Origin: a virus
Virus record (IMG/VR): IMGVR_UViG_3300044899_000002
Coordinates: 1-55,859 of that record
Strand: one strand, 5' to 3'
Length of the DNA stretch: 55,859 nt
The notes below the pieces were generated by a model, which was not told the DNA's origin, did not search any database, and worked only from the letters and a program-made list of their open reading frames with translations. Each line of letters starts with the position of its first letter. Position 1 is the first letter of the stretch. The translations under genes were made by a program, and so were the position numbers. Shown piece by piece: positions 1 through 55,859 of this stretch.

Positions 1-9
1 CGGGTCGGG

Positions 10-64
10 GGCGGGTCGTTCCCGCCTACACCAGGGACATTACCGTAAATGTCGGGGTTGTCAA
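10..64 (-). promoter_or_regulatory. Class I promoter-hairpin cassette, copy 1
   Basis: Read on the minus strand this is TTGACA (64-59), a 16-nt spacer containing CCCGACATTTACGG, then TAATGT (42-37), then a perfect inverted repeat GGCGGG-AACGA-CCCGCC (26-10) starting about 10 nt after the -10 box. It fires leftward out of the window, so the gene it drives is not visible. It closely matches copies 2-7, 10 and 12. Confidence 0.8.
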
Positions 65-78
65 GCCTTACACGCTGG

Positions 79-297
79 TTATTTCTGGGTGACCAGGCTG
101 CCGGGCTGTCGTAAAGGTGCCGGGTTGGCGGGTACCAAGTTAGCGGGTGCCGGGTGCTTGCGCACCAGGCCGTCCTTGCGCGGTGCCAGGTGCTTGCTGC
201 ACTCGGGGCACGCCACGGCCCCGGCGTAGCGGATGCCGCCGTGGGGACCCCTCCAGGTCACCGACAGCGCCCGCGCGCCGACGCCGGGGCAGTGCAT
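79..297 (-). CDS. Small protein with C-x-x-C motif, function unknown
   Basis: A 72-residue product with one CPEC pair near residue 33 and a basic, proline-rich C-terminal half; it could bind a metal but only two close cysteines are obvious. The ATG at 297 overlaps the stop of the upstream gene (TGATG), so translation is probably coupled; a GTG one codon earlier is possible. Last gene of a three-gene minus-strand group (1030 to 79), ending just before promoter copy 1. No family recognised. Confidence 0.65.
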   Translation of the reverse strand: MHCPGVGARALSVTWRGPHGGIRYAGAVACPECSKHLAPRKDGLVRKHPAPANLVPANPAPLRQPGSLVTQK

Positions 298-542
298 CAC
301 TCGCCGCCGTGCTCGGACGCCGACCCGCCCCAGCGATAGCCGCCGTGCTTGGCCATCGCTGCGAACAGGGGACGGCGGGCGACGTGCCAGCCGACGGGCA
401 GGAACCCGCCCGAGGCCAGGAACCCGTCCAGCGCCTCGAACAGGTCGGCACCGCGCTCCACGTCGCCCTGTGACAGCCGAGAACCGGCCCTCACGCGGGC
501 GACGAGGACGCGCAGCTCGTTCAGCGTCTCGTCGGGGTCCAT
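297..542 (-). CDS. Small protein, function unknown
   Basis: An 81-residue product beginning MDPDETLNELRV. The N-terminal half looks helical, and the C-terminal half is richer in Trp, Gly and aromatic residues. The ATG at 542 overlaps the stop codon of the upstream gene (TAATG) and its own stop overlaps the next start (TGATG), so it sits in the middle of a tightly coupled three-gene unit. A longer reading in this frame exists, but the coupled start is preferred. No family recognised. Confidence 0.7.
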   Translation of the reverse strand: MDPDETLNELRVLVARVRAGSRLSQGDVERGADLFEALDGFLASGGFLPVGWHVARRPLFAAMAKHGGYRWGGSASEHGGE

Positions 543-1030
543 TACCAACCCTGCTGCGCCTGGCTGGTGTCGGTCACCGCGTCGGTGCCCACCACCCGCC
601 CGTAGCGCCCCATCCGCTCGGCCACCGCAGGCTCGCCACCGGGTGCGGCCAGCGCGCGGGTGTCGGTGAACTGGTGGAGCGTGCCCCAGTTCGCCTCGCC
701 GATGAACGCCAGCAGACCCGCCCAGTTGAATCGGCGCGTCTCCTCGCCCGTGACGGCCCACCTGGTGACCTGCGTGCGGCCACGGCCCTCCACCCAGCCA
801 ATGGCGGCGTAGGTGTAGACCTTGCCGGACTGGTACCGGCTGAACATCACGAACTCGGGCAGACCCGCCTCCACGGGCGGCTGCTGGGGTCGTGACGCCT
901 CCAGCTCGGCACGCCGGGCGGCAGCCGCCTGCGTGGCGAGGTCCTTGGCGATGCGGGCAGCCTGGTCGGCCTGCGCCTGGAGCGCGGCGGCGTTGGTGGT
1001 GCTGATGCCGGTGAACGGTGATTCAGCCAT
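542..1030 (-). CDS. Protein of unknown function with N-terminal helical region
   Basis: A 162-residue product. Residues about 10-50 are Ala/Gln/Arg-rich and probably coiled coil; the rest is a mixed domain with several Trp and Tyr residues. The start at 1030 is chosen because AGGAGG lies 7-8 nt upstream, behind a CA-rich ACAACCAC leader seen before several other minus-strand genes. A start at 1090 would run into the tRNA-like element. First gene of a coupled trio. No family recognised. Confidence 0.75.
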   Translation of the reverse strand: MAESPFTGISTTNAAALQAQADQAARIAKDLATQAAAARRAELEASRPQQPPVEAGLPEFVMFSRYQSGKVYTYAAIGWVEGRGRTQVTRWAVTGEETRRFNWAGLLAFIGEANWGTLHQFTDTRALAAPGGEPAVAERMGRYGRVVGTDAVTDTSQAQQGW

Positions 1031-1064
1031 GCGGTTCCTCCTGTGGTTGTGGTTGGTCGTGCGT

Positions 1065-1137
1065 GGACCGAACGGGACTCGAACCCGCATCTCGCACTTA
1101 CGTCGGCTCTATTCCGGGGACTTGAGCTATCGGCCCG
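1065..1137 (-). tRNA. tRNA-like element, non-canonical or decayed
   Basis: On the minus strand a 73-nt stretch has a 7-bp acceptor stem (GGGCCGA with TCGGTCC, one G-U), TA at positions 8-9, a D stem GCTC/GAGC, and a good T arm (GCGGG, loop TTCGAGT, CCCGT). The D loop would be 14 nt, and only 17 nt remain between the D and T stems, so no canonical anticodon arm can be drawn and no amino acid is assigned. CCA is not encoded. It lies in the leader between two minus-strand genes and may be a decayed tRNA, a tRNA mimic or a recombination remnant. Confidence 0.5.
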
Positions 1138-1171
1138 TGTGCGCGTTGTCCGGTCGCGCCCCCGGTAGAAC

Positions 1172-1555
1172 CTAGCCGGGCAGCTCGGCCCCGTCGATGT
1201 GGTTGACCCAGTTGATGACGTGCAACACGTCCAGGCCGTTGGCGCTGTCCAGGTCGATGACCGCCACGCGGTCGCTGGACGCGGTGGCCAGGTTGTGGGC
1301 GCTGCCCGCCACCCACACCGGGGTCATGGTGTGCCAGGAGACGCCGCTGCGGTCGGCGGTGTCGCCCTCGGGGCGGGGCAGGCGGATGCTGCCATCGGTC
1401 AGGCCGATCATCACGTCGAACAGCACGGCCTCGCCGGACTCGATGCGGTCCACGCTGGCCATCTGGCCGGGGATGAGGGGGTAACTGACCCCGCCGTCCT
1501 GGCTGGGTCCACGACGGTCGGCGATGCCGGTGATGATGGCGATGGTGGTGGTCAT
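1172..1555 (-). CDS. Protein of unknown function
   Basis: A 127-residue, probably soluble beta-rich protein of alternating hydrophobic strands. GAGGAG lies 8-9 nt before the ATG at 1555. It is the first gene behind promoter copy 2, and its 5' leader carries the conserved hairpin. The tRNA-like element and a three-gene group follow downstream. No family recognised. Confidence 0.8.
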   Translation of the reverse strand: MTTTIAIITGIADRRGPSQDGGVSYPLIPGQMASVDRIESGEAVLFDVMIGLTDGSIRLPRPEGDTADRSGVSWHTMTPVWVAGSAHNLATASSDRVAVIDLDSANGLDVLHVINWVNHIDGAELPG

Positions 1556-1573
1556 GGGGTTCTCCTCGGTTCG

Positions 1574-1628
1574 GGCGGGTCGTTCCCGCCGGTACGGATG
1601 ACATTACCGTAAATGTCGGGGTTGTCAA
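1574..1628 (-). promoter_or_regulatory. Class I promoter-hairpin cassette, copy 2
   Basis: Minus strand: TTGACA (1628-1623), 16-nt spacer, TAATGT (1606-1601), then GGCGGG-AACGA-CCCGCC (1590-1574), then GAGGAG and the ATG at 1555. The promoter core matches copy 1. Confidence 0.85.
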
Positions 1629-1647
1629 GCCTTGCAACCTGGCAATT

Positions 1648-1794
1648 TCACCAGGTGCCCATCAGCCTCCCCACCGGGACGGCCAGCGGGCACGCGATGA
1701 CGAGCACCGCGCCCACGTCCAGCAGGAACGGCACCCGGCAGCGGTCGCCCGCCAGGACGAGGACCAGGCCGATGGCGAACAGCACCGCGAGCAT
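1648..1794 (-). CDS. Small two-helix membrane protein
   Basis: A 48-residue product made almost entirely of two hydrophobic segments (residues about 2-15 and 23-41) joined by a short charged turn, so it probably sits in the host inner membrane. The ATG at 1794 overlaps the stop of the upstream gene (TGATG). It ends just upstream of promoter copy 2. Role unknown; small membrane proteins in this position can act in exclusion or lysis, but nothing here shows that. Confidence 0.65.
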   Translation of the reverse strand: MLAVLFAIGLVLVLAGDRCRVPFLLDVGAVLVIACPLAVPVGRLMGTW

Positions 1795-1994
1795 CACCAC
1801 GGGACCACCGCCACCAGGACGTTGGGGTTGATGCGGCGGGCGGCGACGAGGCGCAGCAGCATGTCCCGTTGCCACGGGGGCAGCGGCACCGCCTCGGCGA
1901 GCAGGTGGACGCGCAGCTCACCCGGTGCCCAGCCCGTCCAGGACGCCACCCTGCGCGCCCGTAGACGGTGGCGCTGGAGGCGCAGGCGGGCCAT
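1794..1994 (-). CDS. Small basic protein, function unknown
   Basis: A 66-residue, arginine-rich product. The basic N-terminus (about residues 1-16) is followed by a Trp-containing helical region. Start ATG at 1994 and stop at 1794 both overlap neighbours by TGATG, which supports a real coupled gene. No recognised domain; the charge would allow nucleic-acid binding. Confidence 0.65.
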   Translation of the reverse strand: MARLRLQRHRLRARRVASWTGWAPGELRVHLLAEAVPLPPWQRDMLLRLVAARRINPNVLVAVVPW

Positions 1995-2353
1995 CACGGC
2001 ACCGCCAGCAGGAACTCGCTGCGGAGGAGGCACTGGCGGCGGTTGTGCGGCAGCCGGATGCAGAACAGCGGCGTGCCGTCGTTGGTCGCGGTCACCATGC
2101 TGATGGTGCCGCGCTTGCCCGCGTACTCCACCACGTCGCCCACGACGACCGGGGACACCAGCCGCCCCTCGCCCATCGTGCGCCCGCTGATGGCCCGATA
2201 GGCGGCGTCCTGCGCGGCGCGCTTGGTGTCGGTCAGGTGGTCGGCGACGATGCCCGGCCCGGCGACGGTCCACAGGGCGCGGTGGTGGCCGGACTCGGTG
2301 ACGGTGTACGGCCCGGCGAAATACGCGCCGGGGCGCAGGCGGGTCCACTTCAT
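1994..2353 (-). CDS. Protein of unknown function
   Basis: A 119-residue beta-rich protein with a central strand-rich segment (around residues 66-100) that resembles a small barrel, but no family is recognised. Its ATG at 2353 overlaps the upstream stop (TGATG), and its stop overlaps the next start. Second gene of a coupled run 2595-1648. Confidence 0.75.
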   Translation of the reverse strand: MKWTRLRPGAYFAGPYTVTESGHHRALWTVAGPGIVADHLTDTKRAAQDAAYRAISGRTMGEGRLVSPVVVGDVVEYAGKRGTISMVTATNDGTPLFCIRLPHNRRQCLLRSEFLLAVP

Positions 2354-2595
2354 CGCCGCAGTCCTTGGTAGTAGCGGCTGATCTGGACGTTCAGCTCGGC
2401 GATGTTGCGGTCAATCTGCATTGCCGCCGTCTCGTTGGCGATGCGGTCGCCGCCCGAGGTGCGCAGGATGGCGGCGGCGGTGGCCAGCGTCTCCCGTGTC
2501 TTGGTGGCGCGGTTGACGCCCGTGCGGCTGGTGATGGCCTTGGCCGGGTCGGCGACCCTGCTGGCCGTCACTCCTGGCGTGGCTGGTGTGGACAT
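2350..2595 (-). CDS. Small helical protein, function unknown
   Basis: An 81-residue product, Thr/Ala-rich at the N-terminus and helical over residues about 25-80, ending in YYQGLRR. The ATG at 2595 has AGGAGG about 11 nt upstream and the CA-rich ACAACCAC element before that. It starts the coupled run to 1648. No family recognised. Confidence 0.75.
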   Translation of the reverse strand: MSTPATPGVTASRVADPAKAITSRTGVNRATKTRETLATAAAILRTSGGDRIANETAAMQIDRNIAELNVQISRYYQGLRR

Positions 2596-2627
2596 GGTGG
2601 TGGTTCCTCCTGGTGGTTGTGGATGGA

Positions 2628-2810
2628 CTACAGCAGGCGGCTGATGCCGCTGGGGATGCGGGCGGACCCGCCACACCCGCACAGCGTGCGGGCGGCGTAC
2701 TCGGGCGAGGGGCAGCAGGCGTTGGCGTGGAACTCGTCCCACCACTCCTCACGGGTCAGGGCGTTCTCGAACGCCTCGGCCAGGTTGACCTCGGTGCCGC
2801 CGGACCACAT
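2628..2810 (-). CDS. Small cysteine-containing protein, function unknown
   Basis: A 60-residue product with an acidic, aromatic N-terminal half (EEWWDEF) and four cysteines (ACC and CGCGG) in the C-terminal half that could bind a metal. The ATG at 2810 overlaps the stop of the upstream gene (TGATG). No family recognised. Confidence 0.65.
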   Translation of the reverse strand: MWSGGTEVNLAEAFENALTREEWWDEFHANACCPSPEYAARTLCGCGGSARIPSGISRLL

Positions 2811-3013
2811 CAGGCGATCCGCTCGGCCTGCGCGAGCGCGTCACGCGCTGCGGCCATCAGCTCGCCGAACACCTCGGGGGTGTCGGTGAACAGCTCGGCG
2901 CGGTCCACCATGTCGGCGGCGTAGGCCAGCAGACGCGCACGCCGGTCGGCGAGCTGCACGCGCGCCTCGGCGGCGTTGCGGGCGGTGAGCCGGGGGAGTG
3001 AGATGGTGGCCAT
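2810..3013 (-). CDS. Small helical protein, function unknown
   Basis: A 67-residue Ala/Arg/Leu-rich protein, helical across residues 11-65 and probably coiled coil. AAAGGGGG precedes the ATG at 3013. First gene behind promoter copy 3; it is translationally coupled to the following 60-residue gene. Confidence 0.75.
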   Translation of the reverse strand: MATISLPRLTARNAAEARVQLADRRARLLAYAADMVDRAELFTDTPEVFGELMAAARDALAQAERIA

Positions 3014-3036
3014 GTGGCCCCCTTTCGGGTCAGGGC

Positions 3037-3095
3037 GGCGGGTAGGTCCCGCCTGCTGATAGAAACAACTTTACCGTAAAACTCGGGATTGTCAA
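3037..3095 (-). promoter_or_regulatory. Class I promoter-hairpin cassette, copy 3
   Basis: Minus strand: TTGACA (3095-3090), 16-nt spacer with CCCGAGTTTTACGG, TAAAGT (3073-3068), then GGCGGG-ACCTA-CCCGCC (3053-3037) and the ribosome-binding site of the gene starting at 3013. The -10 to hairpin gap is about 14 nt here, against 10-14 nt in the other copies. Confidence 0.85.
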
Positions 3096-3126
3096 ACCCG
3101 AGTTTTCCCGGCCTCGTTTTGCCTGG

Positions 3127-3306
3127 TCAGGCGTTGCAAACCCCCTCGTAGCGGTCGGCGCGCGTGATGCTCGCGCCTCGGTGGTGGGCGCGGCACTCGG
3201 CCCGCGCCTCGTCATAGGTGCCGGTGAACGCCACCGCGAGGTCCTGCCCCTCGGGGCCGACCGTCTCGATGACCCAGAACAGCTCGGCCAGCGCGGCGGT
3301 GCTCAT
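3127..3306 (-). CDS. Small protein, function unknown
   Basis: A 59-residue product with the pattern FWVIETVGPEG...YDEARAECRAHH: a short beta-rich start followed by a helix. Similar short single-domain proteins are common in actinophages, but no function is known to me. The start at 3306 is chosen from the ATGA overlap with the upstream stop. Confidence 0.7.
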   Translation of the reverse strand: MSTAALAELFWVIETVGPEGQDLAVAFTGTYDEARAECRAHHRGASITRADRYEGVCNA

Positions 3307-3509
3307 TTGTCCTCGCCGATGTAGCCCTGGCACTGGAGCACGGGGCCGTAGGCGGGCACCCAGTTCGAGGTGCGCACGATGCTGGCCTCGCCCACCGAGG
3401 TGTAGGCGTCCGAGGCGTCGGTGGCCCGGCGCAGGAACATCGGGTCATAGGACCCGTGCTGTGCCCACACTGCGCCCGTCTCGGGGTTGTGGTGGATGGT
3501 GACGCGCAT
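3303..3509 (-). CDS. Small protein, function unknown
   Basis: A 68-residue product with a beta-rich N-terminus (MRVTIHHNPETG). AGGAGG stands just before the ATG at 3509. It is the first gene behind promoter copy 4 and overlaps the next gene by ATGA. No family recognised. Confidence 0.75.
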   Translation of the reverse strand: MRVTIHHNPETGAVWAQHGSYDPMFLRRATDASDAYTSVGEASIVRTSNWVPAYGPVLQCQGYIGEDK

Positions 3510-3529
3510 GGTGGCCTCCTGGCCTCGGG

Positions 3530-3584
3530 GGCGGGTTGGTCCCGCCTACAAGAACAACAATACCGTAAAACTCGGGATTGTCAA
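3530..3584 (-). promoter_or_regulatory. Class I promoter-hairpin cassette, copy 4
   Basis: Minus strand: TTGACA (3584-3579), 16-nt spacer CCCGAGTTTTACGG, TATTGT (3562-3557), hairpin GGCGGG-ACCAA-CCCGCC (3546-3530). The TGA stop of the upstream gene (3583-3581) lies inside the -35 box. Confidence 0.88.
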
Positions 3585-3736
3585 ACCTCGCCCGCGTTGT
3601 GGGCGTCGGCCATCGTCTGGGCGGCGTGCTCGCGCACGTAGCTCACCGACACCCAGCCACAGGGGCACTCGGCCCGCCAGGGCTGGCGGCTGCCCGCCGG
3701 GGCACCGAACACCCCGGCGGAACACGCCTGCGCCAT
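3581..3736 (-). CDS. Small CPCGW-motif protein, function unknown
   Basis: A 51-residue product with ECPCGW near residue 23 and a helix ending in H-N-A-G. The W..ECPCGW..A...A..H pattern is one I have seen in short actinophage proteins of unknown role; two cysteines could contribute to a zinc site. The ATG at 3736 overlaps the stop of the upstream gene. Its stop codon is embedded in promoter copy 4. Confidence 0.7.
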   Translation of the reverse strand: MAQACSAGVFGAPAGSRQPWRAECPCGWVSVSYVREHAAQTMADAHNAGEV

Positions 3737-4047
3737 CAGGCGACCGCCTGGAGGGCGAGCGTGGCCGTGCTGGCGACGAGTTTGAACGCCCACGCGCTGT
3801 CAAGGGCAGGGATCAGCCCCTCTACGTGGTCCATCAGCACCGAGGTGCCCGCGATGTCGTCCCACGTCCAGGAGAACCCCAGACGCGCGTCCACGACGCG
3901 GTGGCAGCCCTTGCACACCGACCCCTCGCACACGCCGGTCACGGCGGCACCGCAGCACGCGGTGAGCCAGAACCCGACGGCCTGGCCGTCCTCGGCCTGG
4001 ACAGCCAACGAACCGACCTCGGTGGAGGTGATGATGATGGGGGCCAT
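3736..4047 (-). CDS. Putative zinc-ribbon protein, function unknown
   Basis: A 103-residue protein. Residues about 31-49 carry five cysteines (CC...C....C..C) and a histidine, consistent with a zinc ribbon; the C-terminal half is a Trp-containing domain ending in an Ala-rich helix. GAGGAGG precedes the ATG at 4047. First gene behind promoter copy 5. Confidence 0.75.
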   Translation of the reverse strand: MAPIIITSTEVGSLAVQAEDGQAVGFWLTACCGAAVTGVCEGSVCKGCHRVVDARLGFSWTWDDIAGTSVLMDHVEGLIPALDSAWAFKLVASTATLALQAVA

Positions 4048-4081
4048 TTTGGCCTCCTCTCTGCCCCGGCGGGGCGACGGC

Positions 4082-4139
4082 GGCGGGACGGTCCCGCCTG
4101 GTCTGAGAACAACAATACCGTAAAACTCGGGTAAGTCAA
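4082..4139 (-). promoter_or_regulatory. Class I promoter-hairpin cassette, copy 5
   Basis: Minus strand: TTGACT (4139-4134), 16-nt spacer TACCCGAGTTTTACGG, TATTGT (4117-4112), hairpin GGCGGG-ACCGT-CCCGCC (4098-4082). A second small hairpin (GCCCC-GCC-GGGGC, 4075-4063) follows in the leader, close to the ribosome-binding site. Confidence 0.85.
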
Positions 4140-4148
4140 ACCCGCAGG

Positions 4149-4385
4149 TCAGCCCCGGTAAACGCGGGTGATGCTGTACTGCGTGCCGCCCACGATGACC
4201 TGCGCGCGGGTGTAGCGCATCCCGGCGGTCGGGGTGACATCGGTGACCGGGGCGTCCAGGTCGATGCCCTTGGCGGCGTCCCCGATGACCGTGGCCAGCT
4301 CGGCGACGGCGGCGTCAAAGCTGTCGCCCTCGTAGTGGGTAACGGCCAGGTCGGCGTCCAGGGCGGTGGCGGTGTAGGTGATCAT
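4149..4385 (-). CDS. Small protein, function unknown
   Basis: A 78-residue product: beta strand, a central Ala/Val-rich helix (residues about 22-40), then strands. Monocistronic between cassettes 6 and 5. GAGGAG precedes the ATG at 4385. No family recognised. Confidence 0.75.
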   Translation of the reverse strand: MITYTATALDADLAVTHYEGDSFDAAVAELATVIGDAAKGIDLDAPVTDVTPTAGMRYTRAQVIVGGTQYSITRVYRG

Positions 4386-4399
4386 CGTGGCCTCTCCTC

Positions 4400-4454
4400 G
4401 GCGGGTCCGTCCCGCCTATGAGAACAACAATACCGTAAAAGTCGGGATTGTCAA
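4400..4454 (-). promoter_or_regulatory. Class I promoter-hairpin cassette, copy 6
   Basis: Minus strand: TTGACA (4454-4449), 16-nt spacer CCCGACTTTTACGG, TATTGT (4432-4427), hairpin GGCGGG-ACGGA-CCCGCC (4416-4400), then GAGGAG and the ATG at 4385. Confidence 0.88.
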
Positions 4455-4497
4455 ACCCTGGTCAGGATTACACCCCTGACCAGGGCCGACGAGTCGT

Positions 4498-5256
4498 CTA
4501 CCTCGGGCGCTCGCGCCGCACGATGGAGAACAGCAGCCCCTCCACGGTGCGCGTGATGACCTGGTGCGGGCCGGGGTTGGTGCTCGGGTCCATCTTGGGC
4601 ACCTCCTCGTAGGCGCAAGCTGCCAGCGCAGCCGCCCGGCGGAACGCCCACACGTCGCGCTGCTGGGTGATGTCGCGGTTGCGGGTCAGGTAGCCCGCCT
4701 CACCGAGGAGCGCCTGCTGGAGGTGGTACTGGGCGTCCGCCAGCTCGGTCGTCTGCGCGATGCGGACGTGGGCCATTGCGCGCGTCTCATCGCTGGCCAT
4801 GTGGTCGGCGGTGTCGCGGGTGACGTAGAAATCGGCGGCAGGCTCGGCCTCCAGGCGCAGCCCGCCGTCCTCGGTGGGGACACCCTCGGCCAGGATTGCC
4901 TCGGCGGCGTCCACGTCGGGGACCTCGGTGACGGCCTCCTCGGCGACGACCTCGGCCACGTCCAGGCCGAGCTTGTCGGCCAGCAGCGCCCGCATGGTGG
5001 CGGCGGGGATGTCGCCCCAACCCTCGGTCACCGTCTCGGGCCAGCGGTCGGACGGCTTGCCGTTGAACTTGACCGGCACGACCGGGTAGACGGGGGTTCC
5101 GCCGTGGTAGCGGTCGGTGCTGGCCTTGTAGGCGGCGGCGAACGACTTGTGCCAGGTGCCCCCGGTGTAGGCGACGTAGGGCATGGTGCCCGAGCTGCGG
5201 GTGATGGGGTCGGCCTCGGTGCCGGGGACCTGTGCGACGAAAGTGACGGTGGCCAT
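4498..5256 (-). CDS. Protein of unknown function, largest of the left-end set
   Basis: A 252-residue soluble protein. The N-terminal third is beta-rich with many Tyr and Pro; residues about 85-165 are acidic and Ala/Glu-rich; the C-terminal part is helical (ADAQYHLQQALLGEAGYL) and ends in a basic tail. GAGGAG precedes the ATG at 5256. It is the only gene behind promoters 7 and 8, which stand in tandem. No family recognised. Confidence 0.8.
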   Translation of the reverse strand: MATVTFVAQVPGTEADPITRSSGTMPYVAYTGGTWHKSFAAAYKASTDRYHGGTPVYPVVPVKFNGKPSDRWPETVTEGWGDIPAATMRALLADKLGLDVAEVVAEEAVTEVPDVDAAEAILAEGVPTEDGGLRLEAEPAADFYVTRDTADHMASDETRAMAHVRIAQTTELADAQYHLQQALLGEAGYLTRNRDITQQRDVWAFRRAAALAACAYEEVPKMDPSTNPGPHQVITRTVEGLLFSIVRRERPR

Positions 5257-5274
5257 GATTTTCTCCTCTGGTTC

Positions 5275-5329
5275 GGCGGGTTGTTCCCGCCTCTGAGAAC
5301 AACAATACCGTAAAACTCGGGATTGTCAA
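5275..5329 (-). promoter_or_regulatory. Class I promoter-hairpin cassette, copy 7
   Basis: Minus strand: TTGACA (5329-5324), 16-nt spacer CCCGAGTTTTACGG, TATTGT (5307-5302), hairpin GGCGGG-AACAA-CCCGCC (5291-5275), then GAGGAG and the ATG at 5256. Confidence 0.88.
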
Positions 5330-5386
5330 ACCCCAATCGGCACCAATTTCGCGCGAATAAACACCCCACTATTTTGTGGGTCCCCT

Positions 5387-5446
5387 GGTACCGACCCCGG
5401 TGCCCGGCTCCGAGGACCAGTTTACCGTAAAAGTCGGGTAAGTCAA
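5387..5446 (-). promoter_or_regulatory. Promoter copy 8 with a divergent 5' hairpin
   Basis: Minus strand: TTGACT (5446-5441), 16-nt spacer TACCCGACTTTTACGG, TAAACT (5424-5419). The usual GGCGGG hairpin is absent; at the same place is GGCACCG-GGGT-CGGTACC (5404-5387), a 7-bp stem with one G-U. No gene lies between it and promoter copy 7, so it either adds a second start for the 252-residue gene or makes a short RNA. Confidence 0.65.
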
Positions 5447-5470
5447 GGGCCAGTTTCCCGAGGTCGGCGG

Positions 5471-5482
5471 TAGACTGCGGCC
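5471..5482 (+). promoter_or_regulatory. Predicted leaderless promoter -10 box
   Basis: TAGACT (5471-5476) ends 6 nt before the ATG at 5483, and no Shine-Dalgarno is present. This places the transcript start at or next to the start codon. The -35 region is weak. Same geometry as at 8751, 9202, 20478, 23239, 36113, 39617 and 42905. Confidence 0.6.
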
Positions 5483-6067
5483 ATGACCCACCGACTCGTC
5501 TACCTCATCGGCCAGCCTGGCGCGGGTAAGTCCCAGCTCATGGCCCGGTTGACGCTGCCGTTTCAGCGCGTGGCCATCGGCACCGACGAGGCACCCGTGG
5601 CCCATGACCAGCTATGGCGCGCCGTGGACCCCGAGCGCGACACCGCCAGCGACACCCATGAGTGCGTGGGTGCCGAGATCGGCGTGCGCCGTCCCTCGTT
5701 CGGCGGCACCGATGCGCTGCCGTCCTCGGTGATTGACCAGGCCGTCCCCTGGCTGGCCAGCGTGCCGTACCGCCTCCTGCTCGCCGAGGGCGCGCGGCTG
5801 GCCAACCGGCGGTTCCTGGACGCCGCCCTCGGGGCCGGGTACACCGTCACCCTGGTGCTGCTGGACCACGACGACGCCGACGTGTGGCGCAAGCGCCGGG
5901 CCAAGCTCATCGGTCGGGACCAGAACGCCTCATGGGTCAAGGGTCGGCTGACGGCCAGCCGCAACCTGGCCGAGCAATTCCGCAACGTGCCCGGCGTGGC
6001 CGTCATCGTCGGCGCGCCTGACGACGTGTTCGAGCAGGTCCGCAGCGTAATCTCGGGCGATGCCTGA
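5483..6067 (+). CDS. P-loop NTPase/kinase-like protein upstream of terminase
   Basis: A 194-residue protein with a Walker A motif GQPGAGKSQ at residues 10-18. It is followed by a mixed alpha/beta fold and an Arg/Lys-rich helix (residues about 136-157) that could form a lid, as in small kinases of the AAA/zeta-toxin-like class. Substrate unknown. It is the first gene of the rightward virion operon and overlaps the terminase start by 8 nt. A small-terminase role is possible from position, but the P-loop is not typical of small terminases. Confidence 0.85.
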   Translation: MTHRLVYLIGQPGAGKSQLMARLTLPFQRVAIGTDEAPVAHDQLWRAVDPERDTASDTHECVGAEIGVRRPSFGGTDALPSSVIDQAVPWLASVPYRLLLAEGARLANRRFLDAALGAGYTVTLVLLDHDDADVWRKRRAKLIGRDQNASWVKGRLTASRNLAEQFRNVPGVAVIVGAPDDVFEQVRSVISGDA

Positions 6068-7901
6068 CAACCCGTTCGCCAAGCGCAAGGGCACGCGGGC
6101 ACCCAAGGCGACACCGCTGCCCCAGCCCGAGGCCATCGACGTGGACGCGCTGCGCTCGGAATACGACCCCGACGAGGCGCGCCGGTTCGAGGAGACTGAC
6201 CGGCCCGTCCCCGATGTCTGGACCGACGAGGGCGTGCTGGACACCGAGCGCGCCCGGCTGATATTCGAGCAGACCCGCGAGTGGCCCGCCGAGCAGCGCA
6301 CCGCCATGCTGACCAGCCTGCGCGCCGCCGAGGTGCGGGCCACGGTCAAAACCAAGTACGCCCACCCCGGTCACCTGGCGGCGGCGTGTGACCCGACGTA
6401 CACCCTGACCCCGGCCCTGGACCTGGTGGGCCAGGCGATAGAGGCGGTGCTGAACAGCCCGCACAAGATCAACCTGTTGATCACCATGCCCCCGCAGGAG
6501 GGCAAGTCCACCACCGGCTCGGTGTGGACCCCGCTGCGCGCCCTCCAGCTCAACCCAAACCGCCGCATCATCCTGGCCACCTACGCCGACGCCCTGGCCG
6601 AGATGCACAGCCGCACGGCACGCGGGTGGATCGAGTCGCATGGCACCGACGTGGTGGACGGCCTGACCAGCCTGGTGGTGCCGGACAAAATCGGCCTCAA
6701 GCTCGCCGCCGGTAACGCCAAGGTGTCGCACTGGGGCGTGGAGGGCGGCAACGGTGGCCTCCTGGCCGCTGGCATCGGTGCCCGCATGACGGGTATGCCT
6801 GCGGACTTGATGATCATTGACGACCCGTTCAAGAATGCCGTGGAGGCCGACAGCGCCACCCACCGCAACAAGGTGGACACCTGGTTCAGCACCGTCGCGC
6901 TCACCCGCCTCGCGCCGGACGCCAGCGTCATCCTCATCCAGACCCGGTGGCACCCCGAGGACCTGGCGGGCAAGATTCTCGCGGGCGAGAAAATGCTGGA
7001 CAAGTCCGAGCGGTCCTGGCGTCACATCAACATCCCCGCCATCGCCGAGGACGGCATCAAGGACGCGCTACGCCGCCCCGTCGGCACGCCGATGGTGTCC
7101 GCGCGAGACACGCCCGAGGCCAAACGCAATTTCCCCATGACGCGCAAACAGGTCGGCGAGCGCACTTGGTACGCCCTCTATCAGGGCAGCCCCACCAACC
7201 CGGCGGGCGGGATATTCCAGCGCGCGTGGTTCGACCCCCGCCTACCCCAGCCGCCCGATTACCCCATCGCCAGCATCGTGGGCGTGGACCCCGCCGACAG
7301 CGGCGAGGGCGACGAGGCGGGCATCCTGGCCGGGTCCCTCTACGCCGAGGGTGGCCAGGCCAAGATTGCCCTGACCCATGACCGCTCGGGGCACTACACC
7401 AGCGACCAGTGGGCCACCGTGGCGGTGACGCTCGCCCTGGAGGTCGGTGCGCGCGTGCTGGCCGTGGAGGGCTACACCACCGCCAAGACATACCTGCGAG
7501 TGGTCCGCCAGGCGTACACCGCCCAGCACAACGAGGCGGTGGCCAAGCGTGCTCGGGGCGAGCTGCTGACGCCGGTAGAGCAGCGGGCCATCCCCGACAT
7601 GCCGCCGTTCCTGATCAAGCCGTGGCGGGGTCCCAGCAAGGCCGACGCCATCGCGCGCTCGGGTGCGCTGTCGCAGTCGTTCGAGGTGGGCCGTGCCCGC
7701 ACCGTGGAGTTCAGCCTGCGCGTGTTCGAGGAACAGGCGTGCGATTGGAACGCCGGACAGCACCAGCCCGACCGGGTGGCGGCGGCGGTCATCGTCCACG
7801 ACGAGCTGATGGAACTGGCGGGCGGTCAGATGACGGTGGCCACGCCGGTCAACCGAACCCCGGCACCCCCGCCCGCCTGGATGCGGCGCAAAATCGGTTA
7901 G
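6060..7901 (+). CDS. terL: Terminase large subunit
   Basis: A 613-residue DNA-packaging motor and headful/cos nuclease. The ATPase domain has an atypical Walker A (MPPQEGKST, residues 143-151), Walker B LMIIDD (about 250-255) and a coupling-type motif ILIQTRWHPED (about 291-301). The RNase H-like nuclease domain starts at GVDPADSG (D410), with E470 in AVEGY and a late Asp region near the C-terminus. Length is normal for the family. Start ATG at 6060 lies within the end of the upstream gene. It acts at the portal during packaging. Confidence 0.95.
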   Translation: MPDNPFAKRKGTRAPKATPLPQPEAIDVDALRSEYDPDEARRFEETDRPVPDVWTDEGVLDTERARLIFEQTREWPAEQRTAMLTSLRAAEVRATVKTKYAHPGHLAAACDPTYTLTPALDLVGQAIEAVLNSPHKINLLITMPPQEGKSTTGSVWTPLRALQLNPNRRIILATYADALAEMHSRTARGWIESHGTDVVDGLTSLVVPDKIGLKLAAGNAKVSHWGVEGGNGGLLAAGIGARMTGMPADLMIIDDPFKNAVEADSATHRNKVDTWFSTVALTRLAPDASVILIQTRWHPEDLAGKILAGEKMLDKSERSWRHINIPAIAEDGIKDALRRPVGTPMVSARDTPEAKRNFPMTRKQVGERTWYALYQGSPTNPAGGIFQRAWFDPRLPQPPDYPIASIVGVDPADSGEGDEAGILAGSLYAEGGQAKIALTHDRSGHYTSDQWATVAVTLALEVGARVLAVEGYTTAKTYLRVVRQAYTAQHNEAVAKRARGELLTPVEQRAIPDMPPFLIKPWRGPSKADAIARSGALSQSFEVGRARTVEFSLRVFEEQACDWNAGQHQPDRVAAAVIVHDELMELAGGQMTVATPVNRTPAPPPAWMRRKIG

Positions 7902-7946
7902 CTGACAAATAGGCTGATCTGCTGGCCAACCCTGGCGGCATGTTTG

Positions 7947-8522
7947 CTAGTCGCCGAGCTTGGCCATGACCTCGGTGCGGTAGTTGGTCACCGGCACGAT
8001 GGGCAACCCCATCTGCTGGCACACCGCTGCGCCGACGACGGCGGCGTCCGCCTCGTTGTTGTCGCTGATGTCGGCCTCGGGGAACAGCTTGATGGCAGCG
8101 GCCAACACCTCGTCCTTGGATGCGTTGCCCTTGCCGGTGGCGAACTTGGCCCGCGCCGAGGTGGCCACGATGGTCAGCGGCACGTCGTACTCCTCGCACA
8201 GCATGATGACCTCGCCCCATATCCAGGGCAGCACCCACGCGCCCTCACCGCGAGCGCCGAACGCCAGCCCCTCCATGCCCACGCGGTCAGGCTTGTCCTC
8301 GCGGAAACACCACTCAATCTGTTCCAGCAGCGACTTGACCCGGCGGGCCATCGCGCGCTTGCTCTTGTCCTTGGTGGGTTTGGGCGCGCCGACGCGGGCC
8401 ACGTCCATCTGGAACTCCACCGGCTCGCCCTCCTGGCGCGCCGGGCGCGAGGGTGGCCACGTCGCCAGGTCGATGCGCGCGAGGCCGGTGCCGGTCAGGC
8501 TGGTGTCTATCCCCAGAACCAT
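7947..8522 (-). CDS. RuvC-like Holliday junction resolvase
   Basis: A 191-residue RNase H-fold nuclease: LGIDTS at the N-terminus (D6), GMEGLAFG in the middle (catalytic Glu), a K-rich stretch FATGKGNASKDEV, and a C-terminal Asp cluster (DNNEADAAVVG). This order of acidic residues is the RuvC/YqgF-like pattern. Phage resolvases trim branched replicating DNA before packaging, which fits its place next to the terminase. It lies on the opposite strand, in an island inside the head operon. The ATG at 8522 overlaps the stop of the upstream small gene. Confidence 0.85.
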   Translation of the reverse strand: MVLGIDTSLTGTGLARIDLATWPPSRPARQEGEPVEFQMDVARVGAPKPTKDKSKRAMARRVKSLLEQIEWCFREDKPDRVGMEGLAFGARGEGAWVLPWIWGEVIMLCEEYDVPLTIVATSARAKFATGKGNASKDEVLAAAIKLFPEADISDNNEADAAVVGAAVCQQMGLPIVPVTNYRTEVMAKLGD

Positions 8523-8716
8523 CACCACAGCAGGGCACCCGTCAGCGGGCCGTGGTCCACGTTCTCCTCCAGGTGATACGCCGGGCGCGGGCACAGCCAG
8601 CCCTCGGGGGTCAGCACCCCGCAGCGGTGTCGGGTTCCGGCGGCGGTGAACTCATGCCCCACCACGTCATCGTGGTCGGTCATGTCCACGCCGCAACGGC
8701 ATAGGGCGATGTCCAT
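8522..8716 (-). CDS. Small His/Cys-rich protein, leaderless gene
   Basis: A 64-residue protein with four cysteines (C-R-C near residue 6, later RC and LC) and several histidines. This suggests a zinc-bound fold, although the spacing is not a classical finger. The ATG at 8716 stands 6 nt after the -10 box TAACAT, with no ribosome-binding site, so it is predicted to be translated from a leaderless mRNA. Coupled by TGATG to the resolvase gene. Confidence 0.75.
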   Translation of the reverse strand: MDIALCRCGVDMTDHDDVVGHEFTAAGTRHRCGVLTPEGWLCPRPAYHLEENVDHGPLTGALLW

Positions 8717-8722
8717 GCCGTC

Positions 8723-8751
8723 ATGTTACCCGACATGTTCGGGATTGTCGT
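8723..8751 (-). promoter_or_regulatory. Class II promoter with palindromic operator, divergent
   Basis: Minus strand: ACGACA (8751-8746), 17-nt spacer, TAACAT (8728-8723), start codon at 8716. The spacer holds the palindrome CCCGACATGTTCGGG (8729-8743, 5-bp arms). On the plus strand a second box TACCCT (8751-8756) serves the divergent gene at 8763, so one operator could control both directions. No 5' hairpin is present. Confidence 0.7.
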
Positions 8752-8762
8752 ACCCTTGGGCC
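8751..8762 (+). promoter_or_regulatory. Predicted leaderless promoter -10 box
   Basis: TACCCT (8751-8756) lies 6 nt before the ATG at 8763, with no Shine-Dalgarno. It abuts the -35 of the divergent class II promoter. Confidence 0.55.
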
Positions 8763-9188
8763 ATGTCCCTCATCGTGCTCATCGTGTGGTTCCTCGCCAT
8801 CGCCCGCGTCACCCGGCTCATCAACGCGGACACCATCCTGGACGCCCCGCGCGCCTGGCTGGCCACCCGTGCGGTGACCGCCCGCGAGGACGCCAACCTG
8901 GCCAAGGCCGACGGGCGCGAGCTGTTCCCCCGCCAGCCCCTCCAGCGCCGGGCGGCGCGGTGGGAGAAAACGCTGGCGTTCACACAGTGCCCGTGGTGCG
9001 TCGGCATGTGGCTGGCCCTGCTGTCCGCGTGGGCACCGATGGTCCTGCTGTCCTGGTTCTCCCGCCCCTGGTACCTGGACGCGGTGGTCTACCTCGCGCT
9101 GGCGCTGGCGGCGTCCCACCTCGTCGGGGTGTTCGCCCGGTTCGCCGACACCGAGGAAATCGAGTTCGAGGACGATGACGCTGCGTAG
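8763..9188 (+). CDS. DUF1360-like membrane protein
   Basis: A 141-residue protein with three hydrophobic segments (residues about 1-17, 80-97 and 101-121). The motif FTQCPWCVGMW at about 76-86 matches the C-x-x-C-x-G-x-W signature of DUF1360 membrane proteins found in bacteria and phages. The acidic C-terminus probably faces the cytoplasm. Function of the family is unknown. The start at 8763 is chosen because it follows the -10 box in leaderless geometry; upstream in-frame starts would overlap the divergent promoter. Confidence 0.8.
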   Translation: MSLIVLIVWFLAIARVTRLINADTILDAPRAWLATRAVTAREDANLAKADGRELFPRQPLQRRAARWEKTLAFTQCPWCVGMWLALLSAWAPMVLLSWFSRPWYLDAVVYLALALAASHLVGVFARFADTEEIEFEDDDAA

Positions 9189-9201
9189 CACGGGCACCGG
9201 C

Positions 9202-9213
9202 TAACCTGCTCAC
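9202..9213 (+). promoter_or_regulatory. Predicted leaderless promoter -10 box
   Basis: TAACCT (9202-9207) lies 6 nt before the ATG of the portal gene at 9214. No Shine-Dalgarno is visible. Confidence 0.55.
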
Positions 9214-11130
9214 ATGGCCCCGTCCACTATGCGCGTCGTGCGCCGTCCCAAGGGCAGCGCACCGCGTCGGGCGCTGACTGCCGCATCGCAGCCGGTGGAC
9301 CCCGGCAAGTCCTCGCCCCGCACCAACCTCGGCAGCGCCAGCCGTTCGGACTGGCAGGCCGAGGCGTGGGACATGTTGGACATCGTTGGCGAGCTGGGTT
9401 ACGTCGTCGCCTGGATTGCCGCCAGCGTCAGCCGCGTTCGGCTCATCGCATCCGAGATCGACCCGAACACCGGACTACCCACGGGTGGCCTCGCCGAGGA
9501 CGCAGACGGCAACCTGACGCCCGAGCAGCAGCGTGTCGCGGCCATCATCCGGTCCATCGCTGGCGGGCCACAGGGTCAGTCGCAAATGCAGAAGCGTGTC
9601 GCCGAGTGCCTTTACGTCCCCGGCGAGCACTGGCTGGCCATCCTGGACCGGGGCGAGCGGTTCCCCGACGGCACCCCGATGGCCTCCTGGTTCGTCATCA
9701 CCCGCGACGAGTGGCGCAAGCGCACCACCGGCAACAGCGTCGGCGAGGTGGAGATTGACCTGCCCGACGGGGACAAGCACATCGTGGTGGGCGGCGTGGA
9801 CCGATTCATCCGCGTGTGGAACCCCCGCCCTCGCCGGGCCAAGGAACCCCACAGCCTGGTGCGCTCGGCCCTGGACCCCCTGCGCGAAATCGTCCGCACC
9901 ACCAAGAAAATCAAGGTGGCCGACAAGTCCCGGCTGATCGGCAACGGCGTGGTGTTCCTGCCCGCCGAGATGAGCCTGCCCGCCGCGCAGGCACCCGTGG
10001 CCGACAACCAGCCCGGTGCCCCCATCCCCGTCGTCCAGGGCGTCGGCGCTGCCGACCAGCTCGCCAACCTGATCTATCAGCAGGCCGTCGCGGCGGTGGA
10101 GGACGACGACAGCCAGGCGGCGGTCGTGCCCCTGCTGGCCACCGTCCCCGGCGAACACCTCGGCAAGATTTTCCACCTCAAGATCGGCGATGAGGTCACC
10201 GAGATCGAGCTGAAAAAGCGCAACGACGCCATTGCGCGCCTGGCGATGTCGCTGAACATCAGCCCCGAGCGCCTGCTGGGGTTGTCGCAGGGCAACCACT
10301 GGAGTGCGTGGGCCATCGGGGACGAGGATGTCCAGTCCCACATCAAGCCCATCGTTGAGACGCTGGTGTCCGCCATCAACCGCGAGGTCCTGCGGGTGGT
10401 GCTGGAGCGCGAGGGCATCGACGCGAGCAAGTATTGCCTGTGGTACGACGCCAGCGGGCTGACCGCTGACCCCGACCTGACCGACGAGGCGAACAAGGCG
10501 CGCGAGCTGGGCGCACTGCGCAACGAGGTCTACCTGCGGATGCTCGGGCTGCCCGAGGACGGTGGCCACGACCTCACCACGCTGGAGGGTGCGCAGGCGT
10601 GGGCGCGCGAGGCCATCATCCAGGACCCCACGCTCATCACCACGCTCGCGCCGCTGCTGGACGGCGAGCTGGCGGACATCGAGTGGCCGACGCCGCAGCC
10701 TGCGTTGCCGCCTGGCCAGGACCCCGCCGAGGACCCCGACGCGGTGGACACGGGCGAGCCGACCACCGACGAGGACCCCGACGACTCGGCCAGCGCCAGC
10801 ATTCACTCGCTGCACAGCCGGGCCGAGTTCATCCTGGCCGAGCGCCTGTTGACCAGCCGCGCCCTGGAGCTGGCCGGTAAGCGCCGGTTCAGCATCAGCG
10901 ACCGCGACCAAAAGGCACGGTTGCGCGGGCTGGCCCCGCACGATTACCACCGCGTCATGGGGCCGGTGAGCGCCGCCGAGGTGCCCAAGCTGATCAGCGG
11001 GTGGGACAACGCCCTGGCCGACCATGCCATTGAGCTGCTGGGCATCGACACCGACGCCATGCGCGCCGCCGTCAAGGCCAAGGTGGTCGCGCAGCTCACC
11101 GCGCCGACCATCGACGTGGAGGCGTCCTGA
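9214..11130 (+). CDS. Portal protein
   Basis: A 638-residue protein of the length and composition of actinophage portals: a basic N-terminus, a helical body with SDWQAEAWDML, and a long acidic linker rich in Pro/Asp near residues 500-530. It is called from position between terminase and the MuF/protease gene, and from the portal-like segment EIELKKRNDAIARLAMSLNI followed by sequence resembling the stem/crown region. It would form the dodecameric ring at the capsid vertex. It overlaps the next gene by TGATG. Confidence 0.85.
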   Translation: MAPSTMRVVRRPKGSAPRRALTAASQPVDPGKSSPRTNLGSASRSDWQAEAWDMLDIVGELGYVVAWIAASVSRVRLIASEIDPNTGLPTGGLAEDADGNLTPEQQRVAAIIRSIAGGPQGQSQMQKRVAECLYVPGEHWLAILDRGERFPDGTPMASWFVITRDEWRKRTTGNSVGEVEIDLPDGDKHIVVGGVDRFIRVWNPRPRRAKEPHSLVRSALDPLREIVRTTKKIKVADKSRLIGNGVVFLPAEMSLPAAQAPVADNQPGAPIPVVQGVGAADQLANLIYQQAVAAVEDDDSQAAVVPLLATVPGEHLGKIFHLKIGDEVTEIELKKRNDAIARLAMSLNISPERLLGLSQGNHWSAWAIGDEDVQSHIKPIVETLVSAINREVLRVVLEREGIDASKYCLWYDASGLTADPDLTDEANKARELGALRNEVYLRMLGLPEDGGHDLTTLEGAQAWAREAIIQDPTLITTLAPLLDGELADIEWPTPQPALPPGQDPAEDPDAVDTGEPTTDEDPDDSASASIHSLHSRAEFILAERLLTSRALELAGKRRFSISDRDQKARLRGLAPHDYHRVMGPVSAAEVPKLISGWDNALADHAIELLGIDTDAMRAAVKAKVVAQLTAPTIDVEAS

Positions 11131-13688
11131 TGTGGCCCGAGCGTGGTGAGGCGCTGTCTCGAACCATTGATTTCGAGGATGCCCTGGCCGACCTCTACGC
11201 CGAGGGTTTGAATCGGTACGTGGTGGATGTCCACCCGATGGTGGTGCCCGCACTCACTGCCGCGACCTTGCCGCCGGACCCCGATGCCGTCGATGAAACG
11301 TCGAACCTCTGGGATCAGCTAGCGGCCAGCCTGATCCTAGCTGGCTTGTCAACCCTGTGGGTATTGGCCCTGCTGGAGACACTGGAGGCGCTGGGTATCC
11401 CCATTCCCAGCCTGCCCGAGCTGGGTAACCGGCGACCGGCCCCGACGGTGCCGCCCGAGGTGCTGCGCTCGGTGACTCGGCACGCCACCAGCATCACCCG
11501 CACCGAGGTCCTGGAGGCGGTGGAGGTCATCGAGAACGACGACGACCTGCGCCTGGCCCGCGATGATTTCCTGGCCAGCCAGCGCGAGATCGTCGCCCGG
11601 CCCCCGGCCATGATCCGCGACCGGGTGAGCGCGGCGGTGAGGGACGCTACCCCCGACATCGACGCCTCCCCGGTCGCACAGGTGCAGCGCACCCCTGCCC
11701 CGGCAGCGCCGACCGTTGACGTGGCAGCGCCGACCATTGCCGCCCCAGCCGCCGACCCCGTGCCCGACATCGAGGTGGTCGTGGTCAACCAGCGGGCAGC
11801 GGCGTCCTCGGCGCTGACGCCGGGCAGCGAGGTCGTGCGCGACGTGGCCCGGCTGTCGGGATACCAGGCCGCAGGCGTCCAGAACGCCGCCGTCATCACC
11901 GCCGCCAAGCTGTCCGAGGACGAGCTGGAGAAAACCTGGATTGCCACGATTGACGGCAAGACTCGCAATACCCATTTCGCCGCCGACGGCCAGCGCGCAC
12001 CCCTTGCCGGTAGTTTCACGGTGGGCGGCGCATCGCTGCGTTTCCCTGGTGACCCAGACGGCCCGCCGGATGAGGTCGCAAATTGCCGGTGCCGCGTAGG
12101 CGTGCTGGCACCCGACGAGGAGCTGCCCGATGAGGTTGACCGCCACACCGAACGCCTCAACGGGCGCGACTCGGTGCAGCGCAACCGCGTCGGCAGCCAG
12201 GCCGACGAGATCGAACGACGGGCGGCGGATGGCGTCGTCCGCGCCCGCGACGACGTGGACGAGCACGGGCGCGTCAGTCAAACCGCAGCGGGCGGATGGA
12301 CTGCCCCGAGTGAACAGGAGTACGACATGCCAGGCCAGCGCGTAGTCAACACCGTGGAGGGCGGCAGCACCGTCGTGCTGTCCGACGGCACCGACGGCGA
12401 GACGTTCCGCACGTTCACCGACCAGCCCATTGCGTTCATCGGCATCGAGACGAGCGACGGGCGGATGCTCAAGGACGGCATTGAGCTGTCCATGCGCGAT
12501 TTCCCGCTGCCGGTCATGTGGTGCGAGCAGTCGTCCGGCGGGCATTACGACAGCTACACCGTGGGCGTGGCCGAGGCCGCGAGCGTGGACGGCGACACCG
12601 TGCGCGGGTCCGGCTACTGGCTGAACACCGACAAGGCCAACGAGGCGTTCGAGACGGCCAGCCGTCTGGTGTCCCGGCCCTCGGTGGACCTCGCCGCCAC
12701 CGAGTGGATGCTGACCGACGAGGACGGCAACGAGATCACCGAGGAGCAATGGTGGGACATGCCCATCGACGCCAAGGTCATCCAGACCATCACCAAGGCC
12801 GAGCTGATCGGCTTCACGATGGTCGCCACGCCAGCGTTCGGGGACACCCGCATCGAGTTCAACCCCGAGCGCGAGTCCAGGGACGCCGCCATCGTCGCCA
12901 GCGCCGCCGATGATTTCCGGCCCCGCGTCTACCCGGCGGGGATGTTCGCAGACCCCGGCCTGTCCGAGCCAACCGAGATTCACATGCGCGAGGACGGGCG
13001 CATCGTCGGCCACCTGGCCTGTTTCGGGGCGTGCCACCGCAGCATCCAGGCGCAGTGCGTCATGGCCCCACGCTCGCCGTCGGCATACAGCCAGTTCCTC
13101 ACCTCGCCCTCGGTGGCCCTGGACGACGGCAAGCGCCAGCGCGTCGGGCGGCTCACCGTCGGCACCGGCCACGCGCCGGACACCGCCAGCGCGGCGGTGG
13201 CAATGGCCCACTACGACAACACCGGGGCGTGCTTTGCCCTGGTGACCGTCGGCGAGGATGCGCATGGCATCTGGGTGTCCGGCGTGGCCGCACCGTGGGC
13301 GACCGCCGAGCAGATCGAGATGGGGCTGTCCGCCCCGCTGTCCGGCGACTGGCGCGATTTCGGCCAGGGGTTGGACCTCATCGCCGCCCTGGCCGTCAAC
13401 ACGCCGGGGTTCGCCGTGCGTGGCCGCGACGACGCGCAGGGCCGTCCCGTGGCCCTGGTCGCCAGCCTCGGCCCGTCGCCGACCGGCGAGCGCGGCAAGT
13501 CGGGCGCGGCGCTGTCCGCCGACGCCATCGGCGACATCGTGACCCGCGCGGTGACCGCTGCCCTGGCGCAGCGCGACACCGACACCGAGGTGGCCGCGTT
13601 GCTCGCTGCCGTCCCGGCCAAGGCTGGCCCGGCACCGACGCCGCCGACCGCCGACGAGGAACTGGCCGAGCTGCTGGCGCGCATCTGA
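11130..13688 (+). CDS. MuF-like minor capsid protein fused to capsid maturation protease
   Basis: An 852-residue multidomain protein. Residues about 265-330 form a MuF-type domain (TIDGKTRNTHFAADGQ... ending CRCRVGVL). Residues about 400-580 look like an HK97-type prohead protease, with GHYDS and the late AELIGFTMVATPAFGDT segment. The C-terminal part (about 610-790) has the DGRIVGHLACFGACHRS...HYDNTG...SGDWR pattern that I know from actinophage head proteins but for which I know no function. An in-frame ATG at 12327 has CAGGAG 7 nt upstream and could initiate the protease alone. Confidence 0.85.
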   Translation: MWPERGEALSRTIDFEDALADLYAEGLNRYVVDVHPMVVPALTAATLPPDPDAVDETSNLWDQLAASLILAGLSTLWVLALLETLEALGIPIPSLPELGNRRPAPTVPPEVLRSVTRHATSITRTEVLEAVEVIENDDDLRLARDDFLASQREIVARPPAMIRDRVSAAVRDATPDIDASPVAQVQRTPAPAAPTVDVAAPTIAAPAADPVPDIEVVVVNQRAAASSALTPGSEVVRDVARLSGYQAAGVQNAAVITAAKLSEDELEKTWIATIDGKTRNTHFAADGQRAPLAGSFTVGGASLRFPGDPDGPPDEVANCRCRVGVLAPDEELPDEVDRHTERLNGRDSVQRNRVGSQADEIERRAADGVVRARDDVDEHGRVSQTAAGGWTAPSEQEYDMPGQRVVNTVEGGSTVVLSDGTDGETFRTFTDQPIAFIGIETSDGRMLKDGIELSMRDFPLPVMWCEQSSGGHYDSYTVGVAEAASVDGDTVRGSGYWLNTDKANEAFETASRLVSRPSVDLAATEWMLTDEDGNEITEEQWWDMPIDAKVIQTITKAELIGFTMVATPAFGDTRIEFNPERESRDAAIVASAADDFRPRVYPAGMFADPGLSEPTEIHMREDGRIVGHLACFGACHRSIQAQCVMAPRSPSAYSQFLTSPSVALDDGKRQRVGRLTVGTGHAPDTASAAVAMAHYDNTGACFALVTVGEDAHGIWVSGVAAPWATAEQIEMGLSAPLSGDWRDFGQGLDLIAALAVNTPGFAVRGRDDAQGRPVALVASLGPSPTGERGKSGAALSADAIGDIVTRAVTAALAQRDTDTEVAALLAAVPAKAGPAPTPPTADEELAELLARI

Positions 13689-13930
13689 TGGGGTGCTCAT
13701 GCGGCGGTAAGACATCGGCCAACAGCAGCGACACCCTCGGGTACTACGTCGTGCTGCCCAACGGGCGCGGCATCCTCCCCGAGGGGTTCGACCCTGCGAC
13801 GTTCGACCCCGATGACCGCACAGCGGTCGCGCCGTATTTCGGCGTCTACGAGGCCAACGCACAGGTGACCCTCAACCGTGGCGGGACCATCAAGCGGCTC
13901 AAACGTCAGCCAGCCTCGGCCACCGCGTAG
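13688..13930 (+). CDS. Small head-region protein, function unknown
   Basis: An 80-residue protein starting MGCSCGGK, with two cysteines near the N-terminus and a soluble aromatic-rich body (YYVVLPNGRGI). Its ATG overlaps the stop of the MuF/protease gene (TGATG). It is the last gene before a strong hairpin at 13947. Probably virion-related from position only. Confidence 0.75.
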   Translation: MGCSCGGKTSANSSDTLGYYVVLPNGRGILPEGFDPATFDPDDRTAVAPYFGVYEANAQVTLNRGGTIKRLKRQPASATA

Positions 13931-13946
13931 AGGTCCCGCAACGCAA

Positions 13947-13978
13947 CGAACCCCCGACCCTGATGGGCCGGGGGTTCG
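13947..13978. terminator. Bidirectional hairpin between convergent genes
   Basis: A perfect 10-bp stem CGAACCCCCG/CGGGGGTTCG, extended inside by CCC/GGG around a TGAT loop, lies between the ends of convergent genes (13930 plus, 13991 minus). No U-tract follows on either side, as is common in actinobacteria. Confidence 0.75.
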
Positions 13979-13990
13979 GTGTTGGTGGGG

Positions 13991-14257
13991 TCAGGCAGCG
14001 GCAACCACCGCCTCGGTCACCATGTCGTGGGTGATGCCGCCCGCGCCGTAGTTGCGGCGCACCATGCTGGCGCTGACGTACCCGGCGTTGATGCGGGCGG
14101 CGGCACCGAGCGCGTGGGCGACGTTCTTGGGGCTGGCGTCGATGGCCCCGACCTCGAACAGCGCGCGGGCAATCTGGACCTCGATGGTGCTGGCCTCGGT
14201 GTGCGCGATGGCGGTGCGGAACTCGCGGTCAATGTCGGCGGCGGTGTGGATGCTCAT
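13991..14257 (-). CDS. Small helical protein, function unknown
   Basis: An 88-residue Ala-rich protein with three or four helices; the pattern NVAHALGAAARINAGYVSASMVRR could be helix-turn-helix-like but is too weak to call. It is the only gene of a minus-strand island inside the capsid region and has its own class I promoter cassette (copy 10). AGGAG precedes the ATG at 14257. The island must be expressed against the flow of late head transcription. Confidence 0.75.
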   Translation of the reverse strand: MSIHTAADIDREFRTAIAHTEASTIEVQIARALFEVGAIDASPKNVAHALGAAARINAGYVSASMVRRNYGAGGITHDMVTEAVVAAA

Positions 14258-14278
14258 GGGGTTCTCCTGTGGGGTGAG

Positions 14279-14334
14279 GGCGGGCCGTTCCCGCCGAACA
14301 AGGACAACAATACCGTAAAACTCGGGATTGTCAA
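14279..14334 (-). promoter_or_regulatory. Class I promoter-hairpin cassette, copy 10
   Basis: Minus strand: TTGACA (14334-14329), 16-nt spacer CCCGAGTTTTACGG, TATTGT (14312-14307), hairpin GGCGGG-AACGG-CCCGCC (14295-14279), then AGGAG and the ATG at 14257. It stands about 9 kb from the left-end set, inside the head operon. Confidence 0.88.
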
Positions 14335-14361
14335 ACCCAACGCCCCCGGTCGCTGCACACC

Positions 14362-14414
14362 GTTCCCCTACAGTTCGGCGCAGAGGGAACCTGGCCGGTT
14401 GTGTACCGGGGAAC
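14362..14414 (+). promoter_or_regulatory. Structured 5' region of capsid gene with alternative hairpins
   Basis: GTTCCCC (14362-14368) can pair either with GGGAAC (14385-14390) or with GGGGAAC (14408-14414), giving two mutually exclusive stems upstream of the capsid start at 14462. A possible -10 TACAGT lies at about 14370-14375, so whether the first arm is transcribed is not certain. Confidence 0.4.
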
Positions 14415-14461
14415 GCTCGCCCGAGACAACGCAAGTAGTTGACCGAACCGAGGAGTTCGCA

Positions 14462-16309
14462 GTGACCATCCTGACGCCACCGGCCCCGGCCCGTCGCATC
14501 ATCCGCCTCCACGGCGTCGGCCAGTTCACCGCCGCCGTCGGGTTCCAGATGCCGGACGCCGACGCCATCGCCGCAATGAGCGTGGCCGAGCTTGACGCCC
14601 TCCTGGAGTCCGCACGCGCCGAGGCGCATGTGTTCGAGGCACAGCACGCCGCAGGGCGCTCGCTGTCGTCCGAGGACATCAGTGCGCTGCGCTCCATCGT
14701 GGGCGAGGGTCAGGCCATCGACACCCTGGAGGCCGCGCGCACCGCAGCCGCCAGCGCCGAGGCCGACCACAGCGCCGAGCTGGGCGACCTGCTGTCCCGT
14801 GCTGCTGGCACCCGCCAGGCACCCGCCGGTACTTCCCCAGCCGACGGTGGCCCCGAGGGCGAGCAAGCACCCGAGGGCGAGCAGGCACCCGAGGCGACCG
14901 GCGAGCAGCCGCCCGCCGCGTCCGGCCCCGACGACGCCGCCCCGCAGGTGGATGCCGTCGCCGCGTCCGGCGCACCGAGCACGACCGGCGCACAGCGTGG
15001 CGTCAACGTGCTGGGCACCGGCACCGACGCGCCGCCCGCTGGCGGCAACGAGTCCGAGCCGGGCTGGGAACTGAACCCCAGCGTGCCCGGTTACCAGGTC
15101 GGCGCATCGCGCACCGGGTTCGCTGGCATCGCCCAGCGTCTCGATGCCATCCGCCCCGGCAGCCGCGCAGCTCGCAACGGCAAGGCGCGCGTGATGGACG
15201 GTCAGTCCTTCACCGCGCAGGTCGTCGCCGGGCTGTCCCGCGACATGCCCGTGGTCGATGACCCGCACGCGCTGGTCGCCGCCATCAACACCGCCACCAG
15301 CCAGGTGAACGGGCAGCGCGTCACCGCGCAGTCCCTCACGGCAGCCGGTGGCTGGTGCGCCCCGTCCGAGCAGCTTTACGACTTCTGCGACGTGCCGGAC
15401 GCCACCGACCTCCTGTCCATGCCCGAGGTGGCCATCAACCGGGGCGGCGTCCGCTGGCCCCGCGAGCCTGACCTGTCCGGCATTTTCGAGGATTTCGAGT
15501 GGTTCTTCACCGAGCCAGAGCTGGAGGCGACCGACGCCGACGGCAACCCCACCGCCGTCAAGACGTGCGTGGAGGTGCCGTGCCCCGAGGACTTCGATGA
15601 GATCCGTCTCAACGCGGTCGGCTGGTGCGTGGAGGCGGGCATCCTCCAGGAGCAGGGCTGGCCCGAGCTGATCGAGTGGTTCATGCGCTCGCTGACGCAG
15701 GAGCACTTGCGGGCGCTGTCTCGCCGGTCCATCCTCAACATCGTCGCCGGGTCCGGCGCGGCGCGGATCATCCCGCCCGCCTCGGTCATGGGGTCGGTTG
15801 CGTCGGTGCTCAACAGCCTCGCGCTGGTGGCCACCAACATCCGCCTCAAGCGCGGGCTGTCCCGCACGGCGACCATCGAGGGCATCGCGCCGTCGTGGTT
15901 CTTCGAGGTGCTGCGTGCTGACCTGGCGTTCCGCCAGGGCACCGACACGTTCGCCGTCACCGACGCCCAGATTCTCGGGTGGCTGACGGCGCGCAACATC
16001 GCGCTCCAGTTCGTCGGTGACTGGCAGACCCGTGGTGCGGGGCTGCCCGGCAACATGGCCACCCTCAAGTGGCCGACCACCGTGGACATCGTGATGTACC
16101 CGGCGGGCACCTGGTTCCGTTCGATGAGCAACGTCATCGAGCTGGGCGTCATGTACCCCAAGGAACAGCTCCAGGTGAACCGCTTTACGCGGATGTTCAC
16201 CGAGGACGCCATCGCGGTCGGCAAGCGGTGCGGCGAGTCCGCACTGGTGCGGGTCCCGCTGGATGTCAACGGGGCTGTCGGGGCGCGCGAGGCCATCAGC
16301 AACGCCTAA
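14462..16309 (+). CDS. Major capsid protein with N-terminal scaffold-like region
   Basis: A 615-residue protein. Residues about 30-110 are helical and Ala/Glu-rich like a scaffolding or delta domain. Residues about 120-200 are Pro/Glu/Gly/Ala low complexity with a short EGEQAPE repeat. From about 215 onward the sequence is a folded domain of HK97-capsid size, ending in AREAISNA. Start GTG at 14462 has GAGGAG about 7 nt upstream. Position after portal and protease and the strong hairpin downstream fit the capsid gene. The N-terminal region is probably removed by the protease, but no cleavage site is evident. Confidence 0.8.
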   Translation: MTILTPPAPARRIIRLHGVGQFTAAVGFQMPDADAIAAMSVAELDALLESARAEAHVFEAQHAAGRSLSSEDISALRSIVGEGQAIDTLEAARTAAASAEADHSAELGDLLSRAAGTRQAPAGTSPADGGPEGEQAPEGEQAPEATGEQPPAASGPDDAAPQVDAVAASGAPSTTGAQRGVNVLGTGTDAPPAGGNESEPGWELNPSVPGYQVGASRTGFAGIAQRLDAIRPGSRAARNGKARVMDGQSFTAQVVAGLSRDMPVVDDPHALVAAINTATSQVNGQRVTAQSLTAAGGWCAPSEQLYDFCDVPDATDLLSMPEVAINRGGVRWPREPDLSGIFEDFEWFFTEPELEATDADGNPTAVKTCVEVPCPEDFDEIRLNAVGWCVEAGILQEQGWPELIEWFMRSLTQEHLRALSRRSILNIVAGSGAARIIPPASVMGSVASVLNSLALVATNIRLKRGLSRTATIEGIAPSWFFEVLRADLAFRQGTDTFAVTDAQILGWLTARNIALQFVGDWQTRGAGLPGNMATLKWPTTVDIVMYPAGTWFRSMSNVIELGVMYPKEQLQVNRFTRMFTEDAIAVGKRCGESALVRVPLDVNGAVGAREAISNA

Positions 16310-16331
16310 GCGCACCCCCGCGTAGCAGACT

Positions 16332-16380
16332 GGAGGCGGTTACCGTGGTCAACCCGAGGCCGACCACGGTGACCGCCTCC
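16332..16380 (+). terminator. Strong hairpin after the capsid gene
   Basis: A 19-bp stem with a single G-U pair and an 11-nt loop (arms 16332-16350 and 16362-16380). It starts about 20 nt after the capsid stop and is followed by TCTACG with no long U-tract. It could terminate part of the transcripts or protect the capsid mRNA 3' end. AGGAGG of the next gene follows about 15 nt later. Confidence 0.8.
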
Positions 16381-16412
16381 TCTACGTCCACCCCCAGGAG
16401 GGACCGACCGAC

Positions 16413-17201
16413 ATGACCGCCCCCGTTCTCGATGCCGTGCAGTTCGTTGCGCCGCCGCTGAACCCGTCCATCCCCGGCCTGTTCGCCGCGACCGACTGGC
16501 AGAACGACCCAGACAATCGGTTCCTCCACGGCGTCGTCATCCGAGGGGCCAACTACGGCGGCGAGGAGTCCGCCGGGGTGTGGCACTCGCCCTGGTGCGC
16601 GCCGCCGCCCATCGACCAGGATGAGCGCAAGTTCGGCGAGCGCCCCGACATCCACGACCGTTTCGACCCGGTGACCGTCTGGGCATACGACGAGTGCGAC
16701 CTGACCGAGCCGTCCCGGCGCGAGGTGGAGGAGCGCGCCGCGCAAGTCCTGCGCCTGGAGGAACAGCCGATGGTGGAGCGCGAGTTCGCCGCCCGCTTGC
16801 TGCTGGACGCCGGGGACCCCGACGTGGCCGACGCCACCGGCATCGAGACGCGCCCGAACATCAAGGCGGCGTTGAGCTACCTGGAGGGCGAGATCGCCAA
16901 GACGAACACCCTGGCGTTCCTCCACGTCGGTGCCCAGTGGGTGGCTGCCGAGTTCGGCATGTTCATCAAGTCCGGCACCAAGTGGGTCAGCCCCTCGGGG
17001 CACACCTGGATCATCGGCGGCGGTTACGTCGATGGCCTGGAGAACGTCATCGTGGCCACGTCGCAGCCGTTCGGCTGGCGTGATGCGCCGACCACGCGCA
17101 CGGCCATCGACACTCAACACAACCTCTACGCTGCCGTTGCGGAGCGTAGCGTCACCATCGGCTACGAGGCATTGATTGCCGCCGTCGCCATCGCACCGTA
17201 A
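16413..17201 (+). CDS. Virion protein of unknown function after the capsid
   Basis: A 262-residue protein with many Trp and Pro in the first 100 residues, a helical acidic stretch (about 100-150) and a beta-rich C-terminal third (GTKWVSPSGHTWIIGGGYVDG). AGGAGG lies about 12 nt before the ATG. Its place between the capsid and the HeH-domain protein suggests a head protein such as a second coat, decoration or head-completion protein; the sequence alone does not decide. Confidence 0.75.
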   Translation: MTAPVLDAVQFVAPPLNPSIPGLFAATDWQNDPDNRFLHGVVIRGANYGGEESAGVWHSPWCAPPPIDQDERKFGERPDIHDRFDPVTVWAYDECDLTEPSRREVEERAAQVLRLEEQPMVEREFAARLLLDAGDPDVADATGIETRPNIKAALSYLEGEIAKTNTLAFLHVGAQWVAAEFGMFIKSGTKWVSPSGHTWIIGGGYVDGLENVIVATSQPFGWRDAPTTRTAIDTQHNLYAAVAERSVTIGYEALIAAVAIAP

Positions 17202-17217
17202 CCAGGAGGACAGGACA

Positions 17218-18159
17218 ATGCCCGAGGGAATCATCGCCACCGACAACGGGGACGGGTTCGTCACCCTGGATTTCGTGGACACGTCGCTGCGCGGTCCCGC
17301 GCTCGCCGAGCTTGTCGAGATCGGTGGCGCGGCCACCATCGAGACGATTTCGCGCAAGGGTCCCCGCCGGATGTACCGCGTGCCCATCGGCAACGCCACC
17401 ACGGCGGGGCTGGTGGACGACGAGAACACCGTGGAGGGCGTCCGCTCGGCGGGCCAGGACACCGGGGCGGCGGCGGCACTGGTCGCGGCGGACCCCAACG
17501 TCAACCCCGGCGCGGACGCGGCCAACTGGCACACCCCGGTGGCCGAGTACACCAGCGCCAACAAGTTCGTGGGCCAGGTGCCCAACGAGACGGTGCTGGA
17601 CCGCGTACAGGTCCACACGGGTGACGCGGGCAGCTACGGCGGCAGCCCGCGCGCACCGCTGCACACCGAGGTCATCGAGCACGTCAAGGCCAACAGCACC
17701 CAGCAGGCCGTCGGCGGCGTTCTGCCGATGACTGCCGGGTTCCGCGCCCCGCAGGCACGCGCTGCCGAGATCAGCGGCGCACTGGCCGACCAGACCAGCG
17801 CACTGGGGTCCGACCCCGGCGCGTGGGGCGAGCAGGGCGGCGAGTCGCTGGCCGACGATTACACGACCGTCCAGGCCACCCGCGAGGCCGAGCCGAGCAC
17901 GGGTGACCCCGGCACGCAGGGCGGCGACGAGCCGACCACGCTGGAACCGACGCCGCAGGCACCACCGGCACCCGAGCCGACCCCGGCCCCCACCACGACC
18001 GAGCCGACGCAGGCATGGCCGGACGGGACGCCGAACGAGGATTGGAAGCGCGCCGAGCTGGACGCCTACGCCGCCTCGGTCAAGGGCATCGACACCAGCC
18101 AGGAACCGAACAAGGCAGCAGTGGTCACGGCCATCCAGAACGCGCCGACCCCGGCGTAA
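17218..18159 (+). CDS. Head-region protein with C-terminal HeH/LEM-like motif
   Basis: A 313-residue protein. The N-terminal 60 residues are beta-rich and the middle is Gly/Ala/Thr-rich. Residues about 230-270 are Pro/Thr low complexity, and the last 40 residues (WKRAELDAYAASVKGID...NKAAVVTAIQNA) match the short HeH/LEM-like helical motif found at the ends of phage head and tail proteins. CAGGAGGACAGGACA precedes the ATG at 17218. Probably a head-tail interface or decoration protein. Confidence 0.75.
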   Translation: MPEGIIATDNGDGFVTLDFVDTSLRGPALAELVEIGGAATIETISRKGPRRMYRVPIGNATTAGLVDDENTVEGVRSAGQDTGAAAALVAADPNVNPGADAANWHTPVAEYTSANKFVGQVPNETVLDRVQVHTGDAGSYGGSPRAPLHTEVIEHVKANSTQQAVGGVLPMTAGFRAPQARAAEISGALADQTSALGSDPGAWGEQGGESLADDYTTVQATREAEPSTGDPGTQGGDEPTTLEPTPQAPPAPEPTPAPTTTEPTQAWPDGTPNEDWKRAELDAYAASVKGIDTSQEPNKAAVVTAIQNAPTPA

Positions 18160-18174
18160 TGACCAGTCATCACA

Positions 18175-18663
18175 ATGACGATTGATCCGGCGGACCCGAA
18201 AACCGCCCCGCAACAGATCGACGCCCTGGCCGGTCGCCTGGCCGACGAGCACGGTCGGCTCGTTGACTACATGCGCACGGCGACCGTCCTGCTGGGGCTG
18301 ATCCCGTTCGTATATGGAGTGCTCACATGGTCGTTTGGTATCAACCTCTGGAGCGGCAGCGTGGTCTACCAAACCGCGCTCGGCATCCCCGGCGCGCCGC
18401 AGTCGTGGGGCACGCTGTTCCTGATCCTCGGGGCGGGCGTCATCGTCGCCTCGTTTCGGGGGCGCAACAAGCTCATCGGGGCGTTCGCGCTGGCCACGGC
18501 GTTGATTCTCTCGGTGTTCATGGTGACGTTTCTGGCGGTCGCCATACGCCAGGGCGAGGAAACGGCGCTACCGCCGTCGGTCGTCTATGGCGTGCTGTCA
18601 CTGCTGTTCTTGAATCGGGCGCACCTGGCCTGGTTATCCGTGCCACGACGACAGGATGGCTAA
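18175..18663 (+). CDS. Four-helix membrane protein
   Basis: A 162-residue protein with four hydrophobic segments (residues about 39-58, 80-97, 103-128 and 136-153) after a hydrophilic N-terminus of about 35 residues. First of three consecutive membrane-protein genes between the head and tail genes. It overlaps the next gene by TAATG. Unusual inside a virion operon; function unknown, possibly host-envelope related. Confidence 0.75.
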   Translation: MTIDPADPKTAPQQIDALAGRLADEHGRLVDYMRTATVLLGLIPFVYGVLTWSFGINLWSGSVVYQTALGIPGAPQSWGTLFLILGAGVIVASFRGRNKLIGAFALATALILSVFMVTFLAVAIRQGEETALPPSVVYGVLSLLFLNRAHLAWLSVPRRQDG

Positions 18664-19184
18664 TGGCCCTCGGCAAGGTGGTGGGCCGCTGGCTGTCCCA
18701 CACCCGTTTCGTTCCCACCCCCCTCTACCGGCTCATGCTCATCGCGGCCATGATCAGCGGCGTATTGCAACTGGTCTACGGTGCCCCGGCAGCGGTGACC
18801 GACGCGGCGGGCAATGCCAACTGGTTTGACTGGACGTTCGTCCTCATCCAGCTCGGCGCGGCGGTGCTGACGTTCTGGGGGCTGTACCTGGTGGAGGGCG
18901 AGAACGCCCCGCCGTGGGTGTCGCAGACCAGCCCGATAATGGAACCGGACCCGCGCACGCTGGACCCCGGCAAACTACACCGCAGCCTCACTATGGAACT
19001 CATTGGCCTGTTCGGGCTACAGACGGCGATGGCGCTACAGATCGTCTCGCAAATGATTTCGCTGGGCCGGGTGCCGAGTTCCATGACCGTCTGGATGGGC
19101 ATTGTGTTCTGGACGTGGGCATGGTTCCGCGTGCGCGACATCGTGCGGGCCGTCCGAAAGCTGACCCGTAAGCCTCGGGCATGA
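18663..19184 (+). CDS. Four-helix membrane protein
   Basis: A 173-residue protein with hydrophobic segments at about residues 22-40, 56-79, 109-133 and 138-155, and a basic C-terminal tail (VRKLTRKPRA). Translation is coupled to the previous gene (TAATG) and the next (ATGA), which argues that the three membrane proteins act together. No family recognised. Confidence 0.75.
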   Translation: MALGKVVGRWLSHTRFVPTPLYRLMLIAAMISGVLQLVYGAPAAVTDAAGNANWFDWTFVLIQLGAAVLTFWGLYLVEGENAPPWVSQTSPIMEPDPRTLDPGKLHRSLTMELIGLFGLQTAMALQIVSQMISLGRVPSSMTVWMGIVFWTWAWFRVRDIVRAVRKLTRKPRA

Positions 19185-19516
19185 GCACCGCCGCACTCGT
19201 CCTCCAGACCATCACCGGCGCGGGGTTCCTGGCCGGTGCTGGGGCGTTCCTCCATTTCCTCAACACCCGCAAGTCCACCAAGGACAAGGGCAGCGCCGAG
19301 GCGTACACCGCCTACCGCACGTTCGTCGCGGGGGCGTTCGAGGACGCGGCGGGCATCACCTCGCGGGTGACGGTGGACCGCGACCGGCTCGCCGGGGTGC
19401 GCACGCTGCTCATCGACCTGGTGCAGGACCTCATCAATTTTTGCCGCCGCAAGGGTGCGACGACCGAGGAACTGGACCCGTACCAGGACCGACTCGATGA
19501 GGTACGCGCCAAGTAG
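19181..19516 (+). CDS. Single-helix membrane-anchored protein
   Basis: A 111-residue protein with one N-terminal hydrophobic segment (residues about 4-27), then a charged helical domain. Third gene of the coupled membrane-protein set; the soluble domain probably lies in the cytoplasm. No family recognised. Confidence 0.75.
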   Translation: MSTAALVLQTITGAGFLAGAGAFLHFLNTRKSTKDKGSAEAYTAYRTFVAGAFEDAAGITSRVTVDRDRLAGVRTLLIDLVQDLINFCRRKGATTEELDPYQDRLDEVRAK

Positions 19517-19596
19517 TTGCACGGTCCTGGCCTATGGTCGGGGCAACCTCGGACCCATACCCGGCACGATGTGCCTGACCCAGGAGGACCACCACG

Positions 19597-20397
19597 ATGG
19601 CTGGCAGCTTCCCGCTCGTCAAGGGCACGCGCGCCCGCTTCACCAAGGTCAACGGTTGCGGTATGCCCGTCGCCGGGCCACGCAACCGACTGGTCACCAG
19701 CGGCTACGTGTCGCTTGGCCTGACCGCCGTGATGCGTGACGCCACCGACCTCACGCAGGACAACGCCGAGGGCAAGGAGTGCGTCCAGGACCGCACCGAG
19801 CCGGAACGTCGTTGGTACACCCCGGCCCTGGAGCTGTGCCAGGTGGACCCCGACGTGGTGACGATGTTCACCGGGTGGGAGGCCATCCTGGACGCAGACG
19901 GCGAGGTCATCGGGTTCCAGGATGACAAGCGCATCGAGTCCGATTTCGCCATCGCAATGGAGCTGTGGACCTCGGGCAAGTCCGCCGACGACTGCCCCGA
20001 CCTCCCCGAGTCCGACCAGATTCTCACGGCCACCGGCAGCGGTCGCAAGTTCGGCTATTTCCTGTTCGCCGGTACCGAGTGGGTCCCCGGTGACATCACC
20101 ATCAGCGCGTCGGTCGCCACCCTCACGCTGACGGGCCGGACCATCGCCCTGCCGCACTGGGGCAAGGGTCCCTACAACGTCATGTCCGACGCGGACGGTG
20201 ACCCCGTGCGCCTCCTGACGCCGATGAACAAGACGGCCCACCTGCGGGTGTTCCGTACTGCCGTCGCGCCTCCCGAGGTCACCAACGGCGCGGTGCCGCT
20301 GGGTACGTCCACCCTGTTCACCGGCACCAAGTATTACTACGGTGGCCCGGCGGACGAGGCACCCATCGACGTGGCCCCGGTGCAGCTCGCCGCGTAA
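19597..20397 (+). CDS. Major tail protein
   Basis: A 266-residue protein rich in beta strands with an acidic middle; size and composition fit a tail-tube protein, and it is followed by a strong hairpin as expected for an abundant product. AGGAGG lies about 9 nt before the ATG. In many siphoviruses the tube gene follows the connector genes, whereas here connector-like genes come after it, so the assignment is likely but not certain. Confidence 0.7.
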   Translation: MAGSFPLVKGTRARFTKVNGCGMPVAGPRNRLVTSGYVSLGLTAVMRDATDLTQDNAEGKECVQDRTEPERRWYTPALELCQVDPDVVTMFTGWEAILDADGEVIGFQDDKRIESDFAIAMELWTSGKSADDCPDLPESDQILTATGSGRKFGYFLFAGTEWVPGDITISASVATLTLTGRTIALPHWGKGPYNVMSDADGDPVRLLTPMNKTAHLRVFRTAVAPPEVTNGAVPLGTSTLFTGTKYYYGGPADEAPIDVAPVQLAA

Positions 20398-20419
20398 CCT
20401 CGTCGCATCAGCGAAGCGA

Positions 20420-20453
20420 CAACCGCCCTCGGCCTCACGGTCGGGGGCGGTTG
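20420..20453 (+). terminator. Strong hairpin after the major tail gene
   Basis: A 15-bp stem (CAACCGCCCTCGGCC with its complement, two G-U pairs) and a TCAC tetraloop, about 20 nt after the stop at 20397. No U-tract follows. Confidence 0.8.
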
Positions 20454-20477
20454 CCGTTGGTGAGCACGCCGGGGCGG

Positions 20478-20489
20478 TAGCCTGACCCC
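20478..20489 (+). promoter_or_regulatory. Predicted leaderless promoter -10 box
   Basis: TAGCCT (20478-20483) lies 6 nt before the ATG at 20490 with no Shine-Dalgarno, just after the hairpin that ends the previous unit. A possible -35 GTTGGT lies 16 nt upstream. Confidence 0.6.
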
Positions 20490-21230
20490 ATGTCGTTCAC
20501 CTGGCCTGTTGACCGCAGCGGGTTCCCCGCGCTGCCCGAACCCGGCCAGCCGGACTACTCGCGCAAGCTCGCCGAGCAGCAGGCAGCGGCGCAGCTCGCC
20601 ACCGCCGTCATGTGGTCGCTGTCGGGCCGTCAGTTCGGCCTCGCCGACGCCATCGCCCGACCGTGCCGGGGACCCCTGCGCAACCACCACGGCCCCGGCC
20701 CCGTCACCAGCTACGTGCTGTCGTGGGAGGGCTATGGCTGGATTACCCCGCCGTGCGGTTGTGCGGGCGGCTGCCGGGTGTTCGGCCCCAACATGGTCCA
20801 CCTGCCCGGCCCGGTCCACCGCGTCACCAAGGTGGAGCTGGCGGGCGTGGAGCTGCCCGCCAACGTCTGGGCGGTGGAGGGCAACGTGCTCTACCGGCGC
20901 GAGGGACCCTGGCCCGCGCAGGACCTCAACCGCGCCCTCGGTGCCGAGGGGACGTGGGGCGTCTACTACGAGCGCGGCATCCCCGTGCCCATCGGGGTGG
21001 ACCAGCTCACCGGCAGCCTGGCCAAGGAAATGCTGACCGCCGTCACCGACGACGTGGCGCGGTGCCGACTGCCCCGCACCGTCAGCGTGGTCAACCGCCA
21101 GGGCATCACGTACCGCGCCTACGACCCCGCCGCCATCTATGCCTCGGGCAAGACTGGCCTGGCCGAGGTGGACCTGTGGCTGGCCAGCGTCAACCCCCAC
21201 GCCCTGCTCGCCGCCCCGACGGTCATCTGA
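20490..21230 (+). CDS. Putative head-tail connector protein
   Basis: A 246-residue protein. Helical N-terminal part (KLAEQQAAAQLATAVMWSLSGRQFG), a cysteine-rich turn CGCAGGC near residue 90, then a beta-rich segment with VYYERGIPVP and a helical end. This order resembles adaptor-type connectors of actinophages. It overlaps the next gene by TGATG. Predicted to be translated from a leaderless mRNA. Confidence 0.7.
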   Translation: MSFTWPVDRSGFPALPEPGQPDYSRKLAEQQAAAQLATAVMWSLSGRQFGLADAIARPCRGPLRNHHGPGPVTSYVLSWEGYGWITPPCGCAGGCRVFGPNMVHLPGPVHRVTKVELAGVELPANVWAVEGNVLYRREGPWPAQDLNRALGAEGTWGVYYERGIPVPIGVDQLTGSLAKEMLTAVTDDVARCRLPRTVSVVNRQGITYRAYDPAAIYASGKTGLAEVDLWLASVNPHALLAAPTVI

Positions 21231-21739
21231 TGCCGGACAACGCCCGCGAGATCATCACCACCGCGCAGGCGGTGTTGCTGGAGTTCTTTGGGCCGGACGC
21301 GGCGGTCAAGGCCAAGGTGGGCACGGTCAACGAGGTGCGGCTGTTCGCAGGCGACGGCATCCCCCTGGCCGCGTGGAACTCCATTGGCGGGTGCGGCGAC
21401 GTGTTCGTGTGGGTGCGGGCCGTCCGGCGCTACCGCACGCGGACGTTCCCCACGCCGACCATCGACGCCAGCCCGTGCTCGCTGCCCAAGGCCATCGCGG
21501 TGGAGGTCGGCGTGGCGTCGTGCGCGAGCATGGAGGAACAGCCCCGGTGGGATGACTACGCCCGCGAGGCCGACGAGTCGATGGACACCGCCTGGCGGCT
21601 GGAGGAGGCGCTGTGCGTGCTGTCTCGCCGCCTCAAGCGCGACGACAGCGAGCGGCTGACCGGGACCGACACGGTTACCCCGTATGGTCCTGATGGCGGG
21701 GTGCTGGCGTGGACCGGCGTCCTCTATGCGACGTACTGA
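21230..21739 (+). CDS. Putative head-tail connector/tail terminator protein
   Basis: A 169-residue protein starting at the TGATG overlap. It is helical at the N-terminus with mixed alpha/beta after that (VFVWVRAVRRYRTRTFPTPT). Size and position fit a head-closure or tail-terminator protein. No decisive motif. Confidence 0.7.
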   Translation: MPDNAREIITTAQAVLLEFFGPDAAVKAKVGTVNEVRLFAGDGIPLAAWNSIGGCGDVFVWVRAVRRYRTRTFPTPTIDASPCSLPKAIAVEVGVASCASMEEQPRWDDYAREADESMDTAWRLEEALCVLSRRLKRDDSERLTGTDTVTPYGPDGGVLAWTGVLYATY

Positions 21740-21752
21740 CGAGGAGCAACAC

Positions 21753-22079
21753 ATGGCCACCATCACCATCGAGGGCAGCCTGTCCCCAGCGAGCGACCTG
21801 CCGCGCGGTGAGCGCCGCCGGGTCCAGGACGGCAAGGCCGTCCGCAAGCTCGTCGCCGACGGGTTTGCCGTCATCGTGGACCAGGACGGCGAGCCGGAAC
21901 CGGCCCCCGCGCCCGAGGCCGTCAAGGCACCGGCCAAGTCCGCCAGCCGCGACGACTGGGCCGAGTTCCTGGCCGAGCACACCGACGTGGTGACCGAGGA
22001 CCGCACGCGGGACCAGCTCGTTGGTGACTACGAGGTGTGGCTGGAGACGCACGACGCCCCGGCTGCCGACGCCGAGTAA
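21753..22079 (+). CDS. Small connector-region protein, function unknown
   Basis: A 108-residue acidic protein. The N-terminal 45 residues are beta-rich; a Pro/Ala linker (about 48-62) leads to a helical end. GAGGAG lies 8-9 nt before the ATG. Probably part of the neck or a chaperone, from position only. Confidence 0.75.
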   Translation: MATITIEGSLSPASDLPRGERRRVQDGKAVRKLVADGFAVIVDQDGEPEPAPAPEAVKAPAKSASRDDWAEFLAEHTDVVTEDRTRDQLVGDYEVWLETHDAPAADAE

Positions 22080-22082
22080 CCG

Positions 22083-22499
22083 ATGGCGCGCATGACGGCG
22101 CGAGTCGAGATTGACGACGTTGCCCTGGAGCGCGAGTCCGGCGCGCACCTGCGCCGCAAGCACCGCCAGATCACCCGGCGCATCGCCACGCAGGCGCGGG
22201 CCGATGTCCCCGTCCGCACCGGCAACCTCGGGCGGACCATCGGCGAGCTGCCGCAGACGTACACCCCGTACCACGTCAGCGGCGGCGTGGAGGCGACGGC
22301 GGACTACGCGGCGGCGGTTCACCAGGGCAGCCGACCCCATCGCATCAACGCCCGGCCAGGCGGCGCGCTGCGCTTCATGTGGGGCGGCGTGGAGACGTTC
22401 CGCCGGTCGGTGTGGCACCCCGGCACCCGAGCGCGCCCGTTCCTGCGCAACGCTGGCACCCGCGTGGTGACCAGTGACCCCGACGTGCGGATGACCTGA
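22083..22499 (+). CDS. HK97 gp10-like neck/tail completion protein
   Basis: A 138-residue basic protein with the pattern ADVPVRTGNLGRTI (about 40-53), YAAAVHQGSRPHRI (about 75-88) and a HPGTRARPFLRNA end. These match the HK97 gp10 family of neck proteins. It would join the tail end to the head connector. Confidence 0.85.
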   Translation: MARMTARVEIDDVALERESGAHLRRKHRQITRRIATQARADVPVRTGNLGRTIGELPQTYTPYHVSGGVEATADYAAAVHQGSRPHRINARPGGALRFMWGGVETFRRSVWHPGTRARPFLRNAGTRVVTSDPDVRMT

Positions 22500-22517
22500 G
22501 TTTCCCGACGTGTCCGG

Positions 22518-22523
22518 TAGAGT
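22518..22523 (+). promoter_or_regulatory. Possible -10 box of a leadered promoter
   Basis: CGG-TAGAGT resembles the boxes before the leaderless genes, but the ATG follows 27 nt later and a GGAAAGGA ribosome-binding site is present, so transcripts from here would have a normal leader. Confidence 0.4.
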
Positions 22524-22550
22524 CGCGCCCGTAGCCTCGGAAAGGACACC

Positions 22551-23222
22551 ATGACTCAACCGCAGATGACGCCGCCCGATGACGGCGCAACGCCCACCCC
22601 GGTCGCACCGCTTACCGACGCCGAGCGAGCCGCCGCCACCGCACAGGTCGCAGGCACCGCGCTGCCGGTCACGGGCGCGGTGACGCCGCCGAGCACCGGC
22701 CCGTCGGATGCGGCGTTCGCCGCCGGTACCGACACCGCTGCCGACCAGGCGACCACGCCGCCGGACCCCGCCCCCGTCGTGGCCAACCCGCCCCCGGCCC
22801 CGACCGACAGCCAGGTGGTCAACGCCATCCCCGAGTCCGACACGCCCAGCACCGAGGTCAGCGTCACCGACGACGGCAACGTCATCGTGCTGGCCGAGCG
22901 GTTCGACGTGACGCTGGCGGGCGAGACGTGGCCCTACGGCACCGTTGAGTTCAAGGGCGACCTGTTGGGCATCCGGCTGCCGACGCGCCAGGCGCTCGCG
23001 GCGTTCTCGCTGTCGTCGTCCAAGTACGTCAGCCTCAACGTCAAGAATGACCTGACGGGGCTGTTCATCGCCCGGCACCTGTCCCCCGAGTCCTACGGTC
23101 GGGTGTTCTCGCGGCTGATGGACCCCGACGAGGATGACTACGACGTGGAGACGGTCGGCGAGCTGTTCAACGTCATCGTGATGGCAGCCGTGGACGCAGA
23201 TAAGGCCGACGACGCCGGGTAA
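22551..23222 (+). CDS. Tail assembly chaperone, G type (paralogue A)
   Basis: A 223-residue protein. Residues 1-95 are Pro/Thr/Ala low complexity. Residues about 105-215 form the chaperone-like part, with a beta strand pair, SSSKYVSLNVKND, then LFIARHLSPESYGRVFSRLMDPDED. It sits directly before the tape measure, the usual site of the G chaperone. No downstream T-type reading frame is reachable by frameshift before the tape measure starts 29 nt later. It is clearly similar to the product of 38923-39291 (shared FI..H and R-x-MDPDED motifs). Confidence 0.75.
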   Translation: MTQPQMTPPDDGATPTPVAPLTDAERAAATAQVAGTALPVTGAVTPPSTGPSDAAFAAGTDTAADQATTPPDPAPVVANPPPAPTDSQVVNAIPESDTPSTEVSVTDDGNVIVLAERFDVTLAGETWPYGTVEFKGDLLGIRLPTRQALAAFSLSSSKYVSLNVKNDLTGLFIARHLSPESYGRVFSRLMDPDEDDYDVETVGELFNVIVMAAVDADKADDAG

Positions 23223-23238
23223 TTCGAGGCTGGTGCGA

Positions 23239-23250
23239 TAGCCTGACCAG
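23239..23250 (+). promoter_or_regulatory. Predicted leaderless promoter -10 box
   Basis: TAGCCT (23239-23244) lies 6 nt before the GTG of the tape measure at 23251, with no Shine-Dalgarno. Confidence 0.6.
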
Positions 23251-26200
23251 GTGACCGATGTAGGGAAGATCAGTCTTGGCGTCGAGATCGACGCCAGTGA
23301 CCTGTCCTCCCGCCTCGGTGAGGCCGTGCGTCGGGCTATCGCCCCGGCCCTCGCGCAGATCAACGAGGAGCTGAACAAGGTTCAGCGCGGCTACGAGGAC
23401 ACCGCCAAGTCCGCCGAGCGGTCGGCCACTCGTCAGGTCAACGCACTCAAGCGCGTCCAGCGCCAGGCCGAGCAGACGGCGGCGGCTGTGCGCACCGCCC
23501 AGCAGGCCGGTGGTGGCCCGAACTCGAACAACCCCGCAGGCGGTGGGGGCAATGGCGGCGGTGCCTCGAACGACAACCGCCGGTACGACAACCGCGACAA
23601 CCGCAAGTACGACCAGCGCACGGTGGACAACCGGCGCATCGACAACAGCCGAGACAACAGCCGGGACCAGCGCCGATACGACAACCGGCGCTATAACACC
23701 AGCAACAAGTACGACAACCGCACGATCAACAACACCACCTACGACCACCGGGTTTACAACTACTACGGCCCCGGTGGTCCAGGTCCCAACGGTCCAGGAC
23801 CGGGCGGCGGCAACGGCAACAACCGAGGCGGTGGCGGCGGCGGTCGCGGCGTCCTCGGGATGCTCACCTCACCGCTCGGCCTCAACGGCATCGCGCTCGG
23901 CGCGGCGGCGCTGCCCGCCGTGGCCACGGGCGTGGTCAACATCGTCGGCGCGGTGCAACAGCTTGGACAGGCTGGCCTCGCGCTGCCCGGTATTTTCGCC
24001 GCTGGTGCGGCGTCCATCGGCACGGCGGTCGTCGGGTTCAAGGGTATGGGCGATGCGGTAAAGGCGCTCAACGAGGCCGCTAAGTCCGGCGACATGACCA
24101 AGGCCAACGAGGCGCTGAAAGATATGGACCCCGCCGCGCAGGCGGTGGCGAAAACCGTATCCGGCCTGGTCCAGGGTCCGCTCAAGGAACTCAAGAAAAC
24201 CGTTCAGGGCAAAATGTTCGACGGGTTCGACAAGGACCTACAGTCGGCGGCGGACAAGACACTGCCCCGACTCACCGCCGGGATGGCCAAGACTGGCGAG
24301 GCGTGGAACGGAACTCTCAAGGGCATCACCGGGGCGCTGTCGTCGGACTCGTCGCTCGGGTTCATGGACCGCATTTTCGGCAACACCGCCGAGGGGCAGA
24401 AGCGCGCCAACGCGGCCATTGGCCCGCTCATTCACGGTATGGGCCAGCTCGCCACGACCGGCAGCGATTTCCTGCCCCGCCTCGGCGACGGCATCGCCAA
24501 GGTGGCAAATCGGTTCGATGCGTTCATTACCAAGAATGCCGCCAACGGCAACCTGTTCCGCTGGATTGACGAGGGGCTGAACGGGCTGCGCTCGTTCGGC
24601 AACGCCATCCTCAACGTCGGCAAGTTCATCACCGGCCTGACCAAGGCAGCGGGCCAGGCCAAGGGGTCCCTGTCCGGTGACGGCGGGTTCCTCGGCGGGC
24701 TGGAGCGGTTCACCGGCAAGTGGGCCGATTTCGTCAACAGCCCCGCAGGTCAGAAGCGCCTCGGTGACTTTTTCCAAGGTGGCACGGGCGACCTCGCGCG
24801 CATCGGCGACACGCTAAAAGCCATCTGGCCCGCCATCCGCGAAATCATCGAGGGGTTCCAGACGTGGGGCCGGATCATCGCCCCCATCGTCGGGGCCATC
24901 GCCAACCTCGTCGGCGCGCTGGGCAACGTGCCCGGCCTGCTGGAGGCCATCGTGGTCGGGTTCCTCGCCTGGCGCACCATCGGCGGCATCATCGGCGGCA
25001 TCACCACCAAGCTCGGCGGTGCAACCGGGGCCATCGGCAAGTTCGGCAAGGCGCAGGCGGGTATCGCTGGCCTCGGCATCGCGGCGGCGGGGACCGTGAT
25101 GCAGCAGAACGCGGGCGACAACGTGGGCAGCCAGATCGGCGGCGCGGCCATGACCATCGGCGGCAGCGCGCTGACCGGCGCGATGCTCGGCAGCGTCATC
25201 CCCGGCGTCGGCACCGCCATCGGCGCAGCGGGCGGCGCGGTGGTCGGCACCGGCCTCGCGGCGTACAACGCGCTGCTGAACGAGAACAAGACAGCCAACG
25301 ACAAGGCGGCGGCTGCCGAGGCCGCACGGGCGTCGGCGCTGGAGCGCAGTGCGGCGGCTATGGACATCAGCAAGGCCGGGATGAAATCGGCCACCGACGC
25401 GCTGGCCGAGTCCGGCGGCGTCGTGGACCCGACCGTCCTGGCGGGCGTCGGCCAGCAGGTCAACGCCATCCCCGAGAAACTGGCCGGGGCATACGACGAA
25501 AACACGCTCAAGGGCATCCAGACCGCGCTCGCCGGGGTCAACATGACCACCGAGCAGATGTCCGCGACCATCACCGCCGGGGGTCCCCAGTTCGACGCCC
25601 TCACCGCACGGCTGAACCTCATGGGTCCCGCCGGGCAGATCGCTGCCGCCCAGCTCGCCAGCATCCGCGACAACACGCTGGGCGCTGCGCAGAACGCCAG
25701 CGTGGCCGCGCCGTTGCTCCAGCAGCTCGCCGACAACTACGGCGGCGTGGCCAGCGCGCAGGTGGCCGTCCAGAATGCGTTTGCGGCCATCCCGCAGGAC
25801 GTGCCCATCAACGTCTCGATGCCCGGCCATGAGGCCGTGGAGGAGATTCTGCGCAACATCGGCGCGCAGGTGGACCACAACAAGGACGGCAGCATCATCA
25901 CCAAGGTGCCGCTGGCACCGGACACCATCGCGCAACTGGAGGCCATCGGCGTCAAGGTGCAGCAGAACAAGGACGGCACCATCCAGGTGTCGGTCCCCGA
26001 GGGCCAATACATCGACACCCTCAACAAGCTCAACGTCCTCGGTGACGCCTACAAACGACTGTTCGCTGGCACCCCCGCGCTGCCCAACGTGCCCGCCCCG
26101 CCGTCGAACCCGAACACGCAGGCGGCGGACCCGTTCCAGTTGCCCAAGCCTCCAGGCGGCGCGGACGGCAAGATCATCGGGCGTATGGGCGGCGGCGTGC

Positions 26201-29200
26201 TGCCCGGCTACAGCCCCCGCGTGGACAACATCCTCTACCCGATGGCGGGCGGCGGCGTGCAACCGCTGTCCGGCGGCGAGGGCATCCTGATCCCCGAGGC
26301 CGTGCGCGCCCTCGGCGGTGCGCCCGGCATCTATGCCATCAACAGCCAGTTCCGCAGCGGGCTGTCCCGGCGCGGCTACGGCATGGCGGGCGGCGGCGTG
26401 TTCGGTGCCGACGACGGGGCCGTCATCGGCGAGGCGGGCACCGGCCTCGGTCCCCTGCCCGGCCCGGTCGCACCGGGGCCGGACACCGAGCTGTCCGTCC
26501 TCATCAGCATCCGCGACCTGCTCGCGGGCAAGGGCGGCACCGCAGGCAACCCGCTGGCGGCGACGGCGGCGAACACCGCCACCACCGCGACGGCGGCGAC
26601 GAACACGACCGGCACCGGGGGCGGCGCTATGGGGCCGTTCGGCACGCCCCTCAAGTCGCGCGGCAACATCGGCTACAAGATGGCGGCGGCGGCTATCTCG
26701 GCGCTCGGCGGGGACCCCGCCGAGTTCATCGGCACCGACCCGTCGGCGGCTGCCGCGACGGCCACCGCGACGATGCCGGGGATGCCCGGCGCGACCACGA
26801 CGGCCACCACGGTGGACGTGGCGGCGCTCCAGCGGTTCGCCGCCTCGGGCAACACCGCCGACCTGCCGCCAGGGCTGACCATCAACAGCCCGGCGGTCAC
26901 CGCCATCCTCGCCGCACGCAACAAGAAAAAGGGCGGGCTGGACGACGCGGCGCTGTCCGACCTCGTTGGCCAGGCGCTCGGCCCCGGCGGGTTCACCGGC
27001 ACGCTGGACCCCACGAATACCCCCATCGTCAAGGCGCTGGAGAAGCTGCGGACCAAGGGCGTGCCCGGCACCCCGGCGGCGGGCGGGTTCGCCCCCACCG
27101 CTGCGGCTACCGGCGTTCCGATGACGGCGCTGCCCGCTGGCGCGAGCGGCATGATGGACCCCGTTTCGGCGTTCGCGCAGCGCGCGACCGGCGGGCGTTA
27201 CGATTGGGGTGCCAGCGACCTGTCCGCCGGGCTGTCCGATTGCTCGGGCGCGGTGAGCGACCTGGTGGAGCTGATCACCAAGGGCCAGGCCAGCCCTGAG
27301 CGTCTGTTCTCCACGGCGGACGCGGCGTCGGTGCTCAAGTCCCTCGGCGCGGTGGAGGGGGCCGTGCCGGGTGCGCTCCAGATCGGGTGGAGCGACACGC
27401 ACATGCGGTCCACGCTGCCCAACGGTGTCAATTTTGAGTCCGGCGGGCAGACCGGCCAGGGCGCGACCTACGGCGGCAACGCACAGGGCGCGGCGGGTAT
27501 GCCCAACATCATGTCCCTCGCCGTCCCCGGCGGGCTGCCGATGGTGCCGGGTATGGCTGGCACGTCGGCCTCGGGGCTGCCCGGTTCCTCGGGTGGCCAA
27601 GGCACCGCCGTCTACGTCACCAACTGGCCGGGCGGCGGCGGTGGCCTCGCCGGGATGATCGGCAAGCAAGCACTGGGCGCGGGCGTCGATGCGGCGGGCC
27701 AGGCGGGCATCGGCGTCGTCGGCGACATCGGTGCGGCCATCACCGACTCGATGCTGACGCCGGACGGCAAGAGGATGCCCAACGCCTCGCTGACTGACCT
27801 GGTGAGCCAGCGCAACCCGCTGGCCCTCGCCGCTGCCGCTGGGCTGAACGTGGAGGACTTCACGCGCCAGGGCGGTGCCGGTGGCCCGGTGGAGCAGAAC
27901 GCGCAGGCATACGACGCCAGCGGGCGCATGTTCTCGGACACGGGCGCGCTGATGGACCGCACCATGACCAACCTCAACGCGCAGCTCCAGGCCATGCGCG
28001 AGCAGTTGGTGGATGTCATCACGCAGGTGGCCGACAAGCTCAACGACAGCGCGCTGGAACCCGTCATCAAGGCGGGCATGACGGCGGCGCTGGACAACCT
28101 CAAGAGCAGCATTTCCAGCGCCATCGGCGGCAGCCTCGGCGAGGCGGCAGCCCCGCCCATCGCCGAGGCGGTGAGCAGCGCGGTGGCCAACCTGCCCATT
28201 GACCAGTCCGGCGCTGGCGGCGTCGGCGGCAACGCGGCGGGCGTCGTCACCGGGGTCATCGGCATGGCCGGGGGCGGCGGCGTGTTCGGCGGCAAGGCGG
28301 GCAAGGACTCGGTACCGGCGATGCTGATGCCAGGGGAGTTCGTGTTCAACACCACCGACGTGGCCCGCCTCGGCGGCGTCGGCGGTGCGGAGGCGTTCCG
28401 CCAGGCGCTCGGGCGTACCGGCGGCGTGCGCAAGTTCGCACAGGGCGGCGGCGTCGATGTCAACAGCACCGTCGGCGCAGAGTTTTTCGGGCTGTCCGAG
28501 GTGCCCATCATCAGCACCATCGTCAACATGCTGGTTAAGGTCCTCCTCCAGGTGCTCGGTGTCACCATCGAGGGCCGGGACACGTTCAACGAGCTGACTG
28601 ACGAGTTCCGCCAGTTCCGTGGGGACAGCTTTAAGGCGTTCGACGCGCAGGGCCGGTTGCTCAACGACACGTCCGCCCTCATCGACCGCAGCTCGTCGTC
28701 CGAGGAGGTGGCCGCGCAGGAGCGCATCCGCATCCTCAAAATCGTCATCCAGGCGCTCGTCAAGTACATCATCGAAAAGGTCATCGTCCCCATCGCCAAG
28801 GCGGTCGCTAACTCGGTCATCCAGGCCGGTGCCTCGGCTGCCGGTGCGGCGACCAACGCGGGCGCGCCTGGTGCTGGCGGCATCGTCTCCAGCCTGATCA
28901 GCTCGGCGGGCAGCGCAGGCGTGGACATCGCTGCCGAGGTCGGCACCGATTTCGCGCTGGCCATCAGCGAACAGTTGATTGCCACCGTGGCCGAGGGGCT
29001 ACAGGGTGTTTTCCCCGACCTGATGACGGGGCTGTTCTCGGGTGCCGGTGCGGCCAACCTGTTCGGCCCGCTGGGCACGATCCTGACCACGGTGCTGGGC
29101 GGGTTCCTCGGTGGGTTCACCGGCCTGTTGGGCGGCGGTGTCCTCGGCGGCGCGTCCACCCTCATCCCCGGCATTCCGTTCGACCAGGGCGGCATGGCGT

Positions 29201-29418
29201 CCGGCGTTGGCTACCTGCCCAAGGCCACGATGGACGACGAGCTGGTGCTGTCTCCTGGCGAGACTGACCTGTTCTCGCGGTTCGTCGGCGCACTGGAGCG
29301 CGGCGGGTTCGGCGGGGGCGGCAACCGCACCGAGGTCCACGCGCCCATTACCATCGTGGGCGGCGGGCGCGAGACTGCCGACCAGGTAGAAAACCGACTG
29401 CTCGCGCTGATGCCGTAG
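23251..29418 (+). CDS. Tape measure protein with NlpC/P60-like peptidase domain
   Basis: A 2,055-residue protein that sets tail length and is ejected into the cell envelope. Order: helical N-terminus (1-85), an unusual Asn/Arg/Tyr/Asp-rich stretch (about 90-170) leading into Gly/Pro/Asn (about 170-200), hydrophobic segments from about 210, a long Ala/Gly body, and Gly-rich linkers. A cysteine-peptidase-like motif YDWG...DCSGAVSDL (Cys about 1330) with a SDTH histidine about 52 residues later fits NlpC/P60. The C-terminus has two GGG.F/FDQGGMASG-type elements. It starts with GTG at 23251, predicted leaderless. Confidence 0.92.
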   Translation: MTDVGKISLGVEIDASDLSSRLGEAVRRAIAPALAQINEELNKVQRGYEDTAKSAERSATRQVNALKRVQRQAEQTAAAVRTAQQAGGGPNSNNPAGGGGNGGGASNDNRRYDNRDNRKYDQRTVDNRRIDNSRDNSRDQRRYDNRRYNTSNKYDNRTINNTTYDHRVYNYYGPGGPGPNGPGPGGGNGNNRGGGGGGRGVLGMLTSPLGLNGIALGAAALPAVATGVVNIVGAVQQLGQAGLALPGIFAAGAASIGTAVVGFKGMGDAVKALNEAAKSGDMTKANEALKDMDPAAQAVAKTVSGLVQGPLKELKKTVQGKMFDGFDKDLQSAADKTLPRLTAGMAKTGEAWNGTLKGITGALSSDSSLGFMDRIFGNTAEGQKRANAAIGPLIHGMGQLATTGSDFLPRLGDGIAKVANRFDAFITKNAANGNLFRWIDEGLNGLRSFGNAILNVGKFITGLTKAAGQAKGSLSGDGGFLGGLERFTGKWADFVNSPAGQKRLGDFFQGGTGDLARIGDTLKAIWPAIREIIEGFQTWGRIIAPIVGAIANLVGALGNVPGLLEAIVVGFLAWRTIGGIIGGITTKLGGATGAIGKFGKAQAGIAGLGIAAAGTVMQQNAGDNVGSQIGGAAMTIGGSALTGAMLGSVIPGVGTAIGAAGGAVVGTGLAAYNALLNENKTANDKAAAAEAARASALERSAAAMDISKAGMKSATDALAESGGVVDPTVLAGVGQQVNAIPEKLAGAYDENTLKGIQTALAGVNMTTEQMSATITAGGPQFDALTARLNLMGPAGQIAAAQLASIRDNTLGAAQNASVAAPLLQQLADNYGGVASAQVAVQNAFAAIPQDVPINVSMPGHEAVEEILRNIGAQVDHNKDGSIITKVPLAPDTIAQLEAIGVKVQQNKDGTIQVSVPEGQYIDTLNKLNVLGDAYKRLFAGTPALPNVPAPPSNPNTQAADPFQLPKPPGGADGKIIGRMGGGVLPGYSPRVDNILYPMAGGGVQPLSGGEGILIPEAVRALGGAPGIYAINSQFRSGLSRRGYGMAGGGVFGADDGAVIGEAGTGLGPLPGPVAPGPDTELSVLISIRDLLAGKGGTAGNPLAATAANTATTATAATNTTGTGGGAMGPFGTPLKSRGNIGYKMAAAAISALGGDPAEFIGTDPSAAAATATATMPGMPGATTTATTVDVAALQRFAASGNTADLPPGLTINSPAVTAILAARNKKKGGLDDAALSDLVGQALGPGGFTGTLDPTNTPIVKALEKLRTKGVPGTPAAGGFAPTAAATGVPMTALPAGASGMMDPVSAFAQRATGGRYDWGASDLSAGLSDCSGAVSDLVELITKGQASPERLFSTADAASVLKSLGAVEGAVPGALQIGWSDTHMRSTLPNGVNFESGGQTGQGATYGGNAQGAAGMPNIMSLAVPGGLPMVPGMAGTSASGLPGSSGGQGTAVYVTNWPGGGGGLAGMIGKQALGAGVDAAGQAGIGVVGDIGAAITDSMLTPDGKRMPNASLTDLVSQRNPLALAAAAGLNVEDFTRQGGAGGPVEQNAQAYDASGRMFSDTGALMDRTMTNLNAQLQAMREQLVDVITQVADKLNDSALEPVIKAGMTAALDNLKSSISSAIGGSLGEAAAPPIAEAVSSAVANLPIDQSGAGGVGGNAAGVVTGVIGMAGGGGVFGGKAGKDSVPAMLMPGEFVFNTTDVARLGGVGGAEAFRQALGRTGGVRKFAQGGGVDVNSTVGAEFFGLSEVPIISTIVNMLVKVLLQVLGVTIEGRDTFNELTDEFRQFRGDSFKAFDAQGRLLNDTSALIDRSSSSEEVAAQERIRILKIVIQALVKYIIEKVIVPIAKAVANSVIQAGASAAGAATNAGAPGAGGIVSSLISSAGSAGVDIAAEVGTDFALAISEQLIATVAEGLQGVFPDLMTGLFSGAGAANLFGPLGTILTTVLGGFLGGFTGLLGGGVLGGASTLIPGIPFDQGGMASGVGYLPKATMDDELVLSPGETDLFSRFVGALERGGFGGGGNRTEVHAPITIVGGGRETADQVENRLLALMP

Positions 29419-29430
29419 AGGAGGCAGCCC

Positions 29431-30867
29431 GTGGCGTTCCGTGGGTACTTTGCCCTGGACGGCGTTGAGATCGCCAACAGCAGCCGCGTCGTGGCCCACC
29501 TCGGCATGGACTTGCCGACCAACGACCTCGGCCTGCTCGGGGCGTCCGAGGATTGCACGCTGGCACCCAGCCCCGCCGGGGCGCTGCTCGCGGTGCCCTC
29601 GGCGTCGATGGTGCCCACCGCGCCCGGTTCGCTGCTGGCCACCCCGCCGGACGGCGCGCGGCTGTACGGTCCCGGCCTCGCCCTCGTCGGCGACTGCTGG
29701 ACGCCGGACAACCTCTGTTTCGGCTGCCGGGGCTGGGTCGGCTATGACGACTCATGGCCAGGGCTGACCGACCTGCTGGAGGACGGCCACGTCTACCGGC
29801 CCGAGCTGGCCCCCTGGTACACCACTCGCGTGCCCGAGTCTGCCGAGTTCGGTGGCATCTGGGTCATGGACGTAACCGGCCTGGACGTGACCCCGAGTAA
29901 GCGCGAGGTCATCGAAATGGCGGGCGACGGCGGCGCACCCGGCCCGGCGCGGAACCCGTCGCGGGTCGTCAAGTTCGACGCCCTGCTGATGGCCTGTTCC
30001 AACGCCGGGCTGACCTACGGCCTCCAGTGGTTGGCCACCCAGCTCAAGGCCACCGAGGGGCGCAGCGACAGCACGCTGCGGTACCTCGCCGCCCACCCCG
30101 AGCACAGCAGCGCGGACCCCGAGACGCTGCTGCGCGAGGCGCACGGGGTCATCCTCACCGCCGGGCCGGACATCACCCAGCAGACCAACAACGGCAAGGG
30201 CGAGCACCACCAGGCGACGATGTACCGGGTGAGCTGGGAACTGACCATCACCCGGCCCCACGCCTACAGCCCGCCCCGGCCCGTGCCGGTCGTCTGGGAC
30301 GAGGTGACGGTGGAACCCATCAAGTGGACCCACGCCGCCGACTGCCGCCCGGCGCTGGCGTGCAACGACGACGCGCCGCTGTTCTCGGCCACCTGCGAGG
30401 TGGAGCGCATCGAGGTGGTCAACACCCCACCCCCGACGTGCGGCGGCTGCCTGCCCGTCTGCGCCATCACCACGCGCACGTTCGAGGTGCCGACGATGGA
30501 CTGGCCGGTGCGCGGGTCCGAGACGGTGGCGACCATCAACGTGCTCAACCGGGGCGCGTCCCCGCTGACCCTCCAGATGTGGTGGCGGCGGTGCAACGCC
30601 CTGGAGTCCTGTGACGACAACCGTTTCCCCCTCCAGGTGTCCGGCCTGCCACCCCACGCCGAGCTGGTCCTGGACGGCATCAGCGGGCGCTACTGGGTGA
30701 ACTACGCCGGGCGGCGTCGTCGCCCGTTCGGTATCGTTGGCACCCCGTCCGGCGCGCCGTGGCGTCCGCCCATCATCGACCGGGGGCTGTGCTGGGAACT
30801 CGTCGCGCAGTCCGACGGTGACGCCTCGTTCGACATCGGCATGGTGCTGACCGACCGGGAGGCATAG
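29431..30867 (+). CDS. Minor tail protein, distal-tail-like
   Basis: A 478-residue protein directly after the tape measure, with a beta-rich N-terminus and a cysteine-rich centre (CWTPDNLCFGCRGW near 90-103; later CGGCLPVC). Position and length fit the distal tail protein family of actinophages. GTG start at 29431 has GAGGAGG about 10 nt upstream. The many cysteines are unusual for a tail protein and could bind metals or form disulfides. Confidence 0.75.
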   Translation: MAFRGYFALDGVEIANSSRVVAHLGMDLPTNDLGLLGASEDCTLAPSPAGALLAVPSASMVPTAPGSLLATPPDGARLYGPGLALVGDCWTPDNLCFGCRGWVGYDDSWPGLTDLLEDGHVYRPELAPWYTTRVPESAEFGGIWVMDVTGLDVTPSKREVIEMAGDGGAPGPARNPSRVVKFDALLMACSNAGLTYGLQWLATQLKATEGRSDSTLRYLAAHPEHSSADPETLLREAHGVILTAGPDITQQTNNGKGEHHQATMYRVSWELTITRPHAYSPPRPVPVVWDEVTVEPIKWTHAADCRPALACNDDAPLFSATCEVERIEVVNTPPPTCGGCLPVCAITTRTFEVPTMDWPVRGSETVATINVLNRGASPLTLQMWWRRCNALESCDDNRFPLQVSGLPPHAELVLDGISGRYWVNYAGRRRRPFGIVGTPSGAPWRPPIIDRGLCWELVAQSDGDASFDIGMVLTDREA

Positions 30868-30869
30868 CC

Positions 30870-31937
30870 GTGCCCGTCGTCACCGATGACCAGATCATCT
30901 CGTTGCACACCGCCAGCGGGGTGACGCTTTACCAGTTCCTCCCCGAGCACTACAGCGAGTCCTCCTGGACCCGCGACCAACGAGACGCCAGCCGGTCCAC
31001 CATCAACCTGCCCCCGCAGGACGGCCTCGCCGAGCTGCCCGACATCATGCCGTGGTTGCACCACGTCACCGTGTTCGACGGCGAGCGCGACGTGGTGCTG
31101 TGGACCGGCCCCGTGCAAAAGGCCAGCAAGAATCGCGGCGGGCTGACGCTGACGTGCAAGGACCACGCCGCCTACCTCGCGCGCACGCGGGACCCCATCA
31201 CCAAGCGATGGGACGCCGCCGACCCCGCCGAGATCGCCGCCGAGCTGTGGCGGCTGATGCAGGACCAGCAGGGCATCGGCACCCGCGTCATCGAACGCCG
31301 GGACCCCGAGGGCGAGCGGTTCGATTTCGCCACCGTCGCCGATGACCAGATGTTGGACCAGACCATCAGCAGCCTGGTGGACAAGGGGCTGCGCTGGGCG
31401 GTCGTGTCCGGCACCGCCATCATCGGGCCGGTCGGCCTGGACCCCATCGCCACGCTGTCAGAGGACGATTTCATCGGCGACGGCATCACCCTCACCCGCG
31501 ACGGCAGCGCCGTCTACAACGACGTGATGGTGCGCGGCGCGGACGTGCGCCACCGCGAGCGCGTCGATTTCTACGGGCAGAACCTCCAGACCATCCACAA
31601 CGTGGACGACATGTTCGGGGTCAGCAACGTCAAACGCGCCGCCCAGCAGTACGTCCGGCACACCGGGACGGTGCGCACCCGCCTGGAGCTGCCCGGTGGC
31701 ACCGTGCTCCACCCCGACGCGCCCGTGTCGATTGACGAGCTGATGCCCTCCACCCGGTTCATCATCGAGGCCGAGGGCATCCGCCAGCTCATGGAACTCA
31801 CCGGCATCGAGGTCGCCCGCCGGGCCGGAACCACTAGCGTGTCGGTGACGATGGAGTCCGTGGAGGAGGACATCGAACTACTCAAGAAACAGGGTGACCA
31901 GTTGCCGCAGCAGACGTTGGGCGGGCGGTCGTTGTGA
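30870..31937 (+). CDS. Minor tail protein, tail-hub-like
   Basis: A 355-residue protein starting with GTG 2 nt after the previous stop. Features include SSWTRDQRDAS, a TLTCKDHAAYLAR segment and a helix near VDKGLRW, resembling the second baseplate/hub protein after the tape measure. It overlaps the next gene by 4 nt (GTGA). Confidence 0.7.
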   Translation: MPVVTDDQIISLHTASGVTLYQFLPEHYSESSWTRDQRDASRSTINLPPQDGLAELPDIMPWLHHVTVFDGERDVVLWTGPVQKASKNRGGLTLTCKDHAAYLARTRDPITKRWDAADPAEIAAELWRLMQDQQGIGTRVIERRDPEGERFDFATVADDQMLDQTISSLVDKGLRWAVVSGTAIIGPVGLDPIATLSEDDFIGDGITLTRDGSAVYNDVMVRGADVRHRERVDFYGQNLQTIHNVDDMFGVSNVKRAAQQYVRHTGTVRTRLELPGGTVLHPDAPVSIDELMPSTRFIIEAEGIRQLMELTGIEVARRAGTTSVSVTMESVEEDIELLKKQGDQLPQQTLGGRSL

Positions 31938-34381
31938 CGACCACGCTGCCGGGCCGTGCCCCGAGCACCGACACCGAGCTGGTGCGCTCGTTCCACGACC
32001 GCATCCGCAAGCTGGAGACGGCCCCGACCGTGCGCGTGGGGCCGTGGGTGCTGTCCAACGACGCCGCCACGGGCGCGCTGCGGGCCACCCGTCCCGGCCA
32101 GGTCGTGCTCATCGACGGCGAGGGCGCGACCGAGCTGGACCCGGTAAAGGTAGACCTGTCCGGCCTGGTCACCAACACCCAACTGGACCACGCGCTGGCG
32201 GGCGTCGGCGGACTGCCCGACCTCGGGGCCATCGCAGAGTCCATTTTCGGCTCGCTGTATACGCAGCTCACCGGGTTCCTCAACCCCGTCTCGGCGCTCA
32301 CCCAGCTCGCCAACTTTTTCAAGCTGGAGCTGGGCGGGGCCATCACGCCGGGGCGGCTGCCCCTCATCCCGCTGTCGCACATCCGCAACGTCCAGCCCAA
32401 CCTCCTGGTTGACGGCTCGTTCGATGACGAGAACACCCTGGCCGGGTTCCCAGATTGGGACTACGACGAGGCCGACGGCAAGTCCCGACCGGGGTGCGCG
32501 TACACCGTCGCCGACGGCACCACCCACACGCTGCACAGCAATCCCATCGAGGTCGGCGCTGACGACACGCTGGACGTGGAGGCGTGGGCCAAGTGGACCG
32601 GCCTGACCACCAGCGCGCCCAACCCCATCACCGTCGCGGTGGCCAGCTACACCGCCGCCGGGGTGCTCATCGGTGGCGCGCCCGCCGTCCTGACCAACGC
32701 AGGCGGCAGCGGCGGCACCGTGGGGTGGACCGGCGGCACGATATTCACCAACTGGGACGTGCCCAACACCGCCGCCTACGTCGTGCTGGAGCTAACCGTG
32801 GCCAACACCGCCACGGCGGGCACGGTCAAGTTCGATGACCTGGTGGTGCGCAAGACTGGCACCCTTCCCCAGTCCTACGTCACCGGCCTGGTGGGCGCGC
32901 TCGGGGCGGCGGCGCAGGGAATCCAGGACCTCATCAACCAGATATGGACCGGCATTACCCGCCAGGTTCTCGATGGCCCCAAGGCGCTGCCCGACCTGTG
33001 GGAGGTGCTGGGCGACATCCCCGCGTTCAGCATCGGCGGCGTCGGCGGGCTGACCAACATGGCCGACACCATCACCCAGACGTGGACGCAGCTATGGGGC
33101 GGGTTCGCGCAGGCGATTGGCGCGGGCGGCAAGTCCATCGCCGACGCCGCCAACGCGGCGGGCAACGTGGCCTCCACCGCCGACCAGGCGCAGGACCTCG
33201 CCGAGTGGACCAACGCTGTCCAGGGCATCCGCAACAACAAGCCGTTCGACAGCGGGATGGACCCCACCGCCGTCTCGATGTTCCCCATTCCCGCCGCCAC
33301 CGCGTCCGGCGGTGAGCCGCCCTACCTCAACGCCACCTCGGCGTCGGTCCCGATGGCGTTCTGGATTGCCCCCGAGGACGCACAGCGCGGGTCCATCCAG
33401 TGGCTCGGCAAGGGCAACGCCAACATCACCGCCCTCTACATCGACGTATACCGACTGAACACCACGACCGGCGCGGCCACGCTCATCCACACCAGCCCCG
33501 ACCAGTTCCCCAAACTGACCGCTGGCCTCAAGCTCATCCGCTACGACATGGCCACCGCCGACCGCATCGCGGTGGCCCACGCTGACGTGCTCGGGTTCGC
33601 CTGGCGCGTCACCGGCACCGGCACCCACCAGGTGGCCATGCGCTACGGGCTGGCCACCGGGGACACCACGCAGGTGCCCCAGCGCCCCAGCGCGGTGCGT
33701 ACCGGCACGCTGGTGGGCAACATGGCTGCCGGTGCCGTGCCATACGGCGGTGACGTGCCGTGGGTGGCGTTCGGCATCGTGACCGGCGACGTGGCCCCGC
33801 CGTTTTTCAATCCCCGCACCACCGAGTTCGCCACGCCCGGCGCGGGCCAGGTCTACGACATCCCGACGTGGGCCAACTATCTGGACATCGTGCTCATCGG
33901 TGGCGGCGGCGGTGGTCGCGGCGGCAACGGCGGCAACACCATCGCGGGCCAAGGCGGGTTTGCCGGGCAGTGGCGCACCGAGACGCTGGTGCGCGGCGTG
34001 GACTTCCCCGCCAACGCCAGCCAGGTCATCCTTGACATCGGTACCGGCGGCAACGCAGGCGGCAAAGAACAGGCAGGCCAGGCGGGCACCGTGACGGTGC
34101 GCCGCGCCATCGTCGGCGGCAAGGCGGTGCTGACGGCACCCGCCGGTAACGGTGGCCAGGTGGAGGACAACAACCTCTCGGCGGGCGGTTCGCCTGGTGA
34201 CATCACGTTCGGCGGCAAGCCCTACGTGGGCGGCATCGGCGGCGTCGGCGGTCGGCCCGGCTCAAACGCCTCGGCCCCCGGTGCGGGCGGCGGTGGCGGC
34301 TACGGCGGCATTTACACCGTCGGCTACGCGGGCGGCAATGGTGGGCGTGGCGGCGGCTGGGTCACCGCTCGGGCGACGTAA
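31934..34381 (+). CDS. Minor tail protein with carbohydrate-binding-like and glycine-rich domains
   Basis: An 815-residue protein. Helical N-terminus (ELVRSFHDRIRKLET), a jelly-roll-like region (about 155-310, with LLVDGSFDDENTLAGF and a DDLVVRKTG end) typical of carbohydrate-binding modules, a helical stretch, a second beta domain, and a Gly-rich end (about 650-815) ending at a globular tip. Probably a receptor-binding or fibre protein. It overlaps the next start (TAATG). Confidence 0.75.
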   Translation: MTTTLPGRAPSTDTELVRSFHDRIRKLETAPTVRVGPWVLSNDAATGALRATRPGQVVLIDGEGATELDPVKVDLSGLVTNTQLDHALAGVGGLPDLGAIAESIFGSLYTQLTGFLNPVSALTQLANFFKLELGGAITPGRLPLIPLSHIRNVQPNLLVDGSFDDENTLAGFPDWDYDEADGKSRPGCAYTVADGTTHTLHSNPIEVGADDTLDVEAWAKWTGLTTSAPNPITVAVASYTAAGVLIGGAPAVLTNAGGSGGTVGWTGGTIFTNWDVPNTAAYVVLELTVANTATAGTVKFDDLVVRKTGTLPQSYVTGLVGALGAAAQGIQDLINQIWTGITRQVLDGPKALPDLWEVLGDIPAFSIGGVGGLTNMADTITQTWTQLWGGFAQAIGAGGKSIADAANAAGNVASTADQAQDLAEWTNAVQGIRNNKPFDSGMDPTAVSMFPIPAATASGGEPPYLNATSASVPMAFWIAPEDAQRGSIQWLGKGNANITALYIDVYRLNTTTGAATLIHTSPDQFPKLTAGLKLIRYDMATADRIAVAHADVLGFAWRVTGTGTHQVAMRYGLATGDTTQVPQRPSAVRTGTLVGNMAAGAVPYGGDVPWVAFGIVTGDVAPPFFNPRTTEFATPGAGQVYDIPTWANYLDIVLIGGGGGGRGGNGGNTIAGQGGFAGQWRTETLVRGVDFPANASQVILDIGTGGNAGGKEQAGQAGTVTVRRAIVGGKAVLTAPAGNGGQVEDNNLSAGGSPGDITFGGKPYVGGIGGVGGRPGSNASAPGAGGGGGYGGIYTVGYAGGNGGRGGGWVTARAT

Positions 34382-36096
34382 TGGCGGGCTGGTTCCCCGG
34401 CGTCCCGACGTTGCCCCACGTTCTGGTGCCGGGGTGGTTCCAGGGCACGCCCGTCGCGCCCGACATCCCCGCCGACGAGATCGGCTGGTGGGCCACGCTC
34501 ACCATCGACATCCGCGAGGTGGCCGACCCGGCGCAGGCGCTCGTCCTCATGGCCATCAAGCGGGTGGCCCTGGCCAACCTCGCCGCCAGCACGCAGTCGC
34601 TCGCGCTGCGCAAGATCGCCATGTCCGTGTTCACCAACACCGCGACCTCGGCGCAGACGATGGCCCTGCGCAAGATCGCCCTGGAGCAACTGGCCAACGT
34701 CGCCCCGGCCACGCAGGCGCTCGCGCTCACCCGAGTCGCCACGCTAGCGTTTGCCGCCACGTCGCCCTCGGCGCAGTTCCTCGGCATCGGGCGCGTGGGC
34801 ACCCTCGGCATGACGAGCACGGCGGCGGGCGTCCAGGCGCTCAACTTCATCGCCGTCGCGGTGCTGTCGTTCGCCGGGCTGGCCACGCCCAGCCAGGTCC
34901 TCAACCTGACGAGGGTGGCCACGCTGGCGGCTGCCAACAGCGCCCCCGCCCTCCAGGTGCTCACCGCCATCAGCATCGGCATGGAGGCGTTCACCAACAT
35001 CGCCCCGGCGTCCACGACGCTGGCCCTGGCGCGCGTCGTCGGCGAGGCGTTCGCCAACACCTCACCGGCAGCCCAGTCCATCGCCCTGGCCCGCGTGGGC
35101 ACCCTCGGGCTGACGAGCACCGGGGACGCGGTTACGGCGCTGTCCGTGGCGCGTGTGGGCGTTCTGTCCATCAACAACCTCGGCGGCGTCGTCCAGTCGG
35201 CGAGCCTCACGCAAATCGCCATGCTGGCGCTGTCGTCGGCGGGCGTCAGCGCCGAGGCGTTCTCGTTCGACATCGTGTCTGGGTTCGTCCCGGTCACCCA
35301 GACCAACATCACGGGCGCGGTCACCATCCCGCCCGGCGCTCATGGCGTCTGGGTGACGTGCGCGGCGGCGGGCGGGTCCGGCGGCGGTGCCGGTGTTCGT
35401 GGCGCGTCCGGCACCGGCAACGGCGGTGGCGGCGGGGGCGGCGGTGCGCGCCTGCGGGTCTATGTGCCCATCACGCTCATCGGCGCGGGTCCGGCGTCCA
35501 TCACCCGAGGCGCAGGCGGCACCGGCTCGCGGACACAGGGCAACGCGGGCATTGCGGGAGGCAACACCGTGTTCAGTGTGAGCAGCGTGGACGTGGTGAT
35601 TGCGACCGGCGGCGCAGGCGGCGGCACCACGACCAACCCCCTCGGCGGTATGGGCGGCGCGGTGGGTGCGTTCCAGGGCACGACCATCGACTACGCCCAG
35701 AACGGCGGCGAGGGCGGCGACGGGTCCACCGTGGCGGTGCAATCCCCAGCCACGTCGCTCGGCCAGAACACCGACAAGTCCGGCCCCGGCGGTGGCGGCG
35801 GTGGCGCGAACAAGGGCAGCGCCTACTCGGGCGGCAAGGGCGGTAACTCGTCCTACGCCAACGGCGGCGCGTCCGGCGGTGCTGGCGTGGCTGGCGGGTC
35901 CGGCGGCACCAACGCGGGCGGCGGTGGTGGCGGTGGTGGTGCCGGGTCGGGGTTCGGTGCCAACGGCAACAACGCGGGCAACGCGGGACCCATTGGCGCG
36001 GGCGGCGGTGGCGGTGGCGGTAAAGAGGGGTCGTCGGGTTCCGGCGGTCAGGGGTCGGCGGGCGCGGTCGGCTGGAACTTGCTGGAGTGGGTGTGA
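34381..36096 (+). CDS. Tail fibre protein with twelve exact 20-residue repeats
   Basis: A 571-residue protein. Residues 51-290 are twelve consecutive 20-residue units without insertion, of pattern xQ-x-L-A-L-x-R-V-A-x-L-x-F-x-x-x-A-P-x; each unit begins near xQ and ends near A/S-P-A. The last third (about 315-560) is Gly-rich with GGXGG runs, similar in type to the end of the preceding protein. The repeats look like a solenoid or stacked helix-strand shaft. Family not recognised. Confidence 0.8.
   Translation: MAGWFPGVPTLPHVLVPGWFQGTPVAPDIPADEIGWWATLTIDIREVADPAQALVLMAIKRVALANLAASTQSLALRKIAMSVFTNTATSAQTMALRKIALEQLANVAPATQALALTRVATLAFAATSPSAQFLGIGRVGTLGMTSTAAGVQALNFIAVAVLSFAGLATPSQVLNLTRVATLAAANSAPALQVLTAISIGMEAFTNIAPASTTLALARVVGEAFANTSPAAQSIALARVGTLGLTSTGDAVTALSVARVGVLSINNLGGVVQSASLTQIAMLALSSAGVSAEAFSFDIVSGFVPVTQTNITGAVTIPPGAHGVWVTCAAAGGSGGGAGVRGASGTGNGGGGGGGGARLRVYVPITLIGAGPASITRGAGGTGSRTQGNAGIAGGNTVFSVSSVDVVIATGGAGGGTTTNPLGGMGGAVGAFQGTTIDYAQNGGEGGDGSTVAVQSPATSLGQNTDKSGPGGGGGGANKGSAYSGGKGGNSSYANGGASGGAGVAGGSGGTNAGGGGGGGGAGSGFGANGNNAGNAGPIGAGGGGGGGKEGSSGSGGQGSAGAVGWNLLEWV
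34531..35250 (+). repeat. Twelve 60-bp in-frame tandem repeats
   Basis: The DNA encoding residues 51-290 of the fibre protein has a strict 60-bp period. The repeats are diverged at nucleotide level, but the amino-acid register is kept through all twelve units, which points to an old duplication under protein-level selection. Confidence 0.8.
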
Positions 36097-36112
36097 CCGC
36101 ACCCCGAACGGA

Positions 36113-36124
36113 TAGGATGCCCAC
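36113..36124 (+). promoter_or_regulatory. Predicted leaderless promoter -10 box
   Basis: TAGGAT (36113-36118) lies 6 nt before the ATG at 36125. No Shine-Dalgarno is present in the 28 nt gap. Confidence 0.55.
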
Positions 36125-36508
36125 ATGGCTGTCGGACCCACCACGTACTTGGTCAACAAGCTGCTGGACCTCGCGCTGCGGAACGTCGCATGGACGCCCC
36201 CGGCCATCGTCTATTTCAAGCCTCACGTAGGGGACCCCGGCGCGGCTGGCGCGGCCAACCCGTCGGCGCAGACGACCCGCGTGGCCGTCACGTTCTCGGC
36301 TGCCGCTGCGGGCGTGGTCAACCTGTCCGGCACCCCCGAGGTAACGCTGAACGCCACCGAGACGATTTCTCACGGTTCGTTCTGGGACGCCTCCACGGGT
36401 GGTAACTGCCTGTGGACCGCGCAGGCTGCCGTGGCCAAGGGTGGCGTGGCCACCGACATCATCCGACTCACTGCCATCCAGCTCGGGTTTACCGGGCTGG
36501 CGGCGTAA
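36125..36508 (+). CDS. Minor tail protein, function unknown
   Basis: A 127-residue protein: a short helical start (YLVNKLLDLALRN), a proline turn, then a beta-rich body. Short proteins of this type lie next to fibre genes in actinophages and may cap or attach the fibre. Predicted leaderless. Confidence 0.7.
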   Translation: MAVGPTTYLVNKLLDLALRNVAWTPPAIVYFKPHVGDPGAAGAANPSAQTTRVAVTFSAAAAGVVNLSGTPEVTLNATETISHGSFWDASTGGNCLWTAQAAVAKGGVATDIIRLTAIQLGFTGLAA

Positions 36509-36516
36509 GGGGAACC

Positions 36517-36897
36517 ATGACCACCGCCGTGCCGTCCACCGTCATCTGGGGAGTCCAGTGGGAGGTGTTCGTGATGCCCGCCTCGTTCGAGGGCGAGCGC
36601 CCCAAGCCGCCGGACATGCTCGGCGAGGACCCCACCGAGGCCGAGGTGGACGCCTACAACGAGGCGTCAGCGGCGTTCGTCACCGCCAACGCGGCGTTCG
36701 AGGCCGAGATGGTCACCGTGGCGCAGGACGAGGCCAACTGGTTCCACACCGTCAGCACGATGGACGACGAGCAGTCTGCCCGCGAGACGCTGACGGTGCT
36801 GCGCGATGCCAACGAGGGCAACCCGTTCAACCGCGCGTTCGAGCTGGTCAAGGCCAACCGCCCCCGCTGGGTCGTCGTGCCGGTGGACGCCGAGTAG
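36517..36897 (+). CDS. Small acidic protein in tail region
   Basis: A 126-residue, acidic, largely helical protein (TEAEVDAYNEASAAFVTANAAFEAEM) ending in a beta strand. The start at 36517 is chosen because GGGGAA lies just upstream. Its stop overlaps the next GTG start. Function unknown; a chaperone or fibre-assembly role is possible from the helical acidic make-up. Confidence 0.7.
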   Translation: MTTAVPSTVIWGVQWEVFVMPASFEGERPKPPDMLGEDPTEAEVDAYNEASAAFVTANAAFEAEMVTVAQDEANWFHTVSTMDDEQSARETLTVLRDANEGNPFNRAFELVKANRPRWVVVPVDAE

Positions 36898-37541
36898 TGA
36901 GCGCCACGGTATGCCTGGCTGAAAACCTGACCATCGGACCCGATGGCCAGCTACGCCTTGCGCCGTGGTCCCGTCCGCGCAACGTCGTGGACGTGCTCGC
37001 CCCCTCGGGTGCGGACACCACCAAGCTGCTGGCCACCGAGACGCTGCCCGGTCGCCTGCTCATCGACCGCCGGGTTGAGTGGACCAACGACAGCCCGGTG
37101 GACCACGACATCCGCGTGCTCGTCACCCGGCGGTGGCGGCGGTGGGTCACCTCGAACCCCAACGCCATCGAGTTCCGCGACCGCTGGTCCTCGGCCATCA
37201 CCCCCGCCGACAGCGCGGTGCCCATCGACCCCGCCGAGCCGGTCACGTCGGGCTACTACAACAGCCAGACCGGCAGCGCCGGGGACATCGGCACCAACAG
37301 CGTGGCCGAACCCCAGCCGGGCAAGTTCTGGCACTGGTGGGGCACCAACACGTCCGAGGAGTGGCTGGGGCCGGTCGGCCCTGGCGACACCATCCGGCTG
37401 TGGTATCGCGGCTACGTCTGGACGCCTGGCCCGTTCTCGGACAACGCCAACAAGAACAGCCCCGCCCATGAGGCCGAGGCGGGCTGGGCGCGCATCCAGC
37501 TCATGGCGTTCCCCGACCAGGGCAAGGTCGTGACCGGGTGA
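36897..37541 (+). CDS. Minor tail protein, paralogue 1 of 3
   Basis: A 214-residue beta-rich protein. It shares an N-terminal pattern (C-x-x-x-x-L-x-I-x-x-DG-x-L-R-x-x-PW), a VEWTNDSPVDHDIRVLVTR core and a PGDTIRLWYRGYVWTPG late segment with the next two genes. GTG start overlaps the previous stop. The three are coupled and probably derived by tandem duplication. Confidence 0.75.
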   Translation: MSATVCLAENLTIGPDGQLRLAPWSRPRNVVDVLAPSGADTTKLLATETLPGRLLIDRRVEWTNDSPVDHDIRVLVTRRWRRWVTSNPNAIEFRDRWSSAITPADSAVPIDPAEPVTSGYYNSQTGSAGDIGTNSVAEPQPGKFWHWWGTNTSEEWLGPVGPGDTIRLWYRGYVWTPGPFSDNANKNSPAHEAEAGWARIQLMAFPDQGKVVTG

Positions 37542-38137
37542 GCGTGAAAATCTGCACCGCCGAGTACATGATCAGCGACGTTCGGGGCACGGGCGTGGCC
37601 CGCACCTGGCTGCCGCGCGTCGTGTCCGAGCAATTCCTGGAGTCCACCAAGGACGGCGAGATCAAGCTGTCACCGGACCCGGTAACCATGATCGACGGCG
37701 ACCTAACCTGGTTCAACAACAGCAAGGACGCGCAGCGCATCGGCGTCTCGGTCCACCGCGCCCCGCGCATGATCGTCGCGCAGTCGCCCAGCACCGTGGT
37801 CATCCACGACGCCTGGTCCCACCAGGTCGGTGCCAGCCCCGAGGCCGATTACCCCAGCGTCATCGCCGACACGTTCGGCGGGCGCATCCAGATCGACCGC
37901 GCCTCGGCGTCGGCCAATGACCTGCTGTTCGGGCGTTACATCCTCATCGGTGACGACAGCATCCGGTGGGTGGACCTCGGCATCGTGCCGCCCCGTCAGT
38001 CGTTCCATTTCCGCTACATCGCCGCCGTGCAGACGCCCGGCACCTGGACGCTGCCGGGCAGCGACAGCGACGTGGTGGGCCGGTGGGAAGCACACGCGCG
38101 GTGGACGCGCCTGACTGCGATGGCGGTGCCAGCATGA
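37538..38137 (+). CDS. Minor tail protein, paralogue 2 of 3
   Basis: A 199-residue beta-rich protein with LTWFNNSKDAQRIGVSVHR and PPRQSFHFRYIAAVQTPGTW, corresponding to the core and late segments of paralogues 1 and 3. Its N-terminus is the most diverged of the three. GTGA overlap with the previous gene and ATGA with the next. Confidence 0.75.
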   Translation: MSVKICTAEYMISDVRGTGVARTWLPRVVSEQFLESTKDGEIKLSPDPVTMIDGDLTWFNNSKDAQRIGVSVHRAPRMIVAQSPSTVVIHDAWSHQVGASPEADYPSVIADTFGGRIQIDRASASANDLLFGRYILIGDDSIRWVDLGIVPPRQSFHFRYIAAVQTPGTWTLPGSDSDVVGRWEAHARWTRLTAMAVPA

Positions 38138-38895
38138 CCAACCCCACCCCCTGCGTGGACCCGCTGCATTTCGAGGTCCTGGAGGACGGCAGCATCCGGC
38201 CACAGCCGTGGATGCAATGGCGCAACATCGCCAGCGTCATCGCCGCGAGCAAGTCCGGCACCTACGGCGTCACCCTCCAGTCCGGCGGCGTCGGCGGCAC
38301 CCCGATTTTCGGCACCCTCGGGTCCCTGTTCGGCTCGCTGTTCTCGTTCATCCCCACCATGTTCGGGTCGTCGGGGTTCCTCTCGGGGCTGCTGGCGTCG
38401 GCGTCGGCGGGCGGCAACAAAAACGACCTCATCCACAGCCTCACGCGGACGTGGACCAACGACACGCCCGTGGCCCAAGATGTCTATGGCCTCATCACGC
38501 GCGGCGGCTGCCGGGTCACCCTCCAGGCTCGCTCGCGCGGCGGGCTGGTGCTGGCGTCCGGCTACAAGGTCGGCGCGCTCGGGGACCCCGGCCCCCTGGT
38601 CCCGGCGTCCATGTTCGGCGTCGGCGCGGACATCGGGCGCGGCGGCACCCTGGCCATCGGCACCCAGTTCTGCGTGGCCGAGGAGCGCATGAACAGCGTC
38701 ACCATCCCGCTGGCCCCCGAGCGCACCGGCTGGGCGCGTCTCCAGCCCGGTGAGTCCATCACCGCTCGGGTGGAGCTGCGGTTCGTGTCCGAGTTCTGGG
38801 AAAACACCACCATCGACGGCGGCGACTCGGGCACCGAGTCCGGCTACGAGACGGGCGACACGCGACTGGACCTGTTCGCCGTGCCGGTACTCTAA
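38134..38895 (+). CDS. Minor tail protein, paralogue 3 of 3
   Basis: A 253-residue protein with the shared pattern (C.DPLHFEVLEDGSIRPQPW), core RTWTNDTPVAQDVYGLITR and a late PGESITARVELRFVSEFW segment. It has an extra hydrophobic, Gly/Phe/Ser-rich insertion at about 52-90 that the other two lack, which could be membrane-active or a loop at the tail tip. Confidence 0.75.
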   Translation: MTNPTPCVDPLHFEVLEDGSIRPQPWMQWRNIASVIAASKSGTYGVTLQSGGVGGTPIFGTLGSLFGSLFSFIPTMFGSSGFLSGLLASASAGGNKNDLIHSLTRTWTNDTPVAQDVYGLITRGGCRVTLQARSRGGLVLASGYKVGALGDPGPLVPASMFGVGADIGRGGTLAIGTQFCVAEERMNSVTIPLAPERTGWARLQPGESITARVELRFVSEFWENTTIDGGDSGTESGYETGDTRLDLFAVPVL

Positions 38896-38922
38896 AGGTC
38901 AATCCCGACCTCGGAGGGTAAT

Positions 38923-39291
38923 TTGTACGACCCCACCCCTGGATACATCGACTGCGAGTCCGACGGCGAGGACCACCCGACGCCGCCCGGTCACCCGTAC
39001 CGCGAGCTGGAGGTGGACGGCATCGGCATCATCCACGCCCGCAAGCCGCTGCCCAACGCCATCCCGGCCCTCGCCGGGGCGGCAAACGCCCGCGTCAGCC
39101 ACATGACGCGCATTGATCAACTGGACATATTCATCCAGAACCACGTCGCGGAGGGCGAGTTCGAGGCGCTGCTGGCGCGGATGATGGACCCCGACGAGGA
39201 CATGCCGCCGGACACGATGTTGCGGGTGAGCCGGGCCATAGCGACAGCAGGCACCGCCCGCCCTACACGGCGGTCATCAACCTCGCGTTGA
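38923..39291 (+). CDS. Tail assembly chaperone, G type (paralogue B)
   Basis: A 122-residue protein. It shares FI..H...G.FE...ARMMDPDED with paralogue A at 22551 and ends in the RPTRRSSTSR type of tail seen on frameshifting G chaperones. The start is TTG at 38923, with GGAGGG about 7 nt upstream. The next frame (-1) continues as a T-type chaperone. This places a chaperone pair about 9.5 kb downstream of the tape measure, which is unusual. Confidence 0.7.
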   Translation: MYDPTPGYIDCESDGEDHPTPPGHPYRELEVDGIGIIHARKPLPNAIPALAGAANARVSHMTRIDQLDIFIQNHVAEGEFEALLARMMDPDEDMPPDTMLRVSRAIATAGTARPTRRSSTSR

Positions 39292-39599
39292 TGGCCGCGC
39301 ACAACTGGCGGGCGTTGCGCACCCGCGCGCTGGACAAGGGCATCGGTCACCTGATGGACCTGTCCTCCATGCACATCGTGCTGGACATCATGGAGCAAAT
39401 CGGCCTGGAGTCCTCCACCCATGACGCCAAGACAAAGGCCGAAGCACTGGGCAAGATCAGCAGCTATTACGACAAGCTGTATAAGCCGGACCCGGTGGCC
39501 ATCAAGGTCAACGGCGGCGAGATCGGACCCCCGCCGGGCTGGTCCGACGCCGAGGTGGAGGCGTCGTTTGATGCGTTCCTATCGGCAGGTGGCGGCTGA
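39291..39599 (+). CDS. Tail assembly chaperone, T type (or frameshifted extension)
   Basis: A 102-residue product read either from the ATG at 39291 (TGATG overlap) or as a -1 frameshift extension of 38923-39291. In the -1 frame the reading is open further upstream, and PPYTAVINLALMAAHNWRALR continues naturally into it. Features of T-type chaperones are visible: a NWR...R..L..GI helix, LDIMEQIG, YDKLYKPD and PPPGWSD...EASFDAF. No ideal slippery heptamer is seen in the shared region; C-CCC-GAC near 39190 is a weak candidate. Confidence 0.65.
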   Translation: MAAHNWRALRTRALDKGIGHLMDLSSMHIVLDIMEQIGLESSTHDAKTKAEALGKISSYYDKLYKPDPVAIKVNGGEIGPPPGWSDAEVEASFDAFLSAGGG

Positions 39600-39616
39600 T
39601 ATGCGCGCGGACACGA

Positions 39617-39629
39617 TACCCTGATCAGC
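39617..39629 (+). promoter_or_regulatory. Predicted leaderless promoter -10 box
   Basis: TACCCT (39617-39622) lies 7 nt before the ATG at 39630. No Shine-Dalgarno is present. Confidence 0.5.
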
Positions 39630-40037
39630 ATGGCAATCGTCGCCGTCCTGATGGACACCAACGCCGCGCCCGGTGCCAAGCTGGACCCGGCCCTGCGTGC
39701 CGAGATTGAGAAGCTGGCCCCCGGCCTGGAAATCGGCGAGGTCGGCACCGACGAGCTGGCCGACAACGCGGTGACCGATGCCAAGATCAAAGAGGGCGCG
39801 GTCCACAGCGAGCACATCGCCGAGGGCGAGGTAAAGGCCATCAACCTCGGGTCCAAGGCGGTCGGCACCAACGCCCTCGCCGACGACTCGGTGACGGGCC
39901 GGACGGCTGGCCCCGGCGTCGTCACCGCCAAGGACCCGGCGGGCAACTACATCGAGTCCGAGGAGTGGCACGGCACCGCTGCGGCGTTCGCCCAGATCAA
40001 TCCCCGGCTGCCCAACGTCACCTATTACGTGGTCTGA
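39630..40037 (+). CDS. Short tail fibre-like protein with AVTDAKI repeats
   Basis: A 135-residue protein. Residues about 38-90 carry repeats of the A-V-T-D-A-K-I-x-x-G-A-V type, common in trimeric phage fibres; the C-terminus is aromatic and could be a tip. It overlaps the next gene by TGATG. Predicted leaderless. Confidence 0.7.
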   Translation: MAIVAVLMDTNAAPGAKLDPALRAEIEKLAPGLEIGEVGTDELADNAVTDAKIKEGAVHSEHIAEGEVKAINLGSKAVGTNALADDSVTGRTAGPGVVTAKDPAGNYIESEEWHGTAAAFAQINPRLPNVTYYVV

Positions 40038-41170
40038 TGCCGGTATATCGGGGCGCTGGCCCGCTGGTCAAACAGGTGTATCGGGGCGAGTCCCCGGTGC
40101 GCCAGATTTACCGTGGCAACGCCCTGGTGTGGCAGCGCACGGCGGTGTCGGACGGGTTCGACTGGGACGGCTGGCTGGACAACTGGATTAACGAGCTGTG
40201 CAGCGGCGAGGACCTTGGCGACCTGATCAGCGACGGCCTCGGCGGCATCGTGGACGGCCTCGGCAACGTGGTCGGTCAAACCGTCTCGTTCGTGGAGGGC
40301 GGTGCCAACGGCATCGGCACCCTGGTGGCCGACACGGGCACCTCGCTGGTGGACGCCTACTGCGGGGCGTGGGGCGGTGCCTCGCCGCCGGACGGCCTCA
40401 TCGGACTGGTCAACGGCATCCCCATCATCGGCGGGTTCCTGGCCGACTGGCTGGGCGGCAAACTGGACATCACCAGCATCATCGGCAAGGTGCCGGTTAT
40501 CGGCGACATCGCCAAGCAAATCGGCCTGCTGCCCGACGACCTCGGCAACCTGCTGGACCCCATCAACTACGTCATCGACGCCGCTGGCGAGGTCATGGGG
40601 ACCATCACCTGCGGCAAGTACAAGAACATCGGCGGCGGTGCCCTGGAGGGCATCTGTTACGTCATCGGCGTGGTCAACCACGCGGCGCGCGTCATGGTGC
40701 CGGACGGCCTGCTCAACCTGGACAAGCAAGTGGGCCGGATGCGCCACCCCAGCCTCGTCCCGGCGGACGACGGCTGGCTGGAGGTCCAGGTGGCCGAGGC
40801 GGGTATGCCGGGCATGGCCACGCAGGTGTTCCGCCGCTACGCCAACGACGGCAGCGGGGCGCGCGGCGTCGGCATCCACATGGTGGACAACATGGCGGGC
40901 ATCGTGCGGCGCGTCGGCGGCGTGGAAACGGTCGTCAAGCCTGCGCTGGGCGGGTTCGGCCCGACCTCGCGGCTACGCCTCGAACAGCTCGGTAACACCC
41001 ACACCCTGTTCCGCGACGGCATCCCCCTCGGGGACCCGTGGGTGGACGCCACGAACACCGCCGCGAGCGGTGCGAACAACCGCAGCGTGGCGATGGTGAT
41101 GACGGGGGCTAAGGAACTGTGGGGGTCCCGTCGGTTCTCCCCGTCGCTGAACTATCTGGAGGCAGGGTAG
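40037..41170 (+). CDS. Minor tail protein, C-terminal lectin-like domain
   Basis: A 377-residue protein. The N-terminus repeats a YRG motif three times (VYRGAGPLVKQVYRGESPVRQIYRG). The centre is a hydrophobic Gly/Ile-rich region (about 55-215), and the C-terminal 150 residues are beta-rich (RLRLEQLGNTHTLFRDGIPLGD), similar in style to concanavalin-like carbohydrate-binding domains. Last gene of the tail operon. Its 3' end overlaps a convergent minus-strand gene by 62 bp. Confidence 0.7.
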   Translation: MPVYRGAGPLVKQVYRGESPVRQIYRGNALVWQRTAVSDGFDWDGWLDNWINELCSGEDLGDLISDGLGGIVDGLGNVVGQTVSFVEGGANGIGTLVADTGTSLVDAYCGAWGGASPPDGLIGLVNGIPIIGGFLADWLGGKLDITSIIGKVPVIGDIAKQIGLLPDDLGNLLDPINYVIDAAGEVMGTITCGKYKNIGGGALEGICYVIGVVNHAARVMVPDGLLNLDKQVGRMRHPSLVPADDGWLEVQVAEAGMPGMATQVFRRYANDGSGARGVGIHMVDNMAGIVRRVGGVETVVKPALGGFGPTSRLRLEQLGNTHTLFRDGIPLGDPWVDATNTAASGANNRSVAMVMTGAKELWGSRRFSPSLNYLEAG

Positions 41171-41342
41171 TCAGTCGGCCCCCGCCGACGGCGAGGAACC
41201 CGAACCCGACGAGGATGGCACCCCAGCCGTGGACCACGGCCAGGACGAGCACGCCAACGAACACCAGCACCACCGCGTCCAACGGCCATTGCACCGTTGG
41301 ACCCGGCGTGCGACGGCCCCAGCGCAGCGGGATGACGAACAC
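41109..41342 (-). CDS. Small membrane protein, function unknown
   Basis: A 77-residue protein with one long or two short hydrophobic segments (residues about 20-54) and a polar C-terminus. GTG start at 41342 directly follows the stop of the HTH gene. Its last 62 bp overlap, tail to tail, the plus-strand tail gene. No family recognised; existence rests on hydrophobic pattern and coupling. Confidence 0.55.
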   Translation of the reverse strand: MFVIPLRWGRRTPGPTVQWPLDAVVLVFVGVLVLAVVHGWGAILVGFGFLAVGGGRLTTLPPDSSATGRTDGTPTVP

Positions 41343-41552
41343 CTACCGGCCCCCGTGCCAGCCACGGCCAGGACGCTCGGCGTGCCAGGCGTCAATCGTC
41401 TCGGGGAACCAGCCTCGGTGGATGCCCACCTCCACGTCGTGCGGGGGCAGCTTGATGCCGGACAGGCTACGGGCCGACCTCATCCCGAGACGCTGGGCCA
41501 CCTGGTTGGTGGACAGCGCCACGATGACGGTGGGCGCGGTGGTGGCGGTCAT
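41343..41552 (-). CDS. Small HTH DNA-binding protein, excise/MerR-like
   Basis: A 69-residue protein with a helix-turn-helix at about residues 14-30 (STNQVAQRLGMRSARSLSGI) and a wing-like C-terminus with IHRGWFPETIDAWHAERPGRG, as in actinophage excise-type DNA-binding proteins. It is predicted leaderless: the ATG at 41552 lies 7 nt after TAATAT. Probably part of a regulatory switch with the adjacent XRE gene; no integrase was found in the window to pair with. Confidence 0.75.
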   Translation of the reverse strand: MTATTAPTVIVALSTNQVAQRLGMRSARSLSGIKLPPHDVEVGIHRGWFPETIDAWHAERPGRGWHGGR

Positions 41553-41559
41553 GTCCTGG

Positions 41560-41588
41560 ATATTACCCGACGTTTGCGGGTTTGTCTG
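41560..41588 (-). promoter_or_regulatory. Class II promoter with palindromic operator
   Basis: Minus strand: CAGACA (41588-41583), 17-nt spacer, TAATAT (41565-41560), ATG at 41552, so leaderless. The spacer and flanks hold the near-palindrome ACCCG-N7-CGGGT (41565-41581). It overlaps the last codons of the XRE gene. Confidence 0.7.
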
Positions 41589-41964
41589 CACCGACCAGGA
41601 CGATGGGGTGGTCCTGCGTGGCCTCCACCGCAGCGCGCCCGGCGACCAGGCGCAGCCACTCGTCGGCGGCGTTGCCGTCGGTGACCACGGCCAGCGTCAG
41701 CGGGCCGTCGCTCGGGTCCCGGCGGTCGGCCTCGTCCAGGACCATCTCCACCTGGTGGGCAAAATCGTCGGACAGGTCCTCCACCGCGCCGAGCAGGCCG
41801 GGCGGGCAGGCGTCACGGCCCGACTCGATGCGCTGGTAATCGCGCCGGTCCTTGTGCAGCCTCTCGGCCATGTCACGCTGTGACAGGCCGATGAACAGGC
41901 GGTGGGCGCGGATCATCTCGCCGAGGCCGTGGGTGTACGTCTCGGGCGTCTGGGGGTTGGGCAT
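41563..41964 (-). CDS. XRE-family HTH regulator
   Basis: A 133-residue protein. HTH at about residues 17-45 (HRLFIGLSQRDMAERLHKDRRDYQRIESGRD) of the Cro/CI type; the C-terminal half is a separate alpha/beta-like domain. GAGGAG precedes the ATG at 41964, behind a CA-rich leader. It lies next to a class II promoter and is the best candidate in the window for the protein that recognises the shared operator. Confidence 0.85.
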   Translation of the reverse strand: MPNPQTPETYTHGLGEMIRAHRLFIGLSQRDMAERLHKDRRDYQRIESGRDACPPGLLGAVEDLSDDFAHQVEMVLDEADRRDPSDGPLTLAVVTDGNAADEWLRLVAGRAAVEATQDHPIVLVGADKPANVG

Positions 41965-42001
41965 GGTGTTCTCCTCGGGTTGTGGTGGGTGGAACGGGGG
42001 T

Positions 42002-42028
42002 GGCCCCGGCGGGGTGTCCGCCGGGGCC
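42002..42028 (-). terminator. Hairpin between zinc-finger and XRE genes
   Basis: A perfect 11-bp stem GGCCCCGGCGG/CCGCCGGGGCC with a 5-nt loop, in the 82-nt gap after the stop of the gene at 42047. It could terminate the upstream minus-strand transcript before the XRE gene or attenuate it. Confidence 0.7.
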
Positions 42029-42046
42029 GTGGAGCGGTGTGGCGGG

Positions 42047-42805
42047 TTACCACCCGGCCTTGGCGGCGCAGATGGGGCCGATGCCCCGAGCGCGGCTGTC
42101 GTCGTTGGTGAGGGTGCGCCCGCACATCCCGCACTCGCCGACCTCATGGCCGTAGCGGGCGGACGCCGCCTCGGCACCGACGGCGGCGATCTTGCGCAGG
42201 ATGGCGTCCCCGGCGGCGCGGCTCATCCGCTGTTCCTCGTCGGACACCATCAGCTTGACGAACACGTAACCGGCCCACTTGCCCTCGGTCGGGCGGTCCA
42301 CCTTGTAGAACGCCACGGCGTTGGTCGCGCCGTCCTCGGTGTCCACCGCGTAGCGCCCGGCGGGCACGACCTCGGCGGACGGGCGGTCGGTGCTGACGGG
42401 CAGCTCGGCGTCGGCCTTGGGGGCGTCGGCGTCCAGCGAGAACAGCCACTCGATGAGCTTGGACGCGCCCGCCTTGGTCAGCGGCGCGTAGCAGTAGGCC
42501 ATCTCGGGGGCTGCCTCGGCGGCGAGGTGGGCCAGCAGCGCGTTGACGCGCTCGCCGTAGGTGGACGACCGGCCCACGGTGCCGTTGATGACGCGGCTGA
42601 TGGCGGGCGGGGTGGCGTCGTCCATCGGGGCCAGCGCCCACGCGGTGACGGTGTTGATGACCGCCGCGCGGCTGATGTACTTGTCCGCGCCGACGACCGA
42701 GCGCCAGGTGCCGCGCTCCAGCGCCGGGACGATGGCCCGAGTGATCTGCGCATCGGTGGCGGCGTCGGCGGGGCGGGCGGCGTTGGTGTTGAAAGGTGAG
42801 GCCAT
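42047..42805 (-). CDS. Protein with C-terminal zinc finger (DUF6011-like)
   Basis: A 252-residue protein. Helical N-terminal two thirds; residues about 150-205 beta-rich. The C-terminal ECGMCGRTL...GIGPICAAKAGW is the short zinc finger seen in DUF6011 phage proteins. It is driven by class I cassette 12. Function unknown; the finger could bind nucleic acid. Confidence 0.8.
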   Translation of the reverse strand: MASPFNTNAARPADAATDAQITRAIVPALERGTWRSVVGADKYISRAAVINTVTAWALAPMDDATPPAISRVINGTVGRSSTYGERVNALLAHLAAEAAPEMAYCYAPLTKAGASKLIEWLFSLDADAPKADAELPVSTDRPSAEVVPAGRYAVDTEDGATNAVAFYKVDRPTEGKWAGYVFVKLMVSDEEQRMSRAAGDAILRKIAAVGAEAASARYGHEVGECGMCGRTLTNDDSRARGIGPICAAKAGW

Positions 42806-42825
42806 GATCGGGTCCTATCTGCGAG

Positions 42826-42881
42826 GGCGGGCCATTCCCGCCGAACAAGGACCACATTACCGTAAACGTCGGGATTGTCAA
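42826..42881 (-). promoter_or_regulatory. Class I promoter-hairpin cassette, copy 12
   Basis: Minus strand: TTGACA (42881-42876), 16-nt spacer CCCGACGTTTACGG, TAATGT (42859-42854), hairpin GGCGGG-AATGG-CCCGCC (42842-42826), then AGGA and the ATG at 42805. It is divergent from the lysis promoter 24 nt away. Confidence 0.88.
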
Positions 42882-42904
42882 ACCCGACTTGCACGGCCTA
42901 CTCG

Positions 42905-42916
42905 TAGAGTCGTGGC
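42905..42916 (+). promoter_or_regulatory. Predicted leaderless promoter -10 box of lysis operon
   Basis: TAGAGT (42905-42910) lies 6 nt before the ATG of lysin A at 42917, with no Shine-Dalgarno. Confidence 0.6.
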
Positions 42917-44407
42917 ATGGCCCTCGGAATGACGCTGGAGAACGGCTGGCCCGAGTGCGACCTGTCCGACACCCAGCGCCTCACCATCCCCGGCACGGCG
43001 CTGTCGCTGCCCATCCGCGAGGGCCAACCGCACGCCATCCTCCAGGCGTTTTTCCGCGACGTTGACGCATTCATCGAACCGGCCAACAACAGCCGGGGGT
43101 ACAGCGACGAGGGTAGCTGGACCGAGAACAACAGCGTCTACACCAGTAACCACAAGGGTGCGACCGCCGTAGACTGGAACTGGGATGACCACCCGTTTCA
43201 CGTCAAGGACGGCGGCTGGGGCGGTTCAATTCTCATTGCTGGCAGCCAGGTCCCCGCCATGCGGGATTTGCTGGCCTGGTATGAGGGCATGGTTTTCTGG
43301 GGCAACGACTGGGCCAACCCCGTTGACTCGATGCACTTTCAGATGGGCTACAACACGTTCGGCGCGGCCAACGTCGCGCGGGTCCAGAACTTCATTGACC
43401 GCAAAATCCGCGCCGACGAGTACAGCACCTACCGGCGCGGGGGCGTCTCGCGCGGCGGCGTCGGGTCCCCGGCTGCCCCGGCACCGACGCCCGTGCCCAC
43501 GAACCCGATTCAGCCCACGCACGGCCTCACCGCCGAGGTGCTGTGGAACATCGCCGGGCGTCCGGCGCGGATGCCCCTGGCCCGCTACGCCGAGCTGCTG
43601 CCGGTGTTCGTGCAAATGCTCCACGACATGCACGCCGACACCATCGACCGCCGCGCGATGGTGATTGCACAGCTATTCCATGAGGCCGGTGCCCTCTACT
43701 ACAAGCGCGAGATTGCCAGCGGCGAGGCATACGAGGGGCGGCGCGACCTCGGCAACACCGAGCCGGGCGACGGCGCGCGGTTCCGTGGCCGGGGCTGGAT
43801 TCAGTTGACGGGCCGGGCGCACGCCGCCGGGTTCTCGCGCTGGATGTTCAGCCGCGACCGGGCACCGACGCCCACGTTTTTCGTGGACCATCCCGAGCAG
43901 ATGGAGACAGACGACAACGCCGCACAGGTGGCCGTCTACTACTGGACGGTGAGCCGCCCGCAGCTCAACGACCTCGCCGACGCCCGCAACCTGGAGGGCG
44001 CAACGCGCGCCATCAACGGCGGGCTGAACGGCCTGGCCGACCGCCGCATGTTCTACGACCGCGCCCTGGCGGTCAACGCCGACCTCCTGGACGGCACCGC
44101 AACCAACCCCGACCCGTGGGAGGAACTGATGGCCACCAAGGTCAAGTCATTGAGCATCTACGCCAACCCCGGCGAGGGCGAGATCGAGGTGGCCACGATG
44201 GTCGCCGCACTGGACGCCCACGGCCCCCATGAGCCATACGTGGAGGGGCTGGCCCGCCAGGGTGACATCGACAGCATCCGGCGCATTGCTCGGGTGGCTG
44301 CCGGTCAGGGCATCCGCACCGACGCGCAGGCGGTCAACCAGGCCACCCGCGTGCTCAACGAAATCTATGCCAGCAACCCCGCGTTCATCGTCGCGGCCAA
44401 GCAGTAA
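42917..44407 (+). CDS. lysA: Endolysin LysA: M15-like peptidase plus GH19 glycosidase
   Basis: A 496-residue peptidoglycan hydrolase. The N-terminal domain (about 20-170) has NHKGATAVDW (H79, D86) and MHFQ (H140), matching the zinc ligands of M15/VanY-type peptidases. A Pro/Thr linker (about 184-202) leads to a GH19 chitinase-like domain (about 205-395) with FHEAGAL (E256) and KRE (E265). The C-terminal 90 residues are a separate helical region that may bind cell wall. First gene of the lysis operon; predicted leaderless. Confidence 0.9.
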   Translation: MALGMTLENGWPECDLSDTQRLTIPGTALSLPIREGQPHAILQAFFRDVDAFIEPANNSRGYSDEGSWTENNSVYTSNHKGATAVDWNWDDHPFHVKDGGWGGSILIAGSQVPAMRDLLAWYEGMVFWGNDWANPVDSMHFQMGYNTFGAANVARVQNFIDRKIRADEYSTYRRGGVSRGGVGSPAAPAPTPVPTNPIQPTHGLTAEVLWNIAGRPARMPLARYAELLPVFVQMLHDMHADTIDRRAMVIAQLFHEAGALYYKREIASGEAYEGRRDLGNTEPGDGARFRGRGWIQLTGRAHAAGFSRWMFSRDRAPTPTFFVDHPEQMETDDNAAQVAVYYWTVSRPQLNDLADARNLEGATRAINGGLNGLADRRMFYDRALAVNADLLDGTATNPDPWEELMATKVKSLSIYANPGEGEIEVATMVAALDAHGPHEPYVEGLARQGDIDSIRRIARVAAGQGIRTDAQAVNQATRVLNEIYASNPAFIVAAKQ

Positions 44408-44416
44408 GGGACAGCC

Positions 44417-44920
44417 ATGACACAGCCGTATTACACCGCCGTACCCGCACAGGGCCAGGTCGTCACTGCCGGGCCGGTGGACCAGAACGCCCCGGCAGCG
44501 GCCAAGCTCTACACCGTCGTGTCCGGCATCCTCGGCCTCGTCGGCATCGCCTCCACGTTCGGCCTCATCACGTCCGAGCAGGGGGCCAACCTCGGCGCGG
44601 TGGGCACCGCTGCCACCACGCTCGTCGGCGCGGTCGTGACTGCCGTGGCCTCGTTCCGCACGAACAAGCAATTGCGCAACGGCACGTTCGAGGCTGCCCC
44701 GAACGCCCCGGTGCTGGATGCGTTCCAGTCCATCAACGCCATCGCGGCGCACGCCAACGACACGGTGCAACAGGCGCAGGCGCAGGTGGTCGGCGCAGTC
44801 GGTGCCATCCAGGGCGCGGTGGCCATGCTGCCGGGCGGCGCGCTGATCAACAGCGCCGTCCAGGCGGGTCCCCTCGGCGACCTCATCCAGGACCTCGCCG
44901 ACCGGGGCGGCAAGCTGTGA
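44417..44920 (+). CDS. Putative holin
   Basis: A 167-residue protein with two hydrophobic segments (residues about 32-55 and 65-81) and a charged, Ala-rich helical C-terminus. Two-helix proteins between lysA and lysB are typical actinophage holins that open the inner membrane for LysA. GGGACA precedes the ATG. It overlaps lysB by GTGA. Confidence 0.75.
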   Translation: MTQPYYTAVPAQGQVVTAGPVDQNAPAAAKLYTVVSGILGLVGIASTFGLITSEQGANLGAVGTAATTLVGAVVTAVASFRTNKQLRNGTFEAAPNAPVLDAFQSINAIAAHANDTVQQAQAQVVGAVGAIQGAVAMLPGGALINSAVQAGPLGDLIQDLADRGGKL

Positions 44921-45915
44921 GCCTGGCCCTTGGCTCGTCCGGCATCATGCCCGCAGCGTGGGCGGCGACGATGCGCCTGCGGTTCGGCGGGTACGCCCTC
45001 GGGCGCGACGGCGCGCCACTCAAGCCGGACGGCTATTTCGGCTATGACGAGGAGGCCGTCCAGGTCGAATACCAGCGGCGCACCCAGCAGGTGCTCACTG
45101 GCAAGGTGACCGATGAGGACCTACACCGCCTCGGCCTGCTGCCCACGCTCATCACCACGCACGGCAGCGGCCAGCCGGACCCGTTCGGCATCGGCTACCC
45201 CGCCGACATGGCCCGCCGCCTGCTGCACCTCTACCGCTGGCAGCCGACCGGCAACTACCCCGCCACCTCGGTTCCGATGAACAAGTCCGCCGACAAGGGC
45301 GAGGCAGAGATCAATCGGTTCCTGGATGACCCGGCCATCGTGCCGGGGCCGACCGCCTGGATTGACTACAGCCAGGGGTCCATCTGCGGCGGGCGTGCTC
45401 GCAACCGCATCCGCGCGGGCAAGGCGCGCAAGGAAATCAGCATCATCGGCGGCGTCACGTTCGGCAACCCGATGGCCATACCCGGCATCTATGCGGGCAA
45501 CGTGGACCCCGGCGGCGGCGGCATCGACCCGGTGCATGAGACGGCCAGCGAGCCGGGGTTGCTGCACATGCGCAACAAGGGCGACCTTTACACGACGTGC
45601 CCCGACGGTAACTCGGGCGAGATCGAGCGCGCGGCGTTCAACGCGGTGTTCTCGCGGTTCACCGGCAAGGACTCGGTGCTGGAACAACTGGGCGAGTTCA
45701 TCGCCAACCCGTTCGGCGAGGGGTTCGCCGCTGCTCGGGCGGCGCTGACGGGCGGCATGTTCCTCGTCAAGGGCACCGGCCCGCACGTCCAGTACCACTC
45801 CACCATCTGCCCCGGCACCAACCAGACGTTCTACGAGTACGGCATCAGCCACCTGGACCGGCTCGCCACGGCGCGCCTGGAGGGCATTGTGGCCCGCGTG
45901 GCGCGGGCGGCGTAA
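44917..45915 (+). CDS. lysB: LysB mycolylarabinogalactan esterase
   Basis: A 332-residue serine hydrolase. The N-terminal 75 residues resemble a peptidoglycan-binding domain (PDGYFGYDEEAVQVEYQRR). The alpha/beta-hydrolase part has ITTHGSGQPDP and the nucleophile motif DYSQGS (S152, where GYSQGS is usual), and a late HVQYH histidine. It detaches the mycolate layer from arabinogalactan at the end of infection and so points to a mycolate host. Confidence 0.9.
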   Translation: MSLALGSSGIMPAAWAATMRLRFGGYALGRDGAPLKPDGYFGYDEEAVQVEYQRRTQQVLTGKVTDEDLHRLGLLPTLITTHGSGQPDPFGIGYPADMARRLLHLYRWQPTGNYPATSVPMNKSADKGEAEINRFLDDPAIVPGPTAWIDYSQGSICGGRARNRIRAGKARKEISIIGGVTFGNPMAIPGIYAGNVDPGGGGIDPVHETASEPGLLHMRNKGDLYTTCPDGNSGEIERAAFNAVFSRFTGKDSVLEQLGEFIANPFGEGFAAARAALTGGMFLVKGTGPHVQYHSTICPGTNQTFYEYGISHLDRLATARLEGIVARVARAA

Positions 45916-45951
45916 CCTCACCCTCGGTACCGCGTGGTTGTGGACCTAGTG

Positions 45952-45991
45952 CAATGCCCCGGCCCCGTCGTGAGACGGCACCGGGGCATTG
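45952..45991. terminator. Bidirectional terminator hairpin after lysB
   Basis: A perfect 11-bp stem CAATGCCCCGG/CCGGGGCATTG enclosing a second 5-bp stem CCGTC/GACGG with a GTGA loop. It lies between lysB (plus) and the convergent replication operon (minus, ending 46011). Confidence 0.85.
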
Positions 45992-46010
45992 TCTTGGGGT
46001 CAGCGACTAG

Positions 46011-46595
46011 CTAGGCGGACTGACGCCACGCCTCGAAAATCGCCTTGTCCTCGTCGGTCGCCGCGACCAGGATGACGGGCGCGTCCTGGCCCTCTTTGCG
46101 CGCACCCTTTTGGATGCGCCCGAGGACCCACGCAATCTGCCGGTCCAACGCACGCTTGCCCTCGCGGACCAGCGGCTTGTTGAAAAACAGGTTGTCATCC
46201 AGGCGCTCGCCCACCTCGAACGGGTCGCACTCCTCGTACTCGCCGTACTTGTTGGTGAACCCGAACGTCTCGGGCAGCGTCAGCGGGATGAGGTCCACGC
46301 GGGTGAACGGCGACTTACCGTCCTCCTCGTTGCCGCTGTTGACGGTCTTCATACGCCCCACCTCGGTGAAGTGCATGAGGACGAGCTGGCCCATGAAATG
46401 GCCCGGCTTGTAGCCGCCGGTCCCGCCGGGGTCGGCCACCCCACCCGCGAACGGGTCGGCCTTGGCCACCGGCTTGCTGTCCTCGCCCACGCTCGCCACG
46501 GCGGCGGTGCGGGGGTTGTCGTCGGCAGCCGGGGCGGCGTCGGCGGGGGCGGACTTGGTGGCGGTGCCACCCTTTTTGTTGAACGGACTGGACAC
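46011..46595 (-). CDS. Putative OB-fold single-stranded DNA-binding protein
   Basis: A 194-residue protein. The N-terminal 60 residues are Ala/Pro-rich. The middle (GHFMGQLVLMHFTEV...TRVDLIPLT) has the strand spacing of an OB fold as in phage ssDNA-binding proteins, and the C-terminus is helical and basic. GTG start at 46595 has AGGAG upstream. The position in the replication operon next to a RecB-like nuclease supports the call, but no diagnostic motif is present. Confidence 0.6.
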   Translation of the reverse strand: MSSPFNKKGGTATKSAPADAAPAADDNPRTAAVASVGEDSKPVAKADPFAGGVADPGGTGGYKPGHFMGQLVLMHFTEVGRMKTVNSGNEEDGKSPFTRVDLIPLTLPETFGFTNKYGEYEECDPFEVGERLDDNLFFNKPLVREGKRALDRQIAWVLGRIQKGARKEGQDAPVILVAATDEDKAIFEAWRQSA

Positions 46596-46641
46596 GATGT
46601 GACTCCTGGTGTTGTTGGTGGTGTTGTTACTGGTGGTGGGA

Positions 46642-48027
46642 CTACTGCTGTTCCAGCAGCGCCGCAAGCCTCGCGGCGTGCTCACCGAGGTCGTCGTCCC
46701 AAACGTCCTCGTAAGACTCGTAGACAGCCTGGCCCTCGTCCAGGCTGGTGATGGCGGACAGCTCGTTGCGCGCGGTGGCGTAGCGAATGGCGGCGTCCGA
46801 GGGGATCGGCACCGCGTGGCGGGGCACGGCCTTGGGGGCGTCCTTGCGGCGGTTCTTGACCATCGCCGACTCGGCCAGCGCCTCGCCGCCGAACCACTTG
46901 TCAATCGTGATGGCGGCGGTGCCCTCGGGGTTGTTCGAGGGGACGTGCATGAGGATGGCGAAATCGTCGCGGATGGCGGGCATGGCCTCCCACCCCTTGC
47001 CGTCCAGGGTCAGCACGCGCTCGGCCCACCCGTAGACCCCGCCCACCTGGACGGCGAACGACAGCCACGAATACTGGAGGTCCTTGGATGTTTTCACGTC
47101 ACCCAGCACCAGCTCGCCCGTGGTGACGATGCGGAAAATGCGGTCGATCTTGCCCGCGACCGACAGCCCATACTCGCCCTCGCACTGGGTGTTGAGCACG
47201 GTGCGCTCCACGTAGGCGGGCAGCGGGACGAGGCCACGGTGGGCCATCGTGGCGCGGTAGGCATCGACGTGCGGGCGCACCAGGTCGGGCACGTCGCGCA
47301 GCAGCACGATGCCCATGTCCAGCGCCTCCAGCCAGGCGTGGACGCACTCGCCCAGCTCGCGGGCGTGCGCGCCGCCCATCATGTTGTCGATCATGTCCAG
47401 CACCGGGTCCGGCGCGGTGGCCTTGTTGGACTCCATCGCCATCAGCAGCGCGCCGAGGGCACTGCCCGCCGTCGTCTCGAACCGGGGATTGAGCTGGGTA
47501 TCCGGCGGCAGCTTGGTCAGCTCCAGCACGCGCGCCGCCGTCTCGCGCCGCCCCCACTTGGCCAGCCCCTCGCGGTCGTCCAGGACCTTGGCGATGGTGG
47601 TGGCGCGGGGGAACAGCGTGTCCCGGCCCGTCTCGGGGTGCGGCAGCTTGTACCAACCCCACTGCCCGAACCGGCTGGCCGGGCGCGGCGTGGGCGGCGG
47701 CAGCGGGTAGCCCTGGTACTCGGTCGCGCGGGGTTCCGGCGTCATGTCGGCGCTGATGTCCATGCTGTTCTCCTCGGTGGTTGTGGAAACGGGCTGTGTG
47801 GCCCTGTGTGCCTCGGTGACGCTATCCGGCCCCACTGACACGTCGGGGTCGGCGCTGGCCTCCTGTGGCGGCAGCGGGGCGGGCGCACCCGGTGCGAAAT
47901 AGTCGGGGTGCGCCAGCTCGGGGTTGTAGGTCCAGCCGTCGCCCAGCTTGCCGTCGTGGTCCACCGCGCGGCGGTACACCCGCCCGTCGGGCTGGACGCG
48001 GGCCGGGTGCATCTCGGACACCCTCAC
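46642..48027 (-). CDS. RecB/Cas4-like PD-(D/E)XK nuclease, with two possible starts
   Basis: The nuclease domain has GKIDRIFRI, LVLGDVKTSK (catalytic Asp...Asp-x-Lys) and a later AVQVGGVYGWAE, with a GECVHAW histidine upstream, as in RecB/Cas4-type exonucleases. From GTG at 48027 (coupled by GTGA to the previous gene) the product is 461 residues; from ATG at 47763 it is 373 residues. The internal ATG has GAGGAG and the CA-rich leader used elsewhere, so it is probably the main start. The first 88 residues look like a separate small protein whose stop codon is lost. Confidence 0.85.
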   Translation of the reverse strand: MRVSEMHPARVQPDGRVYRRAVDHDGKLGDGWTYNPELAHPDYFAPGAPAPLPPQEASADPDVSVGPDSVTEAHRATQPVSTTTEENSMDISADMTPEPRATEYQGYPLPPPTPRPASRFGQWGWYKLPHPETGRDTLFPRATTIAKVLDDREGLAKWGRRETAARVLELTKLPPDTQLNPRFETTAGSALGALLMAMESNKATAPDPVLDMIDNMMGGAHARELGECVHAWLEALDMGIVLLRDVPDLVRPHVDAYRATMAHRGLVPLPAYVERTVLNTQCEGEYGLSVAGKIDRIFRIVTTGELVLGDVKTSKDLQYSWLSFAVQVGGVYGWAERVLTLDGKGWEAMPAIRDDFAILMHVPSNNPEGTAAITIDKWFGGEALAESAMVKNRRKDAPKAVPRHAVPIPSDAAIRYATARNELSAITSLDEGQAVYESYEDVWDDDLGEHAARLAALLEQQ

Positions 48028-48407
48028 GCTGCCCCCTCGGCGACGGGGGTGAACTGGCCCGTGCGGTCGTGGCCGGTGCGCAGGAACACCCACTCATCGG
48101 CCTCGCTGGCCCGCAGGTCGAACAGCCCGGCCAGGTCCTCCTCGTTGTGCATCAGCAGCCGGGCGTAGTAGGCGGTGAAATCGTTGGACAGCTTGTACTC
48201 GCCGTCCGCCGTCACGGTGCGGAGGCCGAGTTCCCAGCGGGCACCCTCGAACAGTGCTTTGACGCCCAGCCGAGTCTTGCCGGTGCCGAGCCACTGGCGG
48301 GACAGGTCGGCCATGACCTCGTAGACGTGGGGGTTGGCGGCGTGGAACGCCTCGAACCGCACGGCGATGGGCAGGTGCGCCACGGCGGCGTCGTCGGTGT
48401 CGGTCAT
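48024..48407 (-). CDS. Protein of unknown function, common in phages
   Basis: A 127-residue protein: FEAFHAANPHVYEVMADLSRQW, a TGKTRLGVKALFEGARWE helix, then YKLSNDFTAYYARLLMHNEEDLAGLFDLR. I recognise this pattern from many phage genomes as a conserved protein of unknown function. The start is taken at 48407, 4 nt after the helicase stop. Confidence 0.8.
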   Translation of the reverse strand: MTDTDDAAVAHLPIAVRFEAFHAANPHVYEVMADLSRQWLGTGKTRLGVKALFEGARWELGLRTVTADGEYKLSNDFTAYYARLLMHNEEDLAGLFDLRASEADEWVFLRTGHDRTGQFTPVAEGAA

Positions 48408-48411
48408 GGCG

Positions 48412-50118
48412 TCAGTTCTCGATGAGACGGTCAAGGCACCGGGCCACGAACTTGATGGAGATTTCGTCGGACAGCCGCGCCTTGGTCATGTCGGCATACC
48501 CGACGATGCGCAGGCTGCGGGCGAGGCCGAGCTGTGCGTCCGACGGCGGGGCGCTGCGCCGCCACTTGGCACCACGGTCGGGGAGGTCCTGGCCGGACTC
48601 CACGATCCACACCTCGGCAGCCTCCAGCGCCTCGGGCAGGTCCACGTATTCCGGCTCGTCAGTCTCGAACCGGCCCGAGCCGGTGACGCTGATGACCTTG
48701 CCGGACTTGGTGTTGAGCTGGCCGACGGCCCACGTCGTGCTCGCCGGGGCACCCTCGCGGCCAGGCCGGACGCCGCCCTTGGGCCACAGGAACACGACCT
48801 CGTTGGCACCCATGAGCGAGATAAACGGCACGCCCTTGGGCGTCTCCAGCCACAGCGTGGTGTCGTTGGCCAGCAGGTCAATCGTCACCATGTCCACGGG
48901 ACCCTGGCGGACCAGCTTGACGTCGCCCTCGCCGCCACCCATCGAGTCGTCCAGCGGCATCTCCAGCTCGGGCAGCTCGTTGCCGTCGGTGTCCACGTCC
49001 TTGGTGGCGGCACCGGGCAGCAGTTGCGTCAGGCTGACCAGCTTCATGGTGCGCGCGGACCCGGCGAGGTCCAGCACCAGGGCGTCGGACTTGCCGGGGT
49101 AGAGGCGCAGTGCCCGGCCCACCATCTGGCTGAACAGGTTGCGGCTGCGGGTCGGGCGGGCCAGCACCACGGTGTCGCACATCGGGAAGTCCGCGCCCTC
49201 GGTGAGCACCTGGACGGTGACGAGTGCCTGGTATTCGCCCGAGCGGTACCCGGCATAGATCGGCTGGCGTGCCTCGTAGCTCATCGCACCCGTGACGGCC
49301 ACCGCCGGGTAGTCCGCCTCGGTCAGCGCGTCGGCGATGAGGTGCGCGGCGTCCACCGAGGCGGCGAAAATGATGGGCGTGCGGTCGGCGGCGTGGAGCT
49401 TGATGGCGTCCACGACGTAATCGGTGGCTGCCTCCATGACCTCGGCGAGGTCGCCCTGGTGGAAATCGCCCGCGACGTTGCGCACGTCATCGAGCGCGTC
49501 CAGCCCCTCCACGCGCACGGTCTTGCCGTGCGGCTGGACGAGGAACCCCTGTTTGATGGCCCACGCGATGTCTTTTTCGTAGGCGATGTTCTCGATGACA
49601 TCGCCGAGGCCGATGACGCCCTGCTCGGTGCGGTACATCGTGGCGGTGAGGCCACACATGCGGGCGTGGTCGTAGCCGCCCAGCTCGCGGAACGTGGTGT
49701 GGAACCCCTCGGCCCCGGCGTGGTGGACCTCATCCCACAGGATGACATCGCGGTGGCCAAGCGCCTCGCGGCGGCGACTGGTGGCGAGGGTCTGGAGGGT
49801 GGCGAACACGACGGCGGCGTGGCTGTCGTCGGTGTCGGCGCGCACGATGCCGGTGTCCGCTGCCATGTTCGGCGCGACGGCGATGAAATCGCGGCGCATC
49901 TGGTCCAGCAGCTCGCCCCGGTGGGCGAGGGCCACGACGCGCTCGCCGCGCACCCGAGCGCGGCGGATGAGTTCCCCGATAACCGTGGACTTGCCCGAGC
50001 CGGTCGGCAGCACGACGCCCGTGCGCTGCGTGCCGTTCGCCCAGCGACGTTCGACGGCATTGGCCGCGTCGGTCTGGTACTGGCGCAGCTCGCGCGGTGC
50101 GGTGGGGGTGAGAGTCAT
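48412..50118 (-). CDS. DEAD/DEAH-box superfamily II helicase
   Basis: A 568-residue helicase: Q-motif-like QYQTDAANAVE, Walker A LPTGSGKST (38-45), DEVHH (129-133), motif III GLTAT, and QMVGRALR as motif VI. After the helicase core (about 1-330) comes a domain of unknown role ending in a short helical KARLSDEISIKFVARCLDRL. The start at 50118 gives a leader of about 98 nt that contains the long hairpin of promoter 13. It probably unwinds DNA in phage replication or repair. Confidence 0.9.
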   Translation of the reverse strand: MTLTPTAPRELRQYQTDAANAVERRWANGTQRTGVVLPTGSGKSTVIGELIRRARVRGERVVALAHRGELLDQMRRDFIAVAPNMAADTGIVRADTDDSHAAVVFATLQTLATSRRREALGHRDVILWDEVHHAGAEGFHTTFRELGGYDHARMCGLTATMYRTEQGVIGLGDVIENIAYEKDIAWAIKQGFLVQPHGKTVRVEGLDALDDVRNVAGDFHQGDLAEVMEAATDYVVDAIKLHAADRTPIIFAASVDAAHLIADALTEADYPAVAVTGAMSYEARQPIYAGYRSGEYQALVTVQVLTEGADFPMCDTVVLARPTRSRNLFSQMVGRALRLYPGKSDALVLDLAGSARTMKLVSLTQLLPGAATKDVDTDGNELPELEMPLDDSMGGGEGDVKLVRQGPVDMVTIDLLANDTTLWLETPKGVPFISLMGANEVVFLWPKGGVRPGREGAPASTTWAVGQLNTKSGKVISVTGSGRFETDEPEYVDLPEALEAAEVWIVESGQDLPDRGAKWRRSAPPSDAQLGLARSLRIVGYADMTKARLSDEISIKFVARCLDRLIEN

Positions 50119-50172
50119 GGTGTCGGTACCTGCCAGGGTGTCGAGTGCGGGAGAGGGTGAGGTGGTGGTGTT

Positions 50173-50245
50173 GGTGGCCCGGTCGCTCGGGGTCGCCGTG
50201 CGACCGGACCACCATGACGTTACCCGTAAGGGTCGGGATTGTCTA
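50173..50245 (-). promoter_or_regulatory. Promoter copy 13 with a 14-bp 5' hairpin
   Basis: Minus strand: TAGACA (50245-50240), 17-nt spacer ATCCCGACCCTTACGGG, TAACGT (50222-50217). Right after the expected start lies a 14-bp stem with one mismatch (arms 50213-50200 and 50186-50173), unrelated to the GGCGGG hairpin in sequence but in the same place. The TAG stop of the upstream gene (50245-50243) lies in the -35 box. It drives the helicase and following genes. Confidence 0.7.
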
Positions 50246-50407
50246 GCCAACCCGGCGGGTGATGCACACCTGCATGTCGTTGGCCCGAGCGTCCCGGTAC
50301 GCCCGCCAGACGGCGAGCAGGGAATTGCCCTCGTAGAGCATCTGGTCGTGGTACCCGTCGGGGGTCATGTCACGGCCCTCCACGCGCCACTTGGATGCCT
50401 TGCTCAT
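50243..50407 (-). CDS. Small basic protein, function unknown
   Basis: A 54-residue protein, beta then helix: MSKASKWRVEGR...LLAVWRAYRDAR. The start at 50407 is chosen because ATGA overlaps the previous stop. Its stop codon lies in the -35 of promoter 13. No family recognised. Confidence 0.7.
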   Translation of the reverse strand: MSKASKWRVEGRDMTPDGYHDQMLYEGNSLLAVWRAYRDARANDMQVCITRRVG

Positions 50408-50886
50408 CCCAGCACCACCCCGTCGGCAGACGCGGCGGCGCGGAACAGCGCCTCCAGGTCCGAGTACCCGAACAGCTTTAGCTGGTTGGCCGTGATGGTG
50501 TCCTCGGTGTTGGCCTGGAGCATGGCAATCAGCCCCCGATAGGACGCCACCCGCGTGGGGTTCAGCCAACCCTCGGGCCGGGCGACGTTGTTGCGCACGT
50601 CGCGGTCGTCGGGCACGTTCACGTACATGTTGCGCAGGTAATCGTGGTCCCCGGTGACGGCGCGGAACCGGCGCGCGTCGTCCGCCGTCGGTTGCTTGCC
50701 GGACTTGAGGAACTTGGTCAGCTCGTCGCGCAGCGCGCGGAGCATCGGCAATTTGTCCTGGTCGGCCACGATGCCGTCGCGGTACTTGGCGGCGTCCTCC
50801 TGGAACCGGATGTCAGCGGCGTCGTGCGCCTTGAGGGCGGACTGGGCGGCGCTGATCAGGGCGGACTTGTTGAACGTGATGGACAT
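50404..50886 (-). CDS. Helical protein of unknown function
   Basis: A 160-residue mostly helical protein (FNKSALISAAQSALKAHDAADIR; PMLRALRDELTKFLKSG). AGGAG with the CA-rich leader precedes the ATG at 50886. Position between the primase-polymerase and helicase suggests a replication accessory role, not shown by sequence. Confidence 0.75.
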   Translation of the reverse strand: MSITFNKSALISAAQSALKAHDAADIRFQEDAAKYRDGIVADQDKLPMLRALRDELTKFLKSGKQPTADDARRFRAVTGDHDYLRNMYVNVPDDRDVRNNVARPEGWLNPTRVASYRGLIAMLQANTEDTITANQLKLFGYSDLEALFRAAASADGVVLG

Positions 50887-50950
50887 GGGTGTCTCCTGTG
50901 GTTGTGTTCTCTTGCGTTGCGCGTGGAGGTATGCGCGCCCCACCTGGTGC

Positions 50951-53770
50951 TTAGTCGCTGTCGGTCACCTCGGCAGCGGCGGCGGCGCGGGCCATCTCGT
51001 TGGTCACCGTCGGGTCGGGGATGTACCGGGACCCCGAGGCCGTGCCGGTCAGCGTCACGATGATGCCGTAACGCAGGCCACGGTCCACCGCCAGGCCAAT
51101 GGTCTGTTTCCAGTACGCCGAGGTGTCGCTGCGACTCTTGGCGTAGGCGTCGGGCCGGATGGCCGCGACCAGCTCGGCGCGCGTTGCGCCCTGCTGGGGC
51201 AGGTCGTCCAAGTAGCGGCGCACCATGATGGCCACCTCCACGATGGGCGTGGGCAGCGGACGGGCCAGCACGATGTCCCCTTGCATCGGGTCCACGTCAC
51301 CGTTGGGGCCGGTGATGATGGGCGCGTTAATGTCGTTGCCGGGCCAGTTCAGCATCCGCAGCGGGATGGCGTCGTCAAGCTGCTCGGCGTTCTTTTGCTT
51401 GGTCGTCCACACCTCGATGGCCTTGCCGTTGATGTGGCCATCGGCGTCGGTGATGTCGGTGGTGTCCCACGTCGCGTGCCTGATCAGCAGCTCGCTGTCC
51501 AGGGCACCGTTGAGGGCCGAGCTACCGCGCCCCACCGAGGGGTCGTGCTTGCCGGTGTGGTGGACCACGCAGACGCCCGCGTTGGTAAGCGCCTTGAGCT
51601 TGTCGAACCGGCGCACCGCGATGCCGACATCGGTGGCGCTGTTCTCCTCCAGCCCCGAGGACATGCGGGCGAACGTGTCGAAGATGACCAGGCCGATGCC
51701 CTTGCGCGCGATGTAGGCGGCGATCTCGCCCCACGCCTCGTTCTCGGCCTTGACCAGGATGATGCTGTCACCCAGCAGCAGGTCGTCCGAGAGGTCGATG
51801 CCGTGCGCATCCTCCCACGCACGCAACCGCTGCACCGCACCCGACAGCCCCTCACCGGGGAGGTAGAGCACCGGGGTTTTCAGCGTCCGGCGACCTTGCC
51901 AGGACTTGCCGGTGGCGATGTGGCAGGCCATGTCCAGCACCACGGTGGACTTGCCCAGCCCCGGCGGGCCGACGATGCACGACAGGCCACCGTGCTCAAT
52001 CAACCCGTCGATGATGTACTCGGGCGGCGGCATGTGACGCCAGTGCGAGAACGGCGCGATGCGGGGCACGCCCGCGTGCTCGCTGTCGAACACGTCGGGG
52101 TCGGGGTCCTCCACCCGGTCGGGGTACGGACTGTCCGCAGGCGGCGGCGTGCTGGCCCCGGCGTCGGCCTTGCCGAAATCGGCGGGCAGCCCGGCCAGCA
52201 GCTCGTCGGGGGTAGCCGCTGGCGGGGTAGGTGCTGGCGGTGGGTCCCCGTACTCGGCGGCGCTGTCCATCGGCGCGTCGTCGGCGCTGGTGGGCTGGAG
52301 GTCGGACCCGTCGGCGCGGTGGCCCTCGGGGTCGTCCTCGTCGGCGCGGTGCCACACGATGCCCCCGGCCACCTGGAACTCGCCGGACCCGGTGTTGCAC
52401 ACCTGGCAGACCAGCAGCGGCGGGGCGTCCTCCTCGGTGACCGGCAGCGAGAAATCGCCGTCAGTCTTGGCGATGTCCTCCACCCCGGCGTGCGGGTTGA
52501 TGTCGGGGTCCACGCTGACCACGGGCGTGATGCCCATGTCATCCATCGCCTCGCCCACGTTGCCCTTGTAGCTGATGGCGGCGACGGCCTGGAGTTTCGA
52601 GAACGTCGCCGACCAGCCCGGCGTCCCGATCTTGTCGGTAAACGGCGGGGCGTCGTGGTCGGTCCACAGGTGGAGAGGCGCGTTCGTCTCGGTGTAGCGC
52701 CCGAGCGAGCAACCGGGATCGTGCGCGGTGGCCGACTTGGGACTGGCGTGCTCGCCCGGCGCGGTCCAGACGGCGCACCCGCAGGCGTCGGCGCGCGGTG
52801 CCGGGACCCACCCGAGGGGTTCCAGGATGGACGCCCATGAGACGTTCGCCGCCCACTGGTCCACCAGGTCGGCCAGGCTGCCGTCCTCGTTGCCGTCGGT
52901 GTTGTCGCGGGCGCGGACAATGCGGTGCTCGCCCGCCTTGATGATCTCGTCCGCCAGCCAGGGCGGCAGCTCGTAGACGTGGCCAAGCTGCTCGTAGGCA
53001 CCCTCGGGCCGGGTGCTCGGCGGGATGAGGACATACCGGCGGTCCCACAGGACGGCGAACCCGTTGTCACCGCCCCACGTCATCGCCCCGAGGTGGCGCG
53101 GCAGCACCGGCATCAGCTCGTCGGGCACCGTGAAATAGAAATGCCCGCCGTCGCTGTGCGACCAGGTGGACGGGTCCTCGGGGTTGGCCCCCTTGCCCAT
53201 GTGGCCCGGCGTCAGCACCGTCGGCGCGGGCAGCTCGGGGTCGTCGGGGTCCAGCTCGTTGGCCTCGAACCAGCGGCGCACCTGTGCGGCGGTGTCGCAG
53301 TCGATGACGACGAGGGCGGACCCGCCGACCTCCACCGCGAGGTTGACCGCCACAGGGGTGGTCATCACGATCTCGTTGGCGTCGTGGCGTTTCTTGTTGT
53401 AGACCACCGGCTCACCGACCGGCAGCCCCTCCTCGTCCACCGCGTGCCACTCGCTGAACAGCTCCACGTACCTCTTGAGGTAGCGGTCCAGGGTCGGCTT
53501 GTCCGAGGTGGCCAGCGCCAGCCCGCCTGCCGACTTGATGGCCCGCCAGTCCTTGCGCCCGGCGTCACGCGCCGCCTCCTGTGCGGCCTTGTCGTCCTTG
53601 TTGCGGGCGACGGTGGTGCGCAGGTCGGCGGGCACCTTGCTGTTCGGGAGGATGAACAGCAGCGACAGCCCGAGGTCGGCGGCGGCGCGGACGAACGAGC
53701 GCACGGCCTCATGGTCGGTGTTGTCGATGCCGGACCCCAGTACGGCCTCCAGCGGTTTTGCGCCCAGCAT
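50951..53770 (-). CDS. Primase-polymerase fused to RepA-like hexameric helicase
   Basis: A 939-residue protein. The N-terminal archaeo-eukaryotic-primase-like domain (about 20-260) has LVVIDCD (about 153-158) and SDGGHFYF (about 205-212), matching the Asp and His motifs of bifunctional primase-polymerases. A cysteine/histidine-rich linker (about 330-370 and VCQVC near 455) follows. The C-terminal ATPase has Walker A GPPGLGKST (about 601-609), VIFDTFARM and VVHHTGK as in RepA/KaiC helicases. It would prime and unwind at the replication fork. The start is the ATG at 53770, with GAGGAG upstream. Confidence 0.88.
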   Translation of the reverse strand: MLGAKPLEAVLGSGIDNTDHEAVRSFVRAAADLGLSLLFILPNSKVPADLRTTVARNKDDKAAQEAARDAGRKDWRAIKSAGGLALATSDKPTLDRYLKRYVELFSEWHAVDEEGLPVGEPVVYNKKRHDANEIVMTTPVAVNLAVEVGGSALVVIDCDTAAQVRRWFEANELDPDDPELPAPTVLTPGHMGKGANPEDPSTWSHSDGGHFYFTVPDELMPVLPRHLGAMTWGGDNGFAVLWDRRYVLIPPSTRPEGAYEQLGHVYELPPWLADEIIKAGEHRIVRARDNTDGNEDGSLADLVDQWAANVSWASILEPLGWVPAPRADACGCAVWTAPGEHASPKSATAHDPGCSLGRYTETNAPLHLWTDHDAPPFTDKIGTPGWSATFSKLQAVAAISYKGNVGEAMDDMGITPVVSVDPDINPHAGVEDIAKTDGDFSLPVTEEDAPPLLVCQVCNTGSGEFQVAGGIVWHRADEDDPEGHRADGSDLQPTSADDAPMDSAAEYGDPPPAPTPPAATPDELLAGLPADFGKADAGASTPPPADSPYPDRVEDPDPDVFDSEHAGVPRIAPFSHWRHMPPPEYIIDGLIEHGGLSCIVGPPGLGKSTVVLDMACHIATGKSWQGRRTLKTPVLYLPGEGLSGAVQRLRAWEDAHGIDLSDDLLLGDSIILVKAENEAWGEIAAYIARKGIGLVIFDTFARMSSGLEENSATDVGIAVRRFDKLKALTNAGVCVVHHTGKHDPSVGRGSSALNGALDSELLIRHATWDTTDITDADGHINGKAIEVWTTKQKNAEQLDDAIPLRMLNWPGNDINAPIITGPNGDVDPMQGDIVLARPLPTPIVEVAIMVRRYLDDLPQQGATRAELVAAIRPDAYAKSRSDTSAYWKQTIGLAVDRGLRYGIIVTLTGTASGSRYIPDPTVTNEMARAAAAAEVTDSD

Positions 53771-53771
53771 G

Positions 53772-54512
53772 TCAGTTCTCCTCGGTGGTCGTGGTGTCCG
53801 CGCGGCGGCGGTTGATGCCCGCGCCCAGCGCGAGGTAGGCGGTGGCGTCCACCCATGAGTCGTCATGGGTGGGGGTGTTGTTGAGGCGGGCCACCTTGAT
53901 CAGTGCCGAGCAGATGGCAACCTGTTCGGCGCTGACGGGGTGCCCGAACACGACGGCCCACAGGTTGCCGATGTCCTCGAAATTGTCGGTGGCGTCCCCG
54001 TAGTCGGCGTTGCGGTCCCCGGTGAACAGGGCCACGGCCTGCTCGGCGACCTCGCGGGCATAGTCGCCGGTCGGGCGCGGTGGGACCTCGAACCGAATGC
54101 CGCCCCGCTGGATGAATCCCTGGAGGGTGGCCCCGTGCTCGTCCTCGGTCATCGAGAACGGGCCGACCGATGCGGTGGTGTCGGTCACCGGGTCCACGCG
54201 GGGCATGGTGTACCCCACGGTGTCGGGGTGGTCGGGGTCGGTCCAGGCCGGGTGGATGCCCTCGGTGGGCACCTCGGCGTCCACCAGGGGGGACACGGTG
54301 TCGGCGGTGGTCCGGCCCTCGTTGCACGGGTGGCCGTCGCTGTGGGTGTGCGGCAACACCTGGCCCGAGGGCAGCGATGGGCACGGGGACGGCGGCGTCA
54401 TGTCGAACGGGCCGTTGATGTCGGCGGCGGTGCCGCGTCGGTTGTGGTGCTGACTATCGGCGGCGCGCTTGACGGCCTCGATGTCGGCGGCGATGTTGCT
54501 GCCTTGGGGCAT
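53772..54512 (-). CDS. DUF6378-like protein
   Basis: A 246-residue protein. The first 140 residues are Pro/Thr/Asp-rich and probably disordered. The last 90 (GDRNADYGDATDNF..IGNLWAVVF....KVARLNNTPTHDDSWVDATAYLALG) match the DUF6378/MazG-like phage domain of unknown role. It ends TTTTEEN because its last codons form the ribosome-binding site of the next gene (1 nt gap). AGGA precedes the ATG at 54512. Confidence 0.8.
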   Translation of the reverse strand: MPQGSNIAADIEAVKRAADSQHHNRRGTAADINGPFDMTPPSPCPSLPSGQVLPHTHSDGHPCNEGRTTADTVSPLVDAEVPTEGIHPAWTDPDHPDTVGYTMPRVDPVTDTTASVGPFSMTEDEHGATLQGFIQRGGIRFEVPPRPTGDYAREVAEQAVALFTGDRNADYGDATDNFEDIGNLWAVVFGHPVSAEQVAICSALIKVARLNNTPTHDDSWVDATAYLALGAGINRRRADTTTTEEN

Positions 54513-54622
54513 TGTGGTCCTGTTCGTGGTTGTGGTTGTGGGACAAGACTGGCCAGCCTAAACCCTTGCGGGGCAACTGATTACCAGCCACTAGATGTAG
54601 TGGTGGGGTCGCGCGTCGGGCG

Positions 54623-55859
54623 CTATACCTTGGCCCAAGCGTGCCCCATATCTGCTCGGTCGGTGCGCAGCACCGGGGTGCGCTTGGCCCACGCCGAGAG
54701 GAACGGCGGCGGCGTCAGCATGATCTCCTGGACGGCCTCGGCCACCTCGGTGTCCACCACCACCTCGTCGTGCATGGCGAGCTGTAGGTGGTTGCTCAAC
54801 CCCTGGCGGTCCATCTCCACGATTGTGTGCGCGAGGATGTCATAGGCGGACCCCTGGATGGTGTAGTTGACCGACTTGAACACCCCGCCCTCGTCCACCG
54901 GGAGGATGCGCCCGCCGACGGTGATGGTGCGCCCGTGCATGTAGCTGACCTCCTGCACTCGGGCCATCCACGCCTCGCACTTTTTCATCGCCTCGAACAT
55001 CTGCCGCCTGATCTGGGCGGCGGACTCCTCGGTGTGGCCGATGGTCGCGGCGAGCTTGGCGATGCCGGACCCGTACATCGTGGACAACAGCACCACCTTG
55101 GCGGTGTCGCGGTCGCATCCACACGACCGCATGATGGGGCCGTAAAGGTCCTCACCGGCCTCGTAGGCGGCGAGGAAATCCAGGTCCCCGGCCATGTTCG
55201 CCATCGTGACGGGTTCGATCTGGGACCAGTCGATGGACGTTAGCCCCTGGCCGTCGTCGCACAGCACCGCCCGCGCTGGCTTGGGGAACTGTTGCAGCTC
55301 GGGGGACCCGTAGCTCATCCGCCCGGTCGCCGACGCCCCGAGGGTGGCCACCTGCGGGTGACACCGCCCCGTGACGCTGGCCTGGCGGTCCACCTTTTCG
55401 AGGTAGCCCATGACCTTTTCGATGGTGGCGAGCTTGCGCTGGGACGCGGCCAGGCTGTTCACCTCGGCGAGGGCGTCCAGGTCGGCCTTGGTCGCCCGCA
55501 GGTTGCCCGTCGGCGTGCGCGGCCACGGCTGGGGCAGCTCACCGCGCTCGGCGAGGTACTTGACCAGTGCCGCCGCCTTGCCGGTGCCACCCTCCAGGCC
55601 GTGGACGGCCAGCTCGGCAACGGCCAGGTTGCGCTCCACGTCCACCTCCTCCTGGTACTGGGTGAGGTAGTCCCGGTTGACGTTGAGGCCGACCGCCGAC
55701 CGGCGCAGCATCACGCGGTGGACCGTCTCTTGCTCGCCGAGCTTGTCCAGCGCCTCGCCCCGCGTGCTGGCGGCGGCGTAGGTGTTCGAGAACGGATGGT
55801 CCAGGGTCCAGGCCACCGCCATCTCGCGCATCACCGGCTCAAGGCGCAGCGTGGCCACG
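54623..55859 (-). CDS. DNA polymerase I (family A), partial at window end
   Basis: 411 visible residues, 5' end outside the window. Polymerase motifs are in order: GRMSYGSPELQQFPK, motif A LTSIDWSQIE, motif B region KVVLLSTMYGSG, motif C AMHDEVVVD. In motif A the usual D-Y/F-S becomes D-W-S. The GTG at the very edge is probably an internal codon, since family A phage enzymes are normally longer and carry an N-terminal exonuclease domain. Confidence 0.9.
   Translation of the reverse strand, partial: VATLRLEPVMREMAVAWTLDHPFSNTYAAASTRGEALDKLGEQETVHRVMLRRSAVGLNVNRDYLTQYQEEVDVERNLAVAELAVHGLEGGTGKAAALVKYLAERGELPQPWPRTPTGNLRATKADLDALAEVNSLAASQRKLATIEKVMGYLEKVDRQASVTGRCHPQVATLGASATGRMSYGSPELQQFPKPARAVLCDDGQGLTSIDWSQIEPVTMANMAGDLDFLAAYEAGEDLYGPIMRSCGCDRDTAKVVLLSTMYGSGIAKLAATIGHTEESAAQIRRQMFEAMKKCEAWMARVQEVSYMHGRTITVGGRILPVDEGGVFKSVNYTIQGSAYDILAHTIVEMDRQGLSNHLQLAMHDEVVVDTEVAEAVQEIMLTPPPFLSAWAKRTPVLRTDRADMGHAWAKV

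Follow-up and report, generated by a model that had tools for sequence, protein, structure and literature searches.

On one strand of the mycobacteriophage analysed here, almost all small operons are headed by a module in which a promoter is followed by a short inverted repeat, and the latter is very probably a cis-acting RNA hairpin. This hairpin points to an undescribed 5′ RNA control element in phage messages. The window (the whole stretch of 55,859 nucleotides that was analysed) represents part of the genome of a Cluster B mycobacteriophage (Bclasvirinae), with Imvubu as its closest relative. Cluster B is among the largest sequenced phage groups, and no description of a Cluster B leader element or promoter family was found in the open-access literature, subscription journals being mostly outside the scope of the search. 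Rfam families gave no match in the window above their gathering cut-offs. The first-pass annotation had listed nine promoter-plus-hairpin copies, and all nine are present on the minus strand at the following coordinates:

Module 1, 10 to 64, minus strand: promoter 64-37 (TTGACA-16-TAATGT), hairpin 26-10 (GGCGGG AACGA CCCGCC); the downstream gene lies beyond the window end.
Module 2, 1574 to 1628, minus strand: promoter 1628-1601, hairpin 1590-1574, loop AACGA; heads ORF 1172-1555 (minus strand), DUF7280.
Module 3, 3037 to 3095, minus strand: promoter 3095-3068 with −10 box TAAAGT, 14-nt gap, hairpin 3053-3037, loop ACCTA; heads ORF 2810-3013 (minus strand).
Module 4, 3530 to 3584, minus strand: promoter 3584-3557, hairpin 3546-3530, loop ACCAA; heads ORF 3303-3509 (minus strand).
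Module 5, 4082 to 4139, minus strand: promoter 4139-4112 (TTGACT), hairpin 4098-4082, loop ACCGT; heads ORF 3736-4047 (minus strand).
Module 6, 4400 to 4454, minus strand: promoter 4454-4427, hairpin 4416-4400, loop ACGGA; heads ORF 4149-4385 (minus strand).
Module 7, 5275 to 5329, minus strand: promoter 5329-5302, hairpin 5291-5275, loop AACAA; heads ORF 4498-5256 (minus strand).
Module 8, 14279 to 14334, minus strand: promoter 14334-14307, hairpin 14295-14279, loop AACGG; heads ORF 13991-14257 (minus strand), DUF7185; sits within the rightward structural region.
Module 9, 42826 to 42881, minus strand: promoter 42881-42854, hairpin 42842-42826, loop AATGG; heads ORF 42047-42805 (minus strand), DUF6011.
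Behind ORF 42047-42805 in the operon headed by module 9, 41563 to 42177, minus strand: Xre-type HTH protein (PF13560 HTH_31, E 5.5e-06).

The component motifs were likewise as had been described, since TTGACA/TTGACT, the 16-nt spacer with CCCGA..TTTACGG, the TAnnGT box and GGCGGG-A-N4-CCCGCC each occur in 9/9 copies, and the gap from the −10 box to the stem is 10–14 nt in these nine. Perfect GGCGGGN5CCCGCC matches number nine in the window, compared with 0.08 expected from dinucleotide shuffles, and six TTGACA/TATAAT-like promoters were found in positions 1-6000 against 0.3 expected. Two further members of the promoter family were identified:

5419 to 5446, minus strand: tenth family promoter, TTGACT-16-TAAACT, without the GGCGGG hairpin.
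50218 to 50245, minus strand: diverged family promoter, TAGACAATCCCGACCCTTACGGGTAACG, with six mismatches to the consensus and without the hairpin.

The CCCGA..TTTACGG spacer belongs to a 25-bp dyad that reaches from the −35 into the −10 box, and holds the same position in every module promoter:

5302 to 5326, no strand: example of the 25-bp dyad, ACAATCCCG-N7-CGGTATTGT, −35 to −10.

Across 100 promoters the dyad arms match at a mean of 7.0 of 9 positions, as opposed to 3.0 or fewer when one arm was slid. The promoter dyad of the Bclasvirinae is an element separate from the hairpin and is probably an operator, and the Xre-type HTH protein encoded at 41563-42177 is a candidate for its binder.

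Conservation of the stem was analysed in 149 module sites from 25 genomes, the outer three stem pairs being unused in site selection. These outer pairs are paired in 97, 100 and 100% of the sites, compared with 51, 47 and 49% of 1,839 other GGGN5CCC sites, although the module sites share ancestry and the counts are therefore not independent events. Substitutions in the stem comprise A-U, U-A and C-G swaps together with G-U pairs, and one of the outer pairs is mismatched in a few individual copies. Three of the six pairs are altered on both sides, so that the independent changes are few, and 98.5% of cells pair. Moreover, the covariation score of the stem was reached by none of 500 shuffles, and every slid control scored lower. 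The proposal that the stem is under selection as RNA is borne out by these two-sided changes, the covariation and the G-U pairs, by a rare hairpin variant with a 3-nt loop, and by the orientation of the loop sequence; homologues that had lost the stem without compensation were sought, and no case was found.

Read in the direction of transcription, the loop is A-N-N-G-N at 138 of the 149 sites, and among pentaloops across the subfamily A is first in 88/89 and G fourth in 85/89. The earlier statement that four of the five loop bases vary is thus correct for the nine copies in the window but does not extend to the subfamily. Six-base-pair stems with ANNGN loops lie ahead of a ribosome-binding site and start codon in 124/179 cases, compared with 19/179 when these stems are read on the opposite strand, and a promoter-plus-hairpin search of IMG/VR returned 74 stretches as against seven with the loop reversed. 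Because this loop rule is oriented, the hairpin is tied to one strand and a symmetric DNA operator is disfavoured; the first-pass annotation had left the choice between an RNA stem and a palindromic DNA site, and for the hairpin it is the RNA stem that is favoured. A phage repressor that binds a palindromic operator around +5 to +21 would account for the perfectly palindromic arms, and both the Xre-type HTH proteins encoded by the phage and the operator-like dyad within the promoter itself lend it some appeal. However, the loop asymmetry follows the direction of transcription (124 versus 19), the occurrence of both 3- and 5-nt loops would leave the half-sites rotated, G-U pairs are present, and the hairpin is common to phages with unrelated promoters. 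The DNA operator was rejected for the hairpin as very improbable. The fixed loop bases favour a protein reader, and the loop is somewhat more probably protein-read than otherwise; the constancy of A1 and G4 may also have a purely structural cause.

The 57-nt module was matched by 342 Mycobacterium phage records; fifteen Bclasvirinae genomes carry it, and no complete genome of the subfamily that was examined is without it. Searches of the TM4 and Giles genomes found it absent. The hairpin also lies behind other promoter types and, as judged from sequence comparison, travels independently of promoter type. In Skog, an unrelated 152-kb Gordonia phage, an unbiased search found that 8/8 qualifying hairpins have ANNGN pentaloops, four of the eight with the compensated stem GGCGAG/CTCGCC. 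An IMG/VR scan for the hairpin with a ribosome-binding site gave at least 117 matches.

The claim that the hairpin lies between the predicted +1 and the ribosome-binding site agrees with the spacing from the −10 box, by which alone the transcript start was placed. On this basis the hairpin starts approximately 4 to 9 nt past the predicted transcript start, and the median distance from its end to the start codon is 19 nt. The number of unpaired 5′ nucleotides, predicted from the same −10 spacing, is 3–5 in 48/81 modules and 6–8 in 31/81; in about one-third of copies the predicted unpaired leader is 7–8 nt, which is long for a classical 5′-end shield. RNA folding placed the hairpin in the centroid structure of 8/8 leaders. 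Two apparently leaderless promoters of the family, Oline 61390 and Funsized 20124, are without the hairpin. These data bear on whether the element is a plain 5′ mRNA stabiliser, in which the stem alone would block 5′-end-dependent decay (pyrophosphate removal, sensing of the 5′ end by RNase E, RNase J) and the loop would have no reader. The stable GC stem, its location a few nucleotides past the predicted +1 and its absence from the two apparently leaderless promoters are consistent with such a role, as is the ability of stem-loops at the 5′ end to stop RppH, RNase E and RNase J in E. coli and Bacillus (PMC3997798). A plain stabiliser nevertheless leaves unexplained why A1 and G4 are retained in 138/149 sites despite changes in the letters of the stem, and it sits poorly with the 7–8 predicted unpaired nucleotides of many copies and with the observation that RNase E sensitivity in M. 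smegmatis does not correlate with 5′ structure (PMC10641625). We regard it as possible but doubtful.

The explanation that we favour, with some reserve, is a two-part cassette comprising a promoter with an operator dyad and a protein-read leader hairpin that is protective or licensing. The first part is a host-sigma-type promoter, whose 25-bp dyad probably serves a phage DNA-binding protein as its operator; the second is very probably a cis-acting RNA element with a 6-bp stem and an A-N-N-G-N loop near the predicted 5′ end. The loop would be read by an RNA-binding protein, which is likelier to be host-encoded than phage-encoded because the unrelated Gordonia phage has the same loop rule. Bound in this way, the hairpin may shield the 5′ end from decay and/or keep the leader accessible to ribosomes or to RNA polymerase, and small non-structural operons would consequently be expressed strongly and in step. 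A net effect that is stabilising or activating, not repressing, falls just short of an even chance, and the M. smegmatis result counts against this explanation, as does the 7–8-nt unpaired leader predicted for about one-third of copies. Two ideas were dropped: a phage-encoded ‘RNase E’ (Imvubu gp68) as partner, which had no Pfam match, and a CsrA-type ANGGA loop, which fits only some of the loops.

A hairpin of this kind could instead act on the nascent RNA as an antiterminator, a boxB- or put-like element loading a phage or host factor onto RNA polymerase. The small stem, the pentaloop with two fixed bases and the promoter-near position at many operons of one strand are in keeping with this, and leader hairpins do recruit NusG-type factors, as for LoaP (PMC12691694). 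However, the loop is not GNRA-like, having A first and a free last base, and the two terminator-like sites in positions 1-6000 represent chance level, one of them lying downstream of a hairpin-less promoter. Antitermination is considered unlikely.

A conserved A and G at loop positions 1 and 4 are also features of ANTAR targets (PMC3369931, PMC8164766), and the A1/G4 loop might be the docking site of an ANTAR response regulator of the host, in mycobacteria PdtaR, which would link the leader to host signalling or antitermination. The module loops share this feature (88/89 and 85/89, with both bases in 138/149), and EutV contacts single loops, the minimal motif having been redefined to one hexaloop (PMC8934654). 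An ANTAR gene was found in 0/18 phage records by a search that recovers one in a bacterial genome, so an ANTAR reader would have to be the host's. Against such a reader, the module loops are 5 nt, rarely 3, where a hexaloop is required, and a second A1/G4 hairpin occurs in 2/138 leaders compared with 4.9 expected, whereas ANTAR targets are two tandem stem-loops joined by a short linker; NasR binds a single hairpin approximately tenfold more weakly (PMC7496416). The closing pair is G-C in 44/44 distinct hairpins, the inner pairs having been partly used in site choice, whereas NasR selection yielded C:G (PMC7496416). Membership of the ANTAR class was rejected on the pentaloop, the single hairpin and the G-C closing pair, and ANTAR docking is judged improbable. 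A broader and rather speculative idea is that unrelated actinophages have independently come to recruit the same host RNA-binding regulator (PdtaR or some other ANTAR protein, or a different factor) via a single 5′ A1/G4 pentaloop hairpin, which would define a host-factor-dependent class of cis-acting RNA common to Mycobacterium, Tsukamurella and Gordonia phages.

If the two-part cassette is correct, the promoters, leaders and predicted transcript starts of some 340 sequenced phages can be listed at once. It would also lend itself to a clean test by mutation, in which the stem is broken and compensated and loop bases A1 and G4 are changed, and would offer a route to a mycobacterial RNA-binding factor on which phages depend. 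The promoter-plus-leader cassettes could also become mycobacterial expression parts.

Short motifs upstream of many mycobacteriophage genes are already known as the Cluster K SAS/ESAS, the Cluster A stoperators and the Cluster O 17-bp repeats. Allowing up to two mismatches, neither the Cluster K SAS (13-bp GGGATAGGAGCCC, at start codons) nor the Cluster O repeat occurs in the window; the Cluster A stoperator (13-bp GGTGGMTGTCAAG, intergenic) has no exact or one-mismatch match there, and its 12 two-mismatch matches all lie away from the modules. Among RNA elements, the boxB of lambdoid nut sites is likewise a short pentaloop hairpin behind early promoters, but the phage module has an A-N-N-G-N loop that is not GNRA-like and stands only once in each operon, near +5. 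LoaP leader hairpins are similarly small and protein-read, as is proposed here, but serve long operons and, unlike the module, combine a UNCG-type loop with a downstream intrinsic terminator. The ANTAR targets of the eut, nasF and amiE leaders and of actinobacteria are also small leader stem-loops with A1/G4, near the ribosome-binding site in actinobacteria, whereas the phage hairpin lies very close to the predicted +1. Finally, the 5′ stabilising hairpins of ompA, papA and B. subtilis resemble the phage element in placing a stable stem a few nucleotides from the start of an untranslated leader; the phage modules differ in their fixed loop bases, in their 3–8 predicted unpaired 5′ nucleotides and in being present as many near-identical copies per genome.

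The window, a virus contig of 55,859 bases, matches Cluster B mycobacteriophages (subfamily Bclasvirinae) at the DNA level and is part of a genome of ∼ 70 kb. Mycobacterium phage Imvubu is the nearest phage, at 85% identity across 73% of the window's first 25 kb. Small leftward genes at the left end are followed by rightward nucleotide-kinase, terminase and structural genes, and then by leftward regulatory and replication genes arranged as in Imvubu. ARAGORN predicts a tRNA-Ser (cga) on the plus strand at 52560-52649, which overlaps a long minus-strand ORF (50951-53866) and may be a false positive. Imvubu gene 68 (22988-23692 of the phage record, L011) is annotated 'Rnase E', yet has no Pfam match.

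The nine copies of a promoter-hairpin module reported in the first-pass annotation are all present exactly as described. Perfect GGCGGGN5CCCGCC occurs nine times against 0.08 expected, and the end of the -10 box lies 41-64 nt upstream of a plausible start codon with a ribosome-binding site (RBS) in each copy whose gene lies in the window. The following promoter features also lie in the window.

5302-5326: 25-bp dyad from -35 to -10, in the same place in each module
5446, minus strand: tenth family promoter, without hairpin
50218-50245, minus strand: diverged family promoter (TAGACA...), without hairpin, preceding a leftward ORF region that ends near 50.2 kb

Immediately 3' of the promoter at 5446 (5380-5420, minus strand) lies a nearly invariant stretch of ∼ 30 nt, GAGCCGGrCrCCGGGGkCGGTACCAGGGG, common to the window, Imvubu, B4 phages and one B2-like contig. 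As a terminator-like hairpin (5380-5365) follows this stretch in the window, a short non-coding RNA of ∼ 65 nt is possible; an Rfam search of the conserved stretch gave no match.

The 57-nt module used as a query matched 342 Mycobacterium phage records. Whole genomes of 15 Bclasvirinae phages were compared, together with Tsukamurella phage TPA2, Gordonia phage Skog, TM4, Giles and several IMG/VR contigs. A promoter-first search that left out hairpin information recovered 100 family promoters, 83 of which are followed by a stem with at least 5.5 of 6 pairs. The hairpin is kept in Quesadilla and LilMcDreamy despite diverged -35 boxes, and in several subclusters it stands behind another, TATAAC-type promoter, at the leftward replication operon. 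This is a real, widely conserved regulatory module. Five family promoters without the hairpin (Adawi 46189, Zemanar 47538, Stinger 46101, Bane1 47214 and phi1_186018 45187) have downstream another conserved inverted repeat, of the CCAGGGCCTGCCACCTGG type.

The stem had been proposed to be selected in RNA or, alternatively, to be a palindromic DNA site. In a non-circular test, GGGN5CCC sites preceded by a -10-like box and followed by an RBS and start codon were scored at three flanking positions, which pair in 97, 100 and 100% of 149 module-type sites, against 51, 47 and 49% of 1,839 other GGGN5CCC sites. Stem variants include AGCGGG/CCCGCT, GCCGGG/CCCGGC, GTCGGG/CCCGAC and GACGGG/CCCGTC, and GGCGAG/CTCGCC in Skog. 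In a set of 44 distinct hairpins, 98.5% of cells pair, both sides are altered at three of the six stem pairs, and the covariation score is equalled by no shuffle and no slid control; as the sequences are related, these figures do not represent independent events. Stem pairs 1 and 3 can be G-U, and a variant with a 3-nt loop, GGCGGGAGACCCGCC, is found in Subcluster B1. The flanking pairs and the covariation favour the first proposal; we read the hairpin as RNA rather than DNA, a reading well supported by these comparisons.

The loop also obeys a rule. In transcript orientation, base 1 is A in 88 of 89 promoter-linked pentaloops and base 4 is G in 85 of 89 (ANNGN). Of 179 perfect 6-bp stems with such a loop, 124 are followed by an RBS and a start codon, against 19 of 179 when the stems are taken on the opposite strand. 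Across IMG/VR, promoter and hairpin occur together in 74 stretches with ANNGN and in seven with the reversed loop, some of which fit both patterns because these can overlap (e.g. ACGGT). A reversed-loop control also picked up other phages, in seven IMG/VR records (L214, L217, L232, L237, L242, L245 and L252), where GGGCGGGGCAATCCCGCCC hairpins are repeated immediately 5' of the RBS and often have a T-rich 3' side. With stem letters and loop length both left free, all eight hairpins returned from Skog are ANNGN pentaloops, as are seven of eight in TPA2; TPA2 has genes related to Cluster B, which makes Skog the stronger independent example. The hairpin search found none in TM4 or Giles.

In most copies, 10, 11 or 14 nt separate the -10 box from the stem. 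If +1 is placed at a purine that follows a pyrimidine and lies 6-9 nt beyond the -10 box, 48 of 81 modules have a predicted unpaired 5' leader of 3-5 nt and 31 have one of 6-8 nt. The median distance from the end of the stem to the start codon is 19 nt. At Oline 61390 and Funsized 20124, family promoters without the hairpin, an ATG lies directly at the predicted 5' end, as for leaderless messages. The most likely reading of the hairpin is a leader RNA element that acts in cis. That loop bases are constant while stem letters can be exchanged suggests a loop-reading protein, and the occurrence of the hairpin in unrelated phages suggests that this reader would come from the host. The function of the module is one that we infer: a host protein would bind the loop in the leader RNA, and 5'-end protection would be the most natural effect (PMC3997798). 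In M. smegmatis, RNase E sensitivity was unrelated to 5' structure (PMC10641625), so that shielding of the 5' end by the hairpin is proposed with only moderate confidence.

The promoter itself contains symmetry. TTG-ACAATCCCG-N7-CGGTATTGT and the B1/B4 form, TTG-ACTTACCCG-N7-CGGGTAAGT, are one 25-bp dyad, the arms of which match at 7.0 of 9 positions on average and at no more than 3.0 with one arm slid; across subclusters they alternate between ACAAT.CCG and ACTTACCCG types. The dyad centre keeps a constant distance from -35, whereas the -10 spacing ranges over 16-18, the behaviour expected for an operator. The operon behind the module at 42826-42881 includes an Xre-type HTH gene, whose product is a candidate dyad binder.

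Comparison with known elements indicates that this regulatory module of Cluster B is apparently undescribed so far. The window lacks the SAS of Cluster K and the repeats of Cluster O, the best stoperator copies there have two mismatches, no Rfam family matched the window, and a search of the open literature found no description of such an element in Cluster B; for B1, one paper mentions an AT-rich region upstream that 'likely contains control sequences' (PMC3029335). Judged by the letters of the loop, ANTAR targets come closest, with A1 and G4 within a hexaloop (PMC3369931, PMC8164766, PMC8934654); the phage hairpin shares A1 and G4 but has a pentaloop, and its closing pair does not fit. A second A1/G4 hairpin in the leader was seen in 2 of 138 cases against 4.9 expected, and a search for ANTAR genes, whose positive control worked, found none in 18 phage records. 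Membership was rejected on loop length, second hairpin and closing pair; although not classed as an ANTAR target, the phage hairpin may work like one.
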